Source: a virus. Taken from it: a stretch of DNA of 64,000 nucleotides. Below are positions 1-64,000 of the stretch, piece after piece. The notes beneath the pieces were generated by a model. The model ran no database searches and was not told the origin of the DNA. It saw only the letters and a list, made by a program, of their open reading frames with translations. Location of the stretch: the IMG/VR virus record IMGVR_UViG_3300042503_001430, positions 1-64,000 of that record. One strand, given 5' to 3'. The position numbers and the translations under genes are program-made. Each line of letters starts with the position of its first letter. Within the stretch, counting starts at the first letter, position 1.

Positions 1-67
1 AACTGGTGCTCTCAACAATGGTGAGAACCGCTACTACCGTAAGATTACTATCGAGAACCTTCTCTAA
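1..67 (+). CDS. C-terminal end of an upstream virion gene (partial)
   Basis: An open frame (codons starting at base 2) runs in from the left edge and stops with TAA at 65-67. The last residues read NNGENRYYRKITIENLL. The rest of the gene lies outside the window. It is followed by a strong intrinsic terminator and then a late promoter and a tail-tube-fold gene, so it is probably an abundant late structural protein. Major capsid protein gp23 or tail sheath gp18 are the obvious candidates from T4-type gene order. The visible fragment is too short to decide between them. Confidence 0.55.
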   Translation, partial: TGALNNGENRYYRKITIENLL

Positions 68-95
68 TTCGTTAGAGATTTCTCAGTAATCCAAG

Positions 96-122
96 AAAAA
101 GGGTCCTTCGGGACCCTTTTTT
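96..122 (+). terminator. Strong intrinsic terminator after the partial virion gene
   Basis: GGGTCC-TTCG-GGACCC forms a perfect GC-rich stem with a stable UUCG-type tetraloop. It is flanked by an A tract on the left and a T tract on the right, so the stem can extend through A-U pairs. It is about 30 bases after the stop codon, as expected for a highly expressed structural transcript. Confidence 0.9.
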
Positions 123-191
123 GTGGCTTGGATTTTGTGTTCCAAAACGATTTTTTAATTTCGGCTTGATTCTGGTCCAGAGTACAGGTAT

Positions 192-199
192 CATAAATA
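192..199 (+). promoter_or_regulatory. T4-type late promoter (CATAAATA)
   Basis: CATAAATA lies 37 bases before the start of the tail-tube-like gene. T4 late promoters consist only of a TATAAATA-like -10 element read by gp55. The same motif at the same distance recurs before other late genes in this window. Confidence 0.7.
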
Positions 200-228
200 T
201 ATGATAACAATATCAATTACAGCAGCTT

Positions 229-786
229 ATGTCAATCACTGATCTTAAAAGCAGAAATTTTCAGTCGCCGTTGACATTCGACTTTCGAGTAGATCGACTT
301 GTTGATTTCAATTTCTTCGTACAGAAGATCAACATACCATCACTCAACATCGCATCTGTTACGGGTGCTACGCCGTTCGTAAACATACCATACCCAGGCG
401 ATCACATGAACTTTGGCGAACTCTCAATCGACTTCAAAGTTGATGAGGGTATGCGTAATTGGTTCGAGATCTTTTCGTGGATGCAAGGTATTGCTTTCCC
501 AGAAAATCAAGCACAGTATGGTGCGCTCAAACGAGGTGCAATCAAGAACCTCGATGGTCAGAAGAGAACCACAATCACTCCACGAGCGAACGGCGACCTG
601 TACGGTCAAGGTGTTCTTCTCATCAACTCTAGTGCAAACAACCCTAGTGTTGCAATCAAGTTTGTAGATTTACATCCAGTAAGTTTGAGCGAAGCTGTAT
701 TTGACACTACCGACCAAGACGTTGCGTATGTGACATGCACAGTTTCTTTTAAGTATGACTATTTCACAGTAGAAAAGATCGGGTAA
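229..786 (+). CDS. Tail-tube-fold virion protein (gp19/gp54-like)
   Basis: A protein of 185 residues, the size of T4 gp19 (tail tube). The order of features fits that family: an N-terminal hydrophobic/aromatic segment (FDFRVDRLVDFNFF), a region with IPYPGDHMNFGELSIDFKVDE followed by NWFEIFSW (approximate, T4 gp19 has a comparable GDRTFDDWTVTV...WQSI stretch), and a C-terminal beta segment ending VSFKYDYFTVEKI. The role would be in the tail tube or its initiator/terminator. Whether it is gp19, gp54 or a gp3-position protein cannot be decided from sequence alone. It follows a terminator and a late promoter, consistent with late expression. Confidence 0.6.
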   Translation: MSITDLKSRNFQSPLTFDFRVDRLVDFNFFVQKINIPSLNIASVTGATPFVNIPYPGDHMNFGELSIDFKVDEGMRNWFEIFSWMQGIAFPENQAQYGALKRGAIKNLDGQKRTTITPRANGDLYGQGVLLINSSANNPSVAIKFVDLHPVSLSEAVFDTTDQDVAYVTCTVSFKYDYFTVEKIG

Positions 787-790
787 AACT

Positions 791-1150
791 ATGGCACAAA
801 GACAGACCAAACGAAGAAAGACTCCAAAGAGAATCAAGATTGGCTATCTTGACTTCAAGCTTATGCCACGCTCGAAGAAGTGGAGCGTTAAGCACAAAGC
901 TGTAGGTATGTGTGTGCCTGAACTTGGTCACATAGCATACCTATCGAAGCAGAAGAAGTCTGAGATCGTTAATACGATTCTACATGAGATGCTCCATGGC
1001 GTTGTGTACATGTTTGACATCAATTTCAGAAATCTTCGAGAAGAAGAGCGAGTTGTCAGAAAGATGGCAAACGGTCTACACACCGTACTCAAAGACAACC
1101 CACATTTCTTAGAGTGGGTAATGCAAAATTCAAACGTAGACGATGAGTAA
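791..1150 (+). CDS. Small SprT/ImmA-like HExxH metallopeptidase-like protein
   Basis: A basic protein of 119 residues. The N-terminus is rich in K and R. The motif HEMLHG at 65-70 is the HExxH zinc-binding signature, in a helix after a conserved-looking stretch (KKSEIVNTILHE), as in SprT-like or ImmA-like phage metallopeptidases. A later acidic residue (EEER, about 85) could be the third ligand. The gene starts 4 bases after the tail gene, so it is cotranscribed. The next gene begins within its last codons (ATGAGTAA overlap). Substrate unknown; the catalytic call rests on one motif. Confidence 0.55.
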   Translation: MAQRQTKRRKTPKRIKIGYLDFKLMPRSKKWSVKHKAVGMCVPELGHIAYLSKQKKSEIVNTILHEMLHGVVYMFDINFRNLREEERVVRKMANGLHTVLKDNPHFLEWVMQNSNVDDE

Positions 1151-1400
1151 AGCACCTGAGTGGATTGCAAACCTAGTAGTAGGCGATTCAATCGTCGTGT
1201 GTTTTCCATACACGGGTAACACTATATTTGCAGAGGTGGTTCAGAACTGCCCTGATAATTACAACTACGCAAACACTTTTGGAACACTCACCGTCAAGTA
1301 TACCTGGAAAAATGTTGAGCGTACTGAAGATTTACTGTATGATGATTACAGTAACAGTATTGAGTTCCAGAATAACTGGTACGCATATCGAGTAACCTGA
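1143..1400 (+). CDS. Hypothetical small phage protein
   Basis: A protein of 85 residues rich in aromatic residues (YTWKNVERTED, NNWYAYRV) and without recognisable motif, signal peptide or membrane segment. Its ATG overlaps the stop codon of the preceding metallopeptidase-like gene, which indicates translational coupling. It lies directly upstream of uvsY. Not recognised. Confidence 0.6.
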   Translation: MSKAPEWIANLVVGDSIVVCFPYTGNTIFAEVVQNCPDNYNYANTFGTLTVKYTWKNVERTEDLLYDDYSNSIEFQNNWYAYRVT

Positions 1401-1416
1401 TTCTATCACCTACATT

Positions 1417-1848
1417 ATGAAACTTGAAGAAATTGAAGCTCTCTGGGAACAAGACGTAAAGATCGATAGAACAGATCTCGATTCTGAGAGTCTTAAAATA
1501 CCCACCCTTCATCAGAAATACTACAAGCTATACCTGAGAGAGAAGGTGCAATTAAAAGCTGAAGAACAAGCGTATAAGCAGTTTTACAAGCTCAAGCACG
1601 AGTACTACACAGGTAAGATGTCAAAGAGCGAATTGGATGAATATGGATGGGAACCATTTCAATTCGTACTCAAGAACGATCTTCAAGTCTACATGGAAGC
1701 AGACAAAGAGATTGCAGAGCGATTGCTCAAGATGAGCGTACAGAAAGAGAAGGTACAATTCTTAGAAGACATCATCAAGACTCTCAACACCCGTGGTTTC
1801 CTAATCAAAAATGCGATAGACTACATTCGATGGACTAATGGTAATTAA
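1417..1848 (+). CDS. uvsY: UvsY recombination mediator
   Basis: A protein of 143 residues (T4 UvsY is 137). It aligns by eye along the whole length: an N-terminal MKLEEIEALWEQDVKID matching T4 MRLEDLQEELKKDVFID, a central helix with KLKHEYYTG matching ARLDYYSG, and a C-terminal LNTRGFLIKNAIDYIRW matching IKSRGFAIKHIQDMRAF. UvsY loads UvsX recombinase on gp32-coated single-stranded DNA. The position next to uvsW is as in T4. The 3' end overlaps the antisense homing endonuclease gene by 14 bases. Confidence 0.9.
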   Translation: MKLEEIEALWEQDVKIDRTDLDSESLKIPTLHQKYYKLYLREKVQLKAEEQAYKQFYKLKHEYYTGKMSKSELDEYGWEPFQFVLKNDLQVYMEADKEIAERLLKMSVQKEKVQFLEDIIKTLNTRGFLIKNAIDYIRWTNGN

Positions 1849-2539
1849 AACTATAGTGTTTGTATTTTCCAGTTCTTTGAATTGACATATACACAGCACT
1901 GTATTTGTATCCTTTCATTTCACACCACAGCTTCAATGATTTTGGTCGCTCTTTGGCGTTATTTGTGTTGTCTAGTATTTCTACAGGGCGTATTGTCGAT
2001 CTTTTGATTCCGGCTTGAGCTTTAGATATGTTTGCTCTTCCAATTTCACTTCTTTTCTTACCTCTCATCGTCATGGACATCTTTAACTTAGTCTCTTCCG
2101 AGTGGCGCCTACCCTTTTGAGAAAGACTCATCTTTAACCGAGTTTCTTCTGTATGTTTATATCCAAGAGATGATTTGTTTCCCATATTTGCTTGGGATAT
2201 TTTTCTCTTAGTCTCTTCTTTATGTTTGTATCCTAGAAGACCATCACCACCTTGTGTCATGTTATATCCATTCGTATATTGTGTCTGATACTTTTCTATC
2301 AACACCATCTCATGCCGTTTGGCTTCGACCTCATCATTAGTCTCCAAAACTATTTCCCATAACCACTCTTCGGGTTTGTATTTCCTCAATGCTCTGTGGA
2401 ATAGTAGCTGGCTGTTATGTTTCGCTGCATGATAGTGGTAGTATTGTCTTTGCTGTAGAGTTAGAGATGATATTCCAACATACCTCTTTTTGGTAGTAGT
2501 GTTGGTGACAAGATACACTATGGTATTGTGAGGTGACAT
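1835..2539 (-). CDS. GIY-YIG homing endonuclease (Seg-like) with NUMOD3 repeats
   Basis: The N-terminal GIY-YIG nuclease fold is seen as VYLV (7-11), then RYVGIS (19-24), an arginine at about 31 and a glutamate-containing helix (EAKRHEMVLIEKYQ). A tail of repeated NUMOD3-type DNA-binding modules follows (HKEETKRKIS, HTEETRLKMS, HSEETKLKMS), then an IENR-like C-terminus. This layout is typical of freestanding T4 Seg enzymes. The start is placed at ATG 2539; a GTG at 2551 is possible. It is antisense to its neighbours and separates uvsY from uvsW, which are close together in T4, so it is very likely a mobile insertion. Confidence 0.88.
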   Translation of the reverse strand: MSPHNTIVYLVTNTTTKKRYVGISSLTLQQRQYYHYHAAKHNSQLLFHRALRKYKPEEWLWEIVLETNDEVEAKRHEMVLIEKYQTQYTNGYNMTQGGDGLLGYKHKEETKRKISQANMGNKSSLGYKHTEETRLKMSLSQKGRRHSEETKLKMSMTMRGKKRSEIGRANISKAQAGIKRSTIRPVEILDNTNNAKERPKSLKLWCEMKGYKYSAVYMSIQRTGKYKHYSFNYH

Positions 2540-2593
2540 ACTATCACTCACATTTATAAGAGTTCTCTATCAAAACCAGCATCTTTTTTAGCA

Positions 2594-2601
2594 CCTAAAT
2601 A
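2594..2601 (+). promoter_or_regulatory. Late-promoter-like element before uvsW (CCTAAATA)
   Basis: CCTAAATA is 38 bases before the uvsW start codon, the same spacing as other late-type elements here. The first two bases are weaker than the usual CATAAATA. Confidence 0.5.
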
Positions 2602-2631
2602 TCCAAAATGGATTTGTGCTGAATTAGGTGC

Positions 2632-4107
2632 ATGGAGAAAATCGTACTAACCAAAATCAATGAAGTTTACTTTCAGCTTTCTTGCGATTCGGGTATCGCA
2701 CGTGAGGTGTCAGAGTTCTTTAGCTTCTTTGTACCTGGTTACAAGTTCATGCCAGCATACAAGATGAGAATGTGGGACGGTAAACTTCGTCTCTTCAATC
2801 TCATGAACTACACCCTCTACATTGGCTTACTCGACTACTTGAAAGAATTCTGTAGGTCTCGCTCATATACCCTTGAGGTAGACCCAAAATTGGTTGAGAA
2901 GAATCAGTTCTCGTTAGACGATACAAAAGCTTTTCTTGAATCGTTAGAGCTTCCATTTGAAGCAAGAGACTATCAGGCACAAGCAATTCAAAACGCAATT
3001 CAGACCAATCGAACACTGCTCTTGTCGCCGACTGGTTCTGGCAAATCACTGATAATCTATGCACTAGCACGATACTACAACCGAAAGACACTAATAATAG
3101 TACCCACCATATCGCTTGTTTCACAAATGTTCTCCGATTTCAAAGAGTATGCTAAAAACCAATCGACGTTCTCTGTCGATAAAACATGTCACCCAATATA
3201 CAGCGGACAAGAAAAAATCACAAACAAAAAAGTCGTCATCTCAACATGGCAATCGATATACAAACTACCGAAAGAATGGTTTGCACAATTCGATGTCGTC
3301 ATCGGTGACGAAGTGCATCTGTTCAAAGCAAAGTCGCTCACTGGTATCATGTCTAAGCTTGAAAATACAAAGTATAGATTCGGTACAACAGGCACACTAG
3401 ATGGAACACAAACACACAAGCTAGTGTTAGAAGGACTTTTCGGTAGAACATTCTCAGTAACCACTACAAAAAAATTGATCGAGAAGAAACAGCTTGCTGA
3501 TTTGAAAATCGAGTGTGTTGTTCTCAAGTATGATCCGAGTGTATGCAAGCAGATTAAGAAAGTCAAGTATAATGATGAAATAAAATTTCTTGTTGAAAAT
3601 CAGAAACGAAACAACTTCATCAGAAACCTTGCAGTCAACACAAAATCGAATTGTCTCGTGCTTTTTCAATTTGTCGATTCTCACGGAAAAATACTCTACG
3701 AGATGATCAAAGAAAAGGCACACAGCATAGATCCAAACAGAAAGGTGTTCTTCGTTTCTGGACAAACAGACGCTGACACACGAGAAGAGATCAGAAACAT
3801 TACCGAGAACGAGCGTAATGCAATCATCGTCGCATCGACAGGTGTGTTCAGTACGGGTGTGAACATTCGTAATCTGGAGAACATCATCTTCGCATCACCA
3901 ACCAAGTCGAGAATCAAAACACTTCAATCGATTGGTCGTACACTTCGTATTGGAGATCACTCAGACAAAGCAACACTCTATGACATCGTAGATGATCTAA
4001 CCGACAAGTCTTACAAGAATTTTGCGGTGAAGCACTTCTTAGAGCGAGTGAAGATTTACAATGAAGAGAAGTTCAAATACAAGCTCCACAAGGTGAATTT
4101 GTTCTAG
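2632..4107 (+). CDS. uvsW: UvsW RNA-DNA/DNA helicase
   Basis: 491 residues, close to T4 UvsW (about 500). The N-terminal domain contains FFSFFVPGYKF and MWDGKLRLF, as in T4 (FFSFEADGYRF, NWDGRIRLL). Helicase motifs follow: Walker A SPTGSGKS at 132-139, motif II DEVH at 226-229, motif III GTTGTL, motif V STGVFSTGVNI and motif VI SIGRTLR. UvsW unwinds R-loops and branched DNA and switches origin-dependent to recombination-dependent replication. A late-promoter-like element precedes it, in keeping with late expression of T4 uvsW. Confidence 0.95.
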   Translation: MEKIVLTKINEVYFQLSCDSGIAREVSEFFSFFVPGYKFMPAYKMRMWDGKLRLFNLMNYTLYIGLLDYLKEFCRSRSYTLEVDPKLVEKNQFSLDDTKAFLESLELPFEARDYQAQAIQNAIQTNRTLLLSPTGSGKSLIIYALARYYNRKTLIIVPTISLVSQMFSDFKEYAKNQSTFSVDKTCHPIYSGQEKITNKKVVISTWQSIYKLPKEWFAQFDVVIGDEVHLFKAKSLTGIMSKLENTKYRFGTTGTLDGTQTHKLVLEGLFGRTFSVTTTKKLIEKKQLADLKIECVVLKYDPSVCKQIKKVKYNDEIKFLVENQKRNNFIRNLAVNTKSNCLVLFQFVDSHGKILYEMIKEKAHSIDPNRKVFFVSGQTDADTREEIRNITENERNAIIVASTGVFSTGVNIRNLENIIFASPTKSRIKTLQSIGRTLRIGDHSDKATLYDIVDDLTDKSYKNFAVKHFLERVKIYNEEKFKYKLHKVNLF

Positions 4108-4115
4108 CATAAATA
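4108..4115 (+). promoter_or_regulatory. T4-type late promoter (CATAAATA)
   Basis: CATAAATA starts directly after the uvsW stop codon and is 28 bases before the next start codon. It matches the late -10 consensus. Confidence 0.65.
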
Positions 4116-4135
4116 ATTAAGAGAGGTACCACATC

Positions 4136-4582
4136 ATGTCAACACCAAGTCTCAAAGTTATCAAGTTAGTCTCAGGTGACGAAATCATCGGGGTTGTGCA
4201 AGATGGAGCAACCGAAACAAATACTGATGATGGATACACTCTCGACAATCTGCTATTCGTGACAAATCCAATGAAGGTGGTTTCTGAGTATGATCCAACA
4301 GCGAAGGTTCATGCACTCTACCTCATCGATTGGATTCCTGCAATTAGAGACACGACACTGCCACTCGACAAGCAGCGAGTGATTACACTTGGTGATCCAA
4401 ACAAGAATCTTGAAGCACACTACATCGATCTCGTTCTCATGGACAAACTCTACGAACAACTCACCGAAGCTGAGTCAACTGGTGACATCGAAGATGATCT
4501 TTCACCAGAAGAGCGTGTTGAGAAGCACAAGTTGAGCGAGAAGCTTAAAAAGCACAAATTCGAAGACGACGACATACAATAA
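4136..4582 (+). CDS. Conserved phage protein with Sm-like N-terminal motif (paralogue of 19929-20234)
   Basis: 148 residues. The N-terminal pattern SLKVIKLVSGDEIIGVV ... NPMKVV resembles small beta-barrel (Sm/Hfq-like) hypothetical proteins of T4-like marine phages. A second copy of the pattern (ITRLLTGEEILGEV ... NPTLV) occurs in the protein at 19929-20234. The C-terminal third is highly charged (EDDLSPEERVEKHKLSEKLKKHKFEDDD split into acid and basic runs). An RNA-binding role is only an inference from the motif. Expressed from a late-type promoter. Confidence 0.55.
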   Translation: MSTPSLKVIKLVSGDEIIGVVQDGATETNTDDGYTLDNLLFVTNPMKVVSEYDPTAKVHALYLIDWIPAIRDTTLPLDKQRVITLGDPNKNLEAHYIDLVLMDKLYEQLTEAESTGDIEDDLSPEERVEKHKLSEKLKKHKFEDDDIQ

Positions 4583-5016
4583 TGGTCCTTTTTCTGGTAG
4601 TGAAACCAGTACGTTACAATACCCGCTTTTAATGAGATTAACGATTCTGAGTCATGACACGTCCTCGTTCCTTTAAGTATCAATAGGATTAGCCGTTTGG
4701 ATGCTTCAGAAGGTTTGAGTAGGGGTGTTTCAGTCATCCATACTGAAAAACAGTATAGTGTTTGAAAAAAACTTTTCTTCAGTTTCAACCCCTTAAAAGC
4801 TCCACTAAACTTTTTTCTCTGGAACCCTCCAATACCCCTCTTGGAATGATATATACGAGTGTAGCTCGTTGCATAATCGATTCCGTAATCTATTAGTATT
4901 CTTTTAGTAAAGCGTTAATAGGAGGACTTTCAAGGTTCTCTTTCTTTTTCTACTCAGCGTAGATCATCCACTCACAAAAAAGTTTACATTCACATTAAAT
5001 GTGTTAGTGTATACTG
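4583..5016 (+). other. 434-base gap before gp55: hairpins, no convincing gene
   Basis: No supported protein gene is seen. The only longer frame (antisense, 4450-4788) runs into the preceding gene. Several short inverted repeats are present: ATACTG-AAAAA-CAGTAT at about 4739-4756 and CGAG-TGTAG-CTCG at about 4857-4869. An AGGAGG-like ribosome-binding sequence at 4920-4925 has no start codon at a usable distance. The right end holds the gp55 promoter. It could be a structured leader or decayed insertion. Confidence 0.5.
4983..5015 (+). promoter_or_regulatory. gp55 promoter with a palindrome between the boxes
   Basis: TATACT at 5010-5015 is a good -10. TTTACA (4983-4988, 21 bp away) or TTCACA (4989-4994, 15 bp) are imperfectly spaced -35 candidates. 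The inverted repeat CACATT-A-AATGTG at 4991-5003 lies in the spacer and could be an operator. The -10 ends one base before the gp55 ATG, so the gene may be read leaderless or from another upstream promoter. Confidence 0.5.
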
Positions 5017-5601
5017 ATGGTAAAGCAAGAGACTTCTAAACGAAAACTTCACTACGTCAACAACCCAGAGTTTCTGAAAGAAATGAAACTGCATATTGCT
5101 GCGGTGAAGAAAGCAAAGAAACTAGGAAAACCAGCACCACAGATTTCAAACTACATCGGTGAGTGTATTGTTTCGATTGCAAACAAGCTTGCTAATAAAC
5201 CAAACTTCGTGAACTACCCCTTTCGAGAAGAGATGATCTCAGACGGCATCGAGAACTCTCTTCAGTACTTGAACAACTTTAATCCAAAGAAGTCATCAAA
5301 TCCATTCGCATACTTCACACAGATCATTTACTTCGCTTTCGTAAGACGTATTGAACGAGAGAAGAAACACCTTGCAACCAAGTATCGCATCATCGAAGAA
5401 TCGCTCATAGACTTATCACAAGAAGATGGCATAAATTCTAGTCAGAAGTATGGTAGTGACTATGCTGATCTGAACATGCATGAGTTCTTACAGAATTTTG
5501 AAAAGAGACAAGAAGAGAAGAAGCGCAAGATCAAGTCAAACAAGAAGAAGACTGCAAAGAAAGTCGGCTTCGAAAAGATTATCGAAACACTTGATGAGTA
5601 A
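5017..5601 (+). CDS. 55: gp55, late-transcription sigma factor
   Basis: 194 residues (T4 gp55 is 185). Matching segments: an N-terminal YVNNPEFLKE (T4 YVNNKELLQA), FREEMISDGIENSLQYLNNF (T4 KQEMIADGIEASIKGLHNF; each shortened here), NPFAYFTQIIYFAFVRRI (T4 NPHAYITQACFNAFVQRI). This is a minimal sigma70 region-2-like protein that directs host RNA polymerase to TATAAATA-type late promoters. An in-frame stop at 5005 leaves ATG 5017 as the only good start, immediately behind a -10 box and without a Shine-Dalgarno sequence. The C-terminal tail is Lys-rich. Confidence 0.93.
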   Translation: MVKQETSKRKLHYVNNPEFLKEMKLHIAAVKKAKKLGKPAPQISNYIGECIVSIANKLANKPNFVNYPFREEMISDGIENSLQYLNNFNPKKSSNPFAYFTQIIYFAFVRRIEREKKHLATKYRIIEESLIDLSQEDGINSSQKYGSDYADLNMHEFLQNFEKRQEEKKRKIKSNKKKTAKKVGFEKIIETLDE

Positions 5602-5929
5602 GAGACATATTTGGTCATCGCAAATGGACGACACCACGAAACGAGAGAAGCTGTTAGACAGTCTGTATCGTCACTGTCAGATTAGAACATCCACTTCCAG
5701 AGAAGTGTTTGACAAGATTGTTGCAGATATTGGTTTAATTGGAACTGCACACATTGTTGATCAAGCTACAGAAATCATCAGACCATACAAAAACACTGGA
5801 ATAAATCTTGAATCCACAATCGATTTGTTGTATGATTTATTTTACCCGACTAAGAAAGTCGAGAATTCATCAGCAACACCACCTGGTACTGATGAGTATA
5901 ACATGGATTGGGACCCGAATAGCCCGTAA
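5594..5929 (+). CDS. Hypothetical protein between gp55 and gp47
   Basis: 111 residues, starting at an ATG that overlaps the end of gene 55 (ATGAGTAA), so translation is probably coupled. The sequence contains a helical N-terminal half (KREKLLDSLYRHCQIR), a middle IVADIGLIGTAHIVDQ and an acidic proline-rich end (DEYNMDWDPNSP). No family recognised. It sits between the late sigma factor and the gp47/gp46 nuclease genes. Confidence 0.7.
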   Translation: MSKRHIWSSQMDDTTKREKLLDSLYRHCQIRTSTSREVFDKIVADIGLIGTAHIVDQATEIIRPYKNTGINLESTIDLLYDLFYPTKKVENSSATPPGTDEYNMDWDPNSP

Positions 5930-5935
5930 CGAATA

Positions 5936-7018
5936 ATGAAAGTTGCGATAATTACAGACACGCATTCTGGTGCTGGTAACGACAGTCACGCTATGAACGA
6001 ATACTTTCTTCGGTTTTACGAAGAGATATTCTTTCCGTACTTGAAAGACAACAACATCAAGACAGTGTTGCACCTTGGTGACGTATTCGATAGACGAAAG
6101 TACATCAACTTTCACACTCTACACTCATGGCAGAAACGAGTCTTCGAACCACTCAACAACATGTGTGATCGTGTCGATATTCTGATTGGTAATCATGACA
6201 CGTACTACAAGAACACGAATGCTATCAACAGCGTTGAAGAGCTTCTAAAGGTATACGACAAGTTCAACATTTATGCTGAACCATCAGAAGTTGTTCTTGA
6301 TACCCACAAGGTTCTCTACCTACCGTGGATCTGTGAAGACAACCAAGAGCGTTCTCTCAAGATGCTTGAAGAGTCTAGTGCAAAATTCTGTATGGGTCAT
6401 CTTGAGCTTATCGGGTTTGAGATGCATGCCGGTCATTTGAATGTTGATAAAGGTCTGCGTAGTGAACTGTTCGACAAGTTCTACATGACATTCTCTGGTC
6501 ACTTTCACTGCAAATCAAGCAGAGGTGGTATTCACTACCTTGGTTCACCATACCCTATGATGTGGGGTGATTATGGTAACAGTCGTGGGTTTCATGTACT
6601 CGACACAGAAACGCTTGAGCTTACGTTTGTTGAGAACCCAATTCAGATTTACCAGAAGATTTACTACAACGACACGAACGAGACGTTCGAAGAATTGATG
6701 GCAAAAGACTACTCGAAGATTACGGGCATGTTCGTCAAGGTCATCGTTCAGAAGAAGAACAACCCATACTGGTTTGATCAATTTTTAGAGAATCTGCATA
6801 AGCACAACCCTTGCGACATATCAGTGATCGAAGCTTCGTTTGAAGAGCTTTCAAGCGAAGATGAAACATTTGATGAGACTAAAGATACACTCACGATTCT
6901 CAAAGAGTGTGTCGATACATTAGAAATTGGTACGCACAAAAATCAGCTAAATGATTTACTGCGAGACTTGTATATCGAAGCACTCAATTCTAATGAGCAA
7001 GTGCAGGGTTCGGGATGA
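5936..7018 (+). CDS. 47: gp47, recombination nuclease catalytic subunit (Mre11/SbcD-like)
   Basis: 360 residues. Calcineurin-type phosphoesterase motifs are in order: DTH (8-10), GDVFDRR (48-54), GNHD (85-88), GHLEL and SGHFHC. With gp46 it forms the Mre11-Rad50-type complex that resects double-strand ends for recombination-dependent replication and host DNA degradation. Gene 46 starts with ATGA overlapping its stop codon, the same coupling as in T4. Confidence 0.95.
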   Translation: MKVAIITDTHSGAGNDSHAMNEYFLRFYEEIFFPYLKDNNIKTVLHLGDVFDRRKYINFHTLHSWQKRVFEPLNNMCDRVDILIGNHDTYYKNTNAINSVEELLKVYDKFNIYAEPSEVVLDTHKVLYLPWICEDNQERSLKMLEESSAKFCMGHLELIGFEMHAGHLNVDKGLRSELFDKFYMTFSGHFHCKSSRGGIHYLGSPYPMMWGDYGNSRGFHVLDTETLELTFVENPIQIYQKIYYNDTNETFEELMAKDYSKITGMFVKVIVQKKNNPYWFDQFLENLHKHNPCDISVIEASFEELSSEDETFDETKDTLTILKECVDTLEIGTHKNQLNDLLRDLYIEALNSNEQVQGSG

Positions 7019-8727
7019 TAATCTTCAAAACGATTCGATGGAAAAACCTTCTATCAACGGGTAACAACTTCACCGAGATTAAACTGAATGACAAGCACAG
7101 TACTATCTTGCTTGGTCAATCAGGTAGCGGCAAGAGCACACTGCTCGACGCTATTGCATTTGCGTTGTTCAACCGACCATTTCGTAACATCAACAAGAAC
7201 CAACTCGTCAACATGGTGAATGGCAAGAACTGTCTTGTTGAGGTTGAGTTTGCTATTGGTTCGCAAGAGTACATGATTCGACGTGGTATCAAACCTACCG
7301 TGTTTGAGATTTTCTGCGATAACGTACTTGTCAATCAAGACTCTCATTCTAAAGACTACCAACAGTACCTTGAGCGAAACATTCTCAAGTTCAACTTCAA
7401 AGCATTTACCCAGATCATCGTGCTTGGTGCTTCTAACTTTACACCATTCATGCAGCTCAAACCAGCAGACAGACGAGTGATTATTGAAGGTCTTCTCGAC
7501 ATTGAGATTTTCTCTGTCATGAACACACTACTCAAACAGCGAGCATCAACTCTGAAGCAGTCTATACAAGAGAATGAGTTTACCGCATCGATTGTCAAAG
7601 AGAAGATCAGCATACAGGAGAAGTATATCAGTGACATCTCGAAAGATAAAGAAGAGAAGATACAAGAAAATCTAGCTCTCATCGAAAAGCATAAAGCTGA
7701 CATCGAACAGATTCGTGGTGAGAATGAGCAATCTCGTGATGTGATTCGTGACCTTCAGCAGAAGATCAACTTCAAAGATGAAGTTCTCACACAGATCGAT
7801 AAGATCAAAGACATCAAGAGTAAGCTCGATTCGAACGTGAAGAAGACGAAGCGAGAGATTACGTTCTATGAAGAGAACCATACATGTCCAACTTGCTCTC
7901 AAGACATTCCAGATTCGTTCAAGCTTGTAGAGATCAAGAAGAAGGGTGACAAGATTCAAGAGTGGCAAACAGGTCTCGCAGATGCTGAAACTGCACTCAC
8001 ACGTTTCATCACTCGTATGGAAGAAGTCAAAAATGTCGAAGATGAAATCGATAAGATCAACTACCAGATTGGCAAAAACGAGAGTGTCATTAGCGGTATC
8101 AATCAGTTCATCAAGAAGCTTGCACAGAACACCATAGAGCTTAAAGAACAGCAATCAGCACCGAGCGATAAGAGTGAAGAACTTCAGAAGCTCACCGAAG
8201 AGGGCGTTCGATTAGAATCTCAGCGTGAGCAATTCTCAATACAGAAGAACGTACAAGACCTTGCAACCATGCTGCTCAAAGATAATGGCGTTAAAGCACG
8301 TATCATCAAGCAGTACTTACCACTGATTAACAAGCACACCAACGTGTTCTTGAATGCGATGAATTTCTTCGTATCGTTTCATATCGATGAAGAGTTCAAT
8401 GAGAGTATCAAGTCTCGTGGTCGTGATGATTTCTCATATGAAAACTTCTCTGAGGGTGAGAAGCAAAGAATCGATCTAGCACTTCTGTTCACATGGCGCA
8501 CGATTGCCAAAATGAAGAACAGCGTGAATACAAACCTTCTCATTATGGATGAAGTTTTGGATAGTTACTTGGACACGAGCGCAACCGAGAATGTTCTTGC
8601 GTTGCTAAATTCTGACATGTTCAAAGACACAAACGTATTTGTGATTTCCCACAAAGAAACAATTTCTGACAAGTTCCAGAAAACTATTCGCTTTACAAAG
8701 AACAAAAATTTTAGTAACATTATCTGA
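7015..8727 (+). CDS. 46: gp46, recombination nuclease ATPase subunit (Rad50/SbcC-like)
   Basis: 570 residues. Walker A GQSGSGKST at 34-42, a long coiled coil interrupted by the zinc hook CPTC (Cys291 and Cys294), the ABC signature FSEGEKQRIDLA and Walker B LLIMDEVLDS near the C-terminus. This is the full SMC-like Rad50 architecture. It controls gp47 nuclease activity at DNA ends. The start codon overlaps the stop of gene 47. Confidence 0.96.
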   Translation: MIIFKTIRWKNLLSTGNNFTEIKLNDKHSTILLGQSGSGKSTLLDAIAFALFNRPFRNINKNQLVNMVNGKNCLVEVEFAIGSQEYMIRRGIKPTVFEIFCDNVLVNQDSHSKDYQQYLERNILKFNFKAFTQIIVLGASNFTPFMQLKPADRRVIIEGLLDIEIFSVMNTLLKQRASTLKQSIQENEFTASIVKEKISIQEKYISDISKDKEEKIQENLALIEKHKADIEQIRGENEQSRDVIRDLQQKINFKDEVLTQIDKIKDIKSKLDSNVKKTKREITFYEENHTCPTCSQDIPDSFKLVEIKKKGDKIQEWQTGLADAETALTRFITRMEEVKNVEDEIDKINYQIGKNESVISGINQFIKKLAQNTIELKEQQSAPSDKSEELQKLTEEGVRLESQREQFSIQKNVQDLATMLLKDNGVKARIIKQYLPLINKHTNVFLNAMNFFVSFHIDEEFNESIKSRGRDDFSYENFSEGEKQRIDLALLFTWRTIAKMKNSVNTNLLIMDEVLDSYLDTSATENVLALLNSDMFKDTNVFVISHKETISDKFQKTIRFTKNKNFSNII

Positions 8728-8728
8728 T

Positions 8729-9379
8729 ATGACAGATACTTCTGATCGAGAAAGGTATTTCATGACAAATGAACCGAAGGTCAAAAATGCAATAGTCGTA
8801 AATGAGTTCACTGAGTATGGTGTTAAGTGCTTCAAGAGTGACTTTGACGACTTGAACAACAGCAGTCTTCCTATTATTCCTATCTTAATCGATAGTTTTG
8901 GTGGTGAAGTGTATTCACTTCTTGCGATGCTTGACATCATGTCAACCGCAGTAAAACCGATAGCTACCGTTGCTCTTGGTAAAGCGATGAGTTGCGGCAG
9001 TATTCTTTTAGCATGTGGTTCACCAGGTCTGCGATTTGTTGGTGAACACTCTACAGTAATGGTGCATGACGTAGCTACAGTGTCGTTCGGTAAAATCGAA
9101 GAACTCAAAGCAGATGTCGGCGAGGGTGAGCGACTGAATAACAAAATATTCGAAATGCTCGACGACAGATGTGGAAAAAAGAAAGGACACTTTCAGAAGA
9201 TAGTTGCTGAGAAGAAACACGCAAACTGGTACCTCGATTCTGCTGATGTACTCAATCACGGTATAGCTGATCATATTGGTATGCCTGTTATTGATTCTGC
9301 GTTTAATGTTGATGTGATCAAACATGAAAAAGTGGTTCTACGAAAGAAACGACGAGCTTCTAAAAAGTCCAGTAAATAA
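8729..9379 (+). CDS. ClpP-like serine protease
   Basis: 216 residues with a ClpP/crotonase fold signature: IDSFGGEV (55-61, equivalent to the NSPGG oxyanion strand), nucleophile serine in GKAMSCGS (Ser88), and histidine in STVMVHDVA (His113). A later Asp in SADVLNHGIADHIG or before may complete the triad. The C-terminus is very basic (RKKRRASKKSSK). Phage ClpP proteins serve as prohead proteases or regulatory proteases. Here the gene is next to gp46 rather than head genes, so the role is unclear. ATG 8762 is an alternative start with a better Shine-Dalgarno. The methyltransferase gene overlaps its end by 56 bases. Confidence 0.8.
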   Translation: MTDTSDRERYFMTNEPKVKNAIVVNEFTEYGVKCFKSDFDDLNNSSLPIIPILIDSFGGEVYSLLAMLDIMSTAVKPIATVALGKAMSCGSILLACGSPGLRFVGEHSTVMVHDVATVSFGKIEELKADVGEGERLNNKIFEMLDDRCGKKKGHFQKIVAEKKHANWYLDSADVLNHGIADHIGMPVIDSAFNVDVIKHEKVVLRKKRRASKKSSK

Positions 9380-10964
9380 GACCTTCGAAGAGGTTCTGTG
9401 GATGTCTGAACCTGAGTTTCGTACTTGGGTTGCAGATATGCGAGCAGAAGTTGTTCGAATCTGGGACGAATTAGGAAACCCACCTCGTGTTGGCATCTCT
9501 GAACAAGAGATGCGTGAGCAATTCAAAGAGATGCGGTATTACCCTGTTCACCACCCTGTCGATGGCTTTGAATGTGTCGATGAAGAGACTGGTGAGAAAG
9601 ACTGTATTCGTAACACGAGCATTATTGGTAATGCTGCGAATCAGTTTTTTCCAACCATGATGGCAACCAAGATCAATTATACTTCTGATACAACAAATGG
9701 TTTGTCGATCTATGATCATTTCAAAGACCCTGATCTTTTCGAGAAGATGGTCTTGTATGGTCGCAGACATTTCAAGCGAGACTCATTCTACAGTCACTCA
9801 CACCCTGTGAAGTTGTTTCATGAAAATGACAACATCAATGAATTCTTGAAGAAGTACTACATCAAAGAAGATACAGGTGTCGATTGGATCAAGAACTACG
9901 AATCACGCAGATCTCTTATTGAGCACGAGTTTGATTATTGGTTAGAACCAAAAGCTGATGATGCTGAGTATACAGGGTATGGTGAGTCTGTAAAGAACCG
10001 CACCTTCTTGAACGTCACGTCAGATGATATTGAAAGACTAGGTTCACTCATACCTGACAAGTGTAAAACCAATATCGATTACAAAAACCGAAGCATCTTT
10101 CAGATTCGTGTATTCAAGAGAGGTCAGAAGCTTTTCCCAGTCGGGTTCAAAGCATTTCGTGTATCGGTGTGTCAGTATGCGGTGAACTTTCCACCTCTGA
10201 CTGCTAAGTACCTCTACGAAAAATTCACCGAAGAGTTTAAGACGCAAGATCGAATCACAATCTGGGACCCATCAGCAGGGTGGGGCGGTAGAATTTTAGG
10301 TGCGATGTCTGTCGAGAATGACGTGCGTAAAATTCACTATATTGGTACTGATCCAAACACAGACCATAATACAACACCAGGTAGAACCAAGTACCATGAG
10401 CTTGCAGACTTTTACAACAACTGCACAACTACCGTGTTTTCAAATGAGCCACACACCTACGAGATATATCAGTGTGGGTCTGAGGTAATGCGAGAGCAAG
10501 CAGAGTTTCAGAAGTATAGGGGTAAGGTTGACTTGGTGTTTACGAGTCCACCATACTTTGCAAAAGAAGTGTACTCAGATGACCCTGCACAAAGCGCAAT
10601 CAAGTTTAATACGTTTGATACATGGGTAGAGGGTTTCTTGAGACCAACTCTCGAAACTGCTGTTGAGTGGTTAGCACCAAACCGATACTTGTTGTGGAAT
10701 ATTGCAGATGCAAAATTCGGAGCACACATTCTGCCGCTTGAACGAATTTCTAACGAGATACTAGAATCTCTCGGTATGCAAAAAGTTACCATGATTAAAA
10801 TGGCACTTGCACAAATGCCAGGTGGTAACAGAGTAGATCCTGATACTGGTAAACCGTCAGCGAAGAATTTCTGTCGAGTTAAAGAACCGAAGAAAGGTAC
10901 GAGAGCACAATCAAAGACTAGCTGGCTCAAGTATGAGCCGATTTTTGTGTACAAGAAAATATGA
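9324..10964 (+). CDS. DNA methyltransferase (TSPPY type, N4-cytosine/N6-adenine)
   Basis: 546 residues. The S-adenosylmethionine-binding motif DPSAGWGGR is at 315-323 and the catalytic motif TSPPYF at 407-412, the order expected for beta-class amino-methyltransferases. The long N-terminal part (about 300 residues) has no recognised domain and could be the target-recognition region. No partner restriction enzyme lies next to it, so it is likely an orphan enzyme protecting phage DNA from host nucleases. The start codon lies inside the ClpP-like gene. Confidence 0.85.
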   Translation: MKKWFYERNDELLKSPVNKTFEEVLWMSEPEFRTWVADMRAEVVRIWDELGNPPRVGISEQEMREQFKEMRYYPVHHPVDGFECVDEETGEKDCIRNTSIIGNAANQFFPTMMATKINYTSDTTNGLSIYDHFKDPDLFEKMVLYGRRHFKRDSFYSHSHPVKLFHENDNINEFLKKYYIKEDTGVDWIKNYESRRSLIEHEFDYWLEPKADDAEYTGYGESVKNRTFLNVTSDDIERLGSLIPDKCKTNIDYKNRSIFQIRVFKRGQKLFPVGFKAFRVSVCQYAVNFPPLTAKYLYEKFTEEFKTQDRITIWDPSAGWGGRILGAMSVENDVRKIHYIGTDPNTDHNTTPGRTKYHELADFYNNCTTTVFSNEPHTYEIYQCGSEVMREQAEFQKYRGKVDLVFTSPPYFAKEVYSDDPAQSAIKFNTFDTWVEGFLRPTLETAVEWLAPNRYLLWNIADAKFGAHILPLERISNEILESLGMQKVTMIKMALAQMPGGNRVDPDTGKPSAKNFCRVKEPKKGTRAQSKTSWLKYEPIFVYKKI

Positions 10965-11218
10965 TCGAATTAATTGGACACCTTGGTGCACTACTACTCT
11001 CATTCAGTTCTGCACCTCAACTATACACAACCTTTAAGACGAAAGATGTTACAGGTCTTTCGCTCAACATGCTTTTACTGTGGGGTGTGGGTTGTCTTCT
11101 CATGGGTATCTACGTTGTTTTCACATCAGCGCAACTTCCTTTGGTAATCAATTACTCACTCAACACAGCTCTCGTATTCACGAACATCATTCTCTACTTC
11201 AAGTATCGACCTCGATAG
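10961..11218 (+). CDS. SemiSWEET/PQ-loop membrane protein, first copy
   Basis: 85 residues with three hydrophobic segments. The PQ signature is at 19-20 (SSAPQLYTTFKTKDV), followed by a GLSLNMLLLWGVG stretch and a C-terminal helix ending ILYFKYRPR. This is the size and motif pattern of bacterial SemiSWEET sugar transporters, which work as dimers of three-helix units. The ATG overlaps the methyltransferase stop. A second, diverged copy starts directly after its stop codon. Substrate unknown. Confidence 0.8.
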   Translation: MIELIGHLGALLLSFSSAPQLYTTFKTKDVTGLSLNMLLLWGVGCLLMGIYVVFTSAQLPLVINYSLNTALVFTNIILYFKYRPR

Positions 11219-11473
11219 ATGGAAATACTTTTTGCGTACATCGGGGTGTTGTTACTTTCGACGAGTGGTATTCCTCAAATAATTCGATCTATCAAAACGA
11301 AGAACGTGGGTGGTTTGTCGCCATATTCTCTCATGTGGGTCTGTTGTGGGTGCTCATGTATGCTCACCTACGTATTGATTAGTACGGGCATCTCAATTCT
11401 CGCAATCAGCTATTCCATGAATGCGTTGTTCTCTTTTACCAATTTAATGCTGTACCTCAGATATAAAAAGTAG
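11219..11473 (+). CDS. SemiSWEET/PQ-loop membrane protein, second copy
   Basis: 84 residues, three predicted membrane helices, PQ at the same residue positions (19-20, SGIPQIIRSIKTKNV), then GGLSPYSLMWV and a C-terminal LMLYLRYKK. The layout matches the first copy residue for residue, with clear divergence. The start codon is adjacent to the stop of copy one. Two different half-transporters in tandem suggest a heterodimer, the split equivalent of a eukaryotic seven-helix SWEET, or two homodimers. Confidence 0.8.
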   Translation: MEILFAYIGVLLLSTSGIPQIIRSIKTKNVGGLSPYSLMWVCCGCSCMLTYVLISTGISILAISYSMNALFSFTNLMLYLRYKK

Positions 11474-11507
11474 TATTTTCAATACTTTATACTACGTAAA
11501 ATGATGG

Positions 11508-11537
11508 TTGACATATTCTGTTGTAATATGCTATACT
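11508..11537 (+). promoter_or_regulatory. Consensus sigma70 promoter
   Basis: TTGACA (11508-11513), an 18-bp spacer ending in TGC (extended -10) and TATACT (11532-11537). It drives the VWA/HExxH gene starting at 11566. Confidence 0.85.
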
Positions 11538-11565
11538 TAGTAGGTATTACGAAAAAGGTGTCATC

Positions 11566-13755
11566 ATGAGCAATAATCGAACAACATCAAAAGAGAACTT
11601 AGCCAAACTCATGGCTACCGAAAACCTTCTTGTAGAACATGCCGATGTACCAACGGCTGCGTTCGATCTCATGAAGCGTAAGCTGTATCTTCCTAACTGG
11701 AAAAACATCTCTGATGACGTGTACACTCTTCTCATTTCCCATGAAGTTGGTCACGCTCTCTACACTCCGAAAGAAGAGTGGGAAAGTCAGATCATGAAAG
11801 AAAAGAATGTTGAATTCAAGAACGTGGTGAACATCGTTGAAGATGTACGCATCGAGAAGCTTATTCAACAGAAATATCCTGGTACGATTCGTGCGTTTCG
11901 ATCTGGTTATGATGAGCTTGAGAAGTCTAATCTTTTCGGTACCGTTGGTCGTGACATTAAAGAGTACGGTTTGCTCGACCGTCTCAACATTCACTTCAAG
12001 GTAGGTCATTTCGGGTATGTCAACGTACCGTTCTCTGATAAAGAGAAGCCGTGGGTTGATCGTGTTAATGCTTGTAAGTCTTTTACCGAAGTTCTCTCGC
12101 TCGCTAAAGAGCTTATGGAATTCGTAGAGAAGAATGAAGAGTCGCAAGGTAAGTCTAAGCCGAGCGAAAACAATAATGACGAGTCGTCTGAGTACGAGAT
12201 TAAAGAGGGTGACGAGCAAGGTTCAGGTCAACAACAAGAAGAGGGTGAAAAGTCTGGCATGTATCGTGCAGCACCTAACGGTGAGCAACAAGAGAATGAA
12301 GATGGTGAGAAAGAGAAAGAAGACTCACAATCTCCTAATGCTCAGTCAGATAACAATAAACAGAGTAAGATCAAGATCGAGACTCAAAAACACTTCGATA
12401 AAGCACTGCAAGACCTTGTTGCGAAGAACGTCAAGAATAACGTGTATGTAAACTTGCCTAGTACTGAGTTAGACAAGATCATCGTACCTCACAAGCGTGT
12501 TCATGCTCAAATACGTGAGTACTACTCAAAGTACTACCCACAGGTATTTGACTGGGCAGGTAAGCACGTACACCAATTCAAGAACAATTCGAAGAATGTT
12601 GTGAATCAAATGGCAAACATCTTCGAGATGAAGAAGAAAGCACGTCTTGATGTTCGTGCGCTCACTTCTAAGACTGGTACCCTTGATATGAATCGTGTTC
12701 ACTCATATCGCTACAGTGATGACGTTTTCAAGAAGGTTACGACAATACCACAAGGTAAGTCGCACGGACTTGTCATGTTCATCGATCTTTCGAGTAGCAT
12801 GTACGAGAATATTGCAGGTACGTTTGAGCAACTTCTTAACCTTGTACTTTTCTGTCGCCGAGTGAATATACCATTCGAGGTTTACGGATTTACCGATTCG
12901 TATTGTGCTCGTGAAGGTCTCGTTTCACACCCACGAAAGTATGGTACGTTGTACTTTGATGATCGGTTCTGCTTACGTCAATACTTCACCAATAAGATGA
13001 CTGGTGTTGAATTCAATGACGCACTTCAGAACATCATGTGTATGATGCAGTACTATAACCGCACCACGTACACAGGGTTGCCAACACAAGAGCAGTTAAA
13101 TTGTACACCATTAAATCCAGCGATTATTTCAGCTATCACGGTTGTTAATTCGTTCAGAAACAACAACAACCTTGATATTGTAAATACGATCTTCTTGACT
13201 GATGGTGAAGACACTCACGGACTTACCTACACCGACGACAACGGTACAGACACCTACGTTGGTGAGTCATACTGGGCTAGTCGCTACTCTATGGCAAGCA
13301 AAGATAGTCGTAACTACATACGTGATCTCAAGTCACGTAAGCAGTGGTTGATTGATAACAGCACCTCAACGCTTCTTAACATTCTGAAAGAGCAGACCGA
13401 TGCAAAAGTTATCGGGTTCTTCCTTGCTAAGAAGCGTGATGCTCAAAGTAGAATAGAACAGATGACTCAAGATCGTAAGCGAAGTGACGCTCTTATGGAC
13501 TCGTACAAGAAGAACAAGTTCGCAGAGATCAACAACGTAGACGGGTACGATGCGTACTATGTTATTCCAAGCGGTAACGGGTTGAATGTAGCTTCTGATG
13601 AATTCGAGTCTGAGGTTGACACTAACATCGATTGGGAAGATGAGAAGCAAGCTAAGAAGGTTATGCGTACTGTACAAAAAGAGTTCGCAAGCCAGATGTC
13701 TCAGAAGATGGTGAGTCGTGTGTTGTTAAATAGGTTCATCGAACATATTTCGTAG
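11566..13755 (+). CDS. HExxH + VWA-domain protein (CobT-like), partner of the AAA+ ATPase
   Basis: 729 residues. An N-terminal zinc-metallopeptidase-like motif HEVGHAL at 59-65 is followed by a probable third-ligand region (NIVEDVRIEKL). A long Gln/Glu/Asn-rich linker occupies roughly 200-270. A C-terminal von Willebrand A domain carries the metal-binding MIDAS motif DLSSS at 407-411 and a downstream FLTDGEDTHG. CobT-like VWA proteins act with MoxR/CobS-type AAA+ ATPases, and such an ATPase is encoded at 14429-15697. Unlike classic CobT there is an apparent protease motif. Likely a chaperone or protease adaptor system; target unknown. The promoter at 11508 precedes it. Confidence 0.8.
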   Translation: MSNNRTTSKENLAKLMATENLLVEHADVPTAAFDLMKRKLYLPNWKNISDDVYTLLISHEVGHALYTPKEEWESQIMKEKNVEFKNVVNIVEDVRIEKLIQQKYPGTIRAFRSGYDELEKSNLFGTVGRDIKEYGLLDRLNIHFKVGHFGYVNVPFSDKEKPWVDRVNACKSFTEVLSLAKELMEFVEKNEESQGKSKPSENNNDESSEYEIKEGDEQGSGQQQEEGEKSGMYRAAPNGEQQENEDGEKEKEDSQSPNAQSDNNKQSKIKIETQKHFDKALQDLVAKNVKNNVYVNLPSTELDKIIVPHKRVHAQIREYYSKYYPQVFDWAGKHVHQFKNNSKNVVNQMANIFEMKKKARLDVRALTSKTGTLDMNRVHSYRYSDDVFKKVTTIPQGKSHGLVMFIDLSSSMYENIAGTFEQLLNLVLFCRRVNIPFEVYGFTDSYCAREGLVSHPRKYGTLYFDDRFCLRQYFTNKMTGVEFNDALQNIMCMMQYYNRTTYTGLPTQEQLNCTPLNPAIISAITVVNSFRNNNNLDIVNTIFLTDGEDTHGLTYTDDNGTDTYVGESYWASRYSMASKDSRNYIRDLKSRKQWLIDNSTSTLLNILKEQTDAKVIGFFLAKKRDAQSRIEQMTQDRKRSDALMDSYKKNKFAEINNVDGYDAYYVIPSGNGLNVASDEFESEVDTNIDWEDEKQAKKVMRTVQKEFASQMSQKMVSRVLLNRFIEHIS

Positions 13756-13763
13756 GTGATCGT

Positions 13764-14318
13764 ATGTTTACATTCAAGCAACAACAACTCCATGAATCGA
13801 GCTTGTCGAGAATATATCAACACTCGCAAGAATCGAACCTTGGTATGATTACAGCATATCGAGGTCAATACTCGGTTCAGCAGAATGAGAAACGAAACTC
13901 TCAGCTCATGTCTGATATACGTAGTGCAGGGTTCGGGTATGTGCCGGTTACGGGTCACTACATCGAAAACCCAGGTACACCCGAAGAGCAGAAGGTGATT
14001 GAGAAGTCTTTCTTGGTCATATCTTCATCGCAAGATTCGGGTAGACTGAAACACTTCTTACAGAACGTGGGTGTGAAGTACGATCAAGACTCTGTACTCT
14101 ACAAAGATTCTAATAGTGACGAAGCCATACTGATAGGTACAGCATCCGGCAGATGGCCGGGCTTGAAGGTTGAAGTGAAAGTTGGTAAGTGGAAACCGAA
14201 CGCTATCGGTTCATATTACACGAAGATGAAAGGTCATCGCACGTTCGCATTCGAGTCGGTTGAAGCACCAGAAAGCTTAATGTCACGTGGATTTCGTGAA
14301 AAATTGACCAAAAAATAG
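13764..14318 (+). CDS. Hypothetical protein between the VWA and AAA+ genes
   Basis: 184 residues. The pattern GMITAYRGQYS ... NSQLMSDIRSAGFGYVPVTGHY ... VIEKSFLVIS resembles small phage and bacterial proteins of the DUF3293 type, recalled by eye only. No catalytic motif or membrane segment. It is 8 bases downstream of the VWA gene and probably in the same transcript. Its placement inside the VWA-AAA+ pair suggests a linked role, but this is inference. Confidence 0.65.
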   Translation: MFTFKQQQLHESSLSRIYQHSQESNLGMITAYRGQYSVQQNEKRNSQLMSDIRSAGFGYVPVTGHYIENPGTPEEQKVIEKSFLVISSSQDSGRLKHFLQNVGVKYDQDSVLYKDSNSDEAILIGTASGRWPGLKVEVKVGKWKPNAIGSYYTKMKGHRTFAFESVEAPESLMSRGFREKLTKK

Positions 14319-14356
14319 TACCTAACTTACTGATATTGTTGACCTCAAAATAGTGG

Positions 14357-14386
14357 TTGACGCCATAGTTCAGTCCGTGGTATAAT
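14357..14386 (+). promoter_or_regulatory. Sigma70 promoter for the AAA+ ATPase gene
   Basis: TTGACG (14357-14362), an 18-bp spacer and a perfect TATAAT (14381-14386). The start codon of the ATPase is at 14429 behind an AGGTGAG ribosome-binding site. Confidence 0.85.
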
Positions 14387-14428
14387 GGTTCTATAGTCAA
14401 TAGTTGATAATGTGAATAGGTGAGTCAA

Positions 14429-15697
14429 ATGGATACAACAACTAAGCAAAAATTCTTTTCGCTGTTGCAAGCTAATTTCGGCACTTCTGAATTCAGTCGT
14501 ACCGATGCAATCAAGCTCGGCACAAAGTATAATCTTCTCAAAGAAGCTTATCACTTCTGTAACTCGAAGCAACATAACTTCAAAGTAGGTCGTGGTGCGT
14601 TTCGCATCTCTGATGTATCTGAGCCTGTGGCTCACTCGACGCCTGCTCCTGTTGTTGAAAAATTGCCGACACCTTCTGCGACCGTTGAGCCTTCGTCTGC
14701 GGTTGTCTATAACTTCGCTGCCGAGACTCTTCATACCAACCTCATTCCAGAAGTTGATAAGCTCTTCGTGAAACACGGCGACTTTGATCTCGTGTCTCGC
14801 ATCATCTCGTCACGTATGTTCTACCCGATCTTCATTACCGGACTTTCTGGTAACGGTAAAACATTCGGTGTTGAGCAAGCTTGCGCTCACCACGACCGTG
14901 AATTGTATCGTGTGAACATCACGATTGAGACCGATGAAGATGATCTTCTTGGTGGTTTCCGTCTTGTGAACGATAGTACCAAGTGGTTTGATGGTCCGGT
15001 TATTCGTGCGATGAAGTCTGGTGGTGTACTCTTACTTGATGAGGTCGATCTCGGTAGCAATAAGCTTCTTTGTCTTCAGCCTGTACTTGAGGGTAAGGGT
15101 ATTCTTCTCAAGAAGATCAATCAGTACGTGAAGCCATCGCCTGGGTTCACTATCGTAGCTACTGCGAACACTAAAGGTCAAGGTTCTGAAACGGGTAAAT
15201 TCGTAGGTACGAATATCCTTAATGAAGCTTTCCTTGAGCGTTTCTGTGCCACGTTTGAGCAGAAATATCCAGAAGAGCGTGTTGAGAAGAGCATTCTCAA
15301 GAAGTTGTGTGGAAGTCACGACCTCAAGAGTGATATGATGGATGACTTCATTCAGAAGCTCGTAACTTGGGCAATCGGTACCCGAAAAACATTCGAAACT
15401 GGTGGAACTTCTGACTTGATTTCCACTCGCCGTCTCGTACATATCATTAATGCGTATGCAATTCTTGGTCATCCGTCTGAAGATGATAAGAAAGCTCTTG
15501 GTGATATTCGTCGCCAAGCAATCGAATTGTGTATTGCTCGATTCGATGATAGTACCAAAACGTCATTCCTCAATTTCTATGAGAGCATCGATCCTTTGCT
15601 CCATCCAGAAATGGAGAAACCTGTCGCTGCTGAAACCGAGCCAAGCTTAGAGGCTCAAGAGCATGACATCATTTCCATATTGACTAATAAATCATAA
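14429..15697 (+). CDS. MoxR/CobS-like AAA+ ATPase
   Basis: 422 residues. An N-terminal domain (about 110 residues, perhaps a substrate-binding winged helix) precedes the AAA+ module: Walker A GLSGNGKT at 138-145, Walker B LLLDEVD with Asp204, sensor TIVATANTKG, and an arginine-finger region (NEAFLERF). CobS-like proteins are known in T4-like marine phages. With the VWA protein it would form a MoxR-VWA remodelling machine. An alternative GTG start at 14420 is less likely. Confidence 0.88.
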   Translation: MDTTTKQKFFSLLQANFGTSEFSRTDAIKLGTKYNLLKEAYHFCNSKQHNFKVGRGAFRISDVSEPVAHSTPAPVVEKLPTPSATVEPSSAVVYNFAAETLHTNLIPEVDKLFVKHGDFDLVSRIISSRMFYPIFITGLSGNGKTFGVEQACAHHDRELYRVNITIETDEDDLLGGFRLVNDSTKWFDGPVIRAMKSGGVLLLDEVDLGSNKLLCLQPVLEGKGILLKKINQYVKPSPGFTIVATANTKGQGSETGKFVGTNILNEAFLERFCATFEQKYPEERVEKSILKKLCGSHDLKSDMMDDFIQKLVTWAIGTRKTFETGGTSDLISTRRLVHIINAYAILGHPSEDDKKALGDIRRQAIELCIARFDDSTKTSFLNFYESIDPLLHPEMEKPVAAETEPSLEAQEHDIISILTNKS

Positions 15698-15724
15698 ACT
15701 CAACTTGACTCACCTGAGTTTTGA

Positions 15725-15753
15725 GCCTCGCACGAAAGTGCGGGGCTTTTTTT
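15725..15753 (+). terminator. Intrinsic terminator after the AAA+ ATPase gene
   Basis: A 9-bp stem GCCTCGCAC/GTGCGGGGC (one G-U pair) with a GAAA tetraloop is followed by seven T residues. Confidence 0.92.
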
Positions 15754-15765
15754 ATGCTTATTTTC

Positions 15766-15794
15766 TTGCAAGCAAAAATTAGGCATGCTACAGT
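15766..15794 (+). promoter_or_regulatory. Sigma70-like promoter
   Basis: TTGCAA (15766-15771), 17 bp and TACAGT (15789-15794). It is just after the terminator and 60 bases before the small DNA-binding-protein gene. Confidence 0.6.
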
Positions 15795-15853
15795 ATTTGA
15801 ATAGACGGCAAATCTGTCTACGTTAATATTAACATGTAATGATGAGGACAATT

Positions 15854-16096
15854 ATGGCAACCAAGACACAACGCACACGACTTGTTAAGCGACTTAGCTC
15901 CGGTAAGAATTTGACTGTAACCGAAGCTGCTTCTAAGTTTGGGATCAAGCGTCTCGCTGCCCGAATTCATGAACTTCGTGAAGAGGGATTCCCAATTTAC
16001 ACCAACAAGGTTTCTACACGAGGTGGTGTACGTGTAACAGCATATCGACTTAATGTTGATGCAACACCAGCTTCTTTGCTTGACTCTGTTGAGTAA
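15854..16096 (+). CDS. Small winged-helix/HTH DNA-binding protein
   Basis: 80 residues. The segment LTVTEAASKFGIKRLAARIHELREEG is a helix-turn-helix (split here to its core TEAASKFGIKRLAARI), followed by a wing-like basic hairpin (TNKVSTRGGVRVTAYRLN). It is a monocistronic gene between two terminators with its own promoter, which fits a regulator. The ATG at 15854 has a GAGGAC ribosome-binding site; the in-frame ATG at 15839 does not. Confidence 0.75.
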   Translation: MATKTQRTRLVKRLSSGKNLTVTEAASKFGIKRLAARIHELREEGFPIYTNKVSTRGGVRVTAYRLNVDATPASLLDSVE

Positions 16097-16111
16097 TTAA
16101 GCTAACCTATA

Positions 16112-16153
16112 GTACAACTGAGGTTTACTCCATTTCCTCAGTTGTACTTTTTT
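16112..16153 (+). terminator. Intrinsic terminator with a 12-bp perfect stem
   Basis: GTACAACTGAGG (16112-16123) pairs perfectly with CCTCAGTTGTAC (16136-16147), followed by six T residues. It ends the HTH gene transcript just before gene 45. Confidence 0.92.
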
Positions 16154-16169
16154 CATTTTGAGGATTGTT

Positions 16170-16838
16170 ATGAAGCTGTCGCAAGAAACCATTAGAATTT
16201 TGAAGAACTTCTCTGAGATCAATACCACCATTCTTATTCGTCGTGGTAATAATATCGTCACCGTAGACGCATCGAAGCGCATTCTTGCTGATGCAAAATT
16301 ACCTGAGAGCTTACCGAACGATTTTGCAATTCATGATCTTAACAGTCTTTTGACTGTATCTTCGCTTTTCGATAATCCTGATTTCGATTTCAAGAGCGAT
16401 AAGGTTGTTATCAAGAACAACCACCGATCAGTAAATTACTGTTACGCAGATCCTTCTGTGGTGCAAGATGCTGCGCCTCTTCGTCAGAAGATTCCTAACA
16501 TGTTCAAAGATGATGCGGTTGTAGAGAAATTCACTTTGAGTGAAGAAGATTTGAAGAGTCTTCGTCAAGCTGCAACGGTGATGCATCTCCCGTACATTAG
16601 TTTTATTGGTGATTCTTCTGGTGTTAAGGTTGTTGCACAAGACGTATCGAACGATACTTTGGGTAACTTCACACTTCAGATTTCAGATGCCGCAGCGAAG
16701 AAGTTTCAACATAACCTTCTTCTCGATAATCTTCGGGTTTTGCCTGGAACGTATGAGGTCAGTGTAAGTCCGACTATTACACATTTCTCAAACAAGAATA
16801 CTCCTCTTGAGTATTGGATTGTGATGGAATCGGTATAA
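16170..16838 (+). CDS. 45: gp45, sliding clamp
   Basis: 222 residues (T4 gp45 is 228). The N-terminus MKLSQETIRILKNFSEINTT matches T4 MKLSKDTTALLKNFATINS, and IHDLNSLLTVSSLF matches IYDLNGFLGILSLV. It is the trimeric DNA polymerase clamp and, in T4, the activator of late transcription with gp55 and gp33. It starts the 45-44-62-regA replication cluster in T4 order. An upstream TTG (16158) is in frame, but ATG 16170 has the ribosome-binding site GAGG and the conserved N-terminus. Confidence 0.95.
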   Translation: MKLSQETIRILKNFSEINTTILIRRGNNIVTVDASKRILADAKLPESLPNDFAIHDLNSLLTVSSLFDNPDFDFKSDKVVIKNNHRSVNYCYADPSVVQDAAPLRQKIPNMFKDDAVVEKFTLSEEDLKSLRQAATVMHLPYISFIGDSSGVKVVAQDVSNDTLGNFTLQISDAAAKKFQHNLLLDNLRVLPGTYEVSVSPTITHFSNKNTPLEYWIVMESV

Positions 16839-16858
16839 CCGATCTGTCTCTATCTTGA

Positions 16859-16887
16859 GCCCGAAGAGTGCAATACTCTTCGGGTGT
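16859..16887 (+). terminator. Hairpin after gene 45 (attenuator or weak terminator)
   Basis: A perfect 10-bp stem CCCGAAGAGT/ACTCTTCGGG with a five-base loop is followed by a weak U tract (TGTTTG). It could reduce transcription from 45 into 44, giving more clamp than loader. Confidence 0.7.
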
Positions 16888-16916
16888 TTGTGAATGATGT
16901 AATTGATTATGGTATT

Positions 16917-17864
16917 ATGCAACAACGTGAACATATTTTGTGGGTTGAGAAGTATCGTCCTAAGACCATTGATGAGTGTATCTTACCCAACAATCTCAAA
17001 TCGATCTTCAAGGGTATTGTAGCTTCTGGCGAAATACCTCATCTTCTTTTGTGTGGTTCTGCTGGTACTGGTAAGACTACGGTTGCACGAGCACTTTGTA
17101 ATGAGCTTGATGCAACCTACATCTTGATCAATGCTTCTGACGATAGAAATATTGACACACTCAGAAATACCGTAAAGCAGTTTGCTTCTGCGATTTCATT
17201 TGATGGTAAGCGTCGAGTTGTCATTCTTGACGAGGCAGATTACTTGAATCCGCAGAGTTTTCAACCTGCACTTCGTAGTGTCATGGAAGAATTCTCAAAG
17301 AACTGTTCGTTCATTCTTACCTGTAACTACAAGAACAAGTTGATCGAACCGATTCATTCTCGGTGTGCAGTCAAAGAGTTCAAGATCAGTAAAGATGACA
17401 AGAAGGTAATCATAGAGCAAATCTACAAGAGAGTTGCAAAGATTCTTGAGACTGAAGAGATTCAGTTTGATGGTAAGGTTCTTGCGAATGTTGTCGTGAA
17501 GTACTTTCCTGATTTTCGTCGAATCTTGAATGAGCTTCAGTCATTCAGTAAAGCTAATGGTAAGATTGATGAGGGTATTCTCTCGTTCGCTGGTGAGATT
17601 AATGTCAACAAGCTGTACCTTGCACTGAAAGCGAAGAAGTTTGGTGATGTTCGTGAGTGGGTTGTTGAGAATGTCGATAATGATCCATCACGTGTGTATC
17701 GCAAGTTGTATGATGGTTTGAAAGATCATCTGAAGCCGACTTCTGTGCCACAAGCAATCTTGCATATTGCAGACTACCAGTACAAGTCTGCATTCAGTAT
17801 GGACACAGAGATCAATCTTTTAGCATGTCTCATCGAGATAATGGTGAATTGTGAGTTCGCATAA
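16917..17864 (+). CDS. 44: gp44, clamp-loader large subunit
   Basis: 315 residues (T4 gp44 is 319). EHILWVEKYRPKTIDECILP matches T4 EHILEQKYRPSTIDECILP. RFC/AAA+ motifs: Walker A GSAGTGKT at 47-54, Walker B VVILDEADYL, the SRC arginine-finger motif (HSRCAVK). It loads gp45 onto primer-template junctions together with gp62. The start was set at ATG 16917 by homology; an upstream in-frame GTG lies inside the preceding hairpin. Confidence 0.95.
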   Translation: MQQREHILWVEKYRPKTIDECILPNNLKSIFKGIVASGEIPHLLLCGSAGTGKTTVARALCNELDATYILINASDDRNIDTLRNTVKQFASAISFDGKRRVVILDEADYLNPQSFQPALRSVMEEFSKNCSFILTCNYKNKLIEPIHSRCAVKEFKISKDDKKVIIEQIYKRVAKILETEEIQFDGKVLANVVVKYFPDFRRILNELQSFSKANGKIDEGILSFAGEINVNKLYLALKAKKFGDVREWVVENVDNDPSRVYRKLYDGLKDHLKPTSVPQAILHIADYQYKSAFSMDTEINLLACLIEIMVNCEFA

Positions 17865-18258
17865 GATCAGTGTATTTGATTTCTTGAAAGACCTTGCAGA
17901 GCAGAAGAAAGATATTCTGACAGAAGAGAACGAGTCGCAGTATTCGCCATACATAGTCAACCGATTCTTGTCGATGAACCAGACGACGATTATGTATGCG
18001 AATGAGATGAACACTCGCCACTTTCTGCCGAAGCGATTGCAGTACGATTACTATCTTCACTCAATCAAGAAAGAGAGACGCTTCTTCAAGTACGTGAAAG
18101 AAGATGAGCAAGCGAATCTCGATCTCATCAAAGAGTATTTTGGATACAGTAAGCTTCGTGCGAAAGAAGCATTGTCGATTCTTTCTGCTGAAGACATCGA
18201 GTACATGAAGAATAAGTTGAACAAGGGTGGTCACAATGCAAAGAGAAAAAAAGCATGA
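17851..18258 (+). CDS. 62: gp62, clamp-loader small subunit
   Basis: 135 residues, shorter than T4 gp62 (187) but like the compact versions in marine T4-like phages: a YSPYIVNRFLSMNQTTIMYANEM-type segment (shown in part, PYIVNRFLS), LQYDYYLHSIKK and EYFGYSKLRAKEALSILS. It starts with GTG inside the last codons of gene 44, the same overlap seen in other T4-like genomes. Confidence 0.87.
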   Translation: MSSHKISVFDFLKDLAEQKKDILTEENESQYSPYIVNRFLSMNQTTIMYANEMNTRHFLPKRLQYDYYLHSIKKERRFFKYVKEDEQANLDLIKEYFGYSKLRAKEALSILSAEDIEYMKNKLNKGGHNAKRKKA

Positions 18259-18442
18259 TGACTCTTTTGAAGAGCTTCTAAGAGTATCACGTGAACTTTC
18301 AGCACTGATCGAAGACAACAATCAGAACATACGTGATTGCTATCGCACCCTGAAACAGATTGAGCAGGTCATTTGCCCACCAAAGGGAAATCTTTTCGTT
18401 CGTGCAATTCGCAAATTGCTAAATAAATGTATGCGGCTGTAA
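18236..18442 (+). CDS. Hypothetical small coiled-coil protein
   Basis: 68 residues, starting inside the end of gene 62. A heptad-like helix (FEELLRVSRELSALIEDNN) is followed by a second helix and a basic C-terminus. No family recognised. It is translated between 62 and regA. Confidence 0.6.
   Translation: MQREKKHDDSFEELLRVSRELSALIEDNNQNIRDCYRTLKQIEQVICPPKGNLFVRAIRKLLNKCMRL
18418..18425 (+). promoter_or_regulatory. Late-promoter-like element before regA (GCTAAATA)
   Basis: GCTAAATA lies 40 bases before the regA start and inside the preceding small gene. It matches the core TAAATA, but a late promoter for regA would be unexpected. Confidence 0.35.
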
Positions 18443-18457
18443 TTATTGAGTGCATAT

Positions 18458-18910
18458 ATGTCTAATGTAATAAATGATTTGATTGAAGTGAAGCTGTCGG
18501 CACCTGATGATTTCTTGAAGGTGAAAGAGACACTGACCCGTATTGGGGTTGCATCCAAAAAAGAGAAGACCCTTTATCAGTCTTGCCACATTCTTCACAA
18601 GCGAGACAAAGACACCAAAGAGAGTCGATACTACATCGTGCACTTCAAAGAGCTGTTCAAGCTCGACGGTAAACCAACCACCATCACCGAAGAAGATATA
18701 GCACGACGAAACACGATTGCAAACATTCTTGCTGAGTGGGGTTTGATTTCTCTTGTTGATAAGACGAAGAGTGCACAGCCTGTTGCTAGTATCTCGTCAG
18801 TGAAAATAGTCTCATATAAAGACAAAGGTAATTGGAAACTTGAACCGAAGTACAACATCGGCACCAACAAGAAAACGCCACAAGTTTCTACACCAACCAT
18901 CAAGTCATAA
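18458..18910 (+). CDS. regA: RegA translational repressor
   Basis: 150 residues (T4 RegA is 122). FLKVKETLTRIGVASKKEK is almost identical to T4 FLKVKETLTRMGIANNKDK. LYQSCHILHK, YYIVHFKELFKLDG and WKLEPKYNIG also match. RegA binds initiation regions of early phage mRNAs and represses translation. The C-terminus is extended by a Thr/Ser-rich tail. An in-frame TTG at 18446 is less likely than ATG 18458. Confidence 0.95.
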   Translation: MSNVINDLIEVKLSAPDDFLKVKETLTRIGVASKKEKTLYQSCHILHKRDKDTKESRYYIVHFKELFKLDGKPTTITEEDIARRNTIANILAEWGLISLVDKTKSAQPVASISSVKIVSYKDKGNWKLEPKYNIGTNKKTPQVSTPTIKS

Positions 18911-18914
18911 CCCT

Positions 18915-19415
18915 ATGCTGAAGGTCTACAAGACAGAACCAGAAGCAATCTTGCCTCAGTATGCAACAAAAGACTCTGCATGTTTTGATATTCATGCGTG
19001 TCTGATACCACACACCACGGTCAAGTCACGTTGTTGGAATAATGAAGAAGACCTCGTACACGTCAATGAGTATGGAATTCTTCTCGTTCACCCTATGTCG
19101 AGAGTGTTGATTCCAACTGGATTGATATTCGAGATTCCAAAGAATCATTCTCTCCGCTTGCACCCACGATCTGGACTTGCATTCAAACATGGAATCAACC
19201 TCGCAAATTGTGAGGGGGTCGTAGACGAAGATTACACAGACCAGGTTTACATAGCGATCCATAATACGTCGAACGTAGCGTTCAAGATCAATCATGGAGA
19301 CCGAATCTGTCAGGGTGAATTGGTGTGCGATGCACGTTACCCAATCGCAGAGACCAAAGATAAACCGAAACCGAAGCAGAGTCGCAGTGGTGGTTTTGGA
19401 TCGACTGGCGTTTAA
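18915..19415 (+). CDS. dut: dUTPase
   Basis: 166 residues, trimeric dUTPase family. The five motifs are visible in order: DSACFDIHA, PRSGLAFKHGI, the motif-3 segment NCEGVVDEDYTDQVYIAI (with VVDEDY), GDRICQGEL and the C-terminal RSGGFGSTG. It hydrolyses dUTP to dUMP, preventing uracil incorporation and supplying dTMP synthesis. A dCMP deaminase and a uracil-DNA glycosylase are encoded in the same window. There is an insertion between motifs 1 and 2 (residues about 25-50) compared with short bacterial enzymes. Confidence 0.93.
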   Translation: MLKVYKTEPEAILPQYATKDSACFDIHACLIPHTTVKSRCWNNEEDLVHVNEYGILLVHPMSRVLIPTGLIFEIPKNHSLRLHPRSGLAFKHGINLANCEGVVDEDYTDQVYIAIHNTSNVAFKINHGDRICQGELVCDARYPIAETKDKPKPKQSRSGGFGSTGV

Positions 19416-19435
19416 TCTGAGCGATTTCTAGCACA

Positions 19436-19443
19436 CATAAATG
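19436..19443 (+). promoter_or_regulatory. Variant late promoter before the endolysin gene (CATAAATG)
   Basis: CATAAATG is 39 bases before the endolysin ATG, the usual late-promoter distance. The last base differs from the TAAATA core. Confidence 0.5.
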
Positions 19444-19474
19444 TAGTACACAGAGTCTATTATGAAGATCGTGT

Positions 19475-19918
19475 ATGAACAAAAAGACAAGTCAAGCTGG
19501 TAAGAACCTCATCAAAGAATTCGAAGGCTTTCGTGCAAGAGCGTACTTGTGCCCTGCTAATGTGTGGACGGTCGGATATGGAACCACCAGAATTAATGGA
19601 AACAAAGTCACCGAGGGTACCCAACTCACAACCGAAGAAGCAGACGTATTTCTGGAACAAGACCTCAAGGTGTTTGAAGATGCGGTCAACAAAAATGTGG
19701 ATGTTGAATTAACGCAAAATCAATTTGATGCCCTCGTCGCTTTTGTGTATAATGTGGGTATCGGCAACTTTCAAAAATCCACACTTTTGAAGAATCTCAA
19801 TAGTGGTGACTATGAATCTGCCGCAGAGCAATTTCTGAGGTGGGACAAAGCTGGTGGTAAAAAATTAGCAGGTCTGACTCGCCGACGCAAAGCTGAACAA
19901 AAACTTTTCTTGTCGTAA
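19475..19918 (+). CDS. Endolysin, GH24 lysozyme
   Basis: 147 residues. The GH24 catalytic set reads Glu17 in KEFEGFR, Cys26 in AYLCPANVWT (the usual Asp position, Cys is common in R21-like endolysins) and Thr32, followed by VGYGTT. The C-terminus has the conserved FLRWDKAGGKKLAGLTRRR. It cleaves peptidoglycan at lysis. There is no N-terminal signal-anchor, so a holin should be needed; no clear holin was seen in the window. Spanin genes are at 37.7-38.5 kb. Confidence 0.93.
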   Translation: MNKKTSQAGKNLIKEFEGFRARAYLCPANVWTVGYGTTRINGNKVTEGTQLTTEEADVFLEQDLKVFEDAVNKNVDVELTQNQFDALVAFVYNVGIGNFQKSTLLKNLNSGDYESAAEQFLRWDKAGGKKLAGLTRRRKAEQKLFLS

Positions 19919-19928
19919 GGACTACACT

Positions 19929-20234
19929 ATGGCTATCACGATTACTCGACTCTTAACTGGTGAAGAAATTTTGGGTGAGGTTACTGTTATTGATGAATCG
20001 ACAGTTCGAGTTGATAATCCAACTCTTGTGGGTGCATCACGAAACCCTCAGACGGGCAATATCGACGTGCACATGGCACCATTCAACCCTCTCTCTTCCC
20101 AAACTCACGTTACGCTACGTGTTGAACATGTGTTGTGTCAGTATGAGCCAGTGACTGAAGTTATCAATAAGTACAACTCTATCTTTGGTAGCGGTATCAT
20201 TCTTCCCACAAATAGCGGAATCCAGAGCGTGTAA
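19929..20234 (+). CDS. Conserved phage protein with Sm-like motif (paralogue of 4136-4582)
   Basis: 101 residues. ITRLLTGEEILGEV, then NPTLVGAS, matches the N-terminal pattern of the protein at 4136-4582 (VIKLVSGDEIIGVV ... NPMKVV). It lacks the charged C-terminal third of its paralogue. It starts 10 bases after the endolysin stop. A small beta-barrel fold is inferred; function unknown. Confidence 0.55.
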   Translation: MAITITRLLTGEEILGEVTVIDESTVRVDNPTLVGASRNPQTGNIDVHMAPFNPLSSQTHVTLRVEHVLCQYEPVTEVINKYNSIFGSGIILPTNSGIQSV

Positions 20235-20268
20235 GTTTCACACCTCAATTATCCAAAGTGAGTACAAA

Positions 20269-20297
20269 TTGACACATTCATAATTTTGTGTCATTAT
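20269..20297 (+). promoter_or_regulatory. Promoter/operator region of DNA polymerase gene 43A
   Basis: A perfect TTGACA -35 (20269-20274) and CATTAT (20292-20297) 17 bp apart. The inverted repeat GACACA/TGTGTC (20271-20276 and 20287-20292) overlaps both boxes and could be an operator. The start codon is at 20305. Confidence 0.6.
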
Positions 20298-20304
20298 AGA
20301 AAAC

Positions 20305-21768
20305 ATGTCACATCAAAAGTTCTATACGAATTGCACCTGTGTTGGTAACAACATTTTGTATCGTGGTGTAGAAAACGGCGAGCGTGTCTCAAGAAAGTTC
20401 ACCGTTCAGCCTACCCTATTCTTACCCTCATCGAAACCTACCAAGTACAAGACTCTCGACGGTAGGTATGCTGACAAGATCAAGTTCGGTGACATCGGTG
20501 AAGCTAAAGAGTTCGTGAGGCGGTATGAGGGTGTAGACAACTTCGTATATTTCGGTAACACCAAGTACCACTACGTATATCTCGGCGATGAGTTTCCTGA
20601 GTATGTTGACTATGACATGTCTGAGATAGTCATCGCAAACATCGATATTGAGGTTGCGTCTGAGGGTGGTTTTGCCCCACCTGAAAATCCTACTGAAGAG
20701 GTAATTGCGATAACTGTTGAGAGTAAGGGTACGTATGTCGTTTTTGGCTGTGGTGATTTCACAACTAAAGAAGATTCAATCAAGTACATTCGCTGTAAGA
20801 ATGAAGTTGATTTGTTACAACGCTTCATGGAGCATTGGGAACATATTGCTCCGGATGTTGTAACTGGTTGGAACATTCAGTTCTACGATATACCTTACCT
20901 CGTGAATCGTATCTCGAAGGTGTTTGGTGATAAAGAAGCGAAGCGTCTTTCACCTTGGCGATACCTCTCTACCCGCAAAGCTTACTACAAGGGTCGTCAT
21001 CAAGTCGCTGTTGAGCTTGTGGGTGTATCAACCCTCGACTACATGGAGATGTACCGAAAGTTTCAACCGAAGCAAGAGAGTGAGAAGCTGAACTACATCG
21101 CTTATGTTGAGCTTGGTGAGAAGAAAATCTCATACGAAGAGTACGATTCGCTTCACTCTCTGTACAAGAACAACTACCAGAAGTTCATCGAGTATAACAT
21201 CAAAGACGTAGAGCTTATCAAGAAGCTCGAAGAGAAGCTGAAGCTGATCGAGATGTGTTGTGCACTTGCGTATGATGCACGAGTAAACTTCACTGATGTG
21301 TTTGCACAGGTTCGTATGTGGGACACAATCATTTACAACGATCTCAAGAAGAAAAACATCGTGCTGCCTCGCCTCAGTGATAATGAGAAAGATACCGAGT
21401 ACGCTGGTGCTTACGTTAAAGAGGTGACGCCTGGTATGTATGAGTGGGTCGTTTCGTTCGACTTGAACTCTCTGTACCCAAATCTGATTGCACAGTTCAA
21501 CATCTCACCTGAGTGTTTGGTGACTGACAAGTATCGACAGGTCAATATCAAGTCTCTTCTCAATCGAGAGTTTGATACCTCATCACTGAAGTCTGAAGGT
21601 GTGAGTCTCGCTGCAAATGGTCACTGCTTCAACAATGATCGTATCGGGTTCTTACCCGACATTCTGATGCGAATGTACGAAGACAGAAAGACCTACAAGA
21701 AGAAGATGATCGAAGCGCAGAAAGAGCTTGAGCGTGTCAAAGAAGAGCTTCATCGAAGGGGTCTGTAG
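20305..21768 (+). CDS. 43A: DNA polymerase gp43, N-terminal part (43A: exonuclease and palm)
   Basis: 487 residues, family B. The 3'-5' exonuclease motifs are ExoI DIE (Asp114-Glu116), ExoII with WNIQFYDIPYL and ExoIII YNIKDVELI. Polymerase motif A is DLNSLYP (Asp386). The protein then stops after a charged helix (QKELERVKEELHRRGL) in the fingers region, before motifs B and C. These lie in a separate gene at 22894-24000. Together the two make a complete T4-like polymerase. The break point is similar to the split gp43 known from some Aeromonas T4-like phages. Confidence 0.93.
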   Translation: MSHQKFYTNCTCVGNNILYRGVENGERVSRKFTVQPTLFLPSSKPTKYKTLDGRYADKIKFGDIGEAKEFVRRYEGVDNFVYFGNTKYHYVYLGDEFPEYVDYDMSEIVIANIDIEVASEGGFAPPENPTEEVIAITVESKGTYVVFGCGDFTTKEDSIKYIRCKNEVDLLQRFMEHWEHIAPDVVTGWNIQFYDIPYLVNRISKVFGDKEAKRLSPWRYLSTRKAYYKGRHQVAVELVGVSTLDYMEMYRKFQPKQESEKLNYIAYVELGEKKISYEEYDSLHSLYKNNYQKFIEYNIKDVELIKKLEEKLKLIEMCCALAYDARVNFTDVFAQVRMWDTIIYNDLKKKNIVLPRLSDNEKDTEYAGAYVKEVTPGMYEWVVSFDLNSLYPNLIAQFNISPECLVTDKYRQVNIKSLLNREFDTSSLKSEGVSLAANGHCFNNDRIGFLPDILMRMYEDRKTYKKKMIEAQKELERVKEELHRRGL

Positions 21769-21784
21769 TAAATTTCGGGTTATT

Positions 21785-22399
21785 ATGTTGCGTGTCAAAG
21801 ATTTGCCAAGAAAGGTGCAGAGAAAAGTTGCCATCATCAACAAGGTTCTGTCACGATACCCTACGTTCAGTTTCTCTCTTGAGCAACTGAGAGGTGTTGA
21901 GGATATAAACTACAAGATGTTTCTTGAGTTTGTAGAGCAGCCGCACATCATAGGTGGTAAACCTCGTGTACATACGATTAAGTATGAGCACCTGATTTAT
22001 AGGGGGTTCAACACAAAGTCTGACTTGTATGACACCACACTATACCTTGCAATTTTCAGAAATGTTCGAACGAACATGATTCATCCCAAGATCGGTACCA
22101 CCAAATCATACAAAGCTAAGAACCGTTTCTACAAAACATCTAAGCTGTGGCAGTTCTGTGGGTTCTTGTGGTGTAAGACCGGACCACGAAATGAGATTCT
22201 TGCTATTGAGAAACAACTCAAACAGCTTATTCGACGCCATGATATTGCAGCAAAAGATGTGATCGACTTCAATTTTGGTGGGCAAACAGAGCTTATGATT
22301 CCATCGGTCGATATATCACATATCATATGGGATGAAATTCGCCGCATCTTCAACAATCACAACTTTGAAGACCTGAATTATCACGAATGTTCTTTATGA
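21785..22399 (+). CDS. Putative GIY-YIG/T5orf172-like nuclease inserted in the polymerase locus
   Basis: 204 residues. The central segment LYLAIFRNVRTN ... HPKIGTTKSYKAKNRF ... NEILAIEKQLKQLIRR resembles the T5orf172 branch of GIY-YIG nucleases: a GIY-like strand (LYLAIF), a KIG in place of YIG, a following Arg and a catalytic-type Glu in AIEKQL. The gene lies exactly between the two polymerase halves, the place where homing endonucleases are found in other split gp43 loci. The family call is tentative. It ends with an ATGA overlap with the dCMP deaminase gene. Confidence 0.5.
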   Translation: MLRVKDLPRKVQRKVAIINKVLSRYPTFSFSLEQLRGVEDINYKMFLEFVEQPHIIGGKPRVHTIKYEHLIYRGFNTKSDLYDTTLYLAIFRNVRTNMIHPKIGTTKSYKAKNRFYKTSKLWQFCGFLWCKTGPRNEILAIEKQLKQLIRRHDIAAKDVIDFNFGGQTELMIPSVDISHIIWDEIRRIFNNHNFEDLNYHECSL

Positions 22400-22884
22400 G
22401 TATAAGCTGGCACCAATACTTCATGGGTATTGCTCTTCTCGCTGCACAGAGAAGTAAAGACCCAAGTACACAGGTCGGTTCGTGTATTGTGACACCCGAC
22501 AACAGAGTTATTGGCATAGGGTGGAACGGTATGCCGAAATGCTCTCACTGGTTGAATAACGATTCACTCTTGCCGTGGGGTAAAGAGTCCGAGAATCCAT
22601 TAGAGAACAAGTACATGTATGTTGTGCACTCTGAGCCAAATGCGATCTTTCATGCTTCAGAAAGTGTTAGAGGTTGCACGATGTATTTGACGTGGTTTCC
22701 ATGTAGTGAGTGTGCGAAAGCAATCGTGCAATCTGGAATATCGAAGCTCGTTTACCTCCACGAACATACGACTGATCGCTATCGAGAGAGTATGGAAGGT
22801 GCTCGCATCATGTTTGATTCTTCTGGCGTGGCTTACGAAAAATACTCTCACAATAAAGATGACATTCTTCTCAAATTCGAGTAG
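22396..22884 (+). CDS. cd: dCMP deaminase
   Basis: 162 residues. Zinc-dependent cytidine/deoxycytidylate deaminase motifs: HSEPNAIFHA (HxE) and WFPCSECAKAI (PCxxC). The N-terminus SWHQYFMGIALLAAQRSKDPSTQVG is typical of dCMP deaminases (only the SKDPSTQVG core is needed for recognition). It makes dUMP for thymidylate synthesis. Translation is probably coupled to the upstream gene through ATGA; an ATG at 22387 is also in frame. Its location between the polymerase halves is unusual. Confidence 0.92.
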   Translation: MSISWHQYFMGIALLAAQRSKDPSTQVGSCIVTPDNRVIGIGWNGMPKCSHWLNNDSLLPWGKESENPLENKYMYVVHSEPNAIFHASESVRGCTMYLTWFPCSECAKAIVQSGISKLVYLHEHTTDRYRESMEGARIMFDSSGVAYEKYSHNKDDILLKFE

Positions 22885-22893
22885 ACTACAAAC

Positions 22894-24000
22894 ATGCAAG
22901 ATTTGTCAAAACTCTCTGATGCTGAGTTAAAAGCATACGCTCGAAAACTATCATTCGATATTTCGAAGTACCACAACTTTCAGTTGACCAAAAAGATTCA
23001 GTTGAACTCAGCGTATGGTGCGATGGGTAATCAGTACTTTCGTTTCTATGATATTCGACTTGCAGAAGCGGTGACACTTTCTGGTCAGCTTGTCATTCAG
23101 TGGATTGCAAAAGACATCAACGCATATCTGAACAATCTGCTCAAAACATCATCGGTCGATTATGTTATTGCTATCGACACTGACTCGATTTACCTCAACC
23201 TCAAGAATCTCGTCACGACTGCGTATGGTGACAAGCTACCTGATGACAAAATCAAGATCGTAGACTTTCTCGATAAGGTTGCAAACACCAAGATTCAATC
23301 AATCATTGACAAGAGCTGCAAAGACCTTCGTGAATATCTGAACGCTCGCTCTCAGAAGATGCAAATGAAGCGTGAGTCAATCGCAGACAAAGCAATCTGG
23401 ACTGCAAAGAAGCGGTATATTCTTAACGTGTATGACAATGAGGGTGTGAGATATGAGACGCCGAAGCTCAAAATCCAAGGTATTGAAGCGGTCAAGTCGT
23501 CAACGCCAGAGGTTTGTCGCCAGAAAATTAAAGACGCAATCAACATCATCTTGACGAAATCGCAGACTGAGTTGCATCAGTACATCGATGGGTTCAAGTC
23601 TGAGTTTAAGAGTCTCAGTCCAGAGACGGTTGCGTTTCCTCGTGGGTGTAACGGAATATCTACCTACGCAGATAACAAAACCATTTTTGGTAAGGGTACT
23701 CCAATCCATGTGCGAGGTGCACTTGTCTACAACAAGTTAATCAAAGAAAAGAAGCTTGAGAAAAAATACCCTTGCATCCAAGAAGGTGACAAGATAAAAT
23801 TCTTGTACTTGAAGACACCGAATCACATTCAGCAAAATGTTATCACGATGTCAGAAAATGGTTTGCCACAAGAGTTGAACCTTCACAAGTACGTAGACTA
23901 CGAGCTTCAGTTCGAAAAAACTTTCTTGGACCCACTCAAGATTATTCTCGATGCGATAAATTGGTCTACCAAGAAAACGATGAGCTTTGACGATTTATAG
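22894..24000 (+). CDS. 43B: DNA polymerase gp43, C-terminal part (43B: fingers/palm/thumb)
   Basis: 368 residues. It begins with a helix (KLSDAELKAYARKLS) and continues into polymerase motif B KIQLNSAYG (34-42) and motif C DTDS (Asp95, Asp97), then the thumb. It starts with its own ATG, so the two parts must assemble as separate chains. The 1.1-kb gap to 43A is almost filled by two genes, leaving no room for a group I intron core, so splicing is unlikely. The C-terminal SFDDL may be a reduced clamp-binding tail. Confidence 0.93.
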   Translation: MQDLSKLSDAELKAYARKLSFDISKYHNFQLTKKIQLNSAYGAMGNQYFRFYDIRLAEAVTLSGQLVIQWIAKDINAYLNNLLKTSSVDYVIAIDTDSIYLNLKNLVTTAYGDKLPDDKIKIVDFLDKVANTKIQSIIDKSCKDLREYLNARSQKMQMKRESIADKAIWTAKKRYILNVYDNEGVRYETPKLKIQGIEAVKSSTPEVCRQKIKDAINIILTKSQTELHQYIDGFKSEFKSLSPETVAFPRGCNGISTYADNKTIFGKGTPIHVRGALVYNKLIKEKKLEKKYPCIQEGDKIKFLYLKTPNHIQQNVITMSENGLPQELNLHKYVDYELQFEKTFLDPLKIILDAINWSTKKTMSFDDL

Positions 24001-24008
24001 GAGACAGT

Positions 24009-25079
24009 ATGGCTAAAAACAACCCGTTCGCTGATGTATTGAAGGTTCTTGAAAATGAATATGCTGCGGTAGCAGACGAAGGCACATCAGCAGATGTTGT
24101 CGGTTTCATCGACACTGGTTCATATGCACTCAACGCTCTCTACTCTGGTAGTATCTACAAAGGTATGCCAGCAAATAAGATCAGTGCTCTTGCAGGTGAA
24201 GAAGCAACTGGTAAGACGTTCTTTGCACTTGGTATCATCAAGAACTTTCTCGACACGAATGATAAAGCAGTCGCTATCGTGTTTGAGTCTGAGGGTTCAG
24301 TAACAAAAGAAATTCTTCAGTCTCGTGGTGTAGACACGAAGCGTGTACTCATCGTACCTGTAGAGACTATTCAACAGTTCAAGACACAAGCTCTTCGTGT
24401 TGTAGAAAACCATCTCACCACACCAGAAAAAGAACGCAGACCTCTCATGATGTGTCTCGATTCTCTTGGTATGTTATCGACCACAAAAGAGATGGCAGAC
24501 TCTGGTACTGGTAAAGAGGTAAAAGACATGACTCGTACCGCAGAAATTCGTGCTGCGTTTCGTGTACTCACACTCAAGCTCAGTAAAGCTAAGATACCTC
24601 TTCTTGTGACGAACCACGTTTATCAGACGATGGGTATGTTTCCGACAAAAGAAATGGGTGGCGGTGGTGGTTTGAAGTATGCGGCAAACAACATCATCGC
24701 ACTCTCAAAGTCAAAGAACAAAGACTCTGAGGGTAATGTGACTGGTATCTTCATTCGATGTAAGAATCTCAAGTCACGTTTAACCAAAGAGAACACTGAG
24801 ACGAGCGTGATGCTCTCGTATGATAAGGGTCTCGACAGGTACTACGGACTTACCGACCTCGCAATCGAACATGGTATCTTCAAAAAGGTATCTACCAAGA
24901 TTGATGTTGGAGGTGGCAAGCTAGTATTCGAAAAGCAGATCACCAACAACCCAGAGAAGTTCTTCACTGAAGATATTCTCAGACAGATTGATGAAGCAGC
25001 TCAACGTGAGTTTAGCTATGGTACTGGTGGTATCGAGACTGAAGACGTTGTAGAGGAGATGTTGAATGACGCCCACTAG
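24009..25079 (+). CDS. uvsX: UvsX recombinase (RecA-like)
   Basis: 356 residues. Walker A GEEATGKT at 63-70, VFESEGSVTKE (Walker-B-adjacent), LMMCLDSLGML (Walker B) and a GGGGLKYAANN loop typical of UvsX/RecA. It performs strand exchange with UvsY and gp32. It starts 8 bases after the 43B stop behind GGAGA. Confidence 0.95.
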   Translation: MAKNNPFADVLKVLENEYAAVADEGTSADVVGFIDTGSYALNALYSGSIYKGMPANKISALAGEEATGKTFFALGIIKNFLDTNDKAVAIVFESEGSVTKEILQSRGVDTKRVLIVPVETIQQFKTQALRVVENHLTTPEKERRPLMMCLDSLGMLSTTKEMADSGTGKEVKDMTRTAEIRAAFRVLTLKLSKAKIPLLVTNHVYQTMGMFPTKEMGGGGGLKYAANNIIALSKSKNKDSEGNVTGIFIRCKNLKSRLTKENTETSVMLSYDKGLDRYYGLTDLAIEHGIFKKVSTKIDVGGGKLVFEKQITNNPEKFFTEDILRQIDEAAQREFSYGTGGIETEDVVEEMLNDAH

Positions 25080-25416
25080 AGATAAGTACAAGATCGTTTT
25101 TGATCCAAAAGATCCTAAGAAATGGGTTGTGCAGTTGACTACTGCATGTGCCCCTTTCAATGGAATTCTGTACAGCTATGGTGAGTTCTTTGCTAAAGAC
25201 ACAGAGAACGGAATGGAAAATGCAAAGCTGAACTTTCAGACTGACATCATTTACGTACCTGAACATCTTCGTGGAGTTGAATTTCCTGATCATGTAAGTA
25301 AAGAGATGGATAAGTTGCTCGGCGAAATTCTTTTTGATATAATAGAAACTCACACAAACGCAGCTAAAACCGAAGACGGCAAATTGTTTCTTGAGATAGT
25401 AAAAGATGATAAATGA
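25066..25416 (+). CDS. Hypothetical protein between uvsX and gene 41
   Basis: 116 residues, overlapping the ends of both neighbours, so it is translationally coupled. A beta-rich N-terminal half (KYKIVFDPKDPKKWVVQL) precedes a helical C-terminus. No recognised motif. In T4 gene 40 lies upstream of 41, but no similarity to it was seen. Confidence 0.7.
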   Translation: MTPTRDKYKIVFDPKDPKKWVVQLTTACAPFNGILYSYGEFFAKDTENGMENAKLNFQTDIIYVPEHLRGVEFPDHVSKEMDKLLGEILFDIIETHTNAAKTEDGKLFLEIVKDDK

Positions 25417-26824
25417 TCGTATCGAACTCGTGATTCTGAAGAGTCTCATTTTTAACGAGTCTTATTCACGACGAGTATTACCGTTCATTAAGCCAGAGTA
25501 TTTCTCTGACATGGCTGAGAAGCTAGTCTTTGAGAAAGTATCTGAATTCATTCTCAAGTACGATGCTCGACCTAGCAAAGAAGCTCTTCTCATCGCAGTA
25601 TCAAAAGATGACAAGATTGGTAGTGAGCTAGAGAGTAATGTCAAAGACATGATTGTGTCGTTTGAGAATTCTCAAATTGAAGACAAGTGGTTAATTGAGC
25701 AGACTGAAGAGTGGTGTAAAGATCGAGCGATCTACATCGCACTGTTGGGTAGTATCAAGATTGCAGACGACAAGAAGAGTAAGTTCAGTCGTGGTAACAT
25801 ACCCAAGATGTTGACCGATGCTCTTTCAGTTTCGTTTGATCCGAATGTGGGTCACAGCTACCTTGATGACACTGATGCTCGATATGAATCGTACCATCGT
25901 GTTGAAGAGAAGTTTCCGTTTGATTTAGAGTGTATGAATAAGATCACCAAGAATGGTGTTCCTAGAAAAACTCTGAATGTGATTCTCGCAGGTACAGCAG
26001 TTGGTAAGTCTCTTGCACTCTGTCATATGGCTGCGAGCTACTTCATGTCAGGTAAGAATGTTCTGTACATCACCCTTGAAATGGCTGAAGAAAGAATTGC
26101 AGAGCGTATTGATGCTAATCTCTTGAACATCTCTCTCACTGACTTACAGAATATCTCTAAAGATATGTACGACAAGAAGATCGATGCTATCAAGAGCAAG
26201 ACGGTAGGTCGATTGATTGTGAAAGAGTATCCAACAGCGACAGCTACGACGACACATTTTCGTGCACTCTTGAATGAACTTTCTCTCAAGAAGAATTTTG
26301 TACCTGATGTGATCTTTGTTGATTATCTCAACATCGCAGCGTCAGCACGAATCAATAACTCAAACAACATCAACAGCTACACTTACGTCAAGAGTATCGC
26401 AGAAGAGTTTAGAGGTCTTGCGGTTGAGTGTAACGTGCCTATGTGGACTGCAACACAAACCAATCGTGCTGGTTACGTATCGAGCGACATCGGACTTGAA
26501 AACACATCAGAGTCTTTTGGTTTACCTGCTACCGCAGACTTCATGATTGCTCTCTCGACAACAGAAGAGCTTGAACAAATGGGTCAGATATTGGTGAAGC
26601 AGCTCAAGAATCGTTACAATGATGTCAATTCTCTCAAGCGGTTTGTTGTCGGTATCGACCGTTCCAAGATGAAGCTCTTTGATCTTGATGACTCTGCACA
26701 ACAAGAGTTGGTGAACACCGATTTGAAGACTGATGATTCTCCAGTTTTCGATAAGGGTAAGTTTGGAAACGGTATGAAGTCTGAGAAGCGAGACAAAAGT
26801 GGATTCGACGACTTTCAGTTCTAG
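25406..26824 (+). CDS. 41: gp41, replicative DNA helicase (DnaB-like)
   Basis: 472 residues (T4 gp41 is 475). RecA-fold helicase with Walker A GTAVGKS at 196-202, LYITLEMAEERIAERI (H1a region, partial), Walker B VIFVDYLNIAAS and ATQTNRAGY. The C-terminal tail is acidic with a FDDFQF end. It unwinds the fork with primase gp61 and is loaded by gp59, both encoded in this window. Confidence 0.95.
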   Translation: MINDRIELVILKSLIFNESYSRRVLPFIKPEYFSDMAEKLVFEKVSEFILKYDARPSKEALLIAVSKDDKIGSELESNVKDMIVSFENSQIEDKWLIEQTEEWCKDRAIYIALLGSIKIADDKKSKFSRGNIPKMLTDALSVSFDPNVGHSYLDDTDARYESYHRVEEKFPFDLECMNKITKNGVPRKTLNVILAGTAVGKSLALCHMAASYFMSGKNVLYITLEMAEERIAERIDANLLNISLTDLQNISKDMYDKKIDAIKSKTVGRLIVKEYPTATATTTHFRALLNELSLKKNFVPDVIFVDYLNIAASARINNSNNINSYTYVKSIAEEFRGLAVECNVPMWTATQTNRAGYVSSDIGLENTSESFGLPATADFMIALSTTEELEQMGQILVKQLKNRYNDVNSLKRFVVGIDRSKMKLFDLDDSAQQELVNTDLKTDDSPVFDKGKFGNGMKSEKRDKSGFDDFQF

Positions 26825-26833
26825 GTAGTGGTT

Positions 26834-26929
26834 ATGAGTGACAATAACATTGGCCGAGATGAAAAACTTGTTCTGGGTTTAGTAGCATTAGCGTTAGCTC
26901 TCTTAGCTCATTTAATGGCAACCAGTTAG
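26834..26929 (+). CDS. Small single-helix membrane protein
   Basis: 31 residues. A hydrophilic N-terminus (MSDNNIGRDEK) is followed by one hydrophobic helix (LVLGLVALALALLAHLMA). The ATG is 10 bases after the gp41 stop. Short membrane proteins like this are common in T4-like phages. A holin-like role cannot be excluded but is not supported. Confidence 0.5.
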   Translation: MSDNNIGRDEKLVLGLVALALALLAHLMATS

Positions 26930-26930
26930 A

Positions 26931-26938
26931 CATAAATA
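26931..26938 (+). promoter_or_regulatory. T4-type late promoter (CATAAATA)
   Basis: CATAAATA is 34 bases before the first capsid-targeted gene and marks the switch from the replication cluster to late genes. Confidence 0.72.
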
Positions 26939-26964
26939 CTTGGTTGTCTGAGATAATACGACCA

Positions 26965-28179
26965 ATGAAAACATTTAGACAGTACCTTACAGAAGCATCT
27001 GACAAGAACACACACCTCGAACATCTTGAAGATGAAATTTTCAATGGTGGTGTTGCGGGTACAAAACGTGCTCTCAACTTCTTGCGTGGTCTTCGAAATA
27101 TGTTGTCTGGCTCATCGAAATCGTCAGTCAACGTAACTGTCAAATGGGACGGTGCACCAGCGATTGTTTGTGGAACAAATCCAGAAAACGGCAAATTCTT
27201 TGTTGCAACGAAGAGTGCGTTCAACAAAAACCCCAAACTCAACTACACCCATGCTGACATAGACAAGAACCATTCTGGTGGTCTTGCAGATACTTTGAAG
27301 ATTGCTCTCGACAACCTCTCGCAGTTGGGCATACAGGGTATCATACAGGGTGACTTACTATTCACCAAAGGTGCACTAGACAATATCAACTACGATGGTG
27401 AAAAACTCGTCACATTCAAACCTAATGCTATTACGTATGCGGTACCAGCAGACTCAGACTTAGCACGTCACATTCTTGGCGCCAACATGGGTATCGTATT
27501 TCACACAACCTACGTCGGCGCCACAATTCAAGGTCTGAAAGCAAAGTTTGGTGCTGATATTTCGGGTCTTCGTCACACATCTCGTGTATGGGTCACTGAT
27601 GCAAATTTTAGAGACACCTCTGGTGCAGCAACTCTCACCAAAGATGAGTCGGATATGGTGACAGCAATTCTGAGTGAAATTAAAGTGCTGCTTAGTCAAA
27701 TGGACTCTCAGAGTGTTTCTGCGATTGTTTCTGATCCACAGATTGTGGGTTATGTTAAAGCATACATCAACTCTAAGGTGAAGGTTGGTGAGGGCATTTC
27801 AGGTACCAAAAAATATGCTACTGGTCTCGTTACTTTCATAAAAGGTAAGTTTCAATCTGAGATTGATGCTTTGAAGACAGACCGTGGCAAAGAAGGTAAA
27901 ACTCAAAAGTTGAAGAACACCATTCAATTCATCAACACACATAAAGAGCAGTTTATTATCATGTTCATGATTGCTGCACTCATGACAAGTGTGAAGGGAT
28001 TGTTGTTGTCTAAACTCAAGAAGGTCAGCTCGATTGGCACGTTCTTAGAAACATCAGATGGGTTCAAAGTGACTTCACCTGAAGGTTTCGTTGCAGTAGA
28101 TCATATTGGTAACGCAGTAAAACTCGTAGATCGTCTCGAATTCAGTCGAGCGAACTTCACTATGGAAAAGGGTTGGTAG
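26965..28179 (+). CDS. Capsid-targeted protein with ligase-like motifs (DUF6267-type)
   Basis: 404 residues. Residues 1-10 (MKTFRQYLTE) match the T4 capsid-targeting pattern, with a predicted cut after Glu10. At 58-66 the sequence VKWDGAPAI contains KxDG (Lys60, Asp62, Gly63), the nucleotidyl-Lys motif of ATP-dependent ligases. Downstream are FFVATKS (motif III-like), IIQGDLLF near 129 (motif IV-like) and KLVTFKP (motif V-like). The family is a conserved hypothetical in marine T4-like phages. A head-packaged nucleotidyltransferase or ligase is inferred. The alternative upstream ATG at 26944 would hide the tag. Confidence 0.7.
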   Translation: MKTFRQYLTEASDKNTHLEHLEDEIFNGGVAGTKRALNFLRGLRNMLSGSSKSSVNVTVKWDGAPAIVCGTNPENGKFFVATKSAFNKNPKLNYTHADIDKNHSGGLADTLKIALDNLSQLGIQGIIQGDLLFTKGALDNINYDGEKLVTFKPNAITYAVPADSDLARHILGANMGIVFHTTYVGATIQGLKAKFGADISGLRHTSRVWVTDANFRDTSGAATLTKDESDMVTAILSEIKVLLSQMDSQSVSAIVSDPQIVGYVKAYINSKVKVGEGISGTKKYATGLVTFIKGKFQSEIDALKTDRGKEGKTQKLKNTIQFINTHKEQFIIMFMIAALMTSVKGLLLSKLKKVSSIGTFLETSDGFKVTSPEGFVAVDHIGNAVKLVDRLEFSRANFTMEKGW

Positions 28180-28181
28180 TC

Positions 28182-29072
28182 ATGAAATCGTTTAAGCAAT
28201 TCTTAACAGAGTCATTCAGTCAAGATCACATCAACAAGCTCAAAGCTGAGTATGGTACATTACAAAAAATGGACCCAACCTCACCAGCATACAAGAAGCT
28301 CATCGCTCTTCTTGACAACCTACCTCAAGATCACTTGAAGCAACTTGCAGCAGCAGACATCAAGTTCATTTCGCCACTTGCGAAGAATCGAGTTAAAAAG
28401 TCTGTGTCTGAAGAAGAGTCTATCGATGAGCGTTGTTGGGATGGTTACAAGCCAACACCAGGTAAGAAGCCTTACGAGAAAGGTTCTTGCATGAAAGAAG
28501 AAGATGACCTTCAAGAAGAAGCAGAACATGATGGTAAGAAAGTCACATTGAACAAACCATTCAGAACACCAGACGGACCAAAGAAGTTTGCGGTGTATGT
28601 AAAGAACGATAAAGGTAATGTTGTTAAGGTGACGTTTGGTGATCCTAACATGGAGATCAAACGAGACAGTGATGACAGAAGAGCTAACTTTAGAGCACGA
28701 CACAACTGTGATGATCCAGGTCCGAAGTGGAAAGCACGATACTGGTCGTGCAAGATGTGGTCGAATAAGCCGGTATCAAAAATTGCAGAAGAGACTGTTG
28801 ATGCATCTCAAGCGGCGAAGCTCTTCTCTAAGTTTCTCAGAAGTACTGGTGCGCCAGACAAGGTTGCTAAGTTCACATCAACCAAGAAGAATGTCTTCAA
28901 AGGTCAATCAGCAAAGTTTGACTACTACGTAGACATGGAAAAGAGAACCGTAGCATCTCGACAGAGAAACAGTTTCAATGACACCATCTATGTGTGGGAT
29001 GACAAGACACAAAGTGTGAAGATCGCAGAAGCTAAGATATACTTGGGTGAACTTTTGTCATCTAAAAAATAG
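28182..29072 (+). CDS. Capsid-targeted virion protein with a Cys/Trp-rich module
   Basis: 296 residues with the N-terminal tag MKSFKQFLTE. The middle holds ERCWDGYKPTPGKKPYEKGS (a repeat-like module common in phage virion proteins) and a conserved-looking block with RRANFRARHNC ... KARYWSCKMW, where two Cys and one His could bind metal. It is just downstream of the first tagged protein (2-base gap). Probably packaged in the head; activity unknown. Confidence 0.7.
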   Translation: MKSFKQFLTESFSQDHINKLKAEYGTLQKMDPTSPAYKKLIALLDNLPQDHLKQLAAADIKFISPLAKNRVKKSVSEEESIDERCWDGYKPTPGKKPYEKGSCMKEEDDLQEEAEHDGKKVTLNKPFRTPDGPKKFAVYVKNDKGNVVKVTFGDPNMEIKRDSDDRRANFRARHNCDDPGPKWKARYWSCKMWSNKPVSKIAEETVDASQAAKLFSKFLRSTGAPDKVAKFTSTKKNVFKGQSAKFDYYVDMEKRTVASRQRNSFNDTIYVWDDKTQSVKIAEAKIYLGELLSSKK

Positions 29073-29075
29073 TAT

Positions 29076-30059
29076 ATGAAGTCATTTGAGCAGTACATTT
29101 CAGAAGCTAATCCTGTCGTCGATCAAAAAGCACGATCATTAGCTGCACGTGTGTACAACAGAATGATTTCTCGTCTGAGAGAGTGTTTAGCTAAAGGTAC
29201 TATTGGCACATCGTTTGTTTTCTATACCGCAAACGACAATGTTGGGTTCAATCTTGGCAGACTATTGCGAGAGCCCGACTACTTCGATATTACAATTTGG
29301 TTTGGACCAATGACAAACAAGTTTGGTGGCTACTTCAGTCAGCGTGATGACATGGACATCATCCATTTAGCAAAGTTGTTTCCTACATCAGCCAAAAAGA
29401 TCAAACCAAATCAAGATATGAAGAACTGCGAGATTATTCTCGATGCTGTAGATAAACTACAGCATGATGTCAGAGATGTTTTTGTACATGAGTTCATTCA
29501 CCACCTTGATGATACAAGATACAAATCCAATTCGTATAGAGTTAAAGGTACTCTGGACCTCTCTGGTGGTACATACTACAATGAACCAAAAGAACTTAAC
29601 GCTCACACACAAGAGATGATTGCAAACATGGACTTGTGGTTCAAAGATTACTACGTCTCTACAGTCAATGCTCTCAAGAGTCGCATGGTTGTTGAGTTCA
29701 ATCAAGCGAAAGATGAAGAGGGGTATGAGAATGCTCTGTTTATTGCAGGTAAAATTGTTCGTCACTATGCGCTGATTGTTGAATACCTCGACGACACTCG
29801 AAAGGGTATGGAGTCAATCATCGAAAAAATTCCTGGCTCAAAGAGAGACTTCATGAAGCATTTGACGAGTGAGAATAGAAAGAAAGTGCTCGCTCGATTG
29901 TATCAGTACTACACAGAAACCCTCAATAAACGATTTAAGGTGCTCAAAGAATCGCTACTCTCGGTTGTGAAGAGACTCAACAACAAGAATGCAATAGCGT
30001 ACATTCAGAAAGAGGTTCCAGATACGTATAAATCTCTTGTGCAAATGGGGTTGAAATGA
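29076..30059 (+). CDS. Capsid-targeted HExxH zinc metallopeptidase
   Basis: 327 residues. Tag MKSFEQYISE at 1-10. Zinc motif VHEFIHHLDD with HEFIH at 138-142, followed about 30 residues later by NEPKELNAHTQE, which offers Glu or His as third ligand, as in gluzincin-type enzymes. The C-terminal 130 residues are helical. A protease carried inside the head and injected with DNA, like T4 internal proteins, is the inferred role. Possibly it acts on a host target early in infection. The next gene overlaps by ATGA. Confidence 0.75.
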   Translation: MKSFEQYISEANPVVDQKARSLAARVYNRMISRLRECLAKGTIGTSFVFYTANDNVGFNLGRLLREPDYFDITIWFGPMTNKFGGYFSQRDDMDIIHLAKLFPTSAKKIKPNQDMKNCEIILDAVDKLQHDVRDVFVHEFIHHLDDTRYKSNSYRVKGTLDLSGGTYYNEPKELNAHTQEMIANMDLWFKDYYVSTVNALKSRMVVEFNQAKDEEGYENALFIAGKIVRHYALIVEYLDDTRKGMESIIEKIPGSKRDFMKHLTSENRKKVLARLYQYYTETLNKRFKVLKESLLSVVKRLNNKNAIAYIQKEVPDTYKSLVQMGLK

Positions 30060-31069
30060 AAACGCTATCTGAAGTGGTGAAGAAAAAGAGTGCTGTGTTT
30101 GCGTTTGGTAGAATGAATCCACCAACATCTGGTCATGAGAAATTGATCAAGAAAGTTCTCGAAGTTGCAAAGAAGAATAATGCAACCCCGTTCATTTTCG
30201 TATCACACACACAAGACCCAAAAAAGAATCCACTCACCAGTAAGCAAAAGATTAAGTATCTGTCTTTGGGCATGCCTGATGTTGAGAAGTATCTTGTGTA
30301 TGACCCTTCGGTAAAAACGCCGTTTGATGCTCTTGGGTACATTCAGAACAAAGGGTTTACTGATGTGATACTTGTAGCTGGTTCTGATCGTGTCAAAGAG
30401 ATGAAAGATTCTCTAGCTAAGTACATAAACCACCCCGATCCAGAAAAACGATTTACGTTGAATTCTTTTGATGCTGTCAGTGCTGGTGACAGAGATCCAG
30501 ATGCAGATGGTGTTACTGGTATGAGCGCATCAAAAATGAGGGCCGCAGCAGCAAGTAACGATTTCAATCTTTTCAAGAGTGGCGTTCTTTCGCACCTGAG
30601 CGACAGGTTTGCGAAAGCTATGTTCAATGATCTTCGCACAGCCATGCAAATTCACGAGATGGTTGAAGAGGTGAAGACGCTGAAAAATACGTTGAACATT
30701 CCTAGACGTGAGATGCCACAAATCAAGCGAGACCACATTCCTGAGTTTATCAAAGATTTGAAGAAAAGAGGTATCGACATCAGCAACAGATCAATACCTG
30801 TTGACACACTCAAGCCAACACAGAATGAAGTGAACCTCGATAAAGTCAAAGAGAAGTATCAGAAGTTTGTCGATGGTAAAGAGCCAAAACCATTTATTGT
30901 GTCACATGATAATTACATACTAGATGGTCATCACCAACTGTTCGCACTCAAGACACTCGATGGTGATCGTAAGGTTCCATGTTACGTGGTTGGTATTAAG
31001 ATGAAAGACTTGTTGAAGATCGCACATAAGTTTCCTAAGACAACCTATAAAACAATACTCGATAAATAG
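30056..31069 (+). CDS. Nucleotidyltransferase (HIGH-type) fused to a ParB/Srx-like domain
   Basis: 337 residues. N-terminal adenylyl/cytidylyltransferase fold: GRMNPPTSGH at 18-27 (GxxNPxxxGH) and a later MSASKMRAA (ISxxxxR-like). The C-terminal third has VSHDNYILDGHHQLFAL, the ParB/sulfiredoxin DGHHR-like motif. The N-terminus MKTLSEVVKKK looks like a degraded capsid-targeting peptide without the Glu. It is coupled to the metallopeptidase gene through ATGA. It could be an NMN-type adenylyltransferase; substrate not inferable. Confidence 0.75.
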   Translation: MKTLSEVVKKKSAVFAFGRMNPPTSGHEKLIKKVLEVAKKNNATPFIFVSHTQDPKKNPLTSKQKIKYLSLGMPDVEKYLVYDPSVKTPFDALGYIQNKGFTDVILVAGSDRVKEMKDSLAKYINHPDPEKRFTLNSFDAVSAGDRDPDADGVTGMSASKMRAAAASNDFNLFKSGVLSHLSDRFAKAMFNDLRTAMQIHEMVEEVKTLKNTLNIPRREMPQIKRDHIPEFIKDLKKRGIDISNRSIPVDTLKPTQNEVNLDKVKEKYQKFVDGKEPKPFIVSHDNYILDGHHQLFALKTLDGDRKVPCYVVGIKMKDLLKIAHKFPKTTYKTILDK

Positions 31070-31073
31070 ACAT

Positions 31074-31415
31074 ATGAAGACGTTCAAGCACTACATCGCT
31101 GAAGCTGAGAAGAACAGCACTAAGCCAAAGACAAACACCGACAAAGCTCGTGAGCGACAGACACGAGAAAAAGATGAGTTGAAGGTGCGCCAAAATCGTG
31201 AGATGGAAAAAGCACGTGAGCAAGACTTTCGACAAAAAGAAGCTGAGAAGCGTCAAAAAGAACTTCAAAAGAGAGCAGAGCAAAATGCTAAGAAACAAGA
31301 GTCTACTGACCCTTCGGTAGAAGTTGAATCTGAAGTGGATTTTGTTCCTGAGTATCTTGAAGATGGCACATTGGTCTTGGTGAAGAGCTATAAATCCTCA
31401 ACGCCAGGTCAATAA
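31074..31415 (+). CDS. Small charged capsid-targeted internal protein
   Basis: 113 residues. Tag MKTFKHYIAE, then a very charged Lys/Arg/Glu/Gln helical stretch (KARERQTREKDELKV, EKRQKELQKRAEQ) and a short C-terminal beta-like end (YLEDGTLVLVKSYK). Composition and size resemble T4 internal proteins (IPI-IPIII). It likely binds packaged DNA or is injected. Confidence 0.72.
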   Translation: MKTFKHYIAEAEKNSTKPKTNTDKARERQTREKDELKVRQNREMEKAREQDFRQKEAEKRQKELQKRAEQNAKKQESTDPSVEVESEVDFVPEYLEDGTLVLVKSYKSSTPGQ

Positions 31416-31419
31416 TAAA

Positions 31420-31449
31420 TTGACAACATATATGAAATTGATGTAAAAT
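31420..31449 (+). promoter_or_regulatory. Sigma70 promoter
   Basis: TTGACA (31420-31425), 18 bp, TAAAAT (31444-31449). It lies 26 bases before the Thr-rich gene and inside the late cluster, giving that gene its own early expression. Confidence 0.75.
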
Positions 31450-31474
31450 TGTTTTATTTTTGTGGAGTATCACT

Positions 31475-31777
31475 ATGACAACCTCAGACCAAACAACTCA
31501 AGCTACCGAGACCGCAGAGACAACCGAGACGACAGAAACAACTCCTGAAGTTGCGGTATCTTCTCCAACTCTGACAGCAGAACAAGAGATCAATGCTCTT
31601 CGAGCTGCACACCAGTTCTTTTCAAATTTTGATCGAGTTCCTGGATTTGCTGCTAACCAGTGGTCGCAAGCTCTCGACACTATCGCAGTGGTAGCAAACT
31701 CTCTCATCAACAAGACCAACGGCAAGACACCAGACACGACCGACACTAATGCTGCCGACGAGACGGTGACACAATAA
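31475..31777 (+). CDS. Hypothetical Thr-rich small protein
   Basis: 100 residues. The N-terminal 30 residues are a low-complexity Thr/Glu repeat (ETAETTETTETT). A helical core follows (EINALRAAHQFFSNFDRVPG), then a Thr/Asp-rich tail. It has its own sigma70 promoter. Not recognised. Start chosen at ATG 31475 behind GTGGAG. Confidence 0.7.
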   Translation: MTTSDQTTQATETAETTETTETTPEVAVSSPTLTAEQEINALRAAHQFFSNFDRVPGFAANQWSQALDTIAVVANSLINKTNGKTPDTTDTNAADETVTQ

Positions 31778-31782
31778 CTTAT

Positions 31783-31790
31783 GCTAAATA
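31783..31790 (+). promoter_or_regulatory. Possible late promoter (GCTAAATA)
   Basis: GCTAAATA is only 10 bases from the next ATG, so a transcript from it would be almost leaderless. Weak support. Confidence 0.3.
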
Positions 31791-31799
31791 CATGCTTGT

Positions 31800-31985
31800 A
31801 TGCCATTTTACGAGTATTCGTGTAAAAATTGTGGAATCATTGAGGTTCGTCAGAGCATTTCTGACGAACCATTAAAGAAGTGTCCAACCTGCAAAGATAA
31901 GGTTGAGCGTCTTATATCTGTTACTGGTCAGCCACAATTCAAAGGAAAAGGCTTTTACCAAACAGACTATAAGAAGGCTAAGTAA
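31800..31985 (+). CDS. FmdB-family zinc-ribbon protein, first copy
   Basis: 61 residues. MPFYEYSCKNCG and KKCPTCKDKVERL give two CxxC pairs, the FmdB/CxxC-CxxC-SSSS putative regulatory domain. The C-terminus KGKGFYQTDY is also typical for the family. A second FmdB-like gene lies at 53564. The stop overlaps the next start (TAATG). Confidence 0.8.
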   Translation: MPFYEYSCKNCGIIEVRQSISDEPLKKCPTCKDKVERLISVTGQPQFKGKGFYQTDYKKAK

Positions 31986-32854
31986 TGTGCGTTGTTGCTT
32001 GCAAGTATATTGAGAACATCGGATGGGTGCTTGCAAAGAACCGAGACCGCAACTATAAGCCTATCGTTCGCATACGCAAATCATTTCGAGAAAATACCGA
32101 ACGTCTCTATATCTGGGATGAAAAAACCAAGTACACAGAAGGTGTTAATGAATTTGGTGTGGGTATCATCAGCGCAAGCGTTACGGTGAAAGAAGATGAA
32201 GCTGAGGGTGAAAAAGCTTCTAAGAAGACGCCAGATCTTAACAGAAAACCAAGAACTTTCTACTCTCCAGATGGACTTCGCATTCGCACAGCACTCTTCG
32301 AGAAAACTGCTGTTGATGCTGCTCGTGTTCTAATCGAACTCGAAATACCAGGTAACACGATTGTTGCAGACAAAGAGCGATGTTTTCTCATCGAGGGCGG
32401 TTTCATTCGAGAGAATGAGTATGTCTACAAGGTTGTGGAAGTACCAAAAGAGAAGATTGCAGTCAGAACGAATCATGGAATCTTTCTCACCTGGACTGGG
32501 TACAGTCGTGAGGTTCCAGATCAAGTAGAGAAGCGAGAGTCATCTGAGGTTCGATATAAGAAAGCTGTAGCTGGTCTGAAGAAAGCTAAGACCTTCGAAG
32601 AGGTTTTGGAAGCGATGTCACTCGTCGATGATGAGAATCCACAAATGAATCCACTTCGACTTGATGATACTCGAAATTCAATGAGAACAACGGGTCAGAT
32701 CGTCATAGTTCCAAACGAGCACACTCTTCACTATCGAGCCATATGGTGTGAGACCATATTCGATTTGGATAAACTAAATACAGAGAATGAAAAGACGTTC
32801 TTTGAGATTGTTTCCACAAGAAAACTGATTAGCTTTAAGAACTTTGTAAAATAG
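31985..32854 (+). CDS. Ntn-hydrolase (acyltransferase/choloylglycine-hydrolase-like)
   Basis: 289 residues. Cys2 after the initiator Met is the expected N-terminal nucleophile (MCVVACKYIENIGWVLAKN), followed by the NRDR motif. VRTNHGIF in the middle matches the TNHG signature of C45/C59-type N-terminal nucleophile hydrolases. The enzyme would cleave an amide bond after maturation by Met removal. Substrate unknown. Unusual for a phage late cluster. Confidence 0.75.
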   Translation: MCVVACKYIENIGWVLAKNRDRNYKPIVRIRKSFRENTERLYIWDEKTKYTEGVNEFGVGIISASVTVKEDEAEGEKASKKTPDLNRKPRTFYSPDGLRIRTALFEKTAVDAARVLIELEIPGNTIVADKERCFLIEGGFIRENEYVYKVVEVPKEKIAVRTNHGIFLTWTGYSREVPDQVEKRESSEVRYKKAVAGLKKAKTFEEVLEAMSLVDDENPQMNPLRLDDTRNSMRTTGQIVIVPNEHTLHYRAIWCETIFDLDKLNTENEKTFFEIVSTRKLISFKNFVK

Positions 32855-32863
32855 GAACCCGTT

Positions 32864-33931
32864 ATGTCACTACGAGATTTGCCTAAGTCATTAATTGATG
32901 CCGTCACTGAGGTGGTTTCTGATAGCGCACAGAAGCGTACTAAGCTTGCTAGTGATTTGCTTGCAGAAGGTCTTCGCAAATTTGGTGTGAAGCGTGAAGC
33001 TCAACTTAATGAAGCAGATCGAAAAGCTCTTCATGCGTGGGTTCAAATTAAGCTTGAAGAAGCTTCGTGCGGTTGTGGCGATGATGTTGCTCAAGAAGAC
33101 CATATGCCTGGTGATGAAGTTCTCTACAACAAAGATGGCAAAATCAAAAAGCAAATGGACGAAGACGAGCTTGCAGACAAAGATCACGATGGTGACGGTG
33201 AGATCGAGTCTGGTACCGATGAGTATCTTGGTTCACGAGACAAAGCAATCAAAGCTGCCAAAAAAATTGTAACTGAAGCAAAAATACATTCCAAATCTGA
33301 TGTAAAAAAGTTGCTCAATACGCATTTTGGTAGCAAAGTGAAAATTACTGATTATGGACTTGGTTATGACGGTGAAGTATACTTTTCTTTTGAAGCTGAG
33401 AAAATCAACGGCTATGTGAGCGAAACTTTTTTGGGTAAAGACAAATGGGAAGCCGAGGTATCAAAAAACAAAACTCCTAATAAGGAAGTTAATGTGAGTG
33501 CTAAAACTCTTGATGAACTTCTCAAGAAACTGAAAACACACAAACTTAATGAAAATGTTAAGATTGGCGAAGAGTCTGATGAAGTTTCAGAAGAAGATGA
33601 AGTAGATTTGAACGAAAACTTAGCTATCGACGTTGAAGACTTGTCAACAAACGGTGCAGTAGCAGTTGGTGATGCTTCGATTGCAACACCAAAACATGCT
33701 GACGTTATTCGAGACACCGACCCATACACAAACACAACGCAGTATCGCATGTTGCTTCAGTTTGCAACAAATGAAGGTACTCGCATTTACCCACCAGTGA
33801 GCTTACCTGGTGCTCGCAGTGTTGCTGATTTGAGAACTCTTGTTGAGGGGTTGCCTGAGTTTAACGAAGCGGTTGATGCTGCTCTTGTTCATGCTTCTAT
33901 GACAGCAGCAAATCAAGTTGATGATGCTTAA
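32864..33931 (+). CDS. Late-cluster protein with an EF-hand-like calcium motif
   Basis: 355 residues, acidic. A helical N-terminus (SLIDAVTEVVSDSAQKR) precedes CGCGDD and the EF-hand/dockerin-like loop DKDHDGDGEIESGTDEYLG (Asp at 1, 3, 5 of the loop). A second globular region (about 130-220) and a C-terminal domain (YRMLLQFATNEGTRIYPP) follow. Similar DxDxDG proteins occur in virion or core proteins of marine T4-like phages. Precise role unknown. Confidence 0.65.
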   Translation: MSLRDLPKSLIDAVTEVVSDSAQKRTKLASDLLAEGLRKFGVKREAQLNEADRKALHAWVQIKLEEASCGCGDDVAQEDHMPGDEVLYNKDGKIKKQMDEDELADKDHDGDGEIESGTDEYLGSRDKAIKAAKKIVTEAKIHSKSDVKKLLNTHFGSKVKITDYGLGYDGEVYFSFEAEKINGYVSETFLGKDKWEAEVSKNKTPNKEVNVSAKTLDELLKKLKTHKLNENVKIGEESDEVSEEDEVDLNENLAIDVEDLSTNGAVAVGDASIATPKHADVIRDTDPYTNTTQYRMLLQFATNEGTRIYPPVSLPGARSVADLRTLVEGLPEFNEAVDAALVHASMTAANQVDDA

Positions 33932-33936
33932 TTCTG

Positions 33937-34515
33937 ATGAAGACGTTTTTAGAATTTATCACTGAAGCTCCAGTTGCAGCACCAACACAAACTGCTCTTC
34001 CTGAGATTTACCTCGACATGGACGAAACCATCGTCGATTGGATGAAAGGTGCTAACAAAGCTCTTGTCGCTGCTGGCTACCCAGAGTGGAACAACTCGTT
34101 CTGGAATAAGTACAGCGAAGAAGAAGCTGATGTGATTCGTTGGGGTGTGCTAAATGACACCCCAAATTTTTGGGAAAACCTGGACTTCATGCCAGATGGT
34201 AAAGCAATCTGGAACTTCGTGAAGAAGTACAAACCAAAGATTCTTAGTGCGTGTGGTAGCAAAGCTGGTAGCATTTGTCGTGAAGGTAAAATGCGCTGGT
34301 TGACTAAACATCTCGGCATGAACAACCTCAGTGGGGTTCATCTCGTGACACGCTCTGAAAAGAAGAAGTATGCGGTTGTAAATGGTAGACCAACCATTTT
34401 GATTGATGACTACGACAAGAACTGTGTTGAGTACAAAGCTGCTGGTGGTATACCAGTCAAAGCTACAACTGGTTCTGAAGTCATCTCAAAGCTGAAAAAG
34501 ATTGGATTTAGATAA
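33937..34515 (+). CDS. Capsid-targeted HAD-family phosphatase (5'(3')-nucleotidase-like)
   Basis: 192 residues. Tag MKTFLEFITE, then HAD motif I YLDMDETIVDW (Asp27, Asp29), motif II ILSACGS and motif IV ILIDDYDKN. The cap is small, and the NFWENLDFMPDG segment recalls deoxyribonucleotidases. A nucleotide phosphatase injected from the head could act on host nucleotides or phosphorylated ends. This is inference from the tag. Confidence 0.78.
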   Translation: MKTFLEFITEAPVAAPTQTALPEIYLDMDETIVDWMKGANKALVAAGYPEWNNSFWNKYSEEEADVIRWGVLNDTPNFWENLDFMPDGKAIWNFVKKYKPKILSACGSKAGSICREGKMRWLTKHLGMNNLSGVHLVTRSEKKKYAVVNGRPTILIDDYDKNCVEYKAAGGIPVKATTGSEVISKLKKIGFR

Positions 34516-34518
34516 ATA
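34511..34518 (+). promoter_or_regulatory. T4-type late promoter (GATAAATA)
   Basis: GATAAATA overlaps the stop codon of the HAD gene and is 36 bases before the next start. Confidence 0.55.
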
Positions 34519-34546
34519 ATCTCAGGTAACTAACACGGAGTCTCAC

Positions 34547-35440
34547 ATGCCACTTTGGGGTAAGAAAGATAAAACAGCAGATCGTCCAAAATTTGTACAC
34601 GTAAATGCAGACGGCAGCATCAGGCAAGATGCTTCTGGTCGTAAGCTTGTGTTCTTAGATACTGCTGAATCTGCCGCAAATGCAGACAAAGGTGCTCAGG
34701 GTGCTGGTTGGTATCTTGTTCTCAAGACAGGCTCAGGCGAATCACAAAGAATTAGAATGGAGAAGATCGTGTCTATCTCAACCACAAATGAGATTGGCAT
34801 AAACACAGACGATCTTGCGATAGACTCTGTTCCTGTAGTTCAGAACTTTGTGTATCCTTCGAATGCTTCTGTATACACTGATGGTGCAGCAGGTGTTCCT
34901 GATCCTAACAATAGAGATGGCTGGTACTTCATTAATAATACCGCAGGTAAAAAGATCAACTGGTATTTCTTTGATGGTGCAGCTAATGATGTCAAGCTTG
35001 CAGACTTCTCTGCATATGCGGTTGTGACCATAGACTCAACATCGAATGACAATGCTCCATTCTTTGGGTTGTACACAACTCGACAGAATGATGGTCAAGA
35101 TGCTGCTGCGTGGTATCGTTCACGAATAGTTTACACAATACCTGGCAGTTTCACACCAGGCACAAAGTATTTGATTCATTTTGGTGCTGATCCTGAAGTT
35201 TATCCAGACTTGCCTAGACTTGTTCTCACGCCAGTTACGACCGCAGGTATAAATCGTGGTCCACGAGCTGGTACCGAGCGTGTGCTTACAGTAGCACTCA
35301 ACACAAACTCATCATCTGCGGTAAATTCAGTCAAGCTTGTTGCTGAAGCTGTTGGTGTTTCGTCTAGTACATACAACGTAAACACCGAGCTTACTAACGA
35401 TGATAGTCAAAGTATCGAAACTGATTCTGGACTTGAATAA
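34547..35440 (+). CDS. Virion structural protein with an LWGK-type N-terminal domain
   Basis: 297 residues. The N-terminal 70 residues (MPLWGKKD ... DASGRKLVFLDT ... GAGWYLVLKTG) are shared with the next gene. The remainder is Ser/Thr/Asn-rich beta-structure (GWYFINNTAGKKINWYFFDG), and the C-terminus has repeated Val/Ser/Asn strands. LWG-starting proteins of this kind are structural proteins of unknown location in marine T4-like phages. Late promoter upstream. Confidence 0.65.
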   Translation: MPLWGKKDKTADRPKFVHVNADGSIRQDASGRKLVFLDTAESAANADKGAQGAGWYLVLKTGSGESQRIRMEKIVSISTTNEIGINTDDLAIDSVPVVQNFVYPSNASVYTDGAAGVPDPNNRDGWYFINNTAGKKINWYFFDGAANDVKLADFSAYAVVTIDSTSNDNAPFFGLYTTRQNDGQDAAAWYRSRIVYTIPGSFTPGTKYLIHFGADPEVYPDLPRLVLTPVTTAGINRGPRAGTERVLTVALNTNSSSAVNSVKLVAEAVGVSSSTYNVNTELTNDDSQSIETDSGLE

Positions 35441-35457
35441 TTAATAGAGGTAGTACT

Positions 35458-35763
35458 ATGTCACTTTGGGGTAAAACATACGATAAGAAGCCAAAACACC
35501 TTACTCTAGCTGAAGATGGTGTTACAGTAGCTCATGATGCTTCTGGTAAGAAGCTCGTGTTGATTGATAGCGAAGAAGCTCTTGCAGCAGCAAACAAAGA
35601 GTTGGGCATCACATCACCAGGTTGGTATCTTGTTCAAAAGACGAATACTCGAACCAAGGTTGAGCTTTTGATTGCACTCGCAAGTGTTGATCGTCAAGAA
35701 GAAACTGAAGAAGAGATAGAGACCGAAACTGATTTGGGTATCACAGACCCAGACTCAGAATAA
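35458..35763 (+). CDS. Short paralogue of the preceding LWGK-type protein
   Basis: 101 residues. MSLWGKTYDKKPKHLTLAEDG, DASGKKLVLIDS and PGWYLVQKTN (each part of a longer match) align with the N-terminal domain of the upstream protein. The C-terminus is acidic (EETEEEIETETDLG). The gene contains only the shared domain. Tandem duplication and loss of the C-terminal region is the simplest reading. A terminator overlaps its stop codon. Confidence 0.65.
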   Translation: MSLWGKTYDKKPKHLTLAEDGVTVAHDASGKKLVLIDSEEALAAANKELGITSPGWYLVQKTNTRTKVELLIALASVDRQEETEEEIETETDLGITDPDSE

Positions 35764-35775
35764 TCTGAGTTTTTA
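35753..35775 (+). terminator. Intrinsic terminator overlapping a stop codon
   Basis: ACTCAGA-ATAA-TCTGAGT forms a perfect 7-bp stem whose loop contains part of the TAA stop codon of the LWGK paralogue; TTTT follows. Confidence 0.72.
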
Positions 35776-35777
35776 TT

Positions 35778-36188
35778 ATGCTTTCATCGCATCATGATAC
35801 TATGAATCAGCGATTGACTGAACAGAATTACATCATGTTTGCGATGAAGCACTATCAGAACCCCCAGTGTCTCAACATCGATGAATTTCACAACGACCTC
35901 AAGAGAATCAAATACATCAAGCGTCTGTTGAGTCGATATGTGGCTTCTGGCGAGTTAAAAGAACGTCTCATACTCAATCACCTCATCATTCTCTACAACT
36001 CATTTGGTGCTGAAGCAACCAAGCTCTTGTTCTTCAAGATAGACAAACAGTACTGGTCACAGCTCAAAACATTCTTGGTGTTTCTTCATTACATGCCAGA
36101 AGTTCTGCACCTTGTTGCAGACAAGCCGGTTCGTAGTACTGACATAGCTCTCGATCTATCAATCGTCGAAGTGTTGAGGAAGATATGA
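35778..36188 (+). CDS. Conserved hypothetical phage protein
   Basis: 136 residues (128 if the in-frame ATG at 35802 is used, giving MNQRLTEQNYIMF). The helical sequence includes KHYQNPQCLNIDEFHNDLKRI, YIKRLLSRY and LKERLILNHLIILYNSF. This pattern is a conserved hypothetical family in marine T4-like phages (recalled). No catalytic residues visible. The next gene overlaps its end (ATGA). Confidence 0.75.
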   Translation: MLSSHHDTMNQRLTEQNYIMFAMKHYQNPQCLNIDEFHNDLKRIKYIKRLLSRYVASGELKERLILNHLIILYNSFGAEATKLLFFKIDKQYWSQLKTFLVFLHYMPEVLHLVADKPVRSTDIALDLSIVEVLRKI

Positions 36189-36541
36189 AGTCATTTCGAA
36201 CATTCTTATCTGAAGAGAAGCGCACGTTCAGTAAAGACCAAGCAAAACACATTGGCGATAAGCTCTCGGTTGACTGGTCAAAAGTTGACATAAACCAGTT
36301 CATTCTTGGATTGTCTGTCGAGTCTGAGCATGACGATGGTGGAAAACTTGATGTTGTGGATTCTGATGCTGACTTAGCCAAAATTGTGTTAGCACATTTA
36401 AGAGAACTTCCAGATTATTATTCCAAGCTCAAAAAGGTGGAAGAAGAAGTTCCAGCAAATTCTATTTCGGGGAATGGAATTGCCGGTTTGAAAGAACCTA
36501 TCGTTTTCCGAAAAAAGCGTTCCACTATTTCCAGACGTTAA
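36185..36541 (+). CDS. Capsid-targeted DUF5661-like protein
   Basis: 118 residues. Tag MKSFRTFLSE, then a compact helical domain: RTFSKDQAKHIGDKL, VDINQFILGLSVESEH and LAKIVLAHLRELPDYYSKL, the pattern of DUF5661. The end carries a GNGIAGL motif frequently seen at C-termini of phage virion proteins. Probably packaged in the head; function unknown. Confidence 0.72.
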   Translation: MKSFRTFLSEEKRTFSKDQAKHIGDKLSVDWSKVDINQFILGLSVESEHDDGGKLDVVDSDADLAKIVLAHLRELPDYYSKLKKVEEEVPANSISGNGIAGLKEPIVFRKKRSTISRR

Positions 36542-36546
36542 AATTG

Positions 36547-36575
36547 TTGTTCTACGTTCATGTGTGTGCTACACT
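36547..36575 (+). promoter_or_regulatory. Sigma70-like promoter
   Basis: TTGTTC (36547-36552), 17 bp, TACACT (36570-36575), 30 bases before the next start. An AATAAATA late-like element at 36592 is too close to the ATG to be convincing. Confidence 0.5.
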
Positions 36576-36604
36576 GTAATAACAGTGGGGAAATAAATAC
36601 TGCT

Positions 36605-36964
36605 ATGAGTGACGACGACAATAAAAATCCAGAAAACGAAATCAATGAGCTGACAGAAGACAAAAACCTTTTCGATGACTTGGGGCTTTCAGTACAACTC
36701 GGTGAAGTTGAGGTTGGTCAAATATACCCAATCTATGGACTGATTACTGAGTTTGTCAGTGAAGCGCCTGGAAATGTTGTCGTTAAGGTGAACGAAAACA
36801 TTCAAGTGACAATGAACATAGAAGACCAAGACAAGATTGATGTTCTCAAGAACAGAAGCTTCGACCCTGGCATTTTCGTATGTACGATCACTGAAGTTGA
36901 TACGATCATCAAAGCTGAGTGCTCTACAGTAATTTTTGGCAAGAACAATAACACAATACAATAA
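36605..36964 (+). CDS. Hypothetical acidic beta-rich protein
   Basis: 119 residues. An acidic, disordered N-terminus (MSDDDNKNPENEINELTED) is followed by a beta-strand-rich domain (VEVGQIYPIYGLITEFV, NVVVKVNENIQVTMNI). Nothing recognised. The next gene begins immediately after the stop. Confidence 0.68.
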   Translation: MSDDDNKNPENEINELTEDKNLFDDLGLSVQLGEVEVGQIYPIYGLITEFVSEAPGNVVVKVNENIQVTMNIEDQDKIDVLKNRSFDPGIFVCTITEVDTIIKAECSTVIFGKNNNTIQ

Positions 36965-36965
36965 C

Positions 36966-37307
36966 ATGGACATACAAGCAACACGACTGGTAATAGATAC
37001 ACTTTCAACTACCGTAAACGAACTTGAGCTTTCGGTGATGCACGCCTATGAACAATTCGTTTCAAAATATGGTGTGGGTCACGAGCATGTGACACGTCTT
37101 GAGTCGTATTTTCCTGCTATTGATAAGCAGCGTGAGTACATCACTGAATTGGGTGTATGTATCGACACGAAAGACTTTGAGCGTTTTCATGACGTAGCTA
37201 CTAAGGTGCGAGCTTTGTCTGAGCTTATCAAGAACGATGCGAAATCTCTGTTGTCGTATATGAGCACAGGTCAGCACGTCGAGTTTCAAGAAGAGCAGGT
37301 CCATTAA
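36966..37307 (+). CDS. Hypothetical helical protein
   Basis: 113 residues, all helical in appearance (ATRLVIDTLSTTVNELELSV, DFERFHDVATKVRALSELI). One base after the previous stop codon. No family recognised. Confidence 0.68.
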   Translation: MDIQATRLVIDTLSTTVNELELSVMHAYEQFVSKYGVGHEHVTRLESYFPAIDKQREYITELGVCIDTKDFERFHDVATKVRALSELIKNDAKSLLSYMSTGQHVEFQEEQVH

Positions 37308-37312
37308 AATTC

Positions 37313-37702
37313 ATGAGAGCGTTTTTTATTTTTAACAACCTAAAAGTAAATACGTTCACTCTTCAAGATGAGCCTTTTCCTGGTTTTGAACTGCTCACCT
37401 GGGAGCACGAGAGCTATGCTCACGGCACTTTGTGGGATATTGGATTTGATGCTGGCTATACACCAATAGGTATTACCAAAGTACACGGTCAACTTTGGTT
37501 AGCTAATGATGTGCAACAAATATCAGAGCTTGAGTATTTCTTGGGTGTGCAATCTGGACTTACAGAACCCATGAATACGAAAATATGTGTTCAAGACGAT
37601 TTAGGAGTCGAACAGGTCACTGCAACGGTGTATAAATTACGTGAGATCAAAAGTGCGTATGACATCGTTTATGATGGAAAGTGGCTCATTAAGAGGTATT
37701 GA
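37313..37702 (+). CDS. Possible gamma-glutamylcyclotransferase-like (AIG2/GGCT) protein
   Basis: 129 residues. FFIFNNLKVN at the start, HGTLWDIGFDAGYTPIGI in the middle and VHGQLWLANDVQQISELEYFLG recall the AIG2/GGCT fold order (YGTL, G-L-WD.G-YP, V-GELY...L..LD..E). The canonical YGTL is replaced by FNNL, so catalysis is uncertain. The following gene overlaps its stop. Confidence 0.5.
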   Translation: MRAFFIFNNLKVNTFTLQDEPFPGFELLTWEHESYAHGTLWDIGFDAGYTPIGITKVHGQLWLANDVQQISELEYFLGVQSGLTEPMNTKICVQDDLGVEQVTATVYKLREIKSAYDIVYDGKWLIKRY

Positions 37703-37704
37703 TT

Positions 37705-38130
37705 ATGGACATTATGGCTTTTTTGACTGTTCTCTACAAGAACAGAATTGTCATAGGTATTGTTTCACTAGCGTTTGTGCTTCTCTCGTGCTTTGCATAC
37801 TACAAGTACACCGTGGTTAAGATTGAGCTTCTTGAGCAAGAGAACGCACGACTTGTCGAAGAAGTTGAAGAGCAGAAGCGAGCGATTCAAACCCTCAAAC
37901 AGAACTATGAAAACCTCGTCAAGACGAAAGATGATCTCTCTCGTGAGATCGAAGACATTCGAAGAGCAGAACAAGAAGAGATTGATCGAATAGCTCGTGA
38001 GCAACATAACAAGAAGTCTCTCGAAGAGCTTGCTCTCAAGAAGTCAAAGCTTGTAGAAAACGCTGTCAATCGTGCCACACAGAATGTGTTTCGGTGCTTT
38101 GAGATTATTTCCCTTGGGGGTGACTGCTAA
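37705..38130 (+). CDS. i-spanin (Rz-like inner-membrane spanin)
   Basis: 141 residues. One N-terminal transmembrane helix (IVIGIVSLAFVLLSCFAYY, about 16-34) is followed by a long coiled coil (LEQENARLVEEVEEQKRAI) and a short C-terminal domain. The next gene encodes a lipoprotein with overlapping start (TAATG). Together they form the two-component spanin that fuses inner and outer membranes at lysis of a Gram-negative host. Start at ATG 37705, behind AAGAGG. Confidence 0.82.
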   Translation: MDIMAFLTVLYKNRIVIGIVSLAFVLLSCFAYYKYTVVKIELLEQENARLVEEVEEQKRAIQTLKQNYENLVKTKDDLSREIEDIRRAEQEEIDRIAREQHNKKSLEELALKKSKLVENAVNRATQNVFRCFEIISLGGDC

Positions 38131-38474
38131 TGAAAAAGCTTCTCATTACAACTGTACTTTTGCTTAGTGGGTGTGCTGCTTCGGTTGCACCAACACCAAT
38201 AGACACCAAACCTCCACTCAACCTGCGTCCTGCTGAGCCGTTGAAGATGCGACCTGTCAAGCTACATGTCATTCACATGGGTATTGCAGAGAAGAAGTTC
38301 GAAGAGATTAGAAAGAGTGGTGAAAAGCCCGTGGTATTTGCTCTGACAGGCACCGACTACAAGAACCTAGCGGTGAATGTGCAGAGGTTGAAAGCGTATA
38401 TCAAAACACAGCAACGCATCATAAATGCATACAAGAAATATTACGAGGGTACTCAAAATGGCAACCAAAACTAA
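38130..38474 (+). CDS. o-spanin (Rz1-like outer-membrane lipoprotein)
   Basis: 114 residues. Signal peptide MKKLLITTVLLLSGCAA with lipobox LSGC (Cys15), then a Pro-rich stretch (PTPIDTKPPLNLRPAEPLK, in part), as in Rz1 proteins. It is separated from, not nested in, the i-spanin gene. The C-terminal half (LKAYIKTQQRIINAYKKYYEG) is helical. Longer than lambda Rz1 (60 residues). Confidence 0.8.
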   Translation: MKKLLITTVLLLSGCAASVAPTPIDTKPPLNLRPAEPLKMRPVKLHVIHMGIAEKKFEEIRKSGEKPVVFALTGTDYKNLAVNVQRLKAYIKTQQRIINAYKKYYEGTQNGNQN

Positions 38475-38658
38475 GAAGACACGAAAATCGAAGAAGACTG
38501 AGAGTGTTGAGAGCGAGGTTGTTGCTGCTGTAGTTCAGCCAGTAAGACGGCGTTTGTTGCCACATAACATGGCACACGAAATCATTCTTCTACAACAGCG
38601 TGTTGCTGAATTGGAGAAAAGGTTGAATTCTGCACTTGAGCAATTATCCACAAAATAG
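38458..38658 (+). CDS. Hypothetical small basic coiled-coil protein
   Basis: 66 residues starting inside the o-spanin gene. A Lys/Thr-rich basic head (ATKTKKTRKSKKTE) is followed by a coiled coil (LLQQRVAELEKRLNSALEQL). Perhaps a DNA-binding accessory or tail-fibre-like chaperone; unknown. Confidence 0.65.
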   Translation: MATKTKKTRKSKKTESVESEVVAAVVQPVRRRLLPHNMAHEIILLQQRVAELEKRLNSALEQLSTK

Positions 38659-38666
38659 CAATTTTG

Positions 38667-38695
38667 TTGTGTTTGCTCGCTAGTTCTACTATACT
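38667..38695 (+). promoter_or_regulatory. Sigma70-like promoter for primase
   Basis: TTGTGT (38667-38672), 17 bp, TATACT (38690-38695). The -10 is six bases before the primase ATG, so the transcript would be leaderless or the promoter serves downstream genes. Confidence 0.5.
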
Positions 38696-38701
38696 AGCAT
38701 C

Positions 38702-39715
38702 ATGTTACATATCGACATTAAGTACATCTGCCTTGTTGGTCCTAGTCTGAGAAACTTCAAGAAGAAGAAAGCTTCTCTGTATAACTGCTCGTGTCCTGTT
38801 TGTGGTGACAGCGAAAAGAAGAAGTCAAAAGCACGTGGTTTCTTCTACCAGAAAGGTCAAGCGATGTTTTACAAATGCCATAACTGCTCGACTGGTATGG
38901 GTGTGGGTACGTTCTTGAAGCAACTGTTTCCTTCTTTTCATAGTGAATATTTGCTTGAGAAGTACAAGTCTGGTGTTACTAACAAAAAGACTGAAGAGAA
39001 AGTCAGTAAAGTTGTGAAGGTCAAGTTCTCAACTCTTACCAGCAAACATGCAACCAAAGTCAGTGAGCTTGAAGACGGCCATTTCGCAAAGCAGTATGTG
39101 ATTAATCGCAAGATACCAGAGAAGTATCATGCAAAGATTTTCTTCACCGAAGATTTCGCAGCATTGGTTGATGATGTATTTCCTGGTAAGTATTCGAACC
39201 TATCTAAGAATGATGCACGTCTCGTCATACCATTCTTCGATGAGAATGATGGTGTGTTGGGTCTTCAGGGTAGAGCACTATTCGCAGAGGGTGGTCTTCG
39301 ATACATCACCATACGAGCATCTTCAAACACCAATCTCGTATATGGACTAGAGCGTCTTGATGAGAAAGATACGGTGTATGTGGTTGAGGGTCCTATCGAT
39401 AGCTTGTTCTTGCCAAACTGTCTTGCTGCTGCAAACTCTGACCTCAAGTCTGCTCTAGCAAAAATTGGAACATCAGTCGATGCAGTGTTGGTGTTCGATA
39501 ATGAGCCAAGAAATAAAGAGATTGTTAGTTTGATGTCAGATGCAATTCAAGCTAACAAGAAAGTCTGTATCTGGCCGCAGAGTATCACAGAGAAAGACAT
39601 CAATGACATGGTGCTCGCAGGTCACACACCAGAGAGCATATTAGAGACGATTCGAGAAAGAACCTTTTCTGGATTGAGCGCAGAGCTTGAGCTTTCTCAG
39701 TGGAGAAAAGTATGA
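38702..39715 (+). CDS. 61: gp61, DNA primase
   Basis: 337 residues (T4 gp61 is 342). Zinc-finger cysteines CPVC (31-34) and CHNC (59-62), TOPRIM motifs VEGPIDS (Glu229) and VFDNEPRN. It makes RNA primers with gp41. T4 places 61 close to 41; here the two are 12 kb apart. Confidence 0.93.
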   Translation: MLHIDIKYICLVGPSLRNFKKKKASLYNCSCPVCGDSEKKKSKARGFFYQKGQAMFYKCHNCSTGMGVGTFLKQLFPSFHSEYLLEKYKSGVTNKKTEEKVSKVVKVKFSTLTSKHATKVSELEDGHFAKQYVINRKIPEKYHAKIFFTEDFAALVDDVFPGKYSNLSKNDARLVIPFFDENDGVLGLQGRALFAEGGLRYITIRASSNTNLVYGLERLDEKDTVYVVEGPIDSLFLPNCLAAANSDLKSALAKIGTSVDAVLVFDNEPRNKEIVSLMSDAIQANKKVCIWPQSITEKDINDMVLAGHTPESILETIRERTFSGLSAELELSQWRKV

Positions 39716-39975
39716 ACGACAAGCAGCTTGAGTTTCTGAAAGTGATGCCCGTAGGATATATGACACCATTTGCCGGCGATGTCATACCCGATGGGTTCAT
39801 GGAAGTTAATGGTCAGCGACTGATCAAGGGTGACAACATGAGACTGTTCAACATTCTTAGGGGTGTTGTTGTTGATGATGATGTGTACTTCGTGTTGCCA
39901 ACAAAGCAAAAGCTATCTTCAATGTTCAATGGATTTGATCCACAAAAAAGCCGAATTATTATGAAGGTTCTCTAA
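39712..39975 (+). CDS. Mini tail-collar-domain protein
   Basis: 87 residues. MPVGYMTPFAGDVIPDGFMEV and the following NGQRLIKGDNMRLFNIL fit the phage tail-collar fold (PvGsI..FaG...P.GW...nGq.l), including a later YFVLP. The protein consists of this domain alone. It starts with an ATGA overlap on the primase stop codon, an odd place for a tail-fibre domain. Whether it is virion-associated is unknown. Confidence 0.65.
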   Translation: MNDKQLEFLKVMPVGYMTPFAGDVIPDGFMEVNGQRLIKGDNMRLFNILRGVVVDDDVYFVLPTKQKLSSMFNGFDPQKSRIIMKVL

Positions 39976-39980
39976 TTCTG

Positions 39981-40036
39981 AGACATCGAGCCGTTATATA
40001 TACTTCTGTGGTATATGTAATAATCGCTTGATGTCT
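39981..40036 (+). promoter_or_regulatory. Long hairpin ending at the start codon of the exported-protein gene
   Basis: AGACATCGAGC (39981-39991) pairs with GCTTGATGTCT (40026-40036), 11 bp with one G-U. Inside, ATATAC (39998-40003) pairs with GTATAT (40011-40016), and further pairs can join the two. The ATG at 40038 begins one base after the stem. The structure would block ribosome access, like the hairpins that silence T4 gene e or soc on early transcripts. Confidence 0.7.
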
Positions 40037-40037
40037 T

Positions 40038-41381
40038 ATGAAGAAAATTTGGTCTTCGCTAATACTCGCCCTATCAATTTTTGCATTTACCGTTCAATCA
40101 CGAGATGTGCCTCTAAGTAAAGCCGATTATGCGGCAGTACAAGATGAAGAGCGTTTAACAAATGTTGCGTTTGCGACATTTAACCTTACCGCACCAACAT
40201 TCAACTGTGATGGTTTCATAGCAGCAACAGCACCACTCAGAGAAATTCACATCTCATTTTTGTACAACACATTCGGTAATGATTTCTCTTGTCTTAACAG
40301 ACTTCTTACAGACCCAAGAGTGAAGAGCTTGCAGGTACACTTAATCAATGAACCTGGTCACAGAAACAATCGACTCGGTAATTATGAATTCTTGTATGGT
40401 GTTGGTTCGGTGAATGTCTGGAACAAGAAAATGGCAGCTCGTGACGCTGCATTGAAGTCTAAGTTGGCGCAGTATGTGATACCACTTCAACAAAACTTAG
40501 CAGAAAACTTGCGTGATGATATTGAATTCTATGTGAGCCCTGGACTAGAGAGCAACCTTGGTGATCGTGCAGGTCGTGTTCTTGTTGCTTGGACTAGAGA
40601 GTTGTTCCCTGATGCTAGAATTGTATGGAACGCATATCGTGGTTCTCGAAACACGATCAAACCAACACGAGCAGATTTGATGGAAGGTCATGGTTTCTCG
40701 CCAGCACTTAAAGCGCCGTGTATCTACAACATGGACGGACTAGACGTTACTTACCCAAACCGACCAGCACTCGGTCAACTGAGCCACCAAGAGGGTGGAA
40801 CAAAAAACTGGTTACAGAGTGGCACACCAATTTTTCAACAGATGGAAAAATATGCCAATCGTTGTGAGCTTTCGTTCTTGTGGACTCAAGAGTCAAACGG
40901 TCTGAGCTATAAGAGTCGAGGGTTTGTTGATCCCAGAAAGAGAAATAACAACATACCAACCACAACATATCGCATGATCATGCGTGACATTATTCGAGTT
41001 CACAAGAGGGGTGTTGTATATTCAGAAAAAGTCGCATACACATCAGCACAGAGTGTAGTGGAGAATACCTGTGCGGTATTGACCGACAAATTTGAAGATG
41101 GTGATAAGAATGGTAATTTACTCAAGCAGTCTGAATTCAGAGAAAGAGGTGGAGTTTTGATTTTGAAGAGAGAGTATTCTTCGGTGTCAAGTGTAAAGTT
41201 GGTGTATGAGAATTCAGTTATTGACACATATGAGAACACAGGTGCATACAAAGATGGCAGAGCACTATTCAGATCACGACGATCACCAACCACATATCCA
41301 TTACACACTTACCTTGTGTTCAATTTCCGAGGTAAGAGAAATTGTTACAAAATACCAAATCCTCGCATTAGACTTGACTAA
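40038..41381 (+). CDS. Exported protein, possible glycoside-hydrolase-like barrel
   Basis: 447 residues with an N-terminal signal peptide (KKIWSSLILALSIFAFTVQS). The mature part has SLQVHLINEPGHRNNRLGNY, with the NEP motif seen at the acid/base Glu of clan-A glycosidases, then FYVSPGLESNLGD, EGHGFSP and FLWTQESNGL, where the Glu could be a nucleophile. The C-terminal 100 residues are beta-rich. Family not recognised; a periplasmic or surface-glycan hydrolase is an inference. A strong hairpin covers its translation start. Confidence 0.6.
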   Translation: MKKIWSSLILALSIFAFTVQSRDVPLSKADYAAVQDEERLTNVAFATFNLTAPTFNCDGFIAATAPLREIHISFLYNTFGNDFSCLNRLLTDPRVKSLQVHLINEPGHRNNRLGNYEFLYGVGSVNVWNKKMAARDAALKSKLAQYVIPLQQNLAENLRDDIEFYVSPGLESNLGDRAGRVLVAWTRELFPDARIVWNAYRGSRNTIKPTRADLMEGHGFSPALKAPCIYNMDGLDVTYPNRPALGQLSHQEGGTKNWLQSGTPIFQQMEKYANRCELSFLWTQESNGLSYKSRGFVDPRKRNNNIPTTTYRMIMRDIIRVHKRGVVYSEKVAYTSAQSVVENTCAVLTDKFEDGDKNGNLLKQSEFRERGGVLILKREYSSVSSVKLVYENSVIDTYENTGAYKDGRALFRSRRSPTTYPLHTYLVFNFRGKRNCYKIPNPRIRLD

Positions 41382-41389
41382 ACAATTTC

Positions 41390-41418
41390 TTGTTCTGTAT
41401 ACTTAATTCTGATATAGT
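41390..41418 (+). promoter_or_regulatory. Sigma70-like promoter for the ribonucleotide reductase gene
   Basis: TTGTTC (41390-41395), 17 bp, TATAGT (41413-41418). The start codon at 41452 has an AAGGAG ribosome-binding site. Confidence 0.65.
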
Positions 41419-41451
41419 CATTCACATCTTGATGACATTAAAGGAGTGTTC

Positions 41452-43380
41452 ATGAAAAATTTACCAACGCTGTACCAACAGTTCATTCACCTGTCTCGAT
41501 ATAGCCGGTGGTTGCCCGAAAAGGGTCGCAGAGAAACTTGGGAAGAAACAGTAAGTCGATATTTCACTTTCTTTGAGAATCATCTCAAATCACGATGTGA
41601 CTTTTCATTCAAAAAGTCTGCACAAGAAGAGTTGAAAGAAGCTATTTTGTCTCTTGATGTCATGCCGTCTATGCGGTGCTTGATGACCGCAGGTGAAGCA
41701 CTAGAGCGTGACGAAGCTGCTGGTTATAACTGCTCATTCATAGCAATCGATAACCCAAGAGCTTTCGATGAAATTCTGTACATTCTTTCGTGTGGTACTG
41801 GTGTTGGTTTCTCGGTTGAGCGACAGTACGTTTCTCAGTTACCGTATATTGCAGAGTCTTTCTATGACTCAGATACAACTATTGTTGTTCAAGATTCACG
41901 TATTGGGTGGGCAAAAGCTCTCAAAGAATTGATTGGTCTTCTCTATCAGGGTCAAGTGCCAAAGTTTGATGTAAGTCGTGTTAGACCTTCTGGTGCGCCA
42001 CTCAAGACGTTTGGTGGTAGAGCATCAGGTCCAGCACCCCTCGTCGCATTGTTTGAATTCTGCATCAAGACTTTCCGTTCTGCTGCGGGTAGAAAGCTAC
42101 AGTCGATAGAGTGTCATGATATTGTCTGTAAGATTGCAGAAGTCATCGTGGTTGGTGGTGTTCGTCGTTCTGCACTCATTTCATTAAGTAACTTGTCTGA
42201 TGACAGAATGCGAGCAGCAAAATCTGGTCAGTGGTGGATTGAAAACGTACAACGTGCTCTCGCAAATAACAGTGCTTGCTACACTGAGAAGCCAGACATT
42301 GGCATCTTCATGGATGAATGGAAATCACTCTATGAGTCACGTTCTGGTGAGCGAGGTCTGTTCAATCTCGTAGCAGCTAAGAAGGGTGCAGAAAACCTCG
42401 GTAAAAATTCTGATGGTGAGCAGCGCCGAGATGCATCTAAGATTGCAGGTACAAATCCATGTGCAGAGATTCTTTTGAGAAATCGTGGGTTCTGTAACTT
42501 ATCTGAAGTAGTTGTTCGTGCTGAAGATACCAAAGACACACTACTGAAGAAGGTTGAGCTTGCTACTATTCTCGGTACGATACAATCAACCCTCACTAAT
42601 TTCAGATACCTCACACGAGACTGGCAAAAGAATGCAGAAGAAGAGCGTCTTCTTGGTGTGTCTCTTACAGGTATTCTTGATAATGAGTTCATGTCAACAC
42701 CGTCTGATGAGCTTAAAGAGTTTCTGGTTGAGCTTCGTGACAGAGCAATTCAAGTTAATCGCAAGTGGGCAAAGATGCTCGGCATACCTGAGTCTGCTGC
42801 AATCACATGCGTCAAACCTTCAGGTACGGTGTCTCAGTTAGTTGACAGTGCGTCTGGTATTCACCCTCGTCACTCAGAGTACTACATTCGAACGGTTCGA
42901 TCTGACAACAAAGATCCGTTATGTGTTTTGATGAAGAACATGGGGTTCCCAAATGAGCCAGATGTTACCAAACCAGAACATACAACCGTGTTTTCGTTTC
43001 CTGTTCAGTCGCCTGGTGGTGCAAAGTATAGAGATAGTCTGACGGCGATTCAGCACCTTGAATTGTGGCTTTTCTATAAGAAGTTCTGGGCTGAACATAC
43101 AGTGTCTATCACCATCTCGGTAAAAGAGCATGAGTGGCTCGATGTCGCAGCGTATGTCTACAAAAACTTTGACCACATTTCTGGAATATCATTCTTACCG
43201 TTCAGTGATCATGTATACAAACAAGCACCTTATCAAGATTGCACCCAAGAGCAGTTCCAAGAGTTGGATTCTAAGATGCCAGCAGATGTTGATTGGACTA
43301 AATTGTCCGTGTACGAAAAAGAAGACACGACAACATCGTCCAAAGAGTTGGCGTGTTCTGCTGGACATTGTGAGATGTAG
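41452..43380 (+). CDS. nrdJ: Class II (B12-dependent) ribonucleotide reductase
   Basis: 642 residues, monomeric RTPR-like. An N-terminal YSRWLPEKGRRETWEETVSR (typical of NrdJ), MPSMRCLMTAGEA, SCGTGVGFSVER, VRPSGAPLKTFGGRASGP (active-site loop region), NPCAEILL and CVKPSGTVSQL are all visible, and a C-terminal Cys pair (LACSAGHC) fits the reducing tail. It makes deoxynucleotides using adenosylcobalamin, independent of oxygen. T4 instead uses class I NrdAB, which is absent here. A start at GTG 41446 is less likely. Confidence 0.92.
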   Translation: MKNLPTLYQQFIHLSRYSRWLPEKGRRETWEETVSRYFTFFENHLKSRCDFSFKKSAQEELKEAILSLDVMPSMRCLMTAGEALERDEAAGYNCSFIAIDNPRAFDEILYILSCGTGVGFSVERQYVSQLPYIAESFYDSDTTIVVQDSRIGWAKALKELIGLLYQGQVPKFDVSRVRPSGAPLKTFGGRASGPAPLVALFEFCIKTFRSAAGRKLQSIECHDIVCKIAEVIVVGGVRRSALISLSNLSDDRMRAAKSGQWWIENVQRALANNSACYTEKPDIGIFMDEWKSLYESRSGERGLFNLVAAKKGAENLGKNSDGEQRRDASKIAGTNPCAEILLRNRGFCNLSEVVVRAEDTKDTLLKKVELATILGTIQSTLTNFRYLTRDWQKNAEEERLLGVSLTGILDNEFMSTPSDELKEFLVELRDRAIQVNRKWAKMLGIPESAAITCVKPSGTVSQLVDSASGIHPRHSEYYIRTVRSDNKDPLCVLMKNMGFPNEPDVTKPEHTTVFSFPVQSPGGAKYRDSLTAIQHLELWLFYKKFWAEHTVSITISVKEHEWLDVAAYVYKNFDHISGISFLPFSDHVYKQAPYQDCTQEQFQELDSKMPADVDWTKLSVYEKEDTTTSSKELACSAGHCEM

Positions 43381-43382
43381 TA

Positions 43383-43601
43383 ATGAAGAAAATCAAAAAA
43401 GAGATCGAATGCTATGAATGTGATCTGAAGTTCACACTACAGTACAAAGGGAAGAAAACCCCTCAGTGTTGTCCGTTTTGTGGTGAGGGTGTTCATGTCG
43501 TTGAAGAGACTCCATTCTTGAAAGACTTCGATGAGTACGATAACTTTGATGATGCAGAATACTTCGATGAGTCTGAAGACTGGGACGATGAGGATGAATG
43601 A
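43383..43601 (+). CDS. Small zinc-ribbon protein with an acidic tail
   Basis: 72 residues. CYEC near the start and CCPFC in the middle form a zinc ribbon. The C-terminal 25 residues are almost entirely Asp/Glu/Phe/Tyr (DFDEYDNFDDAEYFDESEDW). The gene is 2 bases after nrdJ and overlaps the next start. Possibly a nucleic-acid mimic or adaptor; unknown. Confidence 0.7.
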   Translation: MKKIKKEIECYECDLKFTLQYKGKKTPQCCPFCGEGVHVVEETPFLKDFDEYDNFDDAEYFDESEDWDDEDE

Positions 43602-44137
43602 ACATCGTAGTCGGTATAGACTATTCGATGTCGAGTCCTTCGGTGTGTGTTCACACAGGTAGCGAGTGGTCTTTTAGTAATTGCAAATTCTACTTTTTGA
43701 CGAGCAAGAAGAAATGCCAGTTTAATGATGGTCGTTTCTTCGGCTCGCCACACTCCGATTTCTCGTCTCAAGAAGAGAGATTCAATTCAATCGCTTCTTG
43801 GTCTATGTCTCATATACCACCACATGCAAACGTCTACATTGAGGGGTATGCATTTGCAGCAAAGGGTGTTGTGTTTAATATTGCAGAGAACACAGGTGTG
43901 CTCAAGCACAAGCTCTTTCTTAGAAATAAAAACACCCTCAGTGTTGTGGCGCCATCAGCAGTGAAGAAGTATGCAACCGGCAAAGGTAATGCAGATAAGA
44001 TGCTCATGCATGAAAGTTTTGTTACAGACACGCAATTTGATATTTCAGCAGCGATTAATTGTAACGAGGGTGAGTCGCCAATGTCTGACATTGTGGATTC
44101 ATACTTCATAGCGAAATATGCGTTCCATCAATCCTAA
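43598..44137 (+). CDS. RuvC-like Holliday-junction resolvase
   Basis: 179 residues with an RNase-H fold: GIDYSMSSPSV (first Asp), VYIEGYAF (Glu), and a C-terminal MSDIVDSYFIAKYA (final Asp). This is the RuvC-like family of T4-like marine phages. It would resolve recombination junctions before packaging, the role of gp49 in T4; gp49 was not seen here. Confidence 0.82.
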   Translation: MNIVVGIDYSMSSPSVCVHTGSEWSFSNCKFYFLTSKKKCQFNDGRFFGSPHSDFSSQEERFNSIASWSMSHIPPHANVYIEGYAFAAKGVVFNIAENTGVLKHKLFLRNKNTLSVVAPSAVKKYATGKGNADKMLMHESFVTDTQFDISAAINCNEGESPMSDIVDSYFIAKYAFHQS

Positions 44138-44243
44138 TGAACAAACGCATACCTCTGGTAAGAACCCTTAATCCTATTAAAAATGTGGTGTTTAAGTAAT
44201 TGATATTATTTGTGTAAAAAACGTCTTTTTTCTGGTTTCTGAA

Positions 44244-44254
44244 TATGCTATACT
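44244..44254 (+). promoter_or_regulatory. Extended -10 promoter
   Basis: TATACT (44249-44254) preceded by TGC (extended -10); no good -35. It is 30 bases before the next gene. Confidence 0.5.
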
Positions 44255-44284
44255 GGTTGTATATCTTTTTGGAGAACCGCAGAA

Positions 44285-45391
44285 ATGGCAAAACGTGTGA
44301 AGAGCATCAATCGTGCCCAAGTAGAGTTGAATGAGCCAACTTTCAAGAGCACCGAGCCGCAAGCTGAGTTGGTGTCGATACTAAATTGGTATAGTTACAA
44401 TAAAGACTCTGACGATGCGAAGACCTACTTTCTCACATACCTCAAGAAGTATGACATGGACGTTTTCGACAAATTAAAGACGAAAGCTTCTGAGATTCGT
44501 GTACCTACGACTATCGGGTGGTTGTGTCGAATTTACACACTGAATGAGTCATTGTTTCCTTTGCAGTATCTCAAGAACATTAAAGACGAGACAAATCGAG
44601 TCTTGCAGGTTGTCTCTACACCCACCGAAAGTGAGACTGCCGAAACAAAACCTCGTGTGGGTGTTCAAGAGCATTTACATAATCAGCTTAAAGAATTGCT
44701 CGGTGAGCTTGATTGTGAGATTGATGAGTTTGTGTTGAATAACTGCAAATCTTCTTTCTCACTCTATGAGTGGATGCAGCACCGAAAGGTAAAGCATGTT
44801 CACGCAAAAAGTATTGCTGAGTACTACGAGAAGAGCATCTTAGCAGAACTTAAACTTGCACATAGTGGTGAGTGTGAGCAGCTAAAAGAGGCATATTCGT
44901 TTCTTTCGAAGAATCAGTTGACCACATTCATCAAGTTCATCGAAGGGTTTATTGAAGATGCAAATCGATGGCAAGGTATTGCGAAACAAATATCAAGCAC
45001 GAATCGTGTGCCACGAAAGAGAAAAGCAAAACCAGCAGCGAAGCAGGTCGAAAAGCTTCAGTACCTCAAAGAGCACGAAAATCTCAAGAGCATCTTACCT
45101 TCACAAATAGTTGGTGCTACGCAGTTATGGGTATACAACGTCAAGTATAAGACGTTGGGTGTATACATCTGCAACAACGCACATGGATTCATGGTGAAGG
45201 GTTGTACGATATTGAATTATGACTTAGAAGAGTCCATTTCCAAAACTTTGAGAAAGCCTGAAGATGTGCTTCCAAGTGTTCTTGAATCTGGAAAAGTAGC
45301 TTTGCGGAAAATACTACCTTCCATCAGAACGAAGGAAAAAAAGTTGACCGGACGCATCAATAAAGATACACTACTACTCAGAGTACTGTAG
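44285..45391 (+). CDS. Conserved hypothetical protein upstream of the exonuclease
   Basis: 368 residues. Mostly helical first half, a basic linker (RVPRKRKAKPAAKQVEK) and a beta-rich C-terminal domain (TQLWVYNVKYKTLGVYICNN, in part). A positively charged linker suggests nucleic-acid binding. Family not identified. The gene lies 1 base before the exonuclease start. Confidence 0.72.
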   Translation: MAKRVKSINRAQVELNEPTFKSTEPQAELVSILNWYSYNKDSDDAKTYFLTYLKKYDMDVFDKLKTKASEIRVPTTIGWLCRIYTLNESLFPLQYLKNIKDETNRVLQVVSTPTESETAETKPRVGVQEHLHNQLKELLGELDCEIDEFVLNNCKSSFSLYEWMQHRKVKHVHAKSIAEYYEKSILAELKLAHSGECEQLKEAYSFLSKNQLTTFIKFIEGFIEDANRWQGIAKQISSTNRVPRKRKAKPAAKQVEKLQYLKEHENLKSILPSQIVGATQLWVYNVKYKTLGVYICNNAHGFMVKGCTILNYDLEESISKTLRKPEDVLPSVLESGKVALRKILPSIRTKEKKLTGRINKDTLLLRVL

Positions 45392-45392
45392 T

Positions 45393-46748
45393 ATGAAAAG
45401 TATATTTTTTGATCTTGAGACCACCGACCTAAACACGGTAGGTCAAATTCTTAATTACGCATTTGTCGAGATTGACGAAAATTGGACAATGCGCTCTTGC
45501 TTGCGTGGTAAGATTAAACTGTCACGATTGCAGTTGCCGAGCCCTGGTGCAATCTGCGCCACGAATACTGATGTGTTTGAGCACAACAGCACATCAGATT
45601 CTACCGAAGCTGTAGCGATGGCAAAAATTCAAAAATACCTCGCAGATATTGTCGAGTGGGATGATACTCGATTGATCGGGTACAACTCAAACAAGTTCGA
45701 CATACCATACCTTCGTACGAGCATGATTCGAAATGGGTTGAATCCATACTTTGGTGGTAGCATCAAGTATGGTGATCTCATTCAAGTAGTTCGTCGTCTT
45801 GCATGTGATAATCAAGCATTCGTCGATAAGCTTATCAAGAAAGAGAATGGTCAACCATCATTTACTCTTGAATCGATTGCACGTTCGTTTGGGTTGCTAG
45901 AAGAAGAGCAGAAGCACGAATCTCTATATGACGTGATGCTGACAATCAAGGTTGCTCAATACATTCATGAGAACTACGGCATTGATGTTCGAGAGTATCA
46001 GGGGTATGAAGTTACCAAGAAGAATTTCGATGTCATCAAGGTATTTCCATATACTGATCATGAAGGTAACAAGGTAGCTGATGACTACTGTTACATGGCT
46101 CTTCTTCAACAGAACAAGACACAAGCTCTCTGGATTAACCTCAAGAAGTATGAAGAGGGTTTAGGTAAAGAAGCAGTGTCGTGGTACAACAAGAACACAT
46201 CAGCACTCTATGTAAAAGAGTTTGTGTCTGGTGACGACTTTGCAAAACGAGCAGACAAAGCACGTAAAGACCTATCACACATTACCATCGACAATTTCTT
46301 TGGTCCTAAGAACTGTGATGTTGAGCAGTTCATTTTCATGCTGCCAATATCTGAGATTGGTGCTCTCTACGAAGCAATATGGATGAAAGACCCAACCACC
46401 CTCAAGACCATGAAGAGTCGATATGGTAGTCAACTGTACTTGAGACACCTATCGAACGAAGCACCAATCGAAAACATCGAATCTCAGATTAAAGATTATG
46501 CACTCTATCGCTATGGTGGTCGAATGAAGATCAGCAAAGAGAACTTCGATAGTAAGTATGAAGCTGGTGTGTATAGTGCAGACTTTCATCCAACATACAA
46601 TGAGCTATTGAATCAGATAGATGAGCTTTCTAAGAATGAGAAACACTCTCATGTTATGCAACAGCTCAAGAAGTACTACGAGACGAGCACCATTAGCTCT
46701 ATCGCAGGTGAAGACTTGAAGAAGATCGTTAGACAAAAGACTGAATAG
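45393..46748 (+). CDS. Exonuclease I-like DEDD 3'-5' exonuclease
   Basis: 451 residues. DnaQ-type motifs: FFDLETTDLN (DxE), GYNSNKFDIPYL (motif II, as in ExoI GYNNVRFDDE) and HESLYDVMLTIKV (motif III, HxxxxD). The rest resembles the SH3-like and C-terminal regions of SbcB. It would degrade single-stranded DNA ends in repair or host-DNA turnover. Confidence 0.85.
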   Translation: MKSIFFDLETTDLNTVGQILNYAFVEIDENWTMRSCLRGKIKLSRLQLPSPGAICATNTDVFEHNSTSDSTEAVAMAKIQKYLADIVEWDDTRLIGYNSNKFDIPYLRTSMIRNGLNPYFGGSIKYGDLIQVVRRLACDNQAFVDKLIKKENGQPSFTLESIARSFGLLEEEQKHESLYDVMLTIKVAQYIHENYGIDVREYQGYEVTKKNFDVIKVFPYTDHEGNKVADDYCYMALLQQNKTQALWINLKKYEEGLGKEAVSWYNKNTSALYVKEFVSGDDFAKRADKARKDLSHITIDNFFGPKNCDVEQFIFMLPISEIGALYEAIWMKDPTTLKTMKSRYGSQLYLRHLSNEAPIENIESQIKDYALYRYGGRMKISKENFDSKYEAGVYSADFHPTYNELLNQIDELSKNEKHSHVMQQLKKYYETSTISSIAGEDLKKIVRQKTE

Positions 46749-46750
46749 AT

Positions 46751-47029
46751 ATGAAACTCTTTCGTAGAAAAGTAAAACTGGGTCCCATAAGTCTGCTTGC
46801 TCGCCGTGATAATCTGTTGACCAAGATGGATTTTGTACTCGACACACTTGAGCACAGTAAGTTTGACATTCTCTATATGGAGAACTTGAAAAATCCACTG
46901 ACAACCGACGAGCGTGTGTACTTCATACAGCAGATAGATAGAATTGAGTCTGCAAAGAAAACCGTCATGTGGATGAAAGAGAATGCGAAGAATAATACAC
47001 CATTCTGGAGACGATTATTGAGATGGTAA
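46751..47029 (+). CDS. Hypothetical small basic protein
   Basis: 92 residues, starting 2 bases after the exonuclease stop. A basic N-terminus (KLFRRKVKLG), two helices and a C-terminal WRRLLRW. Not recognised. Confidence 0.68.
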   Translation: MKLFRRKVKLGPISLLARRDNLLTKMDFVLDTLEHSKFDILYMENLKNPLTTDERVYFIQQIDRIESAKKTVMWMKENAKNNTPFWRRLLRW

Positions 47030-47265
47030 GTTCAACCTTCATATACACAGTAATAGCAAGTCTGATCAGTTTTCTCTTTGGTCGATATTGTGGTCGTGTC
47101 GAAGCTGCAATCATCTTCGGACAACGCATAAATTCGATAATCGATGCTATGCGAAAAGTTGAGAAGATCGCTGCTCTCAAGGGTGAAGATATGTCGAAGC
47201 TGTCTACAAGTGAGATCGTACACAGAACTCAAAAGCAGATGGAGATTATCGACGATGATTCATAG
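47023..47265 (+). CDS. Small membrane-anchored protein
   Basis: 80 residues. One N-terminal hydrophobic helix (TFIYTVIASLISFLFG) followed by a cytoplasmic-type helical tail (QRINSIIDAMRKVEKIA). Overlaps the preceding gene by 7 bases. Not recognised. Confidence 0.65.
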   Translation: MVSSTFIYTVIASLISFLFGRYCGRVEAAIIFGQRINSIIDAMRKVEKIAALKGEDMSKLSTSEIVHRTQKQMEIIDDDS

Positions 47266-47380
47266 CTTTTTCTTCATCTTCATGACGCTAGTGTTCACAC
47301 TTTCTGTGTTTGCTATTGGATATTCTGTTGGGTACGACTCTGCTATCGATGATATGAAGAAGGTGCGTAATAGAAAATGA
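47255..47380 (+). CDS. Very small membrane protein
   Basis: 41 residues. One strong transmembrane helix (FFFIFMTLVFTLSVFAIGYSV, in part) followed by a short charged tail (DDMKKVRNRK). It overlaps both neighbours (11 bases upstream, ATGA with the glycosylase gene), which supports a real coupled gene. Confidence 0.6.
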   Translation: MIHSFFFIFMTLVFTLSVFAIGYSVGYDSAIDDMKKVRNRK

Positions 47381-48015
47381 ACTGGGAGCAACTTCTCAAA
47401 GATGAGATTGTAAAAGATTACTTTGTTGAGTTGACCAAGACAGTCAAAGCAACATCGAATCTGTGTCCACCTGTCAATCAGATGTTCAGAGCATTTGAAC
47501 TGACGCCATTCGAAACAATTAAGGTTGTTATCTTGGGTCAAGATCCATACCACGGCGAGGGACAAGCTAACGGACTTGCATTTTCTGTCAACAATGAATG
47601 TCCGGTGCCACCATCTCTAATCAACATATTTTTTGAGCTTGATAAAGACCTCAACATCAAAAACCGAAATGGTGATTTAGCACCCTGGGCTACGCAAGGT
47701 GTTCTTCTTTTGAATTCGATCATGACTGTTGAGAAAGACAAACCAGGTTCTCATGTAAACCTCGGGTGGGAGAAGTTCACCGACAAGATCATCTCTGATG
47801 TTTCAACCCACTTGTCTAATGTGGTGTTCATTTTGTGGGGTAACTACGCACAGTCGAAAGAGTCTCTGATTGATGTGAGCAAGCATCTTATCATCAAGTC
47901 GTCACACCCATCACCACTCTCTGCATACATAAATTTTTTTGATTCTAAACCATTTTCTACTACGAATGAATACTTGAAGAGTCATTCGAAAGTACCTATT
48001 GATTGGAGAACATAA
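47377..48015 (+). CDS. ung: Uracil-DNA glycosylase (family 1)
   Basis: 212 residues. Catalytic GQDPYHGEGQA (54-64), the Asp general base included, VLLLNSIMTVE, and the DNA-intercalation loop HPSPLSAY. It removes uracil from DNA. With dUTPase and dCMP deaminase in the same phage it fits control of uracil incorporation. Confidence 0.95.
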   Translation: MNWEQLLKDEIVKDYFVELTKTVKATSNLCPPVNQMFRAFELTPFETIKVVILGQDPYHGEGQANGLAFSVNNECPVPPSLINIFFELDKDLNIKNRNGDLAPWATQGVLLLNSIMTVEKDKPGSHVNLGWEKFTDKIISDVSTHLSNVVFILWGNYAQSKESLIDVSKHLIIKSSHPSPLSAYINFFDSKPFSTTNEYLKSHSKVPIDWRT

Positions 48016-48016
48016 C

Positions 48017-48262
48017 GTGATTGCTGCTATTATTATCATGCTCGGTCTGTTCGTGTCTGGATTTGTTGTGGGTTACACCGCACGATATTCAGATGAGCAG
48101 AATATCTGTCGTCGAATTGAAAAAGATGTCTACTGTCATGGTTATGAAGACGGTTTCTACCTTGGTTGGGGTGAGTATGAACCCGAAGCGTTTCGTAAAG
48201 AGATTGCAGAGAAAGCATACTACGAGTACAAGGGTCTAAAGCACGGACCAGAAAGACACTAA
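48017..48262 (+). CDS. Small membrane protein (GTG start)
   Basis: 81 residues. An N-terminal transmembrane helix (AAIIIMLGLFVSGFVVGY) is followed by a soluble tail with two Cys and aromatic residues (YCHGYEDGFYLGWGEYEPEAF, in part). GTG 48017 has GGAG eight bases upstream. Not recognised. Confidence 0.65.
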   Translation: MIAAIIIMLGLFVSGFVVGYTARYSDEQNICRRIEKDVYCHGYEDGFYLGWGEYEPEAFRKEIAEKAYYEYKGLKHGPERH

Positions 48263-48263
48263 A

Positions 48264-49079
48264 ATGAACTTCGAATTTCTCTCCGACACGTCTGATGAGT
48301 ATCTTTCACTCATCTCTGGGTGGCAAGATCCATACCCAACACCCGCCTTGGAGCAACATAATGGCATCTACGTTGTTCGTGATGATTTGCTTACTGCGGG
48401 TACAAAAATACGTGGTGCAGATTACTTAATAGGTCACTGCCCTAAGCACAAGAATATCAAAGAGTGGGTGTATGGTTCTTGTCCCGCAACGGGGTATGCA
48501 CAGATCAGTCTTCCGTTTTTGTGTAACAGGTACGATAAGAAAGCTGTCATCTTCATGGCAGAAAGAAGCATGGACAAACTCCATGAATATCAGAAGAGGG
48601 GTATTGCTCTTGGTGCTCAGTATCATTGGGTACCTGATGGCATGTTGAATGTCACCAAGAAGAGAGCGAAAGATTATGTTGCAGAAGATCCTGAGACTCG
48701 TGCTCTGTTGCCGATAGGTCTTGAACACCCTACAGTGTTCGCATGTTTCATTAAGGTTGCACGTTCGCTGCCTATTACACCTCGCCACGTTTGGTCTGTT
48801 GGTTCTAGTGGTACGTTGAGCAGAGCGTTACAGTTGGCATGGCCACATGCAGAAGTGCACGTTGTGTCTTCTGGTGGCCACAACATGAATTCACGTGAGA
48901 TTGGTCGAGCAATCTTTCACCCATCGAAGTATAAATGGAACCAGACGGTAAAGAAGAACGAGCTTCCTCCATTTCCTAGCGCACCAGAATATGACGCAAA
49001 AGCTTGGAAGCCGATGCTTGATTACTACGAAACGCATGAGAGAGTTGAACCCATTTTGTTTTGGAATGTAGGTGCATAA
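48264..49079 (+). CDS. PLP-fold enzyme (cysteine desulfhydrase/ACC-deaminase-like)
   Basis: 271 residues. VVRDDLLTAGTKIRGADYL resembles the VKRDDL...GGNKxRKLE motif of fold-type II pyridoxal-phosphate enzymes, with Lys48 in the position of the cofactor lysine. VWSVGSSGTLSRALQLAW resembles the glycine-rich SGGT loop. The middle part is divergent and the protein is shorter than cellular homologues (about 330). Substrate unknown; the enzyme could act on amino acids for nucleotide or host metabolism. Confidence 0.6.
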   Translation: MNFEFLSDTSDEYLSLISGWQDPYPTPALEQHNGIYVVRDDLLTAGTKIRGADYLIGHCPKHKNIKEWVYGSCPATGYAQISLPFLCNRYDKKAVIFMAERSMDKLHEYQKRGIALGAQYHWVPDGMLNVTKKRAKDYVAEDPETRALLPIGLEHPTVFACFIKVARSLPITPRHVWSVGSSGTLSRALQLAWPHAEVHVVSSGGHNMNSREIGRAIFHPSKYKWNQTVKKNELPPFPSAPEYDAKAWKPMLDYYETHERVEPILFWNVGA

Positions 49080-50434
49080 TGACCACGTTTACATCACTGT
49101 CGAATCTGCCGGTTGAGAAGACAAAGCGAATCTTGGTGTACCCAAACATCACGAGCAAGAACTACGAGACTGATAGCTACGTTGATGCACTGTCGATGAT
49201 GATCTCATCTCTCAGAAAAGAGAGAAGCGATCTGTTTTGGCACATCATATCACCAGCGAAGCTTAAATCTCTTGAGTTTGAGAACACACACCAGTTTGTG
49301 ATTGGTGGGTTCAATACGTACTCACCACAGATGCGTATTCACTTCAACACCGATGAGTTCAAGCGAGAGATATTGAACTACAAAGACTACCAGTACGATA
49401 TGGTGTTCAGTCATTTACCTGAACATACCCTTCAGTTGATGAACCTCTTGAAGTATCAGACACACTTCGATGTGCGCTGTCTTGGGTACTGTCACTGGTT
49501 TGACTTTCCTAAGATCGTAACGTGGAAAGACACCTTCATGAACAACATTACGGGTCTTCTCGAAATGGACAAATGCTTCGTGAACACCAACGCACAGAAG
49601 AACCTTGCGATCAAAACTGCACGACAGTTTTTCTCTGATTCTGTTATCGCCAAGCTCGAAACGATACTTGAGCCGAACTACCTTGGTATCAAAGAGAGTG
49701 ACTGTACATCAGCACCACGAAAGACTACTGAGAAAATTATTGCATTCAACCATCGCCCTTGGGTGTACAAAGACTACGACACGTTCATCGAAACCTGTGA
49801 CAAGTTGTGGGAGAAGCGTAAAGATTTTCGTGTTTGGGTGCCGTTAGAGAAGACATCAATACGACCGTACATGTACACAGATAAGTTTGACAAGCGTGGG
49901 TACTATGATCACCTGTCGAAGTGTCGTGTGTGCTATGCACCAAAGCAGAAATATGCTGGGTGGAGTATTTCTGCTACTGATTCGATGATGAATGGGTGTC
50001 CGGTTGTGTTCTACAACGGTGACTACTACCACGAGATTTGTCCTGAAGGTGTATCAGATCACTTCACTGATATTGATTCGTCTGTTGCGCTACTAGAGAA
50101 ATACCTCGATGACAATACGTATCGAAATAACAAAGCACAAGAACAACTCAACTGGGCAAGTGACGTGCTACCGTATGGTCGTAGGTCTTCGCATCAGCTT
50201 TCTAAAGCTATTGATGCTGTGCTTGATAATAGCGTTTGTGTACAGTCTCAGAACAAGCTTGGTGAATTGAAAGCGTTCATCAAAAGCCGTGGAGTTGTTT
50301 CCAAACGTGAGCTTCTGACGCACTTCAAATGGGGTCAGGGTATCAATTTTACCAGATACCGAACCGCATTGATGAAAGATCCAAATATCTTCGATTTCCA
50401 AAATACTGCCGATCCACATTTTGTGTGGAAGTGA
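49079..50434 (+). CDS. GT-B glycosyltransferase with a C-terminal winged-helix-like domain
   Basis: 451 residues. Glycosyltransferase features: VNTNAQKNLAIKTARQF linker, KIIAFNHRPWVYKDYDTFIE (start of the second Rossmann domain), and the family-1/4-type donor site GWSISATDSMMNGCPVVFY. The final 60 residues (LGELKAFIKSRGVVSKREL, LTHFKWGQGINFTRYRTAL) look like a winged helix followed by FDFQNTADPHFVW. A DNA-binding domain on a glycosyltransferase suggests DNA-base glycosylation. Cell-surface glycosylation is the alternative. The start overlaps the previous stop. Confidence 0.75.
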   Translation: MTTFTSLSNLPVEKTKRILVYPNITSKNYETDSYVDALSMMISSLRKERSDLFWHIISPAKLKSLEFENTHQFVIGGFNTYSPQMRIHFNTDEFKREILNYKDYQYDMVFSHLPEHTLQLMNLLKYQTHFDVRCLGYCHWFDFPKIVTWKDTFMNNITGLLEMDKCFVNTNAQKNLAIKTARQFFSDSVIAKLETILEPNYLGIKESDCTSAPRKTTEKIIAFNHRPWVYKDYDTFIETCDKLWEKRKDFRVWVPLEKTSIRPYMYTDKFDKRGYYDHLSKCRVCYAPKQKYAGWSISATDSMMNGCPVVFYNGDYYHEICPEGVSDHFTDIDSSVALLEKYLDDNTYRNNKAQEQLNWASDVLPYGRRSSHQLSKAIDAVLDNSVCVQSQNKLGELKAFIKSRGVVSKRELLTHFKWGQGINFTRYRTALMKDPNIFDFQNTADPHFVWK

Positions 50435-50443
50435 GTATAATTC

Positions 50444-50472
50444 TTTACAACAACAATGCGCTCGTGTATAAT
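50444..50472 (+). promoter_or_regulatory. Near-consensus sigma70 promoter for RNase H
   Basis: TTTACA (50444-50449), 17 bp and a perfect TATAAT (50467-50472). Expected transcription start is about 50479, giving a short leader with GCGGAGG. Confidence 0.85.
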
Positions 50473-50504
50473 AAAAGGTAGAACTACAAAGTAGCGGAGG
50501 CGTT

Positions 50505-51392
50505 ATTATACTCATTGATTTCAACCAAACCCTCATATCGAATTTGATGTCGCAGATAAGCTCGAACCCTACAGCTCAGTTATCAGAAGACATGATTCGT
50601 CATATGGTGCTCACATCAATCTTGTCATACAAGCGCAAGTTCGGTGACAAGTATGGTCAGATGGTTTTCTGTACTGATGACAGAAAGTACTGGCGTAAAG
50701 AATTCTTCCCGTACTACAAAGCAAACCGCAAGAAAATGCGTGATGCATCAAAGTTCGACTGGAATCTCATCTTCACCACACTGAACAAGATTCGTGATGA
50801 GATCGCAGATAAGTTTCCGTATGTGGTGATTCGTGTTGAGGGTGCAGAAGCAGATGACATTGTTGCTACGATGTGTAAGTACACTCAGTCACACCGACTC
50901 ATTCAAGAGGGGTTAGACCAGGTACCTGAACCTGTAATGATCTTGTCTGGTGACAAAGACTTCTTACAGTTGCAGAAATACCCGAACGTACATCAGTACT
51001 CACCTATTCTCAAGAAGTTTCTTATTGAGAAAGAGCCACAGCGATACTTGCTTGAGCACATCTTGACTGGCGACTCTGGTGACGGAATACCAAACTTCTT
51101 ATCGAACGATGCTGTGTTCGTGACGCCAGATCAGAGACAGAAGCCTATCCGAAAAGACAAGCTTGCTGAGTGGGTTGCTTCTGACAATTTGGAATCTATG
51201 TTCGACGAGACCATGCTCAGAAACTTCAAGAGAAACCAAACTCTCATTGATTTGAGCAACGTACCTCCAAAAATCGAGCAGAAAATCATAGAAGCCTTCG
51301 AAAAAGGTCCACAAGGTGAGCGACGGAATTTACTAAATTATTTCATAGAGAATCGTCTCAAATACTTAATGGAAAGTATTTCAGAGTTTTGA
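50505..51392 (+). CDS. rnh: RNase H (T4 Rnh, FEN-like 5' nuclease), non-AUG start
   Basis: 295 residues if started at ATT 50505. The essential N-terminal metal site ILIDFNQTLI (T4 CLIDFSQIAL) is encoded upstream of the first ATG (50547) and TTG (50544). No ATG, GTG or TTG lies in frame before it. A perfect GGAGG (50496-50500) sits four bases before ATT and seven before ATA (50508), so one of these is probably the start. Downstream motifs: YWRKEFFPYYKANRKK, EGAEADDIVA, ILSGDKDFLQLQKY and LTGDSGDGIPN, all as in T4 RNase H. It removes RNA primers. Confidence 0.88.
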   Translation: MILIDFNQTLISNLMSQISSNPTAQLSEDMIRHMVLTSILSYKRKFGDKYGQMVFCTDDRKYWRKEFFPYYKANRKKMRDASKFDWNLIFTTLNKIRDEIADKFPYVVIRVEGAEADDIVATMCKYTQSHRLIQEGLDQVPEPVMILSGDKDFLQLQKYPNVHQYSPILKKFLIEKEPQRYLLEHILTGDSGDGIPNFLSNDAVFVTPDQRQKPIRKDKLAEWVASDNLESMFDETMLRNFKRNQTLIDLSNVPPKIEQKIIEAFEKGPQGERRNLLNYFIENRLKYLMESISEF

Positions 51393-51402
51393 TGGAGTTA
51401 TG

Positions 51403-51933
51403 ATGTCTTCCCTGAGTGTTGCAGAGGTTGTTCAGTTATTGAAGTCTGCGAAGACCAAGAACGAGCGAACTCAAATATTGAAAACTCATGATTCACCTGC
51501 ACTGCGTGGAATCTTGAGAATGAATTATGACGCATCTTTGGTTTTGTCGCTACCCGAAGGTAAGCCACCATACACCCCGATGGCGGTACCACAGGGTTTT
51601 GGTAACACGACATTGAAGGTTTCTGCTAAGGGTTGGTACGTTTTCAATAGAGAGAACACACCGAACCTCAGACAGTCAAAACGAGAGGCGATGTTTATTA
51701 GTTTGCTAGAAGCTCTTGATCCGGTAGAAGCAGAAATTCTTCTCGCTGCGAAAGACAAGAAGCTTGAGTTGGGTCTAACCAAAAAGGCAATCGACGAAGT
51801 ATTTCCAGGTTTGATAAAATCTGAAGGTAAGACTAATGGCAAAAAAGAACAGTCAGCAAAAGCAGCTAACAACGCAGCAAGCACCGCCACTGAGAGCGAT
51901 GGTGAAGCTGCACGAACTGATACTGACATTTGA
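51403..51933 (+). CDS. Conserved phage protein (DUF6433-like)
   Basis: 176 residues. N-terminal helices (VAEVVQLLKSAKTKNERTQIL), LRGILRMNYDASLVLSLPEG and REAMFISLLEALDPVEAEILL fit a conserved hypothetical family of T4-like phages next to rnh (DUF6433 by recollection). The C-terminus is an Ala/Lys/Glu-rich disordered tail. ATG 51403 is at better distance from GGAG than 51400. Confidence 0.75.
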   Translation: MSSLSVAEVVQLLKSAKTKNERTQILKTHDSPALRGILRMNYDASLVLSLPEGKPPYTPMAVPQGFGNTTLKVSAKGWYVFNRENTPNLRQSKREAMFISLLEALDPVEAEILLAAKDKKLELGLTKKAIDEVFPGLIKSEGKTNGKKEQSAKAANNAASTATESDGEAARTDTDI

Positions 51934-52105
51934 TACTAACAAGCCAAACGAGCAGATCGAAGCACAAGCAATTCACCTGTTAGATGAAATTAACAAACTT
52001 CTCTGCAAGCATTTCAAAGAGTTGTTGCCACAGGTCTATAAAGATCCAAAGAAGAAGACTAAGATTTCAGTTGTTCCAATCACTCCAGAAGACCTTGAAG
52101 AATAG
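51836..52105 (+). CDS. Hypothetical small protein
   Basis: 89 residues, starting inside the previous gene's disordered tail in another frame. A Gln/Lys-rich head (KKNSQQKQLTTQQAPP) and helical body (AIHLLDEINKLLCKHFKELL). Not recognised. Confidence 0.68.
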   Translation: MAKKNSQQKQLTTQQAPPLRAMVKLHELILTFDTNKPNEQIEAQAIHLLDEINKLLCKHFKELLPQVYKDPKKKTKISVVPITPEDLEE

Positions 52106-52128
52106 TTTGGATACTTCGGTTTTGTAGC

Positions 52129-52136
52129 CATAAATA
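52129..52136 (+). promoter_or_regulatory. T4-type late promoter (CATAAATA)
   Basis: CATAAATA, 36 bases before the membrane-anchored metallopeptidase-like gene. Confidence 0.72.
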
Positions 52137-52164
52137 AAATAGGCTATAAACACGTAGGTACCGA

Positions 52165-52794
52165 ATGAATTTACTACTTTCAGCACTCGTCTCTCTCGTC
52201 AGAGTATCTGTAAAAATCTTCTTTGCAGTGCTACCCTCCGTTTTGGTTCTTGCAGTATTGACTCAGCCAGAGATTTTGATGAATCGTGGTGTCTCGGTAA
52301 TTAGCAAGACTGACCATGTAGCTATTCACGAGTTGTTTCCAAACTCTTCATGGAATGACCTTGAGCCATGCGGTAAGTATTTCGATGAGCTAGAAGAGTT
52401 TCGCAAAGCTCGACAGTGCGTAAATGATAACGTGTGGTCGGATAGACCTCTCACCTCTAACGAGCTAGATTTTCCTATTCCTCGCTGCTACATCGTGAAA
52501 GCACACGGCCCTAATGTTCTCTCAAAAGATGGAATCAACTTCATACCAATATTTGATGGTATGGGTGTGGGTGCTATTGTTGGTGTTTATCAACCAGAGA
52601 CGCATACCGTGTATGTTGTAGAGAACGTAGACGCACCTATGGTGTATCGTCACGAACTTCAGCACTACTTCTTACATGAGCATGACCCAGAAACTTCGGG
52701 TGGTGGTCATCACCAGCCTATTTGGCAAAAGTGTGAACCTCCATATTACACACCTTCAAAGAAGGCTGAAGCTCTCGGCAAGAAAGAAGATTAG
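52165..52794 (+). CDS. Membrane-anchored HExxH metallopeptidase-like protein
   Basis: 209 residues. An N-terminal hydrophobic helix (IFFAVLPSVLVLAVL) is a signal anchor. VYRHELQHYFLHEHDPE contains HELQH at 163-167, and GGGHHQPIW follows with possible third His ligand. Late promoter upstream. A periplasmic zinc peptidase acting late (envelope or lysis) is an inference. Confidence 0.65.
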   Translation: MNLLLSALVSLVRVSVKIFFAVLPSVLVLAVLTQPEILMNRGVSVISKTDHVAIHELFPNSSWNDLEPCGKYFDELEEFRKARQCVNDNVWSDRPLTSNELDFPIPRCYIVKAHGPNVLSKDGINFIPIFDGMGVGAIVGVYQPETHTVYVVENVDAPMVYRHELQHYFLHEHDPETSGGGHHQPIWQKCEPPYYTPSKKAEALGKKED

Positions 52795-52940
52795 CTCTTC
52801 TTTTTGGATCTAGGCTTTTTTGTGGATTTCTCTTCCTTTTTCGTGGATATTGGAAGTGGTCCAGCATTACAAGCCTTTATCAATCCAAGCTTGAACAATA
52901 CTTGACAGATCAGACACTTAATTCGCTTCTTAATATTCAT
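52791..52940 (-). CDS. Small antisense ORF, Cys-containing basic peptide
   Basis: 49 residues from ATG 52940 on the minus strand: IKKRIKCLICQVLFKLGLIK followed by a Lys/Ser-rich tail (STKKEEKSTKKPRSKKKS). Its end overlaps the end of the plus-strand metallopeptidase-like gene by 4 bases. The codon pattern looks plausible and otherwise this 200-base stretch would be empty, but support is weak. Confidence 0.4.
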   Translation of the reverse strand: MNIKKRIKCLICQVLFKLGLIKACNAGPLPISTKKEEKSTKKPRSKKKS

Positions 52941-52958
52941 ACTTACCCATAAAGTTGT

Positions 52959-52986
52959 TTGTGTGTCGCACACAGTGTGATATACT
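52959..52986 (+). promoter_or_regulatory. Sigma70-like promoter with a palindrome in the spacer
   Basis: TTGTGT (52959-52964), 16 bp, TATACT (52981-52986). The inverted repeat GTGTG-TCG-CACAC (52961-52973) overlaps the -35 and spacer and may be an operator. The next ATG is at 52993, so the leader is very short. Confidence 0.55.
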
Positions 52987-52992
52987 ATATGT

Positions 52993-53577
52993 ATGAATAT
53001 TTTCTACCTTTCTTCTGACCCCGTACAAGCTGCACGTTACCACCTCGACAAGCACGTTGTAAAAATGATACTTGAGACCGCACAACTTCTCAGTACCGCA
53101 CATCGTATGCTCGACGGCGTGCAGACTCAAGTTTCCAAAACCACCAAGACTGGTAAGCAGAAGACAGTCAAGCGTTACATACTCGCAAACCCTCTACACA
53201 ACGAGATTGTCTACAGTGCTACGCATATCAACCATCCGTGCGCCATCTGGTGTCGTGAGAACATAAATAACTATATGTGGTTATATGAGCTTTTCGTGGC
53301 GCTGTGTGACGAATATACTTACCGCTACGGCAAAAAACATAGGTCTGACATCTTACTGCGTGACATTCTCAAGTCGCCGCCGACCAGCATTTCTCACGCA
53401 CCATTTACACCACCAGCACAAGCGATGCCTGACCGATACAAACATGCTGACCCTGTTGTTGCGTATCAGCAATATTACATCGGCGAAAAATACAGATTTG
53501 CCAGATACACAAAACGCCCACGTCCTGCTTGGTTCAAAGTCACCGATTATCATGGGGGTGAACATGCCAACGTATGA
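52993..53577 (+). CDS. Conserved hypothetical phage protein (DKHVVKM family)
   Basis: 194 residues. NIFYLSSDPVQAARYHLDKH and VVKMILETAQLLSTAHRMLDG (each within length) form a very conserved N-terminal block of a phage family seen next to nucleotide and repair genes. HPCAIWCRENINNYMWLYEL and a C-terminal RYTKRPRPAWFKV complete it. The end faintly recalls T4 endonuclease V (PTWYKYYG), but I do not assign that activity. Confidence 0.78.
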   Translation: MNIFYLSSDPVQAARYHLDKHVVKMILETAQLLSTAHRMLDGVQTQVSKTTKTGKQKTVKRYILANPLHNEIVYSATHINHPCAIWCRENINNYMWLYELFVALCDEYTYRYGKKHRSDILLRDILKSPPTSISHAPFTPPAQAMPDRYKHADPVVAYQQYYIGEKYRFARYTKRPRPAWFKVTDYHGGEHANV

Positions 53578-53824
53578 TTATACTTGCTCTAAGTGTGGTC
53601 ACACATTTGAACGAATCTGTCGAATCGCTAACAGGCTCGATGCAGAACAGGAACCGTGTCCTGGCTGTAACGATAAATGTTGTGTGAGTTTGACGATCAA
53701 CACACCTTCTCTTGTAAGTCCGTTTCGAGTTGATGGTTTAGTTAAACCGAAGGGTGACTTCAAAGAACGTATGCAACAGATCAAATCAAAATCGGGTAGA
53801 AAAAACACTATTAAGGATTACTAA
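53564..53824 (+). CDS. FmdB-family zinc-ribbon protein, second copy
   Basis: 86 residues. MPTYDYTCSKCGHTFE and PCPGCNDKCC give the two Cys pairs of the FmdB domain. Related to the protein at 31800. It starts inside the end of the preceding gene behind GGGGGTG. The C-terminus is Lys-rich. Confidence 0.78.
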   Translation: MPTYDYTCSKCGHTFERICRIANRLDAEQEPCPGCNDKCCVSLTINTPSLVSPFRVDGLVKPKGDFKERMQQIKSKSGRKNTIKDY

Positions 53825-53827
53825 TCC

Positions 53828-54598
53828 ATGGGCAAACGGTCCAGCAGAAAAAACGCACATCACGAGCCGCAAGAAGAGACAGTTTTTGAGGAGATAGTAG
53901 ATCCTTATCGCCGACAGAAAAAGCTACTCAAGCACAATTTTCCGTTAGGTCAGATTACTCCATTAACTGACAATCAAGAAGCTGCGTTTCATGCAAATGG
54001 TTCTGCAAAGAATCTCGTTCTGTATGGTGTTGCTGGCACAGGTAAAACATTTCTTGCGTCTTATTTCGCACTCAGTGATCTTGTTGCGGGTCATGCAAAA
54101 CGAATCATCATTGTTCGAAGTGCAGTGACAACACGTGATCAAGGTTTCTTACCAGGTACGCTTCAAGAAAAAATGGCTATGTACGAAGCGCCATATCGTG
54201 AAGTGTTTGCTGAATTGTGTGGTGGTAGACGTGATGTCTATGATGTTCTCAAGAAGAAAGACTACCTTGAGTTCATGTCAACATCATTCATTCGAGGTGT
54301 CACATTCGATGATGCAATTATCATCGTAGATGAAATTCAGAACCTCACCGATCATGAAGTCAATTCTGTGTTGACTCGTGTTGGTAAAAATACTCGTGTC
54401 ATTCTTTGTGGTGACACACGACAGAACGATCTTAAAATGACGGGCAAGAAGAATCAAGAAACTGGTATGCCAGGTCTGCTGTCGGTTGCGAGAGCGATGA
54501 ACAGTTTTGCGCTCGTCGAGTTCGGTGTGAAAGATATTGTGCGCTCTGGTTTCGTCAAAGAGTACATCATCACACGCATCAATCTTGGACTCGATTGA
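53828..54598 (+). CDS. phoH: PhoH-like ATPase
   Basis: 256 residues. Walker A GVAGTGKT at 67-74, RSAVTTRDQGFLPGTLQEKM (a PhoH hallmark, truncated), Walker B IIIVDEIQNLTDHE and a CGDTRQND motif. PhoH-like proteins are widespread in marine phages; function possibly RNA helicase or ATPase. 3 bases after the FmdB stop. Confidence 0.93.
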   Translation: MGKRSSRKNAHHEPQEETVFEEIVDPYRRQKKLLKHNFPLGQITPLTDNQEAAFHANGSAKNLVLYGVAGTGKTFLASYFALSDLVAGHAKRIIIVRSAVTTRDQGFLPGTLQEKMAMYEAPYREVFAELCGGRRDVYDVLKKKDYLEFMSTSFIRGVTFDDAIIIVDEIQNLTDHEVNSVLTRVGKNTRVILCGDTRQNDLKMTGKKNQETGMPGLLSVARAMNSFALVEFGVKDIVRSGFVKEYIITRINLGLD

Positions 54599-54619
54599 TT
54601 CTGAAAGAACGATAAAATC

Positions 54620-54648
54620 TTGCTTTTTCGTTTCATTTTGTGTACATT
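54620..54648 (+). promoter_or_regulatory. Sigma70-like promoter
   Basis: TTGCTT (54620-54625), 17 bp, TACATT (54643-54648). 33 bases before the next start codon. Confidence 0.6.
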
Positions 54649-54680
54649 ATGAAAGCAGTATTCATTAAAGGTGATTGAAC

Positions 54681-55130
54681 ATGGCAAAGAACACAAAGAA
54701 GACAGAGGGTGTAAAGCACGACCAGCAGAAAATCCGTTGGGACTTGATTCCATACGATGCAGTCAATGAGATTGCTAAAGTACTCACTTTCGGTGCAGCG
54801 AAGTATGAAGCACGAAATTGGGAAAAGGGTATGGATTGGTCACGTGCGTTCGGTGCACTACAACGCCACCTCACTCGATGGTTTCATGGTCAAGATAAAG
54901 ACAAAGAGACCAAACTCACTCACTTAGCAAATGCTGGTTGTTGCTTGTTCTTTCTACTCTCATGGGAGCTTCGTCAAGTTGGTAATGACGACCGACCGAA
55001 GTTAGATCCAAAACTTCTTGAGCACATGGATGATACAGAATTCATGCAAAATGTATTCGAACTTCTCAAGCAGGTAAACCAGCAACAATCCACAGAAGAC
55101 GAAGAAGTTGCAGAGAACCTTCCAAACTAG
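54681..55130 (+). CDS. dATP/dGTP pyrophosphohydrolase-like protein (DUF5664)
   Basis: 149 residues. GVKHDQQKIRWDLIPYDAV, VLTFGAAKYEARNWEKGMDW, LQRHLTRWFHGQDKD and LTHLANAGCCLFFLL match the DUF5664/MazG-superfamily pattern with its metal-binding Glu/Asp/His set. Members hydrolyse dATP/dGTP in some phages (MazZ). No PurZ-like adenylosuccinate synthase is visible in this window, so Z-base DNA is not implied. Confidence 0.82.
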   Translation: MAKNTKKTEGVKHDQQKIRWDLIPYDAVNEIAKVLTFGAAKYEARNWEKGMDWSRAFGALQRHLTRWFHGQDKDKETKLTHLANAGCCLFFLLSWELRQVGNDDRPKLDPKLLEHMDDTEFMQNVFELLKQVNQQQSTEDEEVAENLPN

Positions 55131-55143
55131 GTTCATGTAAATA

Positions 55144-55172
55144 TTGACAATCACATAAATCTTGTGTATACT
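55144..55172 (+). promoter_or_regulatory. Consensus sigma70 promoter for tmRNA
   Basis: TTGACA (55144-55149), 17 bp, TATACT (55167-55172). The predicted start at about 55179-55181 coincides with the mature 5' end of the tmRNA. Confidence 0.9.
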
Positions 55173-55180
55173 GGTTTTAC

Positions 55181-55568
55181 GGGCCTGCGTAGTTTCGACA
55201 AGCTGTAGGAACTAGCCTCTCCCACAACACGATGATGGTTCTTGGCATCGTAATAAATGAACCACCGTTTAAGTGCAAACTTCAACGACTCTGCTTACGC
55301 CTTAGCTGCATAAGCCGTGGTGTGTAACTGTTCTGCTAGTTACGTTACACACTGCGAAACTCAAACTAGCGGTGCTCACGGATAACCGTTCGTAACGTGA
55401 GGGTAAAACCTAATCTTGGAGCGGGAATAGTGGCTACCCACTACCGACATGACTTAGAGGTGTTTGATCTGTAAAGTCTGAGGTCTATTAATTGATCAAC
55501 CTATTGTTGTAAACGGAACTAGAGAACACAGCTTGAACAACGGGTGCGACTCCCGTTCAGGTCCACCA
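55181..55568 (+). ncRNA. ssrA: Phage-encoded transfer-messenger RNA (tmRNA)
   Basis: 388 bases. The 5' end GGGCCTG pairs with CAGGTCC (55558-55564), followed by discriminator A and CCA (55565-55568): a 7-bp acceptor stem. The T arm is ACGGG-TGCGACT-CCCGT. Near the 5' end TAGTTTCGAC corresponds to the conserved tmRNA D-loop region. The tag frame begins at GCA 55275 and reads ANFNDSAYALAA followed by TAA (55311-55313), ending in the canonical YALAA degron. It is one-piece, with its own promoter. It would rescue stalled ribosomes and tag products for ClpXP, perhaps suited to phage-modified translation. Confidence 0.95.
55275..55313 (+). other. tmRNA tag reading frame (ANFNDSAYALAA)
   Basis: Twelve codons and a TAA stop inside the tmRNA. 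With the alanine from the charged tmRNA the tag would be AANFNDSAYALAA. The N-terminal part differs from the common ANDENYALAA; the C-terminal YALAA recognised by ClpX is kept. Confidence 0.92.
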
Positions 55569-55574
55569 ATTTGT

Positions 55575-55582
55575 CATAAATA
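55575..55582 (+). promoter_or_regulatory. T4-type late promoter (CATAAATA)
   Basis: CATAAATA, 7 bases after the tmRNA end. The expected late start (about 6 bases downstream) is at 55588, exactly the first base of the structured RNA element. Confidence 0.75.
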
Positions 55583-55587
55583 GTAAC

Positions 55588-55677
55588 GGGTTTGTCACTA
55601 GGAAGTGTTTTTACCGTTTCCTGCTGCGAATCTGACTCCGAAGCGGAACGGTGCCAGGAGTTAGAAGTGACAAGCCC
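55588..55677 (+). ncRNA. Three-way-junction RNA element with a kissing loop
   Basis: Closing helix P1: 55588-55599 with 55666-55677 (GGGTTTGTCACT/AGTGACAAGCCC, 12 bp, one G-U). P2: AGGAA (55600-55604) with TTCCT (55618-55622). P3: TCTGACTCC (55631-55639) with GGAGTTAGA (55657-55665), 9 bp with one G-U. The P2 loop ACCGT (55613-55617) is complementary to ACGGT (55648-55652) in the P3 loop. All unpaired junction bases are in one linker (55623-55630). The element starts at the predicted late transcription start and ends 11 bases before the next ATG. No known family recognised; a ribozyme, riboswitch-like leader or stabilising 5' cap are options. Confidence 0.72.
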
Positions 55678-55688
55678 ACTTGAATATT

Positions 55689-56543
55689 ATGAAAAACTTT
55701 TCAGAATTTCTAACAGAATCAATACTCGACCCCGAACAAGCTACCTTGTCGCCACAGGTGTTTGATGCAGACGGTACGAAGCTCAAGCCTGAAGTTCGCA
55801 CTCAAATCATCGCAGGTATCTCGAAGCTTGCTGATAAAGCTAACGTGGTAGACTACACACTCATTGGTAGCATACTCACGAAGCGATATGCACCAGACTC
55901 AGATATTGATGTGAACATTCTTATCAACACCAAGCAGAGTCAGATTGATGATATTCGCTCGTTAGCTGTCAGTCTCAGTGGCAAAACCATCACCGGCACA
56001 AAACACCCAATCAACTACCACGTCTTAGCAGACAAAACAGATTTTGATAATGCAAACGAATCTGCTGATGGTGTGTTTGACATCAGCAACAATACGTTCA
56101 TACGAAAACCAACCGAAAAGCCATTTCACATCGAGAAGTACTTCGGTGAATTCAAGAATGTTGTCTCTAAGATTGACGCACTCAAAGACGATTTGAAAGA
56201 TGACTTGATTGACTACTCGGTGTTGAAAGCATTCTCAGAAGAAGACATGACGAACCTTCGCAAGATGATTGAGAAAGAGCTTGATGAGATTGAGAGTGAT
56301 GTGAAGGGTCTTTCTGCACTCTATGACAAAATCTGGAAAGACAGAAACGCAGGGTTTCAGAAGAAGCTTACGCCCAAAGAGATTCGAGAATATGGCACCA
56401 AGAATCGACTACCAGGTAATGTCATCTACAAGTTGCTTGAGCGTCACCACTACCTTCAATTTTTACATCAGGTAGAAGAGATTGTAGCAGACGGCAAAGT
56501 TTCTGAAAAAGAAGCTGATAAATTGATTGACATTGTTTTCTAG
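55689..56543 (+). CDS. Capsid-targeted Pol-beta-type nucleotidyltransferase
   Basis: 284 residues. Tag MKNFSEFLTE at 1-10. At 58-78 the minimal nucleotidyltransferase signature is LIGS (Gly60, Ser61) followed by SDIDVNILI (Asp72, Asp74). A third acidic residue could be in INYHVLADKTD. The C-terminal 130 residues are helical with ELDEIESDVKGL and a GKVSEKEADKLID end. Such enzymes modify RNA, tRNA or proteins (NMPylation). A head-packaged version could modify a host target on injection. Its mRNA begins with the three-way-junction RNA. Confidence 0.78.
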   Translation: MKNFSEFLTESILDPEQATLSPQVFDADGTKLKPEVRTQIIAGISKLADKANVVDYTLIGSILTKRYAPDSDIDVNILINTKQSQIDDIRSLAVSLSGKTITGTKHPINYHVLADKTDFDNANESADGVFDISNNTFIRKPTEKPFHIEKYFGEFKNVVSKIDALKDDLKDDLIDYSVLKAFSEEDMTNLRKMIEKELDEIESDVKGLSALYDKIWKDRNAGFQKKLTPKEIREYGTKNRLPGNVIYKLLERHHYLQFLHQVEEIVADGKVSEKEADKLIDIVF

Positions 56544-56554
56544 TGTGGTATCGT

Positions 56555-56767
56555 ATGTCGATGCGAATGGTATTTCCATTTTTAGTTGTGATTTCTATCT
56601 TTGTGGGTCTATTCTTGTTGGGTAGGTTCGCAACGAAAAAGCACATTAATACAATAAATTGCATTTCTATGTGTGGTGATGGTGTTTGTGGATACAACAT
56701 AATGTGTGAGTATCCACCCTGCGGGTGTTCAGAAAATGCTGTCGTATGTCCACGGGATTGTCATTAA
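56555..56767 (+). CDS. Small membrane protein with a Cys-rich CGDGxC module
   Basis: 70 residues from ATG 56555 (a GTG at 56543, overlapping the previous stop, would add four). One hydrophobic helix (VFPFLVVISIFVGLFLLG) is followed by CGDGVCGYNIMCEYPPCGCS and NAVVCPRDC. The pattern CGDGxC ... CPxDC occurs in secreted calcium- or disulfide-stabilised modules. The Cys-rich part would lie outside the cytoplasm. Function unknown. Confidence 0.65.
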   Translation: MSMRMVFPFLVVISIFVGLFLLGRFATKKHINTINCISMCGDGVCGYNIMCEYPPCGCSENAVVCPRDCH

Positions 56768-56795
56768 AAAATTTTTGTAGGACCATATCCAAACT

Positions 56796-56803
56796 GCTAA
56801 ATA
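56796..56803 (+). promoter_or_regulatory. T4-type late promoter (GCTAAATA) for the hammerhead RNA
   Basis: GCTAAATA is just upstream of the structured RNA region (predicted start about 56809). No protein gene follows on this strand for more than 1 kb, so it probably makes a noncoding transcript. Confidence 0.6.
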
Positions 56804-56808
56804 GTACG

Positions 56809-57008
56809 CATCAAAGTAGCAGCCCTACTTCGACCGACATGAAACTGGTAGCGCAATAAACGGTTTCTACCTTCGGAAGATTTAGGATTCTGGCTTTGTG
56901 TTATAAAGTCGCTCTGTCGAGCGCAAATGGAAAATTGAGCTATGGCGCATCTGCACCTGACGAGCCCAGAAGGGCGAAACAGAGCGTAGACACGGCAACT
57001 ATCGTGTC
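56809..57008 (+). ncRNA. Structured noncoding RNA containing a hammerhead ribozyme
   Basis: A 5' rod-like hairpin is built from CAAAG/CTTTG (56812-56816 with 56894-56898), CAG/CTG (56820-56822 with 56890-56892), CCTA/TAGG (56824-56827 with 56883-56886), CTTC/GAAG (56828-56831 with 56876-56879) and an inner GAAACTG/CGGTTTC (56841-56847 with 56861-56867). The hammerhead follows at 56910-56986. A 3' hairpin GACACG/CGTGTC (56989-56994 with 57003-57008) closes the region. No protein frame fits. The transcript then runs antisense into the nuclease gene. Confidence 0.65.
56910..56986 (+). ncRNA. Hammerhead ribozyme (type III topology)
   Basis: Core CUGACGA is at 56957-56963 and GAAA at 56976-56979. 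Stem II: GCCC (56964-56967) and GGGC (56972-56975), loop AGAA. Stem III: CGCTCTGT (56910-56917) with ACAGAGCG (56979-56986), 8 perfect pairs including the conserved A15.1-U16.1. The cleavage-site base is C56918 (GUC), with cutting between 56918 and 56919. Stem I (56919 onward with up to 56956) begins G-C but contains an A-A mismatch and a G-U, so it is the weakest part. Stem III is open, giving the type III arrangement. Confidence 0.78.
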
Positions 57009-57029
57009 ACCTCTGTAGTGCAGTACCTC

Positions 57030-57818
57030 TTAAAACGCCAACAGTATCGAATCTGCTTTCAAAGCTTTCTTATCAATGTCAGAACTAGACCCACTCTTGA
57101 GTGGTGCTATGTTGTAGGGTGACTTCTTTACCTTACCGAAATGCAACGTCATCACGAACTGATATGTACCAGAACCCTTCGCTTGACATCGAACTCGAAT
57201 GATAGCACTCGCAGATTTTGCAAAGTCTGGTATTGGTGGTAGGTTATTGTCTTTCAGTGTTTTATTCAGGTCGAGATCATCTCTGCCGTTGAGGGTGAAA
57301 AGGCCATGTGTTCCTATGTTGATGTATGAGCACTTCTTCTTGCTGTAGTATTCGCATATAACACTTGCTGGTACATCAATATGAATTTCGTTATCTGCTC
57401 CAAATTTTTTGATGTCTTTTTCGTATGCGTCTTGTGGCGACTTTGCACCCACAATCTTTTTGCTTCCGTCTTTCTCGTTTTGTAGACACGGAGTCTTTTT
57501 TCTCCAATTCTTTCCTTCTTCACCTCTGCTGTTCATTTGTTGAAGCAGGTTGAACTTTTCTCCGATTGCTTGTAAGAACTCTTTCTCAACATGACCTTTG
57601 TACTCGCCATAATCCCATTTACCATCGACGTACTTCATAACAAGAGAACCAGCAGCAGTGGGTGATATTTTCAATTCACACCCTGTCGTCTTTTTCTTTT
57701 TGGATATTGTGAGGTCTGGCTTATCTCTCGCTGCACCAGCAATTCCACCCGTGGATATTTTGTGCTCTTGTAACGCCTTGTATGCGTTCTCTTCGTATTC
57801 AAACCCTTTTTGAGCCAT
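57030..57818 (-). CDS. PD-(D/E)XK nuclease, probably mobile
   Basis: 262 residues on the minus strand. The catalytic pattern is DKPDLTI (Asp35) followed by GCELKIS (Glu48, Lys50). The rest (GAKSPQDAYEKDIKKFG, YSKKKCSYINIGTHGLFTL, SASAIIRVRCQAKG) resembles a family of freestanding nucleases in marine T4-like phages. Start ATG 57818 has GAGGAA upstream. Its orientation against all neighbours and its place next to noncoding RNA suggest a homing or selfish element. No target site recognised. Confidence 0.75.
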   Translation of the reverse strand: MAQKGFEYEENAYKALQEHKISTGGIAGAARDKPDLTISKKKKTTGCELKISPTAAGSLVMKYVDGKWDYGEYKGHVEKEFLQAIGEKFNLLQQMNSRGEEGKNWRKKTPCLQNEKDGSKKIVGAKSPQDAYEKDIKKFGADNEIHIDVPASVICEYYSKKKCSYINIGTHGLFTLNGRDDLDLNKTLKDNNLPPIPDFAKSASAIIRVRCQAKGSGTYQFVMTLHFGKVKKSPYNIAPLKSGSSSDIDKKALKADSILLAF

Positions 57819-57961
57819 TAATTCCTCGTATGATGGTCTTGCACTTTTGGTAGAAATGTGATATTTCTATTTATTTTGGGAAGCCAAAAAAACGAGTTTT
57901 TCCTTGAAATTGTGAATTTTCGTGTTTATTGATATTTTGGGGTAATTTAATAGGAGGTACT
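57819..57961. other. Divergent intergenic region between nuclease and Hsp20 genes
   Basis: 143 AT-rich bases. On the minus strand AATAAATA (about 57868-57876 read on the complement) could be a late-type element for the nuclease. On the plus strand an AGGAGG site directly precedes the Hsp20 ATG. No clear sigma70 promoter was identified. Confidence 0.5.
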
Positions 57962-58315
57962 ATGACACTACTCGAAACCTTTTTTCCAGAAATCGCTGTG
58001 GACCGTCACGACGACTACAACCTAGTTAAGCTGAACGATTCTGAGATGTTGTTAGAATTCTCAGTTCCTGGAATCTCTGAGTCTGGTGTGGATGTTGAAG
58101 TTTGTGGAAACACCCTGACGGTATCTGCAACCAGCGCCGAAGAGAGAGAATACCTGTATAGGGGTCTCAGAAGCTCTACAATCGACCGTAAGCTCACTTT
58201 GCAAGATGACGTTGTGGTGAAGTCAGCAACCGTGAAAAACGGTATTCTTGGAATCACTTTGGAAGTTCAGATTCCAGATGAGAAGAAGCCACGAAAAATT
58301 GCAATTACACACTAA
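57962..58315 (+). CDS. hsp20: Hsp20 small heat-shock protein
   Basis: 117 residues. The alpha-crystallin domain is seen as MLLEFSVPGISESGVDVEV, TLTVSATS, RSSTIDRKLTL (FxRxxxL-like) and NGILGITLEVQIP with the GILxxxL motif. It holds unfolded proteins during infection. Hsp20 genes are common in cyanophages of the T4 group. Strong AGGAGG ribosome-binding site. Confidence 0.9.
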   Translation: MTLLETFFPEIAVDRHDDYNLVKLNDSEMLLEFSVPGISESGVDVEVCGNTLTVSATSAEEREYLYRGLRSSTIDRKLTLQDDVVVKSATVKNGILGITLEVQIPDEKKPRKIAITH

Positions 58316-58325
58316 TGTGTATTTT

Positions 58326-58352
58326 CCACGATGTCGTTTTTTGGCATCGTGG
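58326..58352 (+). repeat. Hairpin after hsp20
   Basis: CCACGATG and CATCGTGG form an 8-bp perfect stem with a T-rich loop. There is no U tract after the stem, so a processing or stability element is more likely than a terminator. Confidence 0.6.
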
Positions 58353-58394
58353 AGATCAATTAATACTAGACATGAGCTGTCTGGGTGTATATCA

Positions 58395-58403
58395 TGGTAT
58401 AAT
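58395..58403 (+). promoter_or_regulatory. Extended -10 element overlapping the ligase start codon
   Basis: TGG-TATAAT at 58395-58403: the last two bases of TATAAT are the first two of the ligase ATG (58402). If it is a promoter, the transcript starts inside the gene. It may also be chance. Confidence 0.3.
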
Positions 58404-59277
58404 GATCACTAGACCATTATTGGCTGGCACTCTTGAAGATGTTAGCACCCTAAAATTCCCTGTTCTTGCAACACCGAAGCTCGATGGTATTCGTGTACTG
58501 AAAGTTGATGGCAAAGCAGTCACACGAAAGTTCAAACCAATACCCAACCACCACATTCGCACCCTACTAGAGAAGCACCTGCCTGACGGTGTAGATGGTG
58601 AGGTCATGACACCAGGTACCTTTAATGACATTCAATCAAAAGTCATGTCACATGATGGTGAGCCTGAGTTTACTCTGTATGTGTTCGACTACGTGAAAGA
58701 TGACTTGAATAAACCATACAAAGATCGAATTGCTGATATGGTCAAGTCGGTCAAGAACAAAGCACCATTTGTGATAGTTGTTTTGAAGCCGGTTATGATT
58801 ACCTCACCAGAAGAGTTGCTTGCGTTTGAGAATGAGTGTTTAGAACAGGGATATGAGGGTGTGATGCTTCGTAACCCCGATAGTAAATACAAGTGTGGTC
58901 GATCAACACTTAAAGAACAGATACTACTGAAGCTCAAGCGATTCTTAGATGCAGAAGCTCGTGTTGTTGGTTTCGAAGAAAAGATGCACAACGACAACAA
59001 ACAAGAGAAAGATGAGTTTGGGTTGAGCAAGCGATCATCAAAGAAAGGTGGTCTACAACCAGCGAACACACTCGGTGCATTAGTTGTTGAAGACCTCACG
59101 ACTGGTGTGAAATTTGGGATTGGCTCAGGGTTCGACGATGCGCTCAAGAAAGAGATTTGGACACACCGTGACAAATACCTAAACAAACTGGTCAAGTATA
59201 AATATCAGTCGGTAGGTCAGAAAGATGCTCCAAGATTTCCGGTATTTCTTGGTTTCCGCAGTGAACTTGACACATAA
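58402..59277 (+). CDS. 30: ATP-dependent DNA ligase (compact, T7-like)
   Basis: 291 residues. Motif I TPKLDGIRVL with nucleophile Lys26 (KLDG), motif III-like TLYVFDYV, motif IV YEGVMLRNP, motif V LLKLKRF and a C-terminal OB-fold ending with FPVFLGFR. It joins Okazaki fragments and recombination nicks. It is much shorter than T4 gp30 (487) and resembles the T7-like ligases of marine phages. No ribosome-binding site is obvious before ATG 58402. Confidence 0.9.
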   Translation: MITRPLLAGTLEDVSTLKFPVLATPKLDGIRVLKVDGKAVTRKFKPIPNHHIRTLLEKHLPDGVDGEVMTPGTFNDIQSKVMSHDGEPEFTLYVFDYVKDDLNKPYKDRIADMVKSVKNKAPFVIVVLKPVMITSPEELLAFENECLEQGYEGVMLRNPDSKYKCGRSTLKEQILLKLKRFLDAEARVVGFEEKMHNDNKQEKDEFGLSKRSSKKGGLQPANTLGALVVEDLTTGVKFGIGSGFDDALKKEIWTHRDKYLNKLVKYKYQSVGQKDAPRFPVFLGFRSELDT

Positions 59278-59282
59278 TTTTC

Positions 59283-59311
59283 TTGATTCAACAACCATTT
59301 TCGAGTATATT
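59283..59311 (+). promoter_or_regulatory. Sigma70-like promoter upstream of the 33-59-32 cluster
   Basis: TTGATT (59283-59288), 17 bp, TATATT (59306-59311). A short inverted repeat CACAA/TTGTG lies in the leader before GGAG and the ATG at 59379. Confidence 0.62.
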
Positions 59312-59378
59312 AATTAAGTCGTCTAACAATTAGCACAAGACTTTGTGAGGTCGTGTTCTAACTATAGTAGGAGAAGAG

Positions 59379-59609
59379 ATGAAGATTGATTTCACAAGTC
59401 TTGTCAGAACGCACCTTGGGTTCCCTTCAGAATGGAAAGGCAAGACGCAAGATGGTAAAGACATAACCATCTCGTACCGATGTGGTAGAACGAAACTCAT
59501 CGTAGATGAAGTGATTGTCGGTACACTCTCACTCGACCAATTTGATATTGGTGGTTACATGGACGACCATGTATTAAAGAAACTGCTTGAAGATAACGGG
59601 TATCTATAA
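59379..59609 (+). CDS. Hypothetical small protein upstream of gp33
   Basis: 76 residues. FPSEWKGKTQDGKDITISYRCG (in part) and a C-terminal helix (DDHVLKKLLEDNGYL). The stop overlaps the next start by one base. Not recognised. Confidence 0.7.
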   Translation: MKIDFTSLVRTHLGFPSEWKGKTQDGKDITISYRCGRTKLIVDEVIVGTLSLDQFDIGGYMDDHVLKKLLEDNGYL

Positions 59610-59842
59610 TGGGATTGAAACTTCACACTCAATCGACTTTCTCGAAAGAGATTGAGAAAATTGTCAGAGATCAAAAAGTCACCTACTTCGAAGCGGTGTG
59701 TGACTACATCACAACCAATAATATTGAGCCTGAGACTGTACCTAAGCTTCTTACAGCTCGCATCAAAGAGATCATTGAAGCAGAAGCTACAGACTTGAAC
59801 CTCATCAATCGTGGTAAGAAGAGAGCGAAGTTTGTTCTATAG
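59609..59842 (+). CDS. 33: gp33, late-transcription coactivator
   Basis: 77 residues. FSKEIEKIVRDQKVTYFEAV, NNIEPETVPKLLTARIKEII and a basic end RGKKRAKFVL fit the short gp33 proteins of marine T4-like phages. gp33 bridges RNA polymerase and the gp45 clamp for late transcription with gp55. The order 33-59-32 is exactly that of T4. The call relies partly on this synteny. Confidence 0.75.
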   Translation: MGLKLHTQSTFSKEIEKIVRDQKVTYFEAVCDYITTNNIEPETVPKLLTARIKEIIEAEATDLNLINRGKKRAKFVL

Positions 59843-59848
59843 TAACCT

Positions 59849-60484
59849 ATGAACGCTTTCGATGCATATAAGAAGTATGTCGCTATCAAGCTACATTTTC
59901 AAACAGACTACGACTACTTCAAGTTCTCTGGCAAGGTCAAAGCATCAAAAGAGAGTTTCGACAACAGACGAGATAGACGCATTTTTGAACGTCTCGCAAA
60001 GCTCTACGACAGCGACCAGTACGAACTACTACTTGTTGCAAACCTCATAGAAAACGCTGATGTCTGGATTGGCGACATCGCAACTGAAGCTGGTAGACAG
60101 AAATACCTCAACATGAAAAAGAAGCTTCAGTCATTACAGTACACATTCAAACAAGACATGAGCAGAATTAAAGACGACATCGATGGTGGAGTTGTGCCAG
60201 ATTTCGATTCGATATTCAAGTTGGTGCTCGAAGATGCTTGCTGGCCACATGTTGTATCACTGATGGTACAGCACGACATTTCGCTAGAGAGCTTTATTGT
60301 TATGAACAAGATTTTGAATTTCATGCCAAGAACATCCAAGCACATTACTGATGACTTGGTGTGGCCAGAGATAGCAAAACTCATATCCAACTATTCTCCA
60401 TTTGTGAGAGTGGATCTGAAGCCATTTCGAGCCATCATGAAAAGTACATTTCTTGACAGCGAGCAAAAAAATCTTGATGTGTGA
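59849..60484 (+). CDS. 59: gp59, helicase loader
   Basis: 211 residues (T4 gp59 is 217). Helical protein with MNAFDAYKKYVAIKLHF (T4-type N-terminus), YDYFKFSGKVKASKESFDNR, RIFERLAKLY and NPEI-type repeats replaced by VWIGDIATEAG. It loads gp41 on forks covered by gp32. It lies between 33 and 32 as in T4. Confidence 0.88.
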   Translation: MNAFDAYKKYVAIKLHFQTDYDYFKFSGKVKASKESFDNRRDRRIFERLAKLYDSDQYELLLVANLIENADVWIGDIATEAGRQKYLNMKKKLQSLQYTFKQDMSRIKDDIDGGVVPDFDSIFKLVLEDACWPHVVSLMVQHDISLESFIVMNKILNFMPRTSKHITDDLVWPEIAKLISNYSPFVRVDLKPFRAIMKSTFLDSEQKNLDV

Positions 60485-60545
60485 GAATAAATCTGTTATG
60501 TTAAACGTACACTACTCGTAGTGAACTTATTTGTATGGAGAAACT

Positions 60546-61493
60546 ATGTCATTTGCAAATCTGAAAAAGAATGCTGGTACAGCAGGTCTGAAAAACCTTC
60601 AAGACGAGCTTGAGAAGCTTAACAAGAAGAGTGAAGGTGGTGCGTCTGATGAAGACAAGTACTGGAAACTTGCTACAGACAAGTCTGGTGTTGGTGCTGC
60701 GGTAATTCGATTCTTGCCTGCTGCTGAAGGTGATGAGCTTCCGTGGGTACTTGTCTATGAACACGCATTCAAGGGTCCTGGTGGGTGGTACATCGAGAGA
60801 TCGAGAACTACACTCGGTAAGAATGTGCCAGATCCTGTGTTTGAGTACAACAACCAGCTCTGGAATTCTGGTGTCGATGCAAACAAAGAGCTTGCACGTA
60901 AGCAAAAGCGCACACCACGATATGTGTCGAACATTCTTGTTGTAAAAGACCCTGCTAATCCTCAGAACGAGGGTAAGGTGTTCTTGTTCAAGTATGGTAA
61001 GAAGATCTTCCAGAAGATTCAAGAGATGATGATACCTGAGCCAGATCCTGTTGATCAGAAAGATCCAGTAAACCCATTCTGTCCATGGAAGGGTGCTAAC
61101 TTCAAGCTCAAGTGTCGTAAAGTTGACGGCTACCCGAACTATGATCAGTCTGACTTCTCGTCGTCTGAAGCATTGTTTGGTGGTGATGACTCACGCATTG
61201 AAGACCTCTGGAAGACACAATTCAAGCTTTCTGAGTTGGTGAACCCAGACAACTTCAAGTCGTATGAAGAGTTGAAGAAGCGTCTTGATCGTGTTCTTGG
61301 GTTGTCTGCAAATGCAACACCAAAGAGCGAGAAGGTGACTGTACCTTCTGCTGCGAGCAAGAGTTCTGTTGCTGAATCTGCATCAGATCTCGATATTGAT
61401 GCTACGTTCTCATCGAGCGATTCTAGCTCGTCTGATGATGCTGACGTATCTGATGATCTTTCGTACTTACAGCAGTTAGCAAACGAAGATTAA
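60546..61493 (+). CDS. 32: gp32, single-stranded DNA-binding protein lacking the zinc site
   Basis: 315 residues (T4 gp32 is 301). Conserved blocks: AAVIRFLPAAEGDELPWVLV, NILVVKDPANPQNEGKVFLF and FCPWKGANFKLKCRKVDGYPNYD (in part), then an acidic Ser/Asp-rich tail. In T4 the core binds zinc through His64, Cys77, Cys87 and Cys90. Here the equivalent stretch reads ERSRTTLGKNVPDPVFEYN with no Cys. The DNA-binding OB fold seems kept. It coats single-stranded DNA and organises replication and recombination. Confidence 0.93.
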   Translation: MSFANLKKNAGTAGLKNLQDELEKLNKKSEGGASDEDKYWKLATDKSGVGAAVIRFLPAAEGDELPWVLVYEHAFKGPGGWYIERSRTTLGKNVPDPVFEYNNQLWNSGVDANKELARKQKRTPRYVSNILVVKDPANPQNEGKVFLFKYGKKIFQKIQEMMIPEPDPVDQKDPVNPFCPWKGANFKLKCRKVDGYPNYDQSDFSSSEALFGGDDSRIEDLWKTQFKLSELVNPDNFKSYEELKKRLDRVLGLSANATPKSEKVTVPSAASKSSVAESASDLDIDATFSSSDSSSSDDADVSDDLSYLQQLANED

Positions 61494-63986
61494 TTACTGA
61501 CAAGCTACCATAGAAGAGAGACCCCTTGTGTCTGGTTGAGCACATCCGCCAGATGCTTGGGGTTTTTCGGTTGAGCCAGTGCTTTGAACAGAAGATGCGT
61601 CAATATTTTGATTTACTATCACTGGTGATATTCTTTGTTCTGCGACTTGTTGCTTGCTCAAGTCGGCAACGGTTTTCCCTGCACTTGAATATATCGACTG
61701 AATTGGTGGACTTATCTGATTTGCCGTCAGACTCGCTGGCATAATAGGTGGACTAGGCAGTTGTGTGCGTGACCCACTTATCTGTGGTCGTGTAGACATA
61801 CCTTTGTTGGTGATTTGTGTGAGCTTTGCTCCATATTTTGGATCGGTTGCATACCCTGTCGCTGCTTGAGCTGTGATAGCTTCTTGTATGTTGTTTGCGT
61901 TCAAAACGCCAGCATATCGTTTGTTCGTCTGCAAGAATTTTATGTAATCTGCTGCCGAGTCTTGCATGTTGTCATATGAACGGAAGCTATCTTTGATGGT
62001 AACGTATTTACCGTTGATGAATTCTTTTGTTGCTATACCCTTATTCTTCTTTGAGAAGTCTTTGATGCCGAAGTAGTTGTTACCTGCTGCGGTGCTCTTT
62101 CCATAGCCTGTTTCGAGACTTGATTGTGCTGCACCAAGACGAGCAACAACTTCTGGATTTTTAACACCAGCTTTCTTAGCTTCTGCAAGTAGCGTTGCAT
62201 ACATGTTATCATAAAATTCTTGTTGTGACTGCTTCATCGGCGAAGCACTTCTATTCACATCGATTGCATCAGCACTGGTTTTTGACACCACAGCAACTTT
62301 ATTCTGTGTTGCATTCTCTTGCAGCTCTTCTCTCTTCTTCATTCTATCTTCTGCTTCGAGCTGCTGTTTGTCGATAGTGTTTTGAAATTCGATTTGTCTT
62401 GCTTCTTTCTCTCTTGCGATTTCTTCACGAGCAACTTTTCTATCACCCATTTTCTTGATGAGACCATATTCTTGCTCTTGCATCTCTTGGGTGAGAGGAT
62501 TGAGAGTTTTTACTGCTAAGCCTGTTGGGTCAGCTTCCATGAGTTTGATTGCTTGTTTGATAAGCCAGTCGAGTACTGATATTTTTATGGAGTCTATGGT
62601 GTCGCCAATATCGAGAAATATCTCTTTCACCGTACCCCACATGTCGAGAAAGAAGTTCTTGATGACTAACAGACCATTAGAGAAGGTGTCTGTTACCCAA
62701 ACGCCAAAGTCATCAAAAAACTGTGATATTTTTTGTCCGCCAATATAACCCATGAGGCCGCCGAGCATCGCACCGACCATACCACCGATAGCTGCGCCGA
62801 ACGGTCCAGCAGTCACCAAACCAATTCCTGCTCCGGTTATTGCATATCTGCCTGCGGTTGAGAATGCATTCACGACGCCATTACCGGAACCGCCGAGAAC
62901 TGCACCTATTGTGCTTGCTATTTTACTGACACCCCATTCGTCGGATTTTAACCAACCCTTGATTCCCTCAACGACATTCCAAATGATGCTGCCCACGATG
63001 AGTGTTACTGGATTTGTCGCCGCGCCAACTATTGCACCACCAGCACCGGCGAGCATCGTTGACATCATTCCCATCAAACCTCTACCCGACATAGCACCGA
63101 GTAGTGACGAAAATATACCACCTTGCGATTCGGTTTTTACTGTGGTTGTCTCTCTTGTGTCTCGCCCTCGTCTTCGTTCTCTTTCATTTTCTATGTTCTG
63201 AAAGTTCAAGTCTTCAATGATGTCTTGCATCATTGATTGAGAATCTTGTATTGTAGCGAGTATTCGTTTAACGTCTACCGAGATTGTGTTTAGTACAGCT
63301 TCTACACCGTCGCCGCTGCCGCCAAATGGCGATGTACCAACCGGCTGAGATGGACCTAAGAAATCATCTTCTGGTATGGGTCCAGGTCCACGTGGCGCCC
63401 TCTTTATTCGAACACCCTTACCAAGCAGTGATGCAGCATCTTGTTTTATAGCTGCATTTTGAATGTTTTTCTTGTTCGCTCTATTCGACAGAGCTTTACC
63501 AACAACACCCTTTAAGAATCCACCAGTGCGTGTGACTGCTTTTGTTGCTAAGTTGATGAGTGGGTCGTTAGCAAATGCGGTGCCCATCACACCTTCTACC
63601 ATACTGCCAGCATTTTCTGTCCACCCTTTGACAATATTTGTAGCTGCGTCTAATACGCTTGTTTTGTCTGAGATTTTTTTTCTTAGGTACTTGTTGACAA
63701 GTCCGGTTGCATTTGTCAGTGCTGCGGTTTCTTTTTTGCTTAAATTTGCTTGCTGAATATACGAATCGAGTTCAACAATTCGTGCTACGTTTGCTTGAAG
63801 TATGTCGAGATCGGCATCATCGCTCTCTGATAGAACAGACCTGATGATGTCGATAGCTTGTGTTGCAAAATCTGTCTTTACCTTTGTTGCTTGTGTGTCA
63901 ATGTTGGTGTCAAGAATCTCTCTTTCGGTTGAGAGCCTAGCAATTTTCTCTTTTAGAGTCTCGTTTATCTTGGACACCTTTGCCAT
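61494..63986 (-). CDS. Large tail protein with a glucosaminidase-like domain
   Basis: 830 residues on the minus strand. An N-terminal coiled coil (ETLKEKIARLSTEREILDTN) is followed by Gly/Ala-rich hydrophobic segments (MMSTMLAGAGGAIVGAATNP, GMVGAMLGGLMGYIGG) as in tape-measure-type proteins, then a charged helix (KVAREEIAREKEARQIEF). Roughly residues 585-720 form a FlgJ/GH73 glucosaminidase-like domain: VVARLGAAQSSLETGYGKS, GNNYFGIK and DSFRSYDNMQDSAADYIKFL. It likely cuts peptidoglycan during DNA entry. It abuts gp32 tail to tail and begins an antisense structural block. Confidence 0.85.
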   Translation of the reverse strand: MAKVSKINETLKEKIARLSTEREILDTNIDTQATKVKTDFATQAIDIIRSVLSESDDADLDILQANVARIVELDSYIQQANLSKKETAALTNATGLVNKYLRKKISDKTSVLDAATNIVKGWTENAGSMVEGVMGTAFANDPLINLATKAVTRTGGFLKGVVGKALSNRANKKNIQNAAIKQDAASLLGKGVRIKRAPRGPGPIPEDDFLGPSQPVGTSPFGGSGDGVEAVLNTISVDVKRILATIQDSQSMMQDIIEDLNFQNIENERERRRGRDTRETTTVKTESQGGIFSSLLGAMSGRGLMGMMSTMLAGAGGAIVGAATNPVTLIVGSIIWNVVEGIKGWLKSDEWGVSKIASTIGAVLGGSGNGVVNAFSTAGRYAITGAGIGLVTAGPFGAAIGGMVGAMLGGLMGYIGGQKISQFFDDFGVWVTDTFSNGLLVIKNFFLDMWGTVKEIFLDIGDTIDSIKISVLDWLIKQAIKLMEADPTGLAVKTLNPLTQEMQEQEYGLIKKMGDRKVAREEIAREKEARQIEFQNTIDKQQLEAEDRMKKREELQENATQNKVAVVSKTSADAIDVNRSASPMKQSQQEFYDNMYATLLAEAKKAGVKNPEVVARLGAAQSSLETGYGKSTAAGNNYFGIKDFSKKNKGIATKEFINGKYVTIKDSFRSYDNMQDSAADYIKFLQTNKRYAGVLNANNIQEAITAQAATGYATDPKYGAKLTQITNKGMSTRPQISGSRTQLPSPPIMPASLTANQISPPIQSIYSSAGKTVADLSKQQVAEQRISPVIVNQNIDASSVQSTGSTEKPQASGGCAQPDTRGLSSMVACQ
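61521..61567 (+). terminator. Probable gp32 terminator inside the convergent gene
   Basis: ACCCC and TCTGG (61521-61535) pair with CCAGA and GGGGT (61549-61563), followed by TTTT. The stem has an internal loop. It lies inside the coding end of the antisense tail gene, 28 bases after the gp32 stop. Confidence 0.55.
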
Positions 63987-64000
63987 TGTCTACCTGCTAT

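Follow-up and report, generated by a model that had tools for sequence, protein, structure and literature searches.

The internal proteins of phage T4, whose known functions lie in anti-restriction, are the closest described counterparts of the proteins reported here. They place unrelated cargo behind a common ten-residue N-terminal tag, in which positions 4 and 7 are aromatic and positions 8-10 read [LI]-x-E; among IPI, IPII and IPIII this tag reads MKTYQEFIAE in IPII and IPIII. Mutagenesis of IPIII assigned residues 4 and 7 mainly to targeting and residues 8 and 10 to processing by gp21, which cuts after L/I-x-E; an Asp at position 10 blocks processing but not targeting (PMC9026906). T4 internal proteins bearing this tag are injected (PMC9391042, PMC12373910). 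Where the function of a known T-even cargo has been tested, the protein is a small inhibitor of type IV restriction enzymes, and T4 has three of these. We know of no short common ten-residue tag among the ejection proteins of phiKZ-like phages or P1. The phiKZ-like phages (phiKZ, SPN3US) do resemble T4 in having head-packaged proteins that a gp21-type protease cuts after Glu and that are reported to be ejected into the host (PMC9026906), although their cleavage motif differs (S/A-x-E), and for P1 head association of DarA/Hdf is described (PMC12810830). With the exception of one T4 review, our search of the open-access literature returned no paper joining capsid targeting and cyanophages.

A ten-residue tag on at least ten proteins

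The window, the whole stretch of DNA analysed, comprises bases 1-64000 of an 87,583-bp IMG/VR record from an uncultured virus, kin of marine T4-like phages. A sequence-only reading of the window had proposed that seven proteins (starting at 26965, 28182, 29076, 31074, 33937, 36185 and 55689) share the N-terminal pattern M-K-[TSN]-F-x-x-[YF]-[LI]-x-E. The pattern indeed forms residues 1-10 of all seven, encoded by ORFs of 113-404 aa. The set itself proved larger than seven, the full record having at least ten proteins that match strictly and a near-match at 83072 (Table 1). In all 10 strict tags, residues 4 and 7 are aromatic and residues 8-10 are [LI]-x-E, while the near-match has D10 followed directly by L-T-E. 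Given the record's own amino-acid composition, the probability of a match is P = 8e-7 per start, which corresponds to ~1e-4 matches among ~134 genes. Alternative upstream TTG starts exist in three of the seven ORFs, which would favour a chance or start-codon artefact; this explanation is refuted by the ten strict matches set against that expectation and by the retention of tags in orthologues, and its probability is negligible.

Within the window, the cargo behind the common tag belongs to different families (Pfam, PHROG). Pairwise identity among the ten tags is 70% at codon positions 1 and 2 but only 44% at position 3, and hence the tag is common to these genes at the protein level rather than the DNA level. 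This bears on the possibility that recombination spread a mobile piece of DNA, made up of a promoter and the start region, the peptide being a by-product. Late promoters do lie directly upstream of several tagged genes, and T-even ip loci have been described as a genomic hotspot (PMC12373910). However, together with the codon divergence, the fact that orthologues keep the peptide despite changes at residues 3, 5, 6 and 9 argues that selection acts on the peptide. We therefore rejected a recombination-module origin on the codon divergence and consider it extremely unlikely. The ten-residue tag is, as judged from sequence, a peptide signal, with which this virus addresses no fewer than ten mutually unrelated proteins, including many predicted enzymes. 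Since eight cultured or sequenced isolates contain only zero to three strict tags each, the present record is unusually tag-rich.

Conservation was assessed in the two nearest relatives (G002 and G003), whose orthologues were reached via the gp55 gene and not via the tag. The tag is kept in all six orthologues of G002 and in three of four of G003, i.e., in 9/10 when both are taken together, and the tag of 33937 is eroded in the second relative. The orthologues of eight interspersed untagged genes (30056, 31460, 31985, 32864, 34547, 35458, 35778 and 36560) are untagged too.

The sequence-only reading had likened the tag to the T4 capsid-targeting and gp21-processing signal, quoting the start of ipIII correctly, and this assignment is borne out since the conserved columns match the four functional residues mapped in IPIII (PMC9026906). 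A position matrix, built from 108 viral-contig tags only, scores ipIII at 17.7 and ipI, which has a longer leader, at 2.9. A pattern search of the whole of T4 matched ipII, ipIII and gene 61.1, while the reversed-pattern control gave 0 matches. For a virus known from sequence, the view that the tag works in the manner of T4 capsid targeting is well supported.

The MCP propeptides of the nearest relatives end in the same [LI]-x-E (GILTE/SLPVN and GIITE/SLPAN, cuts read from the motif). In G002, gp21, gp23 (the MCP with GIITE/SLPAN) and the tagged cluster are all on one contig, and gp21 in the closest relatives is 59-60% identical to S-CREM2 gp21. In the 87,583-bp record, searches with the two proteins found neither gp21 nor gp23, and a Pfam search for Gp23 in the record gave no match, the controls being silent as well. 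Synteny at the left end (a tail gene at 229, UvsW, gp55, gp47 and gp46) indicates that the fragment starts just past gp23, and the capsid genes of this virus would thus lie beyond the left end of the record.

Tagged cargo and its genomic setting

The features of the record are collected in Table 1.

Table 1. Tagged proteins, untagged neighbours and late-promoter-like elements in the record. A slash marks the predicted cut.
Position	Strand	Feature	N-terminus or element	Remarks
13764..14318	+	SAM lyase family protein	MFTFKQQQLHE/S (degenerate)	PF23780 8.5e-15
26931..26938	+	Late-promoter-like	CATAAATA	26 nt before 26965 start
26965..26994	+	Tag	MKTFRQYLTE	Heads DUF6267 protein; predicted cut before A11
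26965..28179	+	DUF6267 protein, 404 aa		Pfam DUF6267 6.5e-119; orthologue starts MRTFRQYITES (G002), MITFKKYITEA
28182..29072	+	Tagged, phrog_7595-like	MKSFKQFLTE/S	Orthologue MKRFKVFITES (G002)
29076..30059	+	Tagged, HEFIHH metallopeptidase-like	MKSFEQYISE/A	Orthologue MKSFVEYITEA (G002)
30056..31069	+	Cytidylyltransferase-like, untagged	MKTLSEVVKKK	PF01467 4.5e-6
31061..31068	+	Late-promoter-like	GATAAATA	5 nt before 31074 start
31074..31415	+	Tagged, IP-like, 113 aa	MKTFKHYIAE/A	Orthologues MKDFKTFINEA (G002), MKKFKVYIKES
33937..34515	+	Tagged, HAD / 5'-3' deoxyribonucleotidase-like	MKTFLEFITE/A	Orthologue MKSFRTYLKED (G002)
34511..34518	+	Late-promoter-like	GATAAATA	Precedes head-protein pair 34547/35458
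34547..35440	+	'LWG' protein, untagged		Paralogue of 35458; late promoter upstream
35458..35763	+	phrog_613 head protein, untagged		2.4e-10; within cluster
36185..36541	+	Tagged, DUF5661	MKSFRTFLSE/E	Homologues MKTFSQFLLEA, MKPFSQFISEA, MKTYRQLITEA (G002)
55689..56543	+	Tagged, nucleotidyltransferase fold	MKNFSEFLTE/S	Orthologue MKSFYQYITES
77714	+	Strict tag	MKSFKEFLTEA	Beyond window; HELTH motif in protein
82568	-	Strict tag, J-domain protein	MKRFIHYLIEA	Beyond window; DnaJ domain 1.3e-7
83072	+	Near-match	MKRFKHYIADLTES	Beyond window
83881	+	Strict tag	MKRFTQYLTEA	Beyond window

As for the first tagged protein, DUF6267, a comparison of 43 sequences showed no variation at K60, D62, G63 and E373-G374 and almost none at W61; the K60-W-D-G stretch suggests a nucleotidyltransferase/ligase-type fold. 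An AlphaFold model made with 43 homologues reached a pLDDT of 86.7, and it gave no significant match in a fold search against the PDB, nor did a profile search of PDB sequences yield a convincing relative. Consequently, the earlier label "ligase-like" has the KxDG motif behind it but no match in fold or PDB sequence, and the ligase reading is a motif-level guess. In the same model the first ten residues are of low confidence (block mean pLDDT 46) and precede a well-predicted domain, as expected of a removable leader.

The putative metallopeptidase at 29076 rests on HEFIHH and on an ELNAH further downstream, and an orthologue of 40% identity has retained both; K/R/E/D make up 44% of the residues of the charged, IP-like 31074 protein. 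Profile matches agree with a HAD/deoxyribonucleotidase at 33937 (phrog_2643, 1e-21), DUF5661 at 36185 (Pfam, 2.6e-19) and a nucleotidyltransferase at 55689 (NTP_transf_2, PF01909, 4.1e-5, above the cut-off). The description of the 28182 protein as Cys/Trp-rich was overstated, there being four Cys and five Trp in 296 aa. The SAM lyase at 13764, which is 35% identical to the tagged and virion-detected SAM hydrolase ORF6 of S-CREM2, is probably a further cargo with a degenerate tag. Homologues of the untagged 30056 cytidylyltransferase are tagged elsewhere and detected in virions.

The sequence NATAAATA is a cyanophage late promoter (PMC2984593). Its consensus is found within 30 nt upstream of 5 of the 11 tagged genes (26965, 31074, 77714, 83072 and, on the minus strand, 82568), as opposed to about 6-7 of the ~123 others, an enrichment with a Fisher p of ~5e-4. 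The presence of this consensus at tagged genes fits expression during head assembly.

Tagged relatives in virions and viral contigs

Published proteomes connect the tag to virus particles. In cyanophage S-CREM2, 52 of 219 proteins were detected in virions, the authors cautioning that abundant soluble proteins may co-purify (PMC10665884, Table 3). When the 219 N-termini were scored with our matrix, the five best were all virion proteins detected by MS (p about 6.5e-4; about 4.4e-5 without the 24 named structural proteins), the published table recording detection rather than cleaved N-termini. These are the cytidylyltransferase ORF154 (MKNFSSFLTEA), the kinase ORF14 (MKRFDAFLTEE, with a GTG start), the SAM hydrolase ORF6 (MKDFDSFLEEF), ORF13 and ORF136. 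The Cas9-like ORF12 has LRFASFMAEA shortly inside the annotated protein. Four virion proteins of the S-CREM2 paper have the tag, or a sequence close to it, at or near their N-termini, among them the SAM hydrolase homologous to 13764; the accessible text of that paper lists them as virion proteins with no link to a targeting sequence. The 175 kb of S-CREM2 contain just three strict tags, in which it differs from the present record.

In S-SM1, the cytidylyltransferase (MKKFSAFLNEA) scores 27.0 and is the only annotated gene start above the background of 3, and Sullivan et al. detected its cluster, T4-GC190, in S-SM1 virions (PMC3037559). Close kin of S-CREM2 and S-SM1 may be among the contigs used to train the matrix, while the MS labels are independent of it. 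The P-HM2 GC190 gene is annotated "similar to Synechococcus phage S-SM1 protein", which we infer to be a mark of virion detection; the DUF6267 gene of P-HM2 has no such note. DUF6267, which adjoins the cytidylyltransferase gene in S-SM1, is untagged there, in P-HM2 and in others, so its function is not always tag-dependent. The orthologues in Pelagibacter phage HTVC008M also have no strict tag. Together with the untagged DUF6267 genes of P-HM2 and S-SM1, this shows that not every member of the cargo families is tagged. Since tagged proteins are found in particles of related viruses, the present virus probably packages and injects a mixed cargo.

A motif search in other genomes, as the sequence-only reading had recommended, found the DNA pattern of the tag in at least 120 IMG/VR stretches. 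Among the matches listed, 118 of 124 stand at the start of an ORF of 60 aa or longer, compared with 6 of the 20 matches that a permuted-codon control gave in all IMG/VR. A T4-like core gene lies in 83/120 tag stretches among the matches listed versus 4/20 control stretches. With the tag removed, the cargo clusters into at least 57 families without detectable mutual similarity. These include anti-CBASS Acb1 (2.8e-23), SAM lyase, ART-PolyVal ADP-ribosyltransferase, GNAT, adenylate kinase, APH-like kinase, HAD and cytidylyltransferase; PADLOC matches among the tagged cargo are few and mostly weak, and we left them out of account. One viral contig has six tagged genes in ~3.5 kb.

These data also weigh on whether the tag might be some other N-terminal signal (for a binding partner, the membrane or degradation) that merely resembles a capsid-targeting sequence. 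There are tagged relatives, T4 61.1 for one, that to our knowledge are not known as head proteins, but the match to the four mapped residues and the gp21 motif, the S-CREM2 and S-SM1 virion data and the proximity of T4-like core genes make this very unlikely.

A different question is whether the tagged proteins, once in the prohead core, serve head assembly or DNA packaging rather than being injected as effectors. A head protein (phrog_613) lies in the same cluster, late promoters are present, and the data from relatives concern virion association, not delivery. Nevertheless, a role in the host is more sensible for tagged Acb1, SAM lyase, ADP-ribosyltransferase and kinases, and the T4 proteins with this tag are injected, as cited above. 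We therefore regard a purely assembly-related role as rather improbable and favour injection.

Probable packaging, proposed delivery and their meaning

The analysis establishes the tag and where it sits, that orthologues conserve it, that the MCPs of the nearest relatives have a matching cut-site motif and that tagged relatives are present in virions. We propose that the aromatic residues 4 and 7 would anchor each protein, made late, in the scaffolding core of the prohead, where a prohead protease of the gp21 family would cut after Glu10 at [LI]-x-E. Removal of the tag would leave the protein free in the head, from which it could be ejected together with the DNA. It is very probable that a T4-type capsid-targeting system has here been extended to enzyme cargo, a reading in which we infer cleavage, packaging in this virus, injection, and action in the host as an arsenal.

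Compared with the T-even phages, the present virus has at least 10 tagged proteins in a partial genome, several of them enzyme-like. Unlike the small T-even inhibitors, its cargo comprises DUF6267, a J-domain protein and the enzyme-like HAD phosphatase, nucleotidyltransferase and putative metallopeptidase, to which a SAM lyase can probably be added. The novelty lies in the scale, in cargo that resembles enzymes and in its spread among environmental T4-like phages.

We consider it reasonably likely that T4-like phages of environmental viromes widely use the T4 capsid-targeting peptide as a delivery code, by which dozens of unrelated proteins, among them Acb1, SAM lyase, ADP-ribosyltransferase, kinases, metallopeptidases and a J-domain protein, are routed into the head for injection. 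If so, phage effectors would be predictable from ten residues. Should the tag mark injected enzymes in these phages, a motif search could predict which phage effectors respond first, and some of these would be counter-defence proteins acting before phage genes are transcribed; moreover, the "non-structural" enzymes in cyanophage virion proteomes would be explained.

Segments and tags in cargo and virion proteins

In the largest family of tagged cargo proteins, a conserved GLxGDGHGxWYDxxG-like segment comes immediately after the tag, which it connects with differing enzyme domains. A second, GFTGAAAPxGPxAGxDP-like stretch, similar in sequence to the N-terminal arm of the mature major capsid protein, is present in some virion or tagged proteins of a viral contig (L080) and of the cyanophages S-SM1 (SSM1_197) and S-CREM2 (ORF160). 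No fewer than six distinct tagged proteins are encoded in tandem on another contig, L095; one of them is ADP-ribosyltransferase-like and one is related to metallopeptidase 77714 of the record. The small T4 protein 61.1 also begins with a CTS-like tag (MKTFKEFIKE).

Loci of the features discussed
Feature	Sequence	Position	Strand
GLxGDGHGxWYDxxG-like segment	L045	6676-8097	
Same segment	many further viral contigs		
Same segment	S-CREM2 ORF12, ORF14		
Same segment	S-SM1 SSM1_190		
GFTGAAAPxGPxAGxDP-like stretch	L080	339-1253	
Gene 61.1	T4 (AF158101)	18966-19130	(-)
GIY-YIG-type endonuclease ORF, near UvsW	window	1835-2551	(-)
gp43 ORF, first	window	20305-21768	
gp43 ORF, second	window	22894-24000	
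Untagged cluster gene	window	31985-32854	

Apparently split polymerase and untagged cluster gene

Two ORFs, with gene 22387 between them, appear to make up a split DNA polymerase gp43, which is likewise annotated in two parts (subunits A and B) in S-CREM2. The GIY-YIG-type ORF is probably a homing endonuclease insertion. As for the untagged cluster gene, its similarity to C45 acyltransferases/hydrolases is weak and sub-threshold. Its product starts with MC in this virus and MS in two relatives, and the expected N-terminal nucleophile therefore differs.

Late-promoter 8-mers close to start codons

Late-promoter 8-mers end only 5-6 nt 5′ of the ATG at window 31061-31074 and at record positions 77701-77714, 80671 and 66277(-). 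If the spacing is that of T4, so short a gap would leave the corresponding late mRNAs with no leader or almost none.

Follow-up and report, generated by a model that had tools for sequence, protein, structure and literature searches.

What does a hammerhead ribozyme do in the genome of a DNA virus, and to which RNA does it belong? The question arises in a 64,000-nt stretch of viral DNA (the window), where the initial annotation described a hammerhead core in a late noncoding transcript and modeled it as a type III ribozyme at 56910-56986 with a cut between 56918 and 56919. The motifs on which that model was built (CUGACGA at 56957-56963, GCCC-AGAA-GGGC at 56964-56975, and GAAA at 56976-56979) are present as read. 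The window does contain a hammerhead ribozyme, in another frame. Neither the type III architecture nor the proposed boundaries hold: judged from sequence, the element is a type I (CGS) hammerhead predicted to cleave itself between 57017 and 57018, and the ribozyme belongs to an element spanning 56797-57024. Relatives were found by searching viral contigs with a nearby DNA ligase; seven loci carry the same element (L014, L015, L017, L018, L020, L021, and L022), giving eight sequences with the window (alignment A1), all of them metagenomic viral contigs from one narrow viral clade. The parts of the ribozyme are as follows.

56951-56956, + strand: 5' strand of stem I, CUGCAC; pairs with 57018-57023 in all eight sequences, with one G-C to G-U change
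56957-56963, + strand: core C3-A9, CUGACGA; CUGANGA in all eight, N7 being C or A
56964-56975, + strand: stem II, GCCC-AGAA-GGGC; 4 bp in all eight, loop variable
56976-56979, + strand: core G12 A13 A14 plus A15.1 (GAAA); unchanged in all eight
56979-57016, + strand: stem III plus its extension and loop; ACAGAG...CUCUGU, closed by a GACACGG hairpin
57017-57018, + strand: predicted cleavage site between A17 and G1.1 (GUA/G); H17 is never G in the eight
57018-57023, + strand: 3' strand of stem I, GUGCAG; conservation of the locus ends about 1 base past it

The working partner strand (57011-57023) lies downstream of GAAA, beyond the segment originally delimited. It supplies six pairs to stem III, between ACAGAG (56979-56984) and CUCUGU (57011-57016), and six perfect pairs to stem I (CUGCAC:GUGCAG). 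The order of core, GAAA, and cleavage site with stem I open is the type I (CGS) arrangement. A script demanding the full core, stem II of at least 3 bp, stem III of at least 3 bp, and stem I of at least 4 bp found exactly one site in the window, in the type I frame; random sequence matched in dinucleotide composition gives 0.015 per 64 kb. Stem II has a pairing probability of 0.99 within the full RNA. The A-A mismatch reported earlier in stem I exists only in the type III frame and is gone here.

In the window genome alone, the type III frame is attractive. The octamer CGCUCUGU at 56910-56917 is exactly complementary to 56979-56986 and is followed by C56918 and G56919, so U16.1, C17, and G1.1 can all be assigned. 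These letters are correct, but they do not serve as stem III. The three core-proximal pairs fail in four, six, and four of the eight homologues; 68.8% of the alignment cells of this helix are paired, a value equalled or beaten by 85 of 500 shuffles; and in the full RNA its pairs have probabilities of no more than 0.001. The same frame reads stem I as G-C, A.A, G-C, C-G, and G.U, and its upstream strand proves to be the 5' arm and loop of a separate conserved hairpin (hairpin 2, below). A type III (SCG) arrangement, with the upstream strand as stem III and stem I closed, was not found. On the conservation, shuffle, and folding results, type III is rejected and type I stands, and a cut at 56918/56919 seems to us extremely improbable.

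Hammerhead consensus criteria were taken from Perreault et al. (2011; PMC3088659). C3 U4 G5 A6 N7 G8 A9, G12 A13 A14 A15, U16, and H17 (A, C, C, A, C, C, U, A) are present in all eight sequences, and the core-adjacent pairs 1.1-2.1, 10.1-11.1, and 15.1-16.1 are intact in each. Stems I and II and the proximal part of stem III are 100% paired, with covariation. Stems I and II barely vary, so the covariation internal to the ribozyme rests on stem III. In L021 the proximal stem contains a compensatory change from A-U to G-C, and the distal stem varies radically among relatives (GUAGACACGG..., GUGAAUACGG..., GGUAGAUUACAGG..., GAUAUAUGG...), falling into three sequence and length classes that each refold to the same junction. 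Scored over A1 with the upstream hairpins included, the type I structure reaches 96.3% paired cells and shows two-sided changes at 13 pairs, as compared with 91.6% and 4.7 in shuffles; none of 500 shuffles reached either observed value, and slid control structures were 29-40% paired. Covariance in homologues exists for the type I frame. Unconstrained folding returned the exact three-way junction with an unpaired core in seven of the eight segments; the eighth, L021, departs by additional pairing at the core. Within the full RNA, the predicted probability of stem I is low in L015 (0.28) and L021 (0.10), both values coming from pseudoknot-free single-strand predictions.

The sequence of stem I, which catalysis does not require to be fixed, is unusually invariant, as might be expected if the three-way junction were real but catalytically dead and had been retained either for binding or to cap and stabilize the 3' end. 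Such a cap would need no CUGANGA, GAAA, or UH, however, and all eight sequences keep every catalytic base, including H17, as well as the cleavage-site strand, while stem III is freely rebuilt. A dead junction is accordingly a quite improbable account of the locus.

An Rfam search in sensitive mode matched Hammerhead_HH9 (RF02275) at 56941-57039 (E = 5e-5, 28.7 bits), and relatives L033, L036, and L031 were also matched (31.7, 26.9, and 23.4 bits). Searching with Rfam hammerhead models had been suggested for the type III frame; the family that was matched fits a different one. The four matching sequences, at 23-32 bits, stay below the HH9 gathering threshold of 52 bits, and the element is therefore classed, on the published core criteria, with the type I hammerheads rather than within HH9. 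With type I hammerheads, among which HH9 is the closest curated model, it shares the CUGANGA/GAAA/UH core, the stem order, a stem I open to the flanks and consisting of 6 bp followed by U-A, and a 4-bp stem II. A possible internal loop of stem I after these 6 bp, placed as in HH9, is a candidate for a loop I-loop II tertiary contact. Unlike HH9, it has a longer and variable stem III, and it ends a dedicated, conserved noncoding RNA of a T4-like virus.

As read from the aligned sequences, a conserved noncoding RNA of about 210 nt has the hammerhead at its 3' end; the remaining parts of this RNA are listed here.

56797-56805, + strand: late-type promoter, CTAAATAGT (TATATATAGT in six homologues)
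56810-56900, + strand: 5' domain, one long irregular hairpin with a CAAAG:CUUUG base (RNAalifold and pair counts, eight sequences)
56910-56923, + strand: hairpin 2, CGCUC-UGUC-GAGCG; two pairs with two-sided changes, loop variable
56937-56950, + strand: linker GAGCUAUGGCGC(A/U)U, lying before stem I; near-invariant in all eight, with few single-base differences

The order of promoter, 5' domain, and hammerhead is the same in all eight loci, and TA(T/A)ATAGT precedes the RNA at the same position in each. We take this box to resemble the late promoter of T4 and cyanophages, TATAAATA; CTAAATA is not enriched across the window overall. In helices 1-3 of the 5' domain, 10 pairs have changed on both sides, among them columns 39/78, where G-C becomes A-U, and columns 29/88 and 50/66, where U-A becomes C-G. 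Hairpin 2 reaches probabilities of up to about 0.5 in the full RNA of the window. The apical loop of the 5' domain, GGUAGCGCA..AAAC, is invariant, and together with the linker it suggests a tertiary contact or a binding partner. The GCGC of the linker could possibly pair with the GCGC of the 5' hairpin loop; because both elements are invariant, they offer no covariation by which this contact could be judged. No second site complementary to the linker, as a trans target, occurs in the window, and the 5' domain of the window matched no Rfam 15 family up to E = 10. The initial description of a hammerhead core in a late noncoding transcript was therefore right in substance, given the conserved core, the covariation in homologues, and the late-type promoter upstream.

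A reading frame could in principle also be conserved at this position, for example AUGAGCUAUGGCGCUUCUGCACCUGACGAGCCC, and three variable bases do fall at third codon positions of a single frame. However, L022 has no start codon, two other sequences have UUG in its place, stop positions are not conserved, and the covarying stem III together with all the hammerhead bases explains the pattern better. That the conserved stretch is a short gene rather than an RNA structure is barely credible.

A more serious alternative is that the hammerhead is a processing site in a longer message, trimming the 3' UTR of the late gene upstream or splitting a polycistronic transcript, with the upstream structure acting only as a UTR stabilizer. 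Little sequence separates the end of the upstream gene from the element, no terminator was found, and phage and prophage hammerheads that flank genes have been proposed to process long transcripts (PMC3088659). In all eight loci, however, the promoter motif directly precedes the RNA; the upstream genes vary between genomes while the RNA is constant; and in L021 the RNA and the gene convergent with it are jointly inverted relative to the neighboring upstream genes. We regard processing of a longer message as unlikely.

Conservation of the locus has a sharp 3' boundary. Past GUGCAGU the eight sequences cease to resemble each other and unrelated genes begin, in the window the following one.

57030-57818, - strand: convergent gene, 262 aa, with a PD..ExK nuclease-like motif; its stop codon lies 6 nt past stem I

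Selection has preserved sequence as far as the end of the stem I 3' strand but not past it, as a cleaved ribozyme would require and a fossil core would not. A convergent gene is found in seven of the eight genomes and ends 6, 12, 2, 4, 0, 0, and 0 nt beyond stem I; L018 lacks it and has kept the ribozyme. The convergent proteins (245-411 aa) have no significant whole-protein similarity to one another. The earlier reading of the window gene as an antisense nuclease is plausible, its PDL..ELK motif being invariant in six homologues, although its confidently predicted fold (pLDDT 88) had no significant counterpart among the solved structures of the PDB, nucleases included. The best viral fold matches are uncharacterized phage proteins, with one of Prochlorococcus phage P-SSM2 ranked first, and no convincing match of the convergent neighbor to a defense family was found. 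ATAAATA or CTAAATA lies 32-59 nt upstream of the start in six of the seven convergent genes (ATAAATA at 59 nt in the window), so both transcripts look late and head-on.

The site of the convergent gene is occupied by different genes in the window (57030-57818, - strand) and at the same position in L014, L015, L017, L020, L021, and L022, and is empty in L018, the pattern of a gene-swap hot spot. Several of the hot-spot proteins have a (P/T)D...(E/S)xK pattern, as judged by eye. Upstream of the convergent gene in L022 (2951-3520) a palindromic element, TGGTCCGGAATA...TATTCCGGACCA, occurs twice, about 90 nt apart. A dedicated partner protein for the RNA, as in a nuclease, toxin-antitoxin, or guide RNA system, was considered and is not favored: the neighbor differs in each virus, matches no defense family convincingly, and is missing from L018; the window gene also has relatives elsewhere that are not accompanied by the RNA.

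We consider it likely that the locus produces a late viral noncoding RNA of about 210 nt whose 3' end is matured by its own type I hammerhead. Transcription would start just past the late-type promoter, at about 56806, and the RNA would fold into the 5' hairpin domain, the small second hairpin, the invariant linker, and the hammerhead. The ribozyme would then cut between A57017 and G57018, giving the RNA, at about 210 nt, a defined 3' end (a 2',3'-cyclic phosphate) and releasing the remainder of the read-through transcript, which would begin at G57018 with GUGCAGUAC. Because only 0-12 nt lie between the ribozyme and the end of the convergent gene, and the surroundings of the element showed no terminator-like site, cutting would also detach the RNA from any read-through that runs antisense to that gene. 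Such insulation cannot be the sole role, since L018 has the ribozyme without an opposing gene; in our view the defined 3' end would be the primary role and insulation a consequence.

Hammerhead cleavage leaves 2',3'-cyclic phosphate and 5'-OH ends that can be ligated. The hammerhead might on this basis serve to make ends for ligation, with the RNA or part of it circularized, or the cut reversible, as in retrozyme and viroid-like RNAs, and in the window two candidate cleavage-site strands do flank the core. The upstream candidate is not conserved, however, and each record holds a single ribozyme copy, hence no tandem array from which a circle could be excised. We judge this role very improbable. 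Maturation of a linear 3' end remains the preferred reading. A broader proposal, which we advance tentatively and at slightly less than even confidence, is that the cleaved RNA acts in trans, as a member of a new late noncoding RNA family of T4-like, cyanophage-like viruses that obtains its functional 3' end from an embedded hammerhead, and that the ribozyme end marks a hot spot for swapping nuclease-like genes.

Hammerheads have been known in phages and bacteria for more than a decade, and the present element offers a concrete system for asking about their role. Perreault et al. (2011; PMC3088659) describe phage and prophage examples, among them hammerheads flanking ardA in Agrobacterium and those of PaP3 and Bcep176. 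The element shares with these an intergenic location in a phage. As described there, the earlier examples lie near integrase or variable genes and have no conserved noncoding RNA domain attached, whereas the eight viruses of the present clade inherit the domain and the ribozyme together, as a unit. In this element a specific, conserved, promoter-driven noncoding RNA comes with the ribozyme, whose end coincides with the end of conservation, so that a definite role, 3'-end maturation, becomes directly testable; if correct, this would be among the first cases of a phage hammerhead maturing a specific noncoding RNA. An almost fixed stem I of 5-6 bp is also found in the HRIMA-1 type-SGC hammerheads (PMC10085705), which have a non-circular permutation and pseudoknots, whereas the element has the ordinary CGS order.

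Hammerheads also occur in an unrelated viral contig (L011, with the same arrangement in L013), at 3505-3562 and 4367-4454 on the + strand, about 0.87 kb apart; one is type III-like (RF00008) and the other RAGATH-1-hammerhead-like. The two cases share the presence of hammerheads in a DNA virus; L011/L013 differs in being another virus with two ribozymes of different types and no common noncoding RNA domain. This pair may excise the intervening RNA.

Two covariance models, R1 for the 5' domain and R2 for the ribozyme, match exactly the same eight viruses. Neither gave anything convincing in six isolate Synechococcus phages, or in loci where a relative of the convergent gene, or a more distant ligase, is encoded; weak matches in phages B23 and S-8S56 are at chance level, and the one in B23 has no CUGANGA core. 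Of 55 loci that encode a relative of the upstream nucleotidyltransferase, only L050 was matched, which is the L022 contig again. Blastn against phages gave no match with the window region as query and chance-level matches only with the L015 RNA, and a pattern scan of genome contigs gave none. Pattern matches in L034, L037, and L012 were rejected, as they lie inside unrelated sequence and do not have this structure. Within the range of these searches, the RNA is confined to the clade. The nearest named relatives of the viral ssDNA-binding protein are in freshwater and marine Synechococcus T4-like phages (S-SRM01, 60% identity), and the virus is T4-like and probably infects cyanobacteria.

Several other features of the window were recorded. 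A virus-encoded tmRNA at 55181-55568 (+ strand; RF00023, 62.6 bits, above gathering) was missed by ARAGORN and is also present in relatives L035, L030, L021, and L036 (61-75 bits). Just 3' of it, at 55595-55670 (+ strand), is an sRNA of the CyVA-1 family (RF02965, 43.6 bits), also found in L032, L035, and L030, the last slightly below gathering. The family B DNA polymerase gene (20305-24000, + strand) looks split into frames of 487 and 368 aa separated by about 1.1 kb that holds a 223-aa ORF, perhaps a mobile gene insertion or a naturally split polymerase. An ORF at 1835-2551 (- strand) resembles, by eye, a GIY-YIG homing endonuclease with repeated NUMOD-like motifs. At 56543-56767 (+ strand) lies a gene for a Cys-rich membrane protein of 70-75 aa (...CGDGxC...CPxDC...), also present in L015, L018, and L020; it is conserved in the region, and its position relative to the nucleotidyltransferase gene varies.
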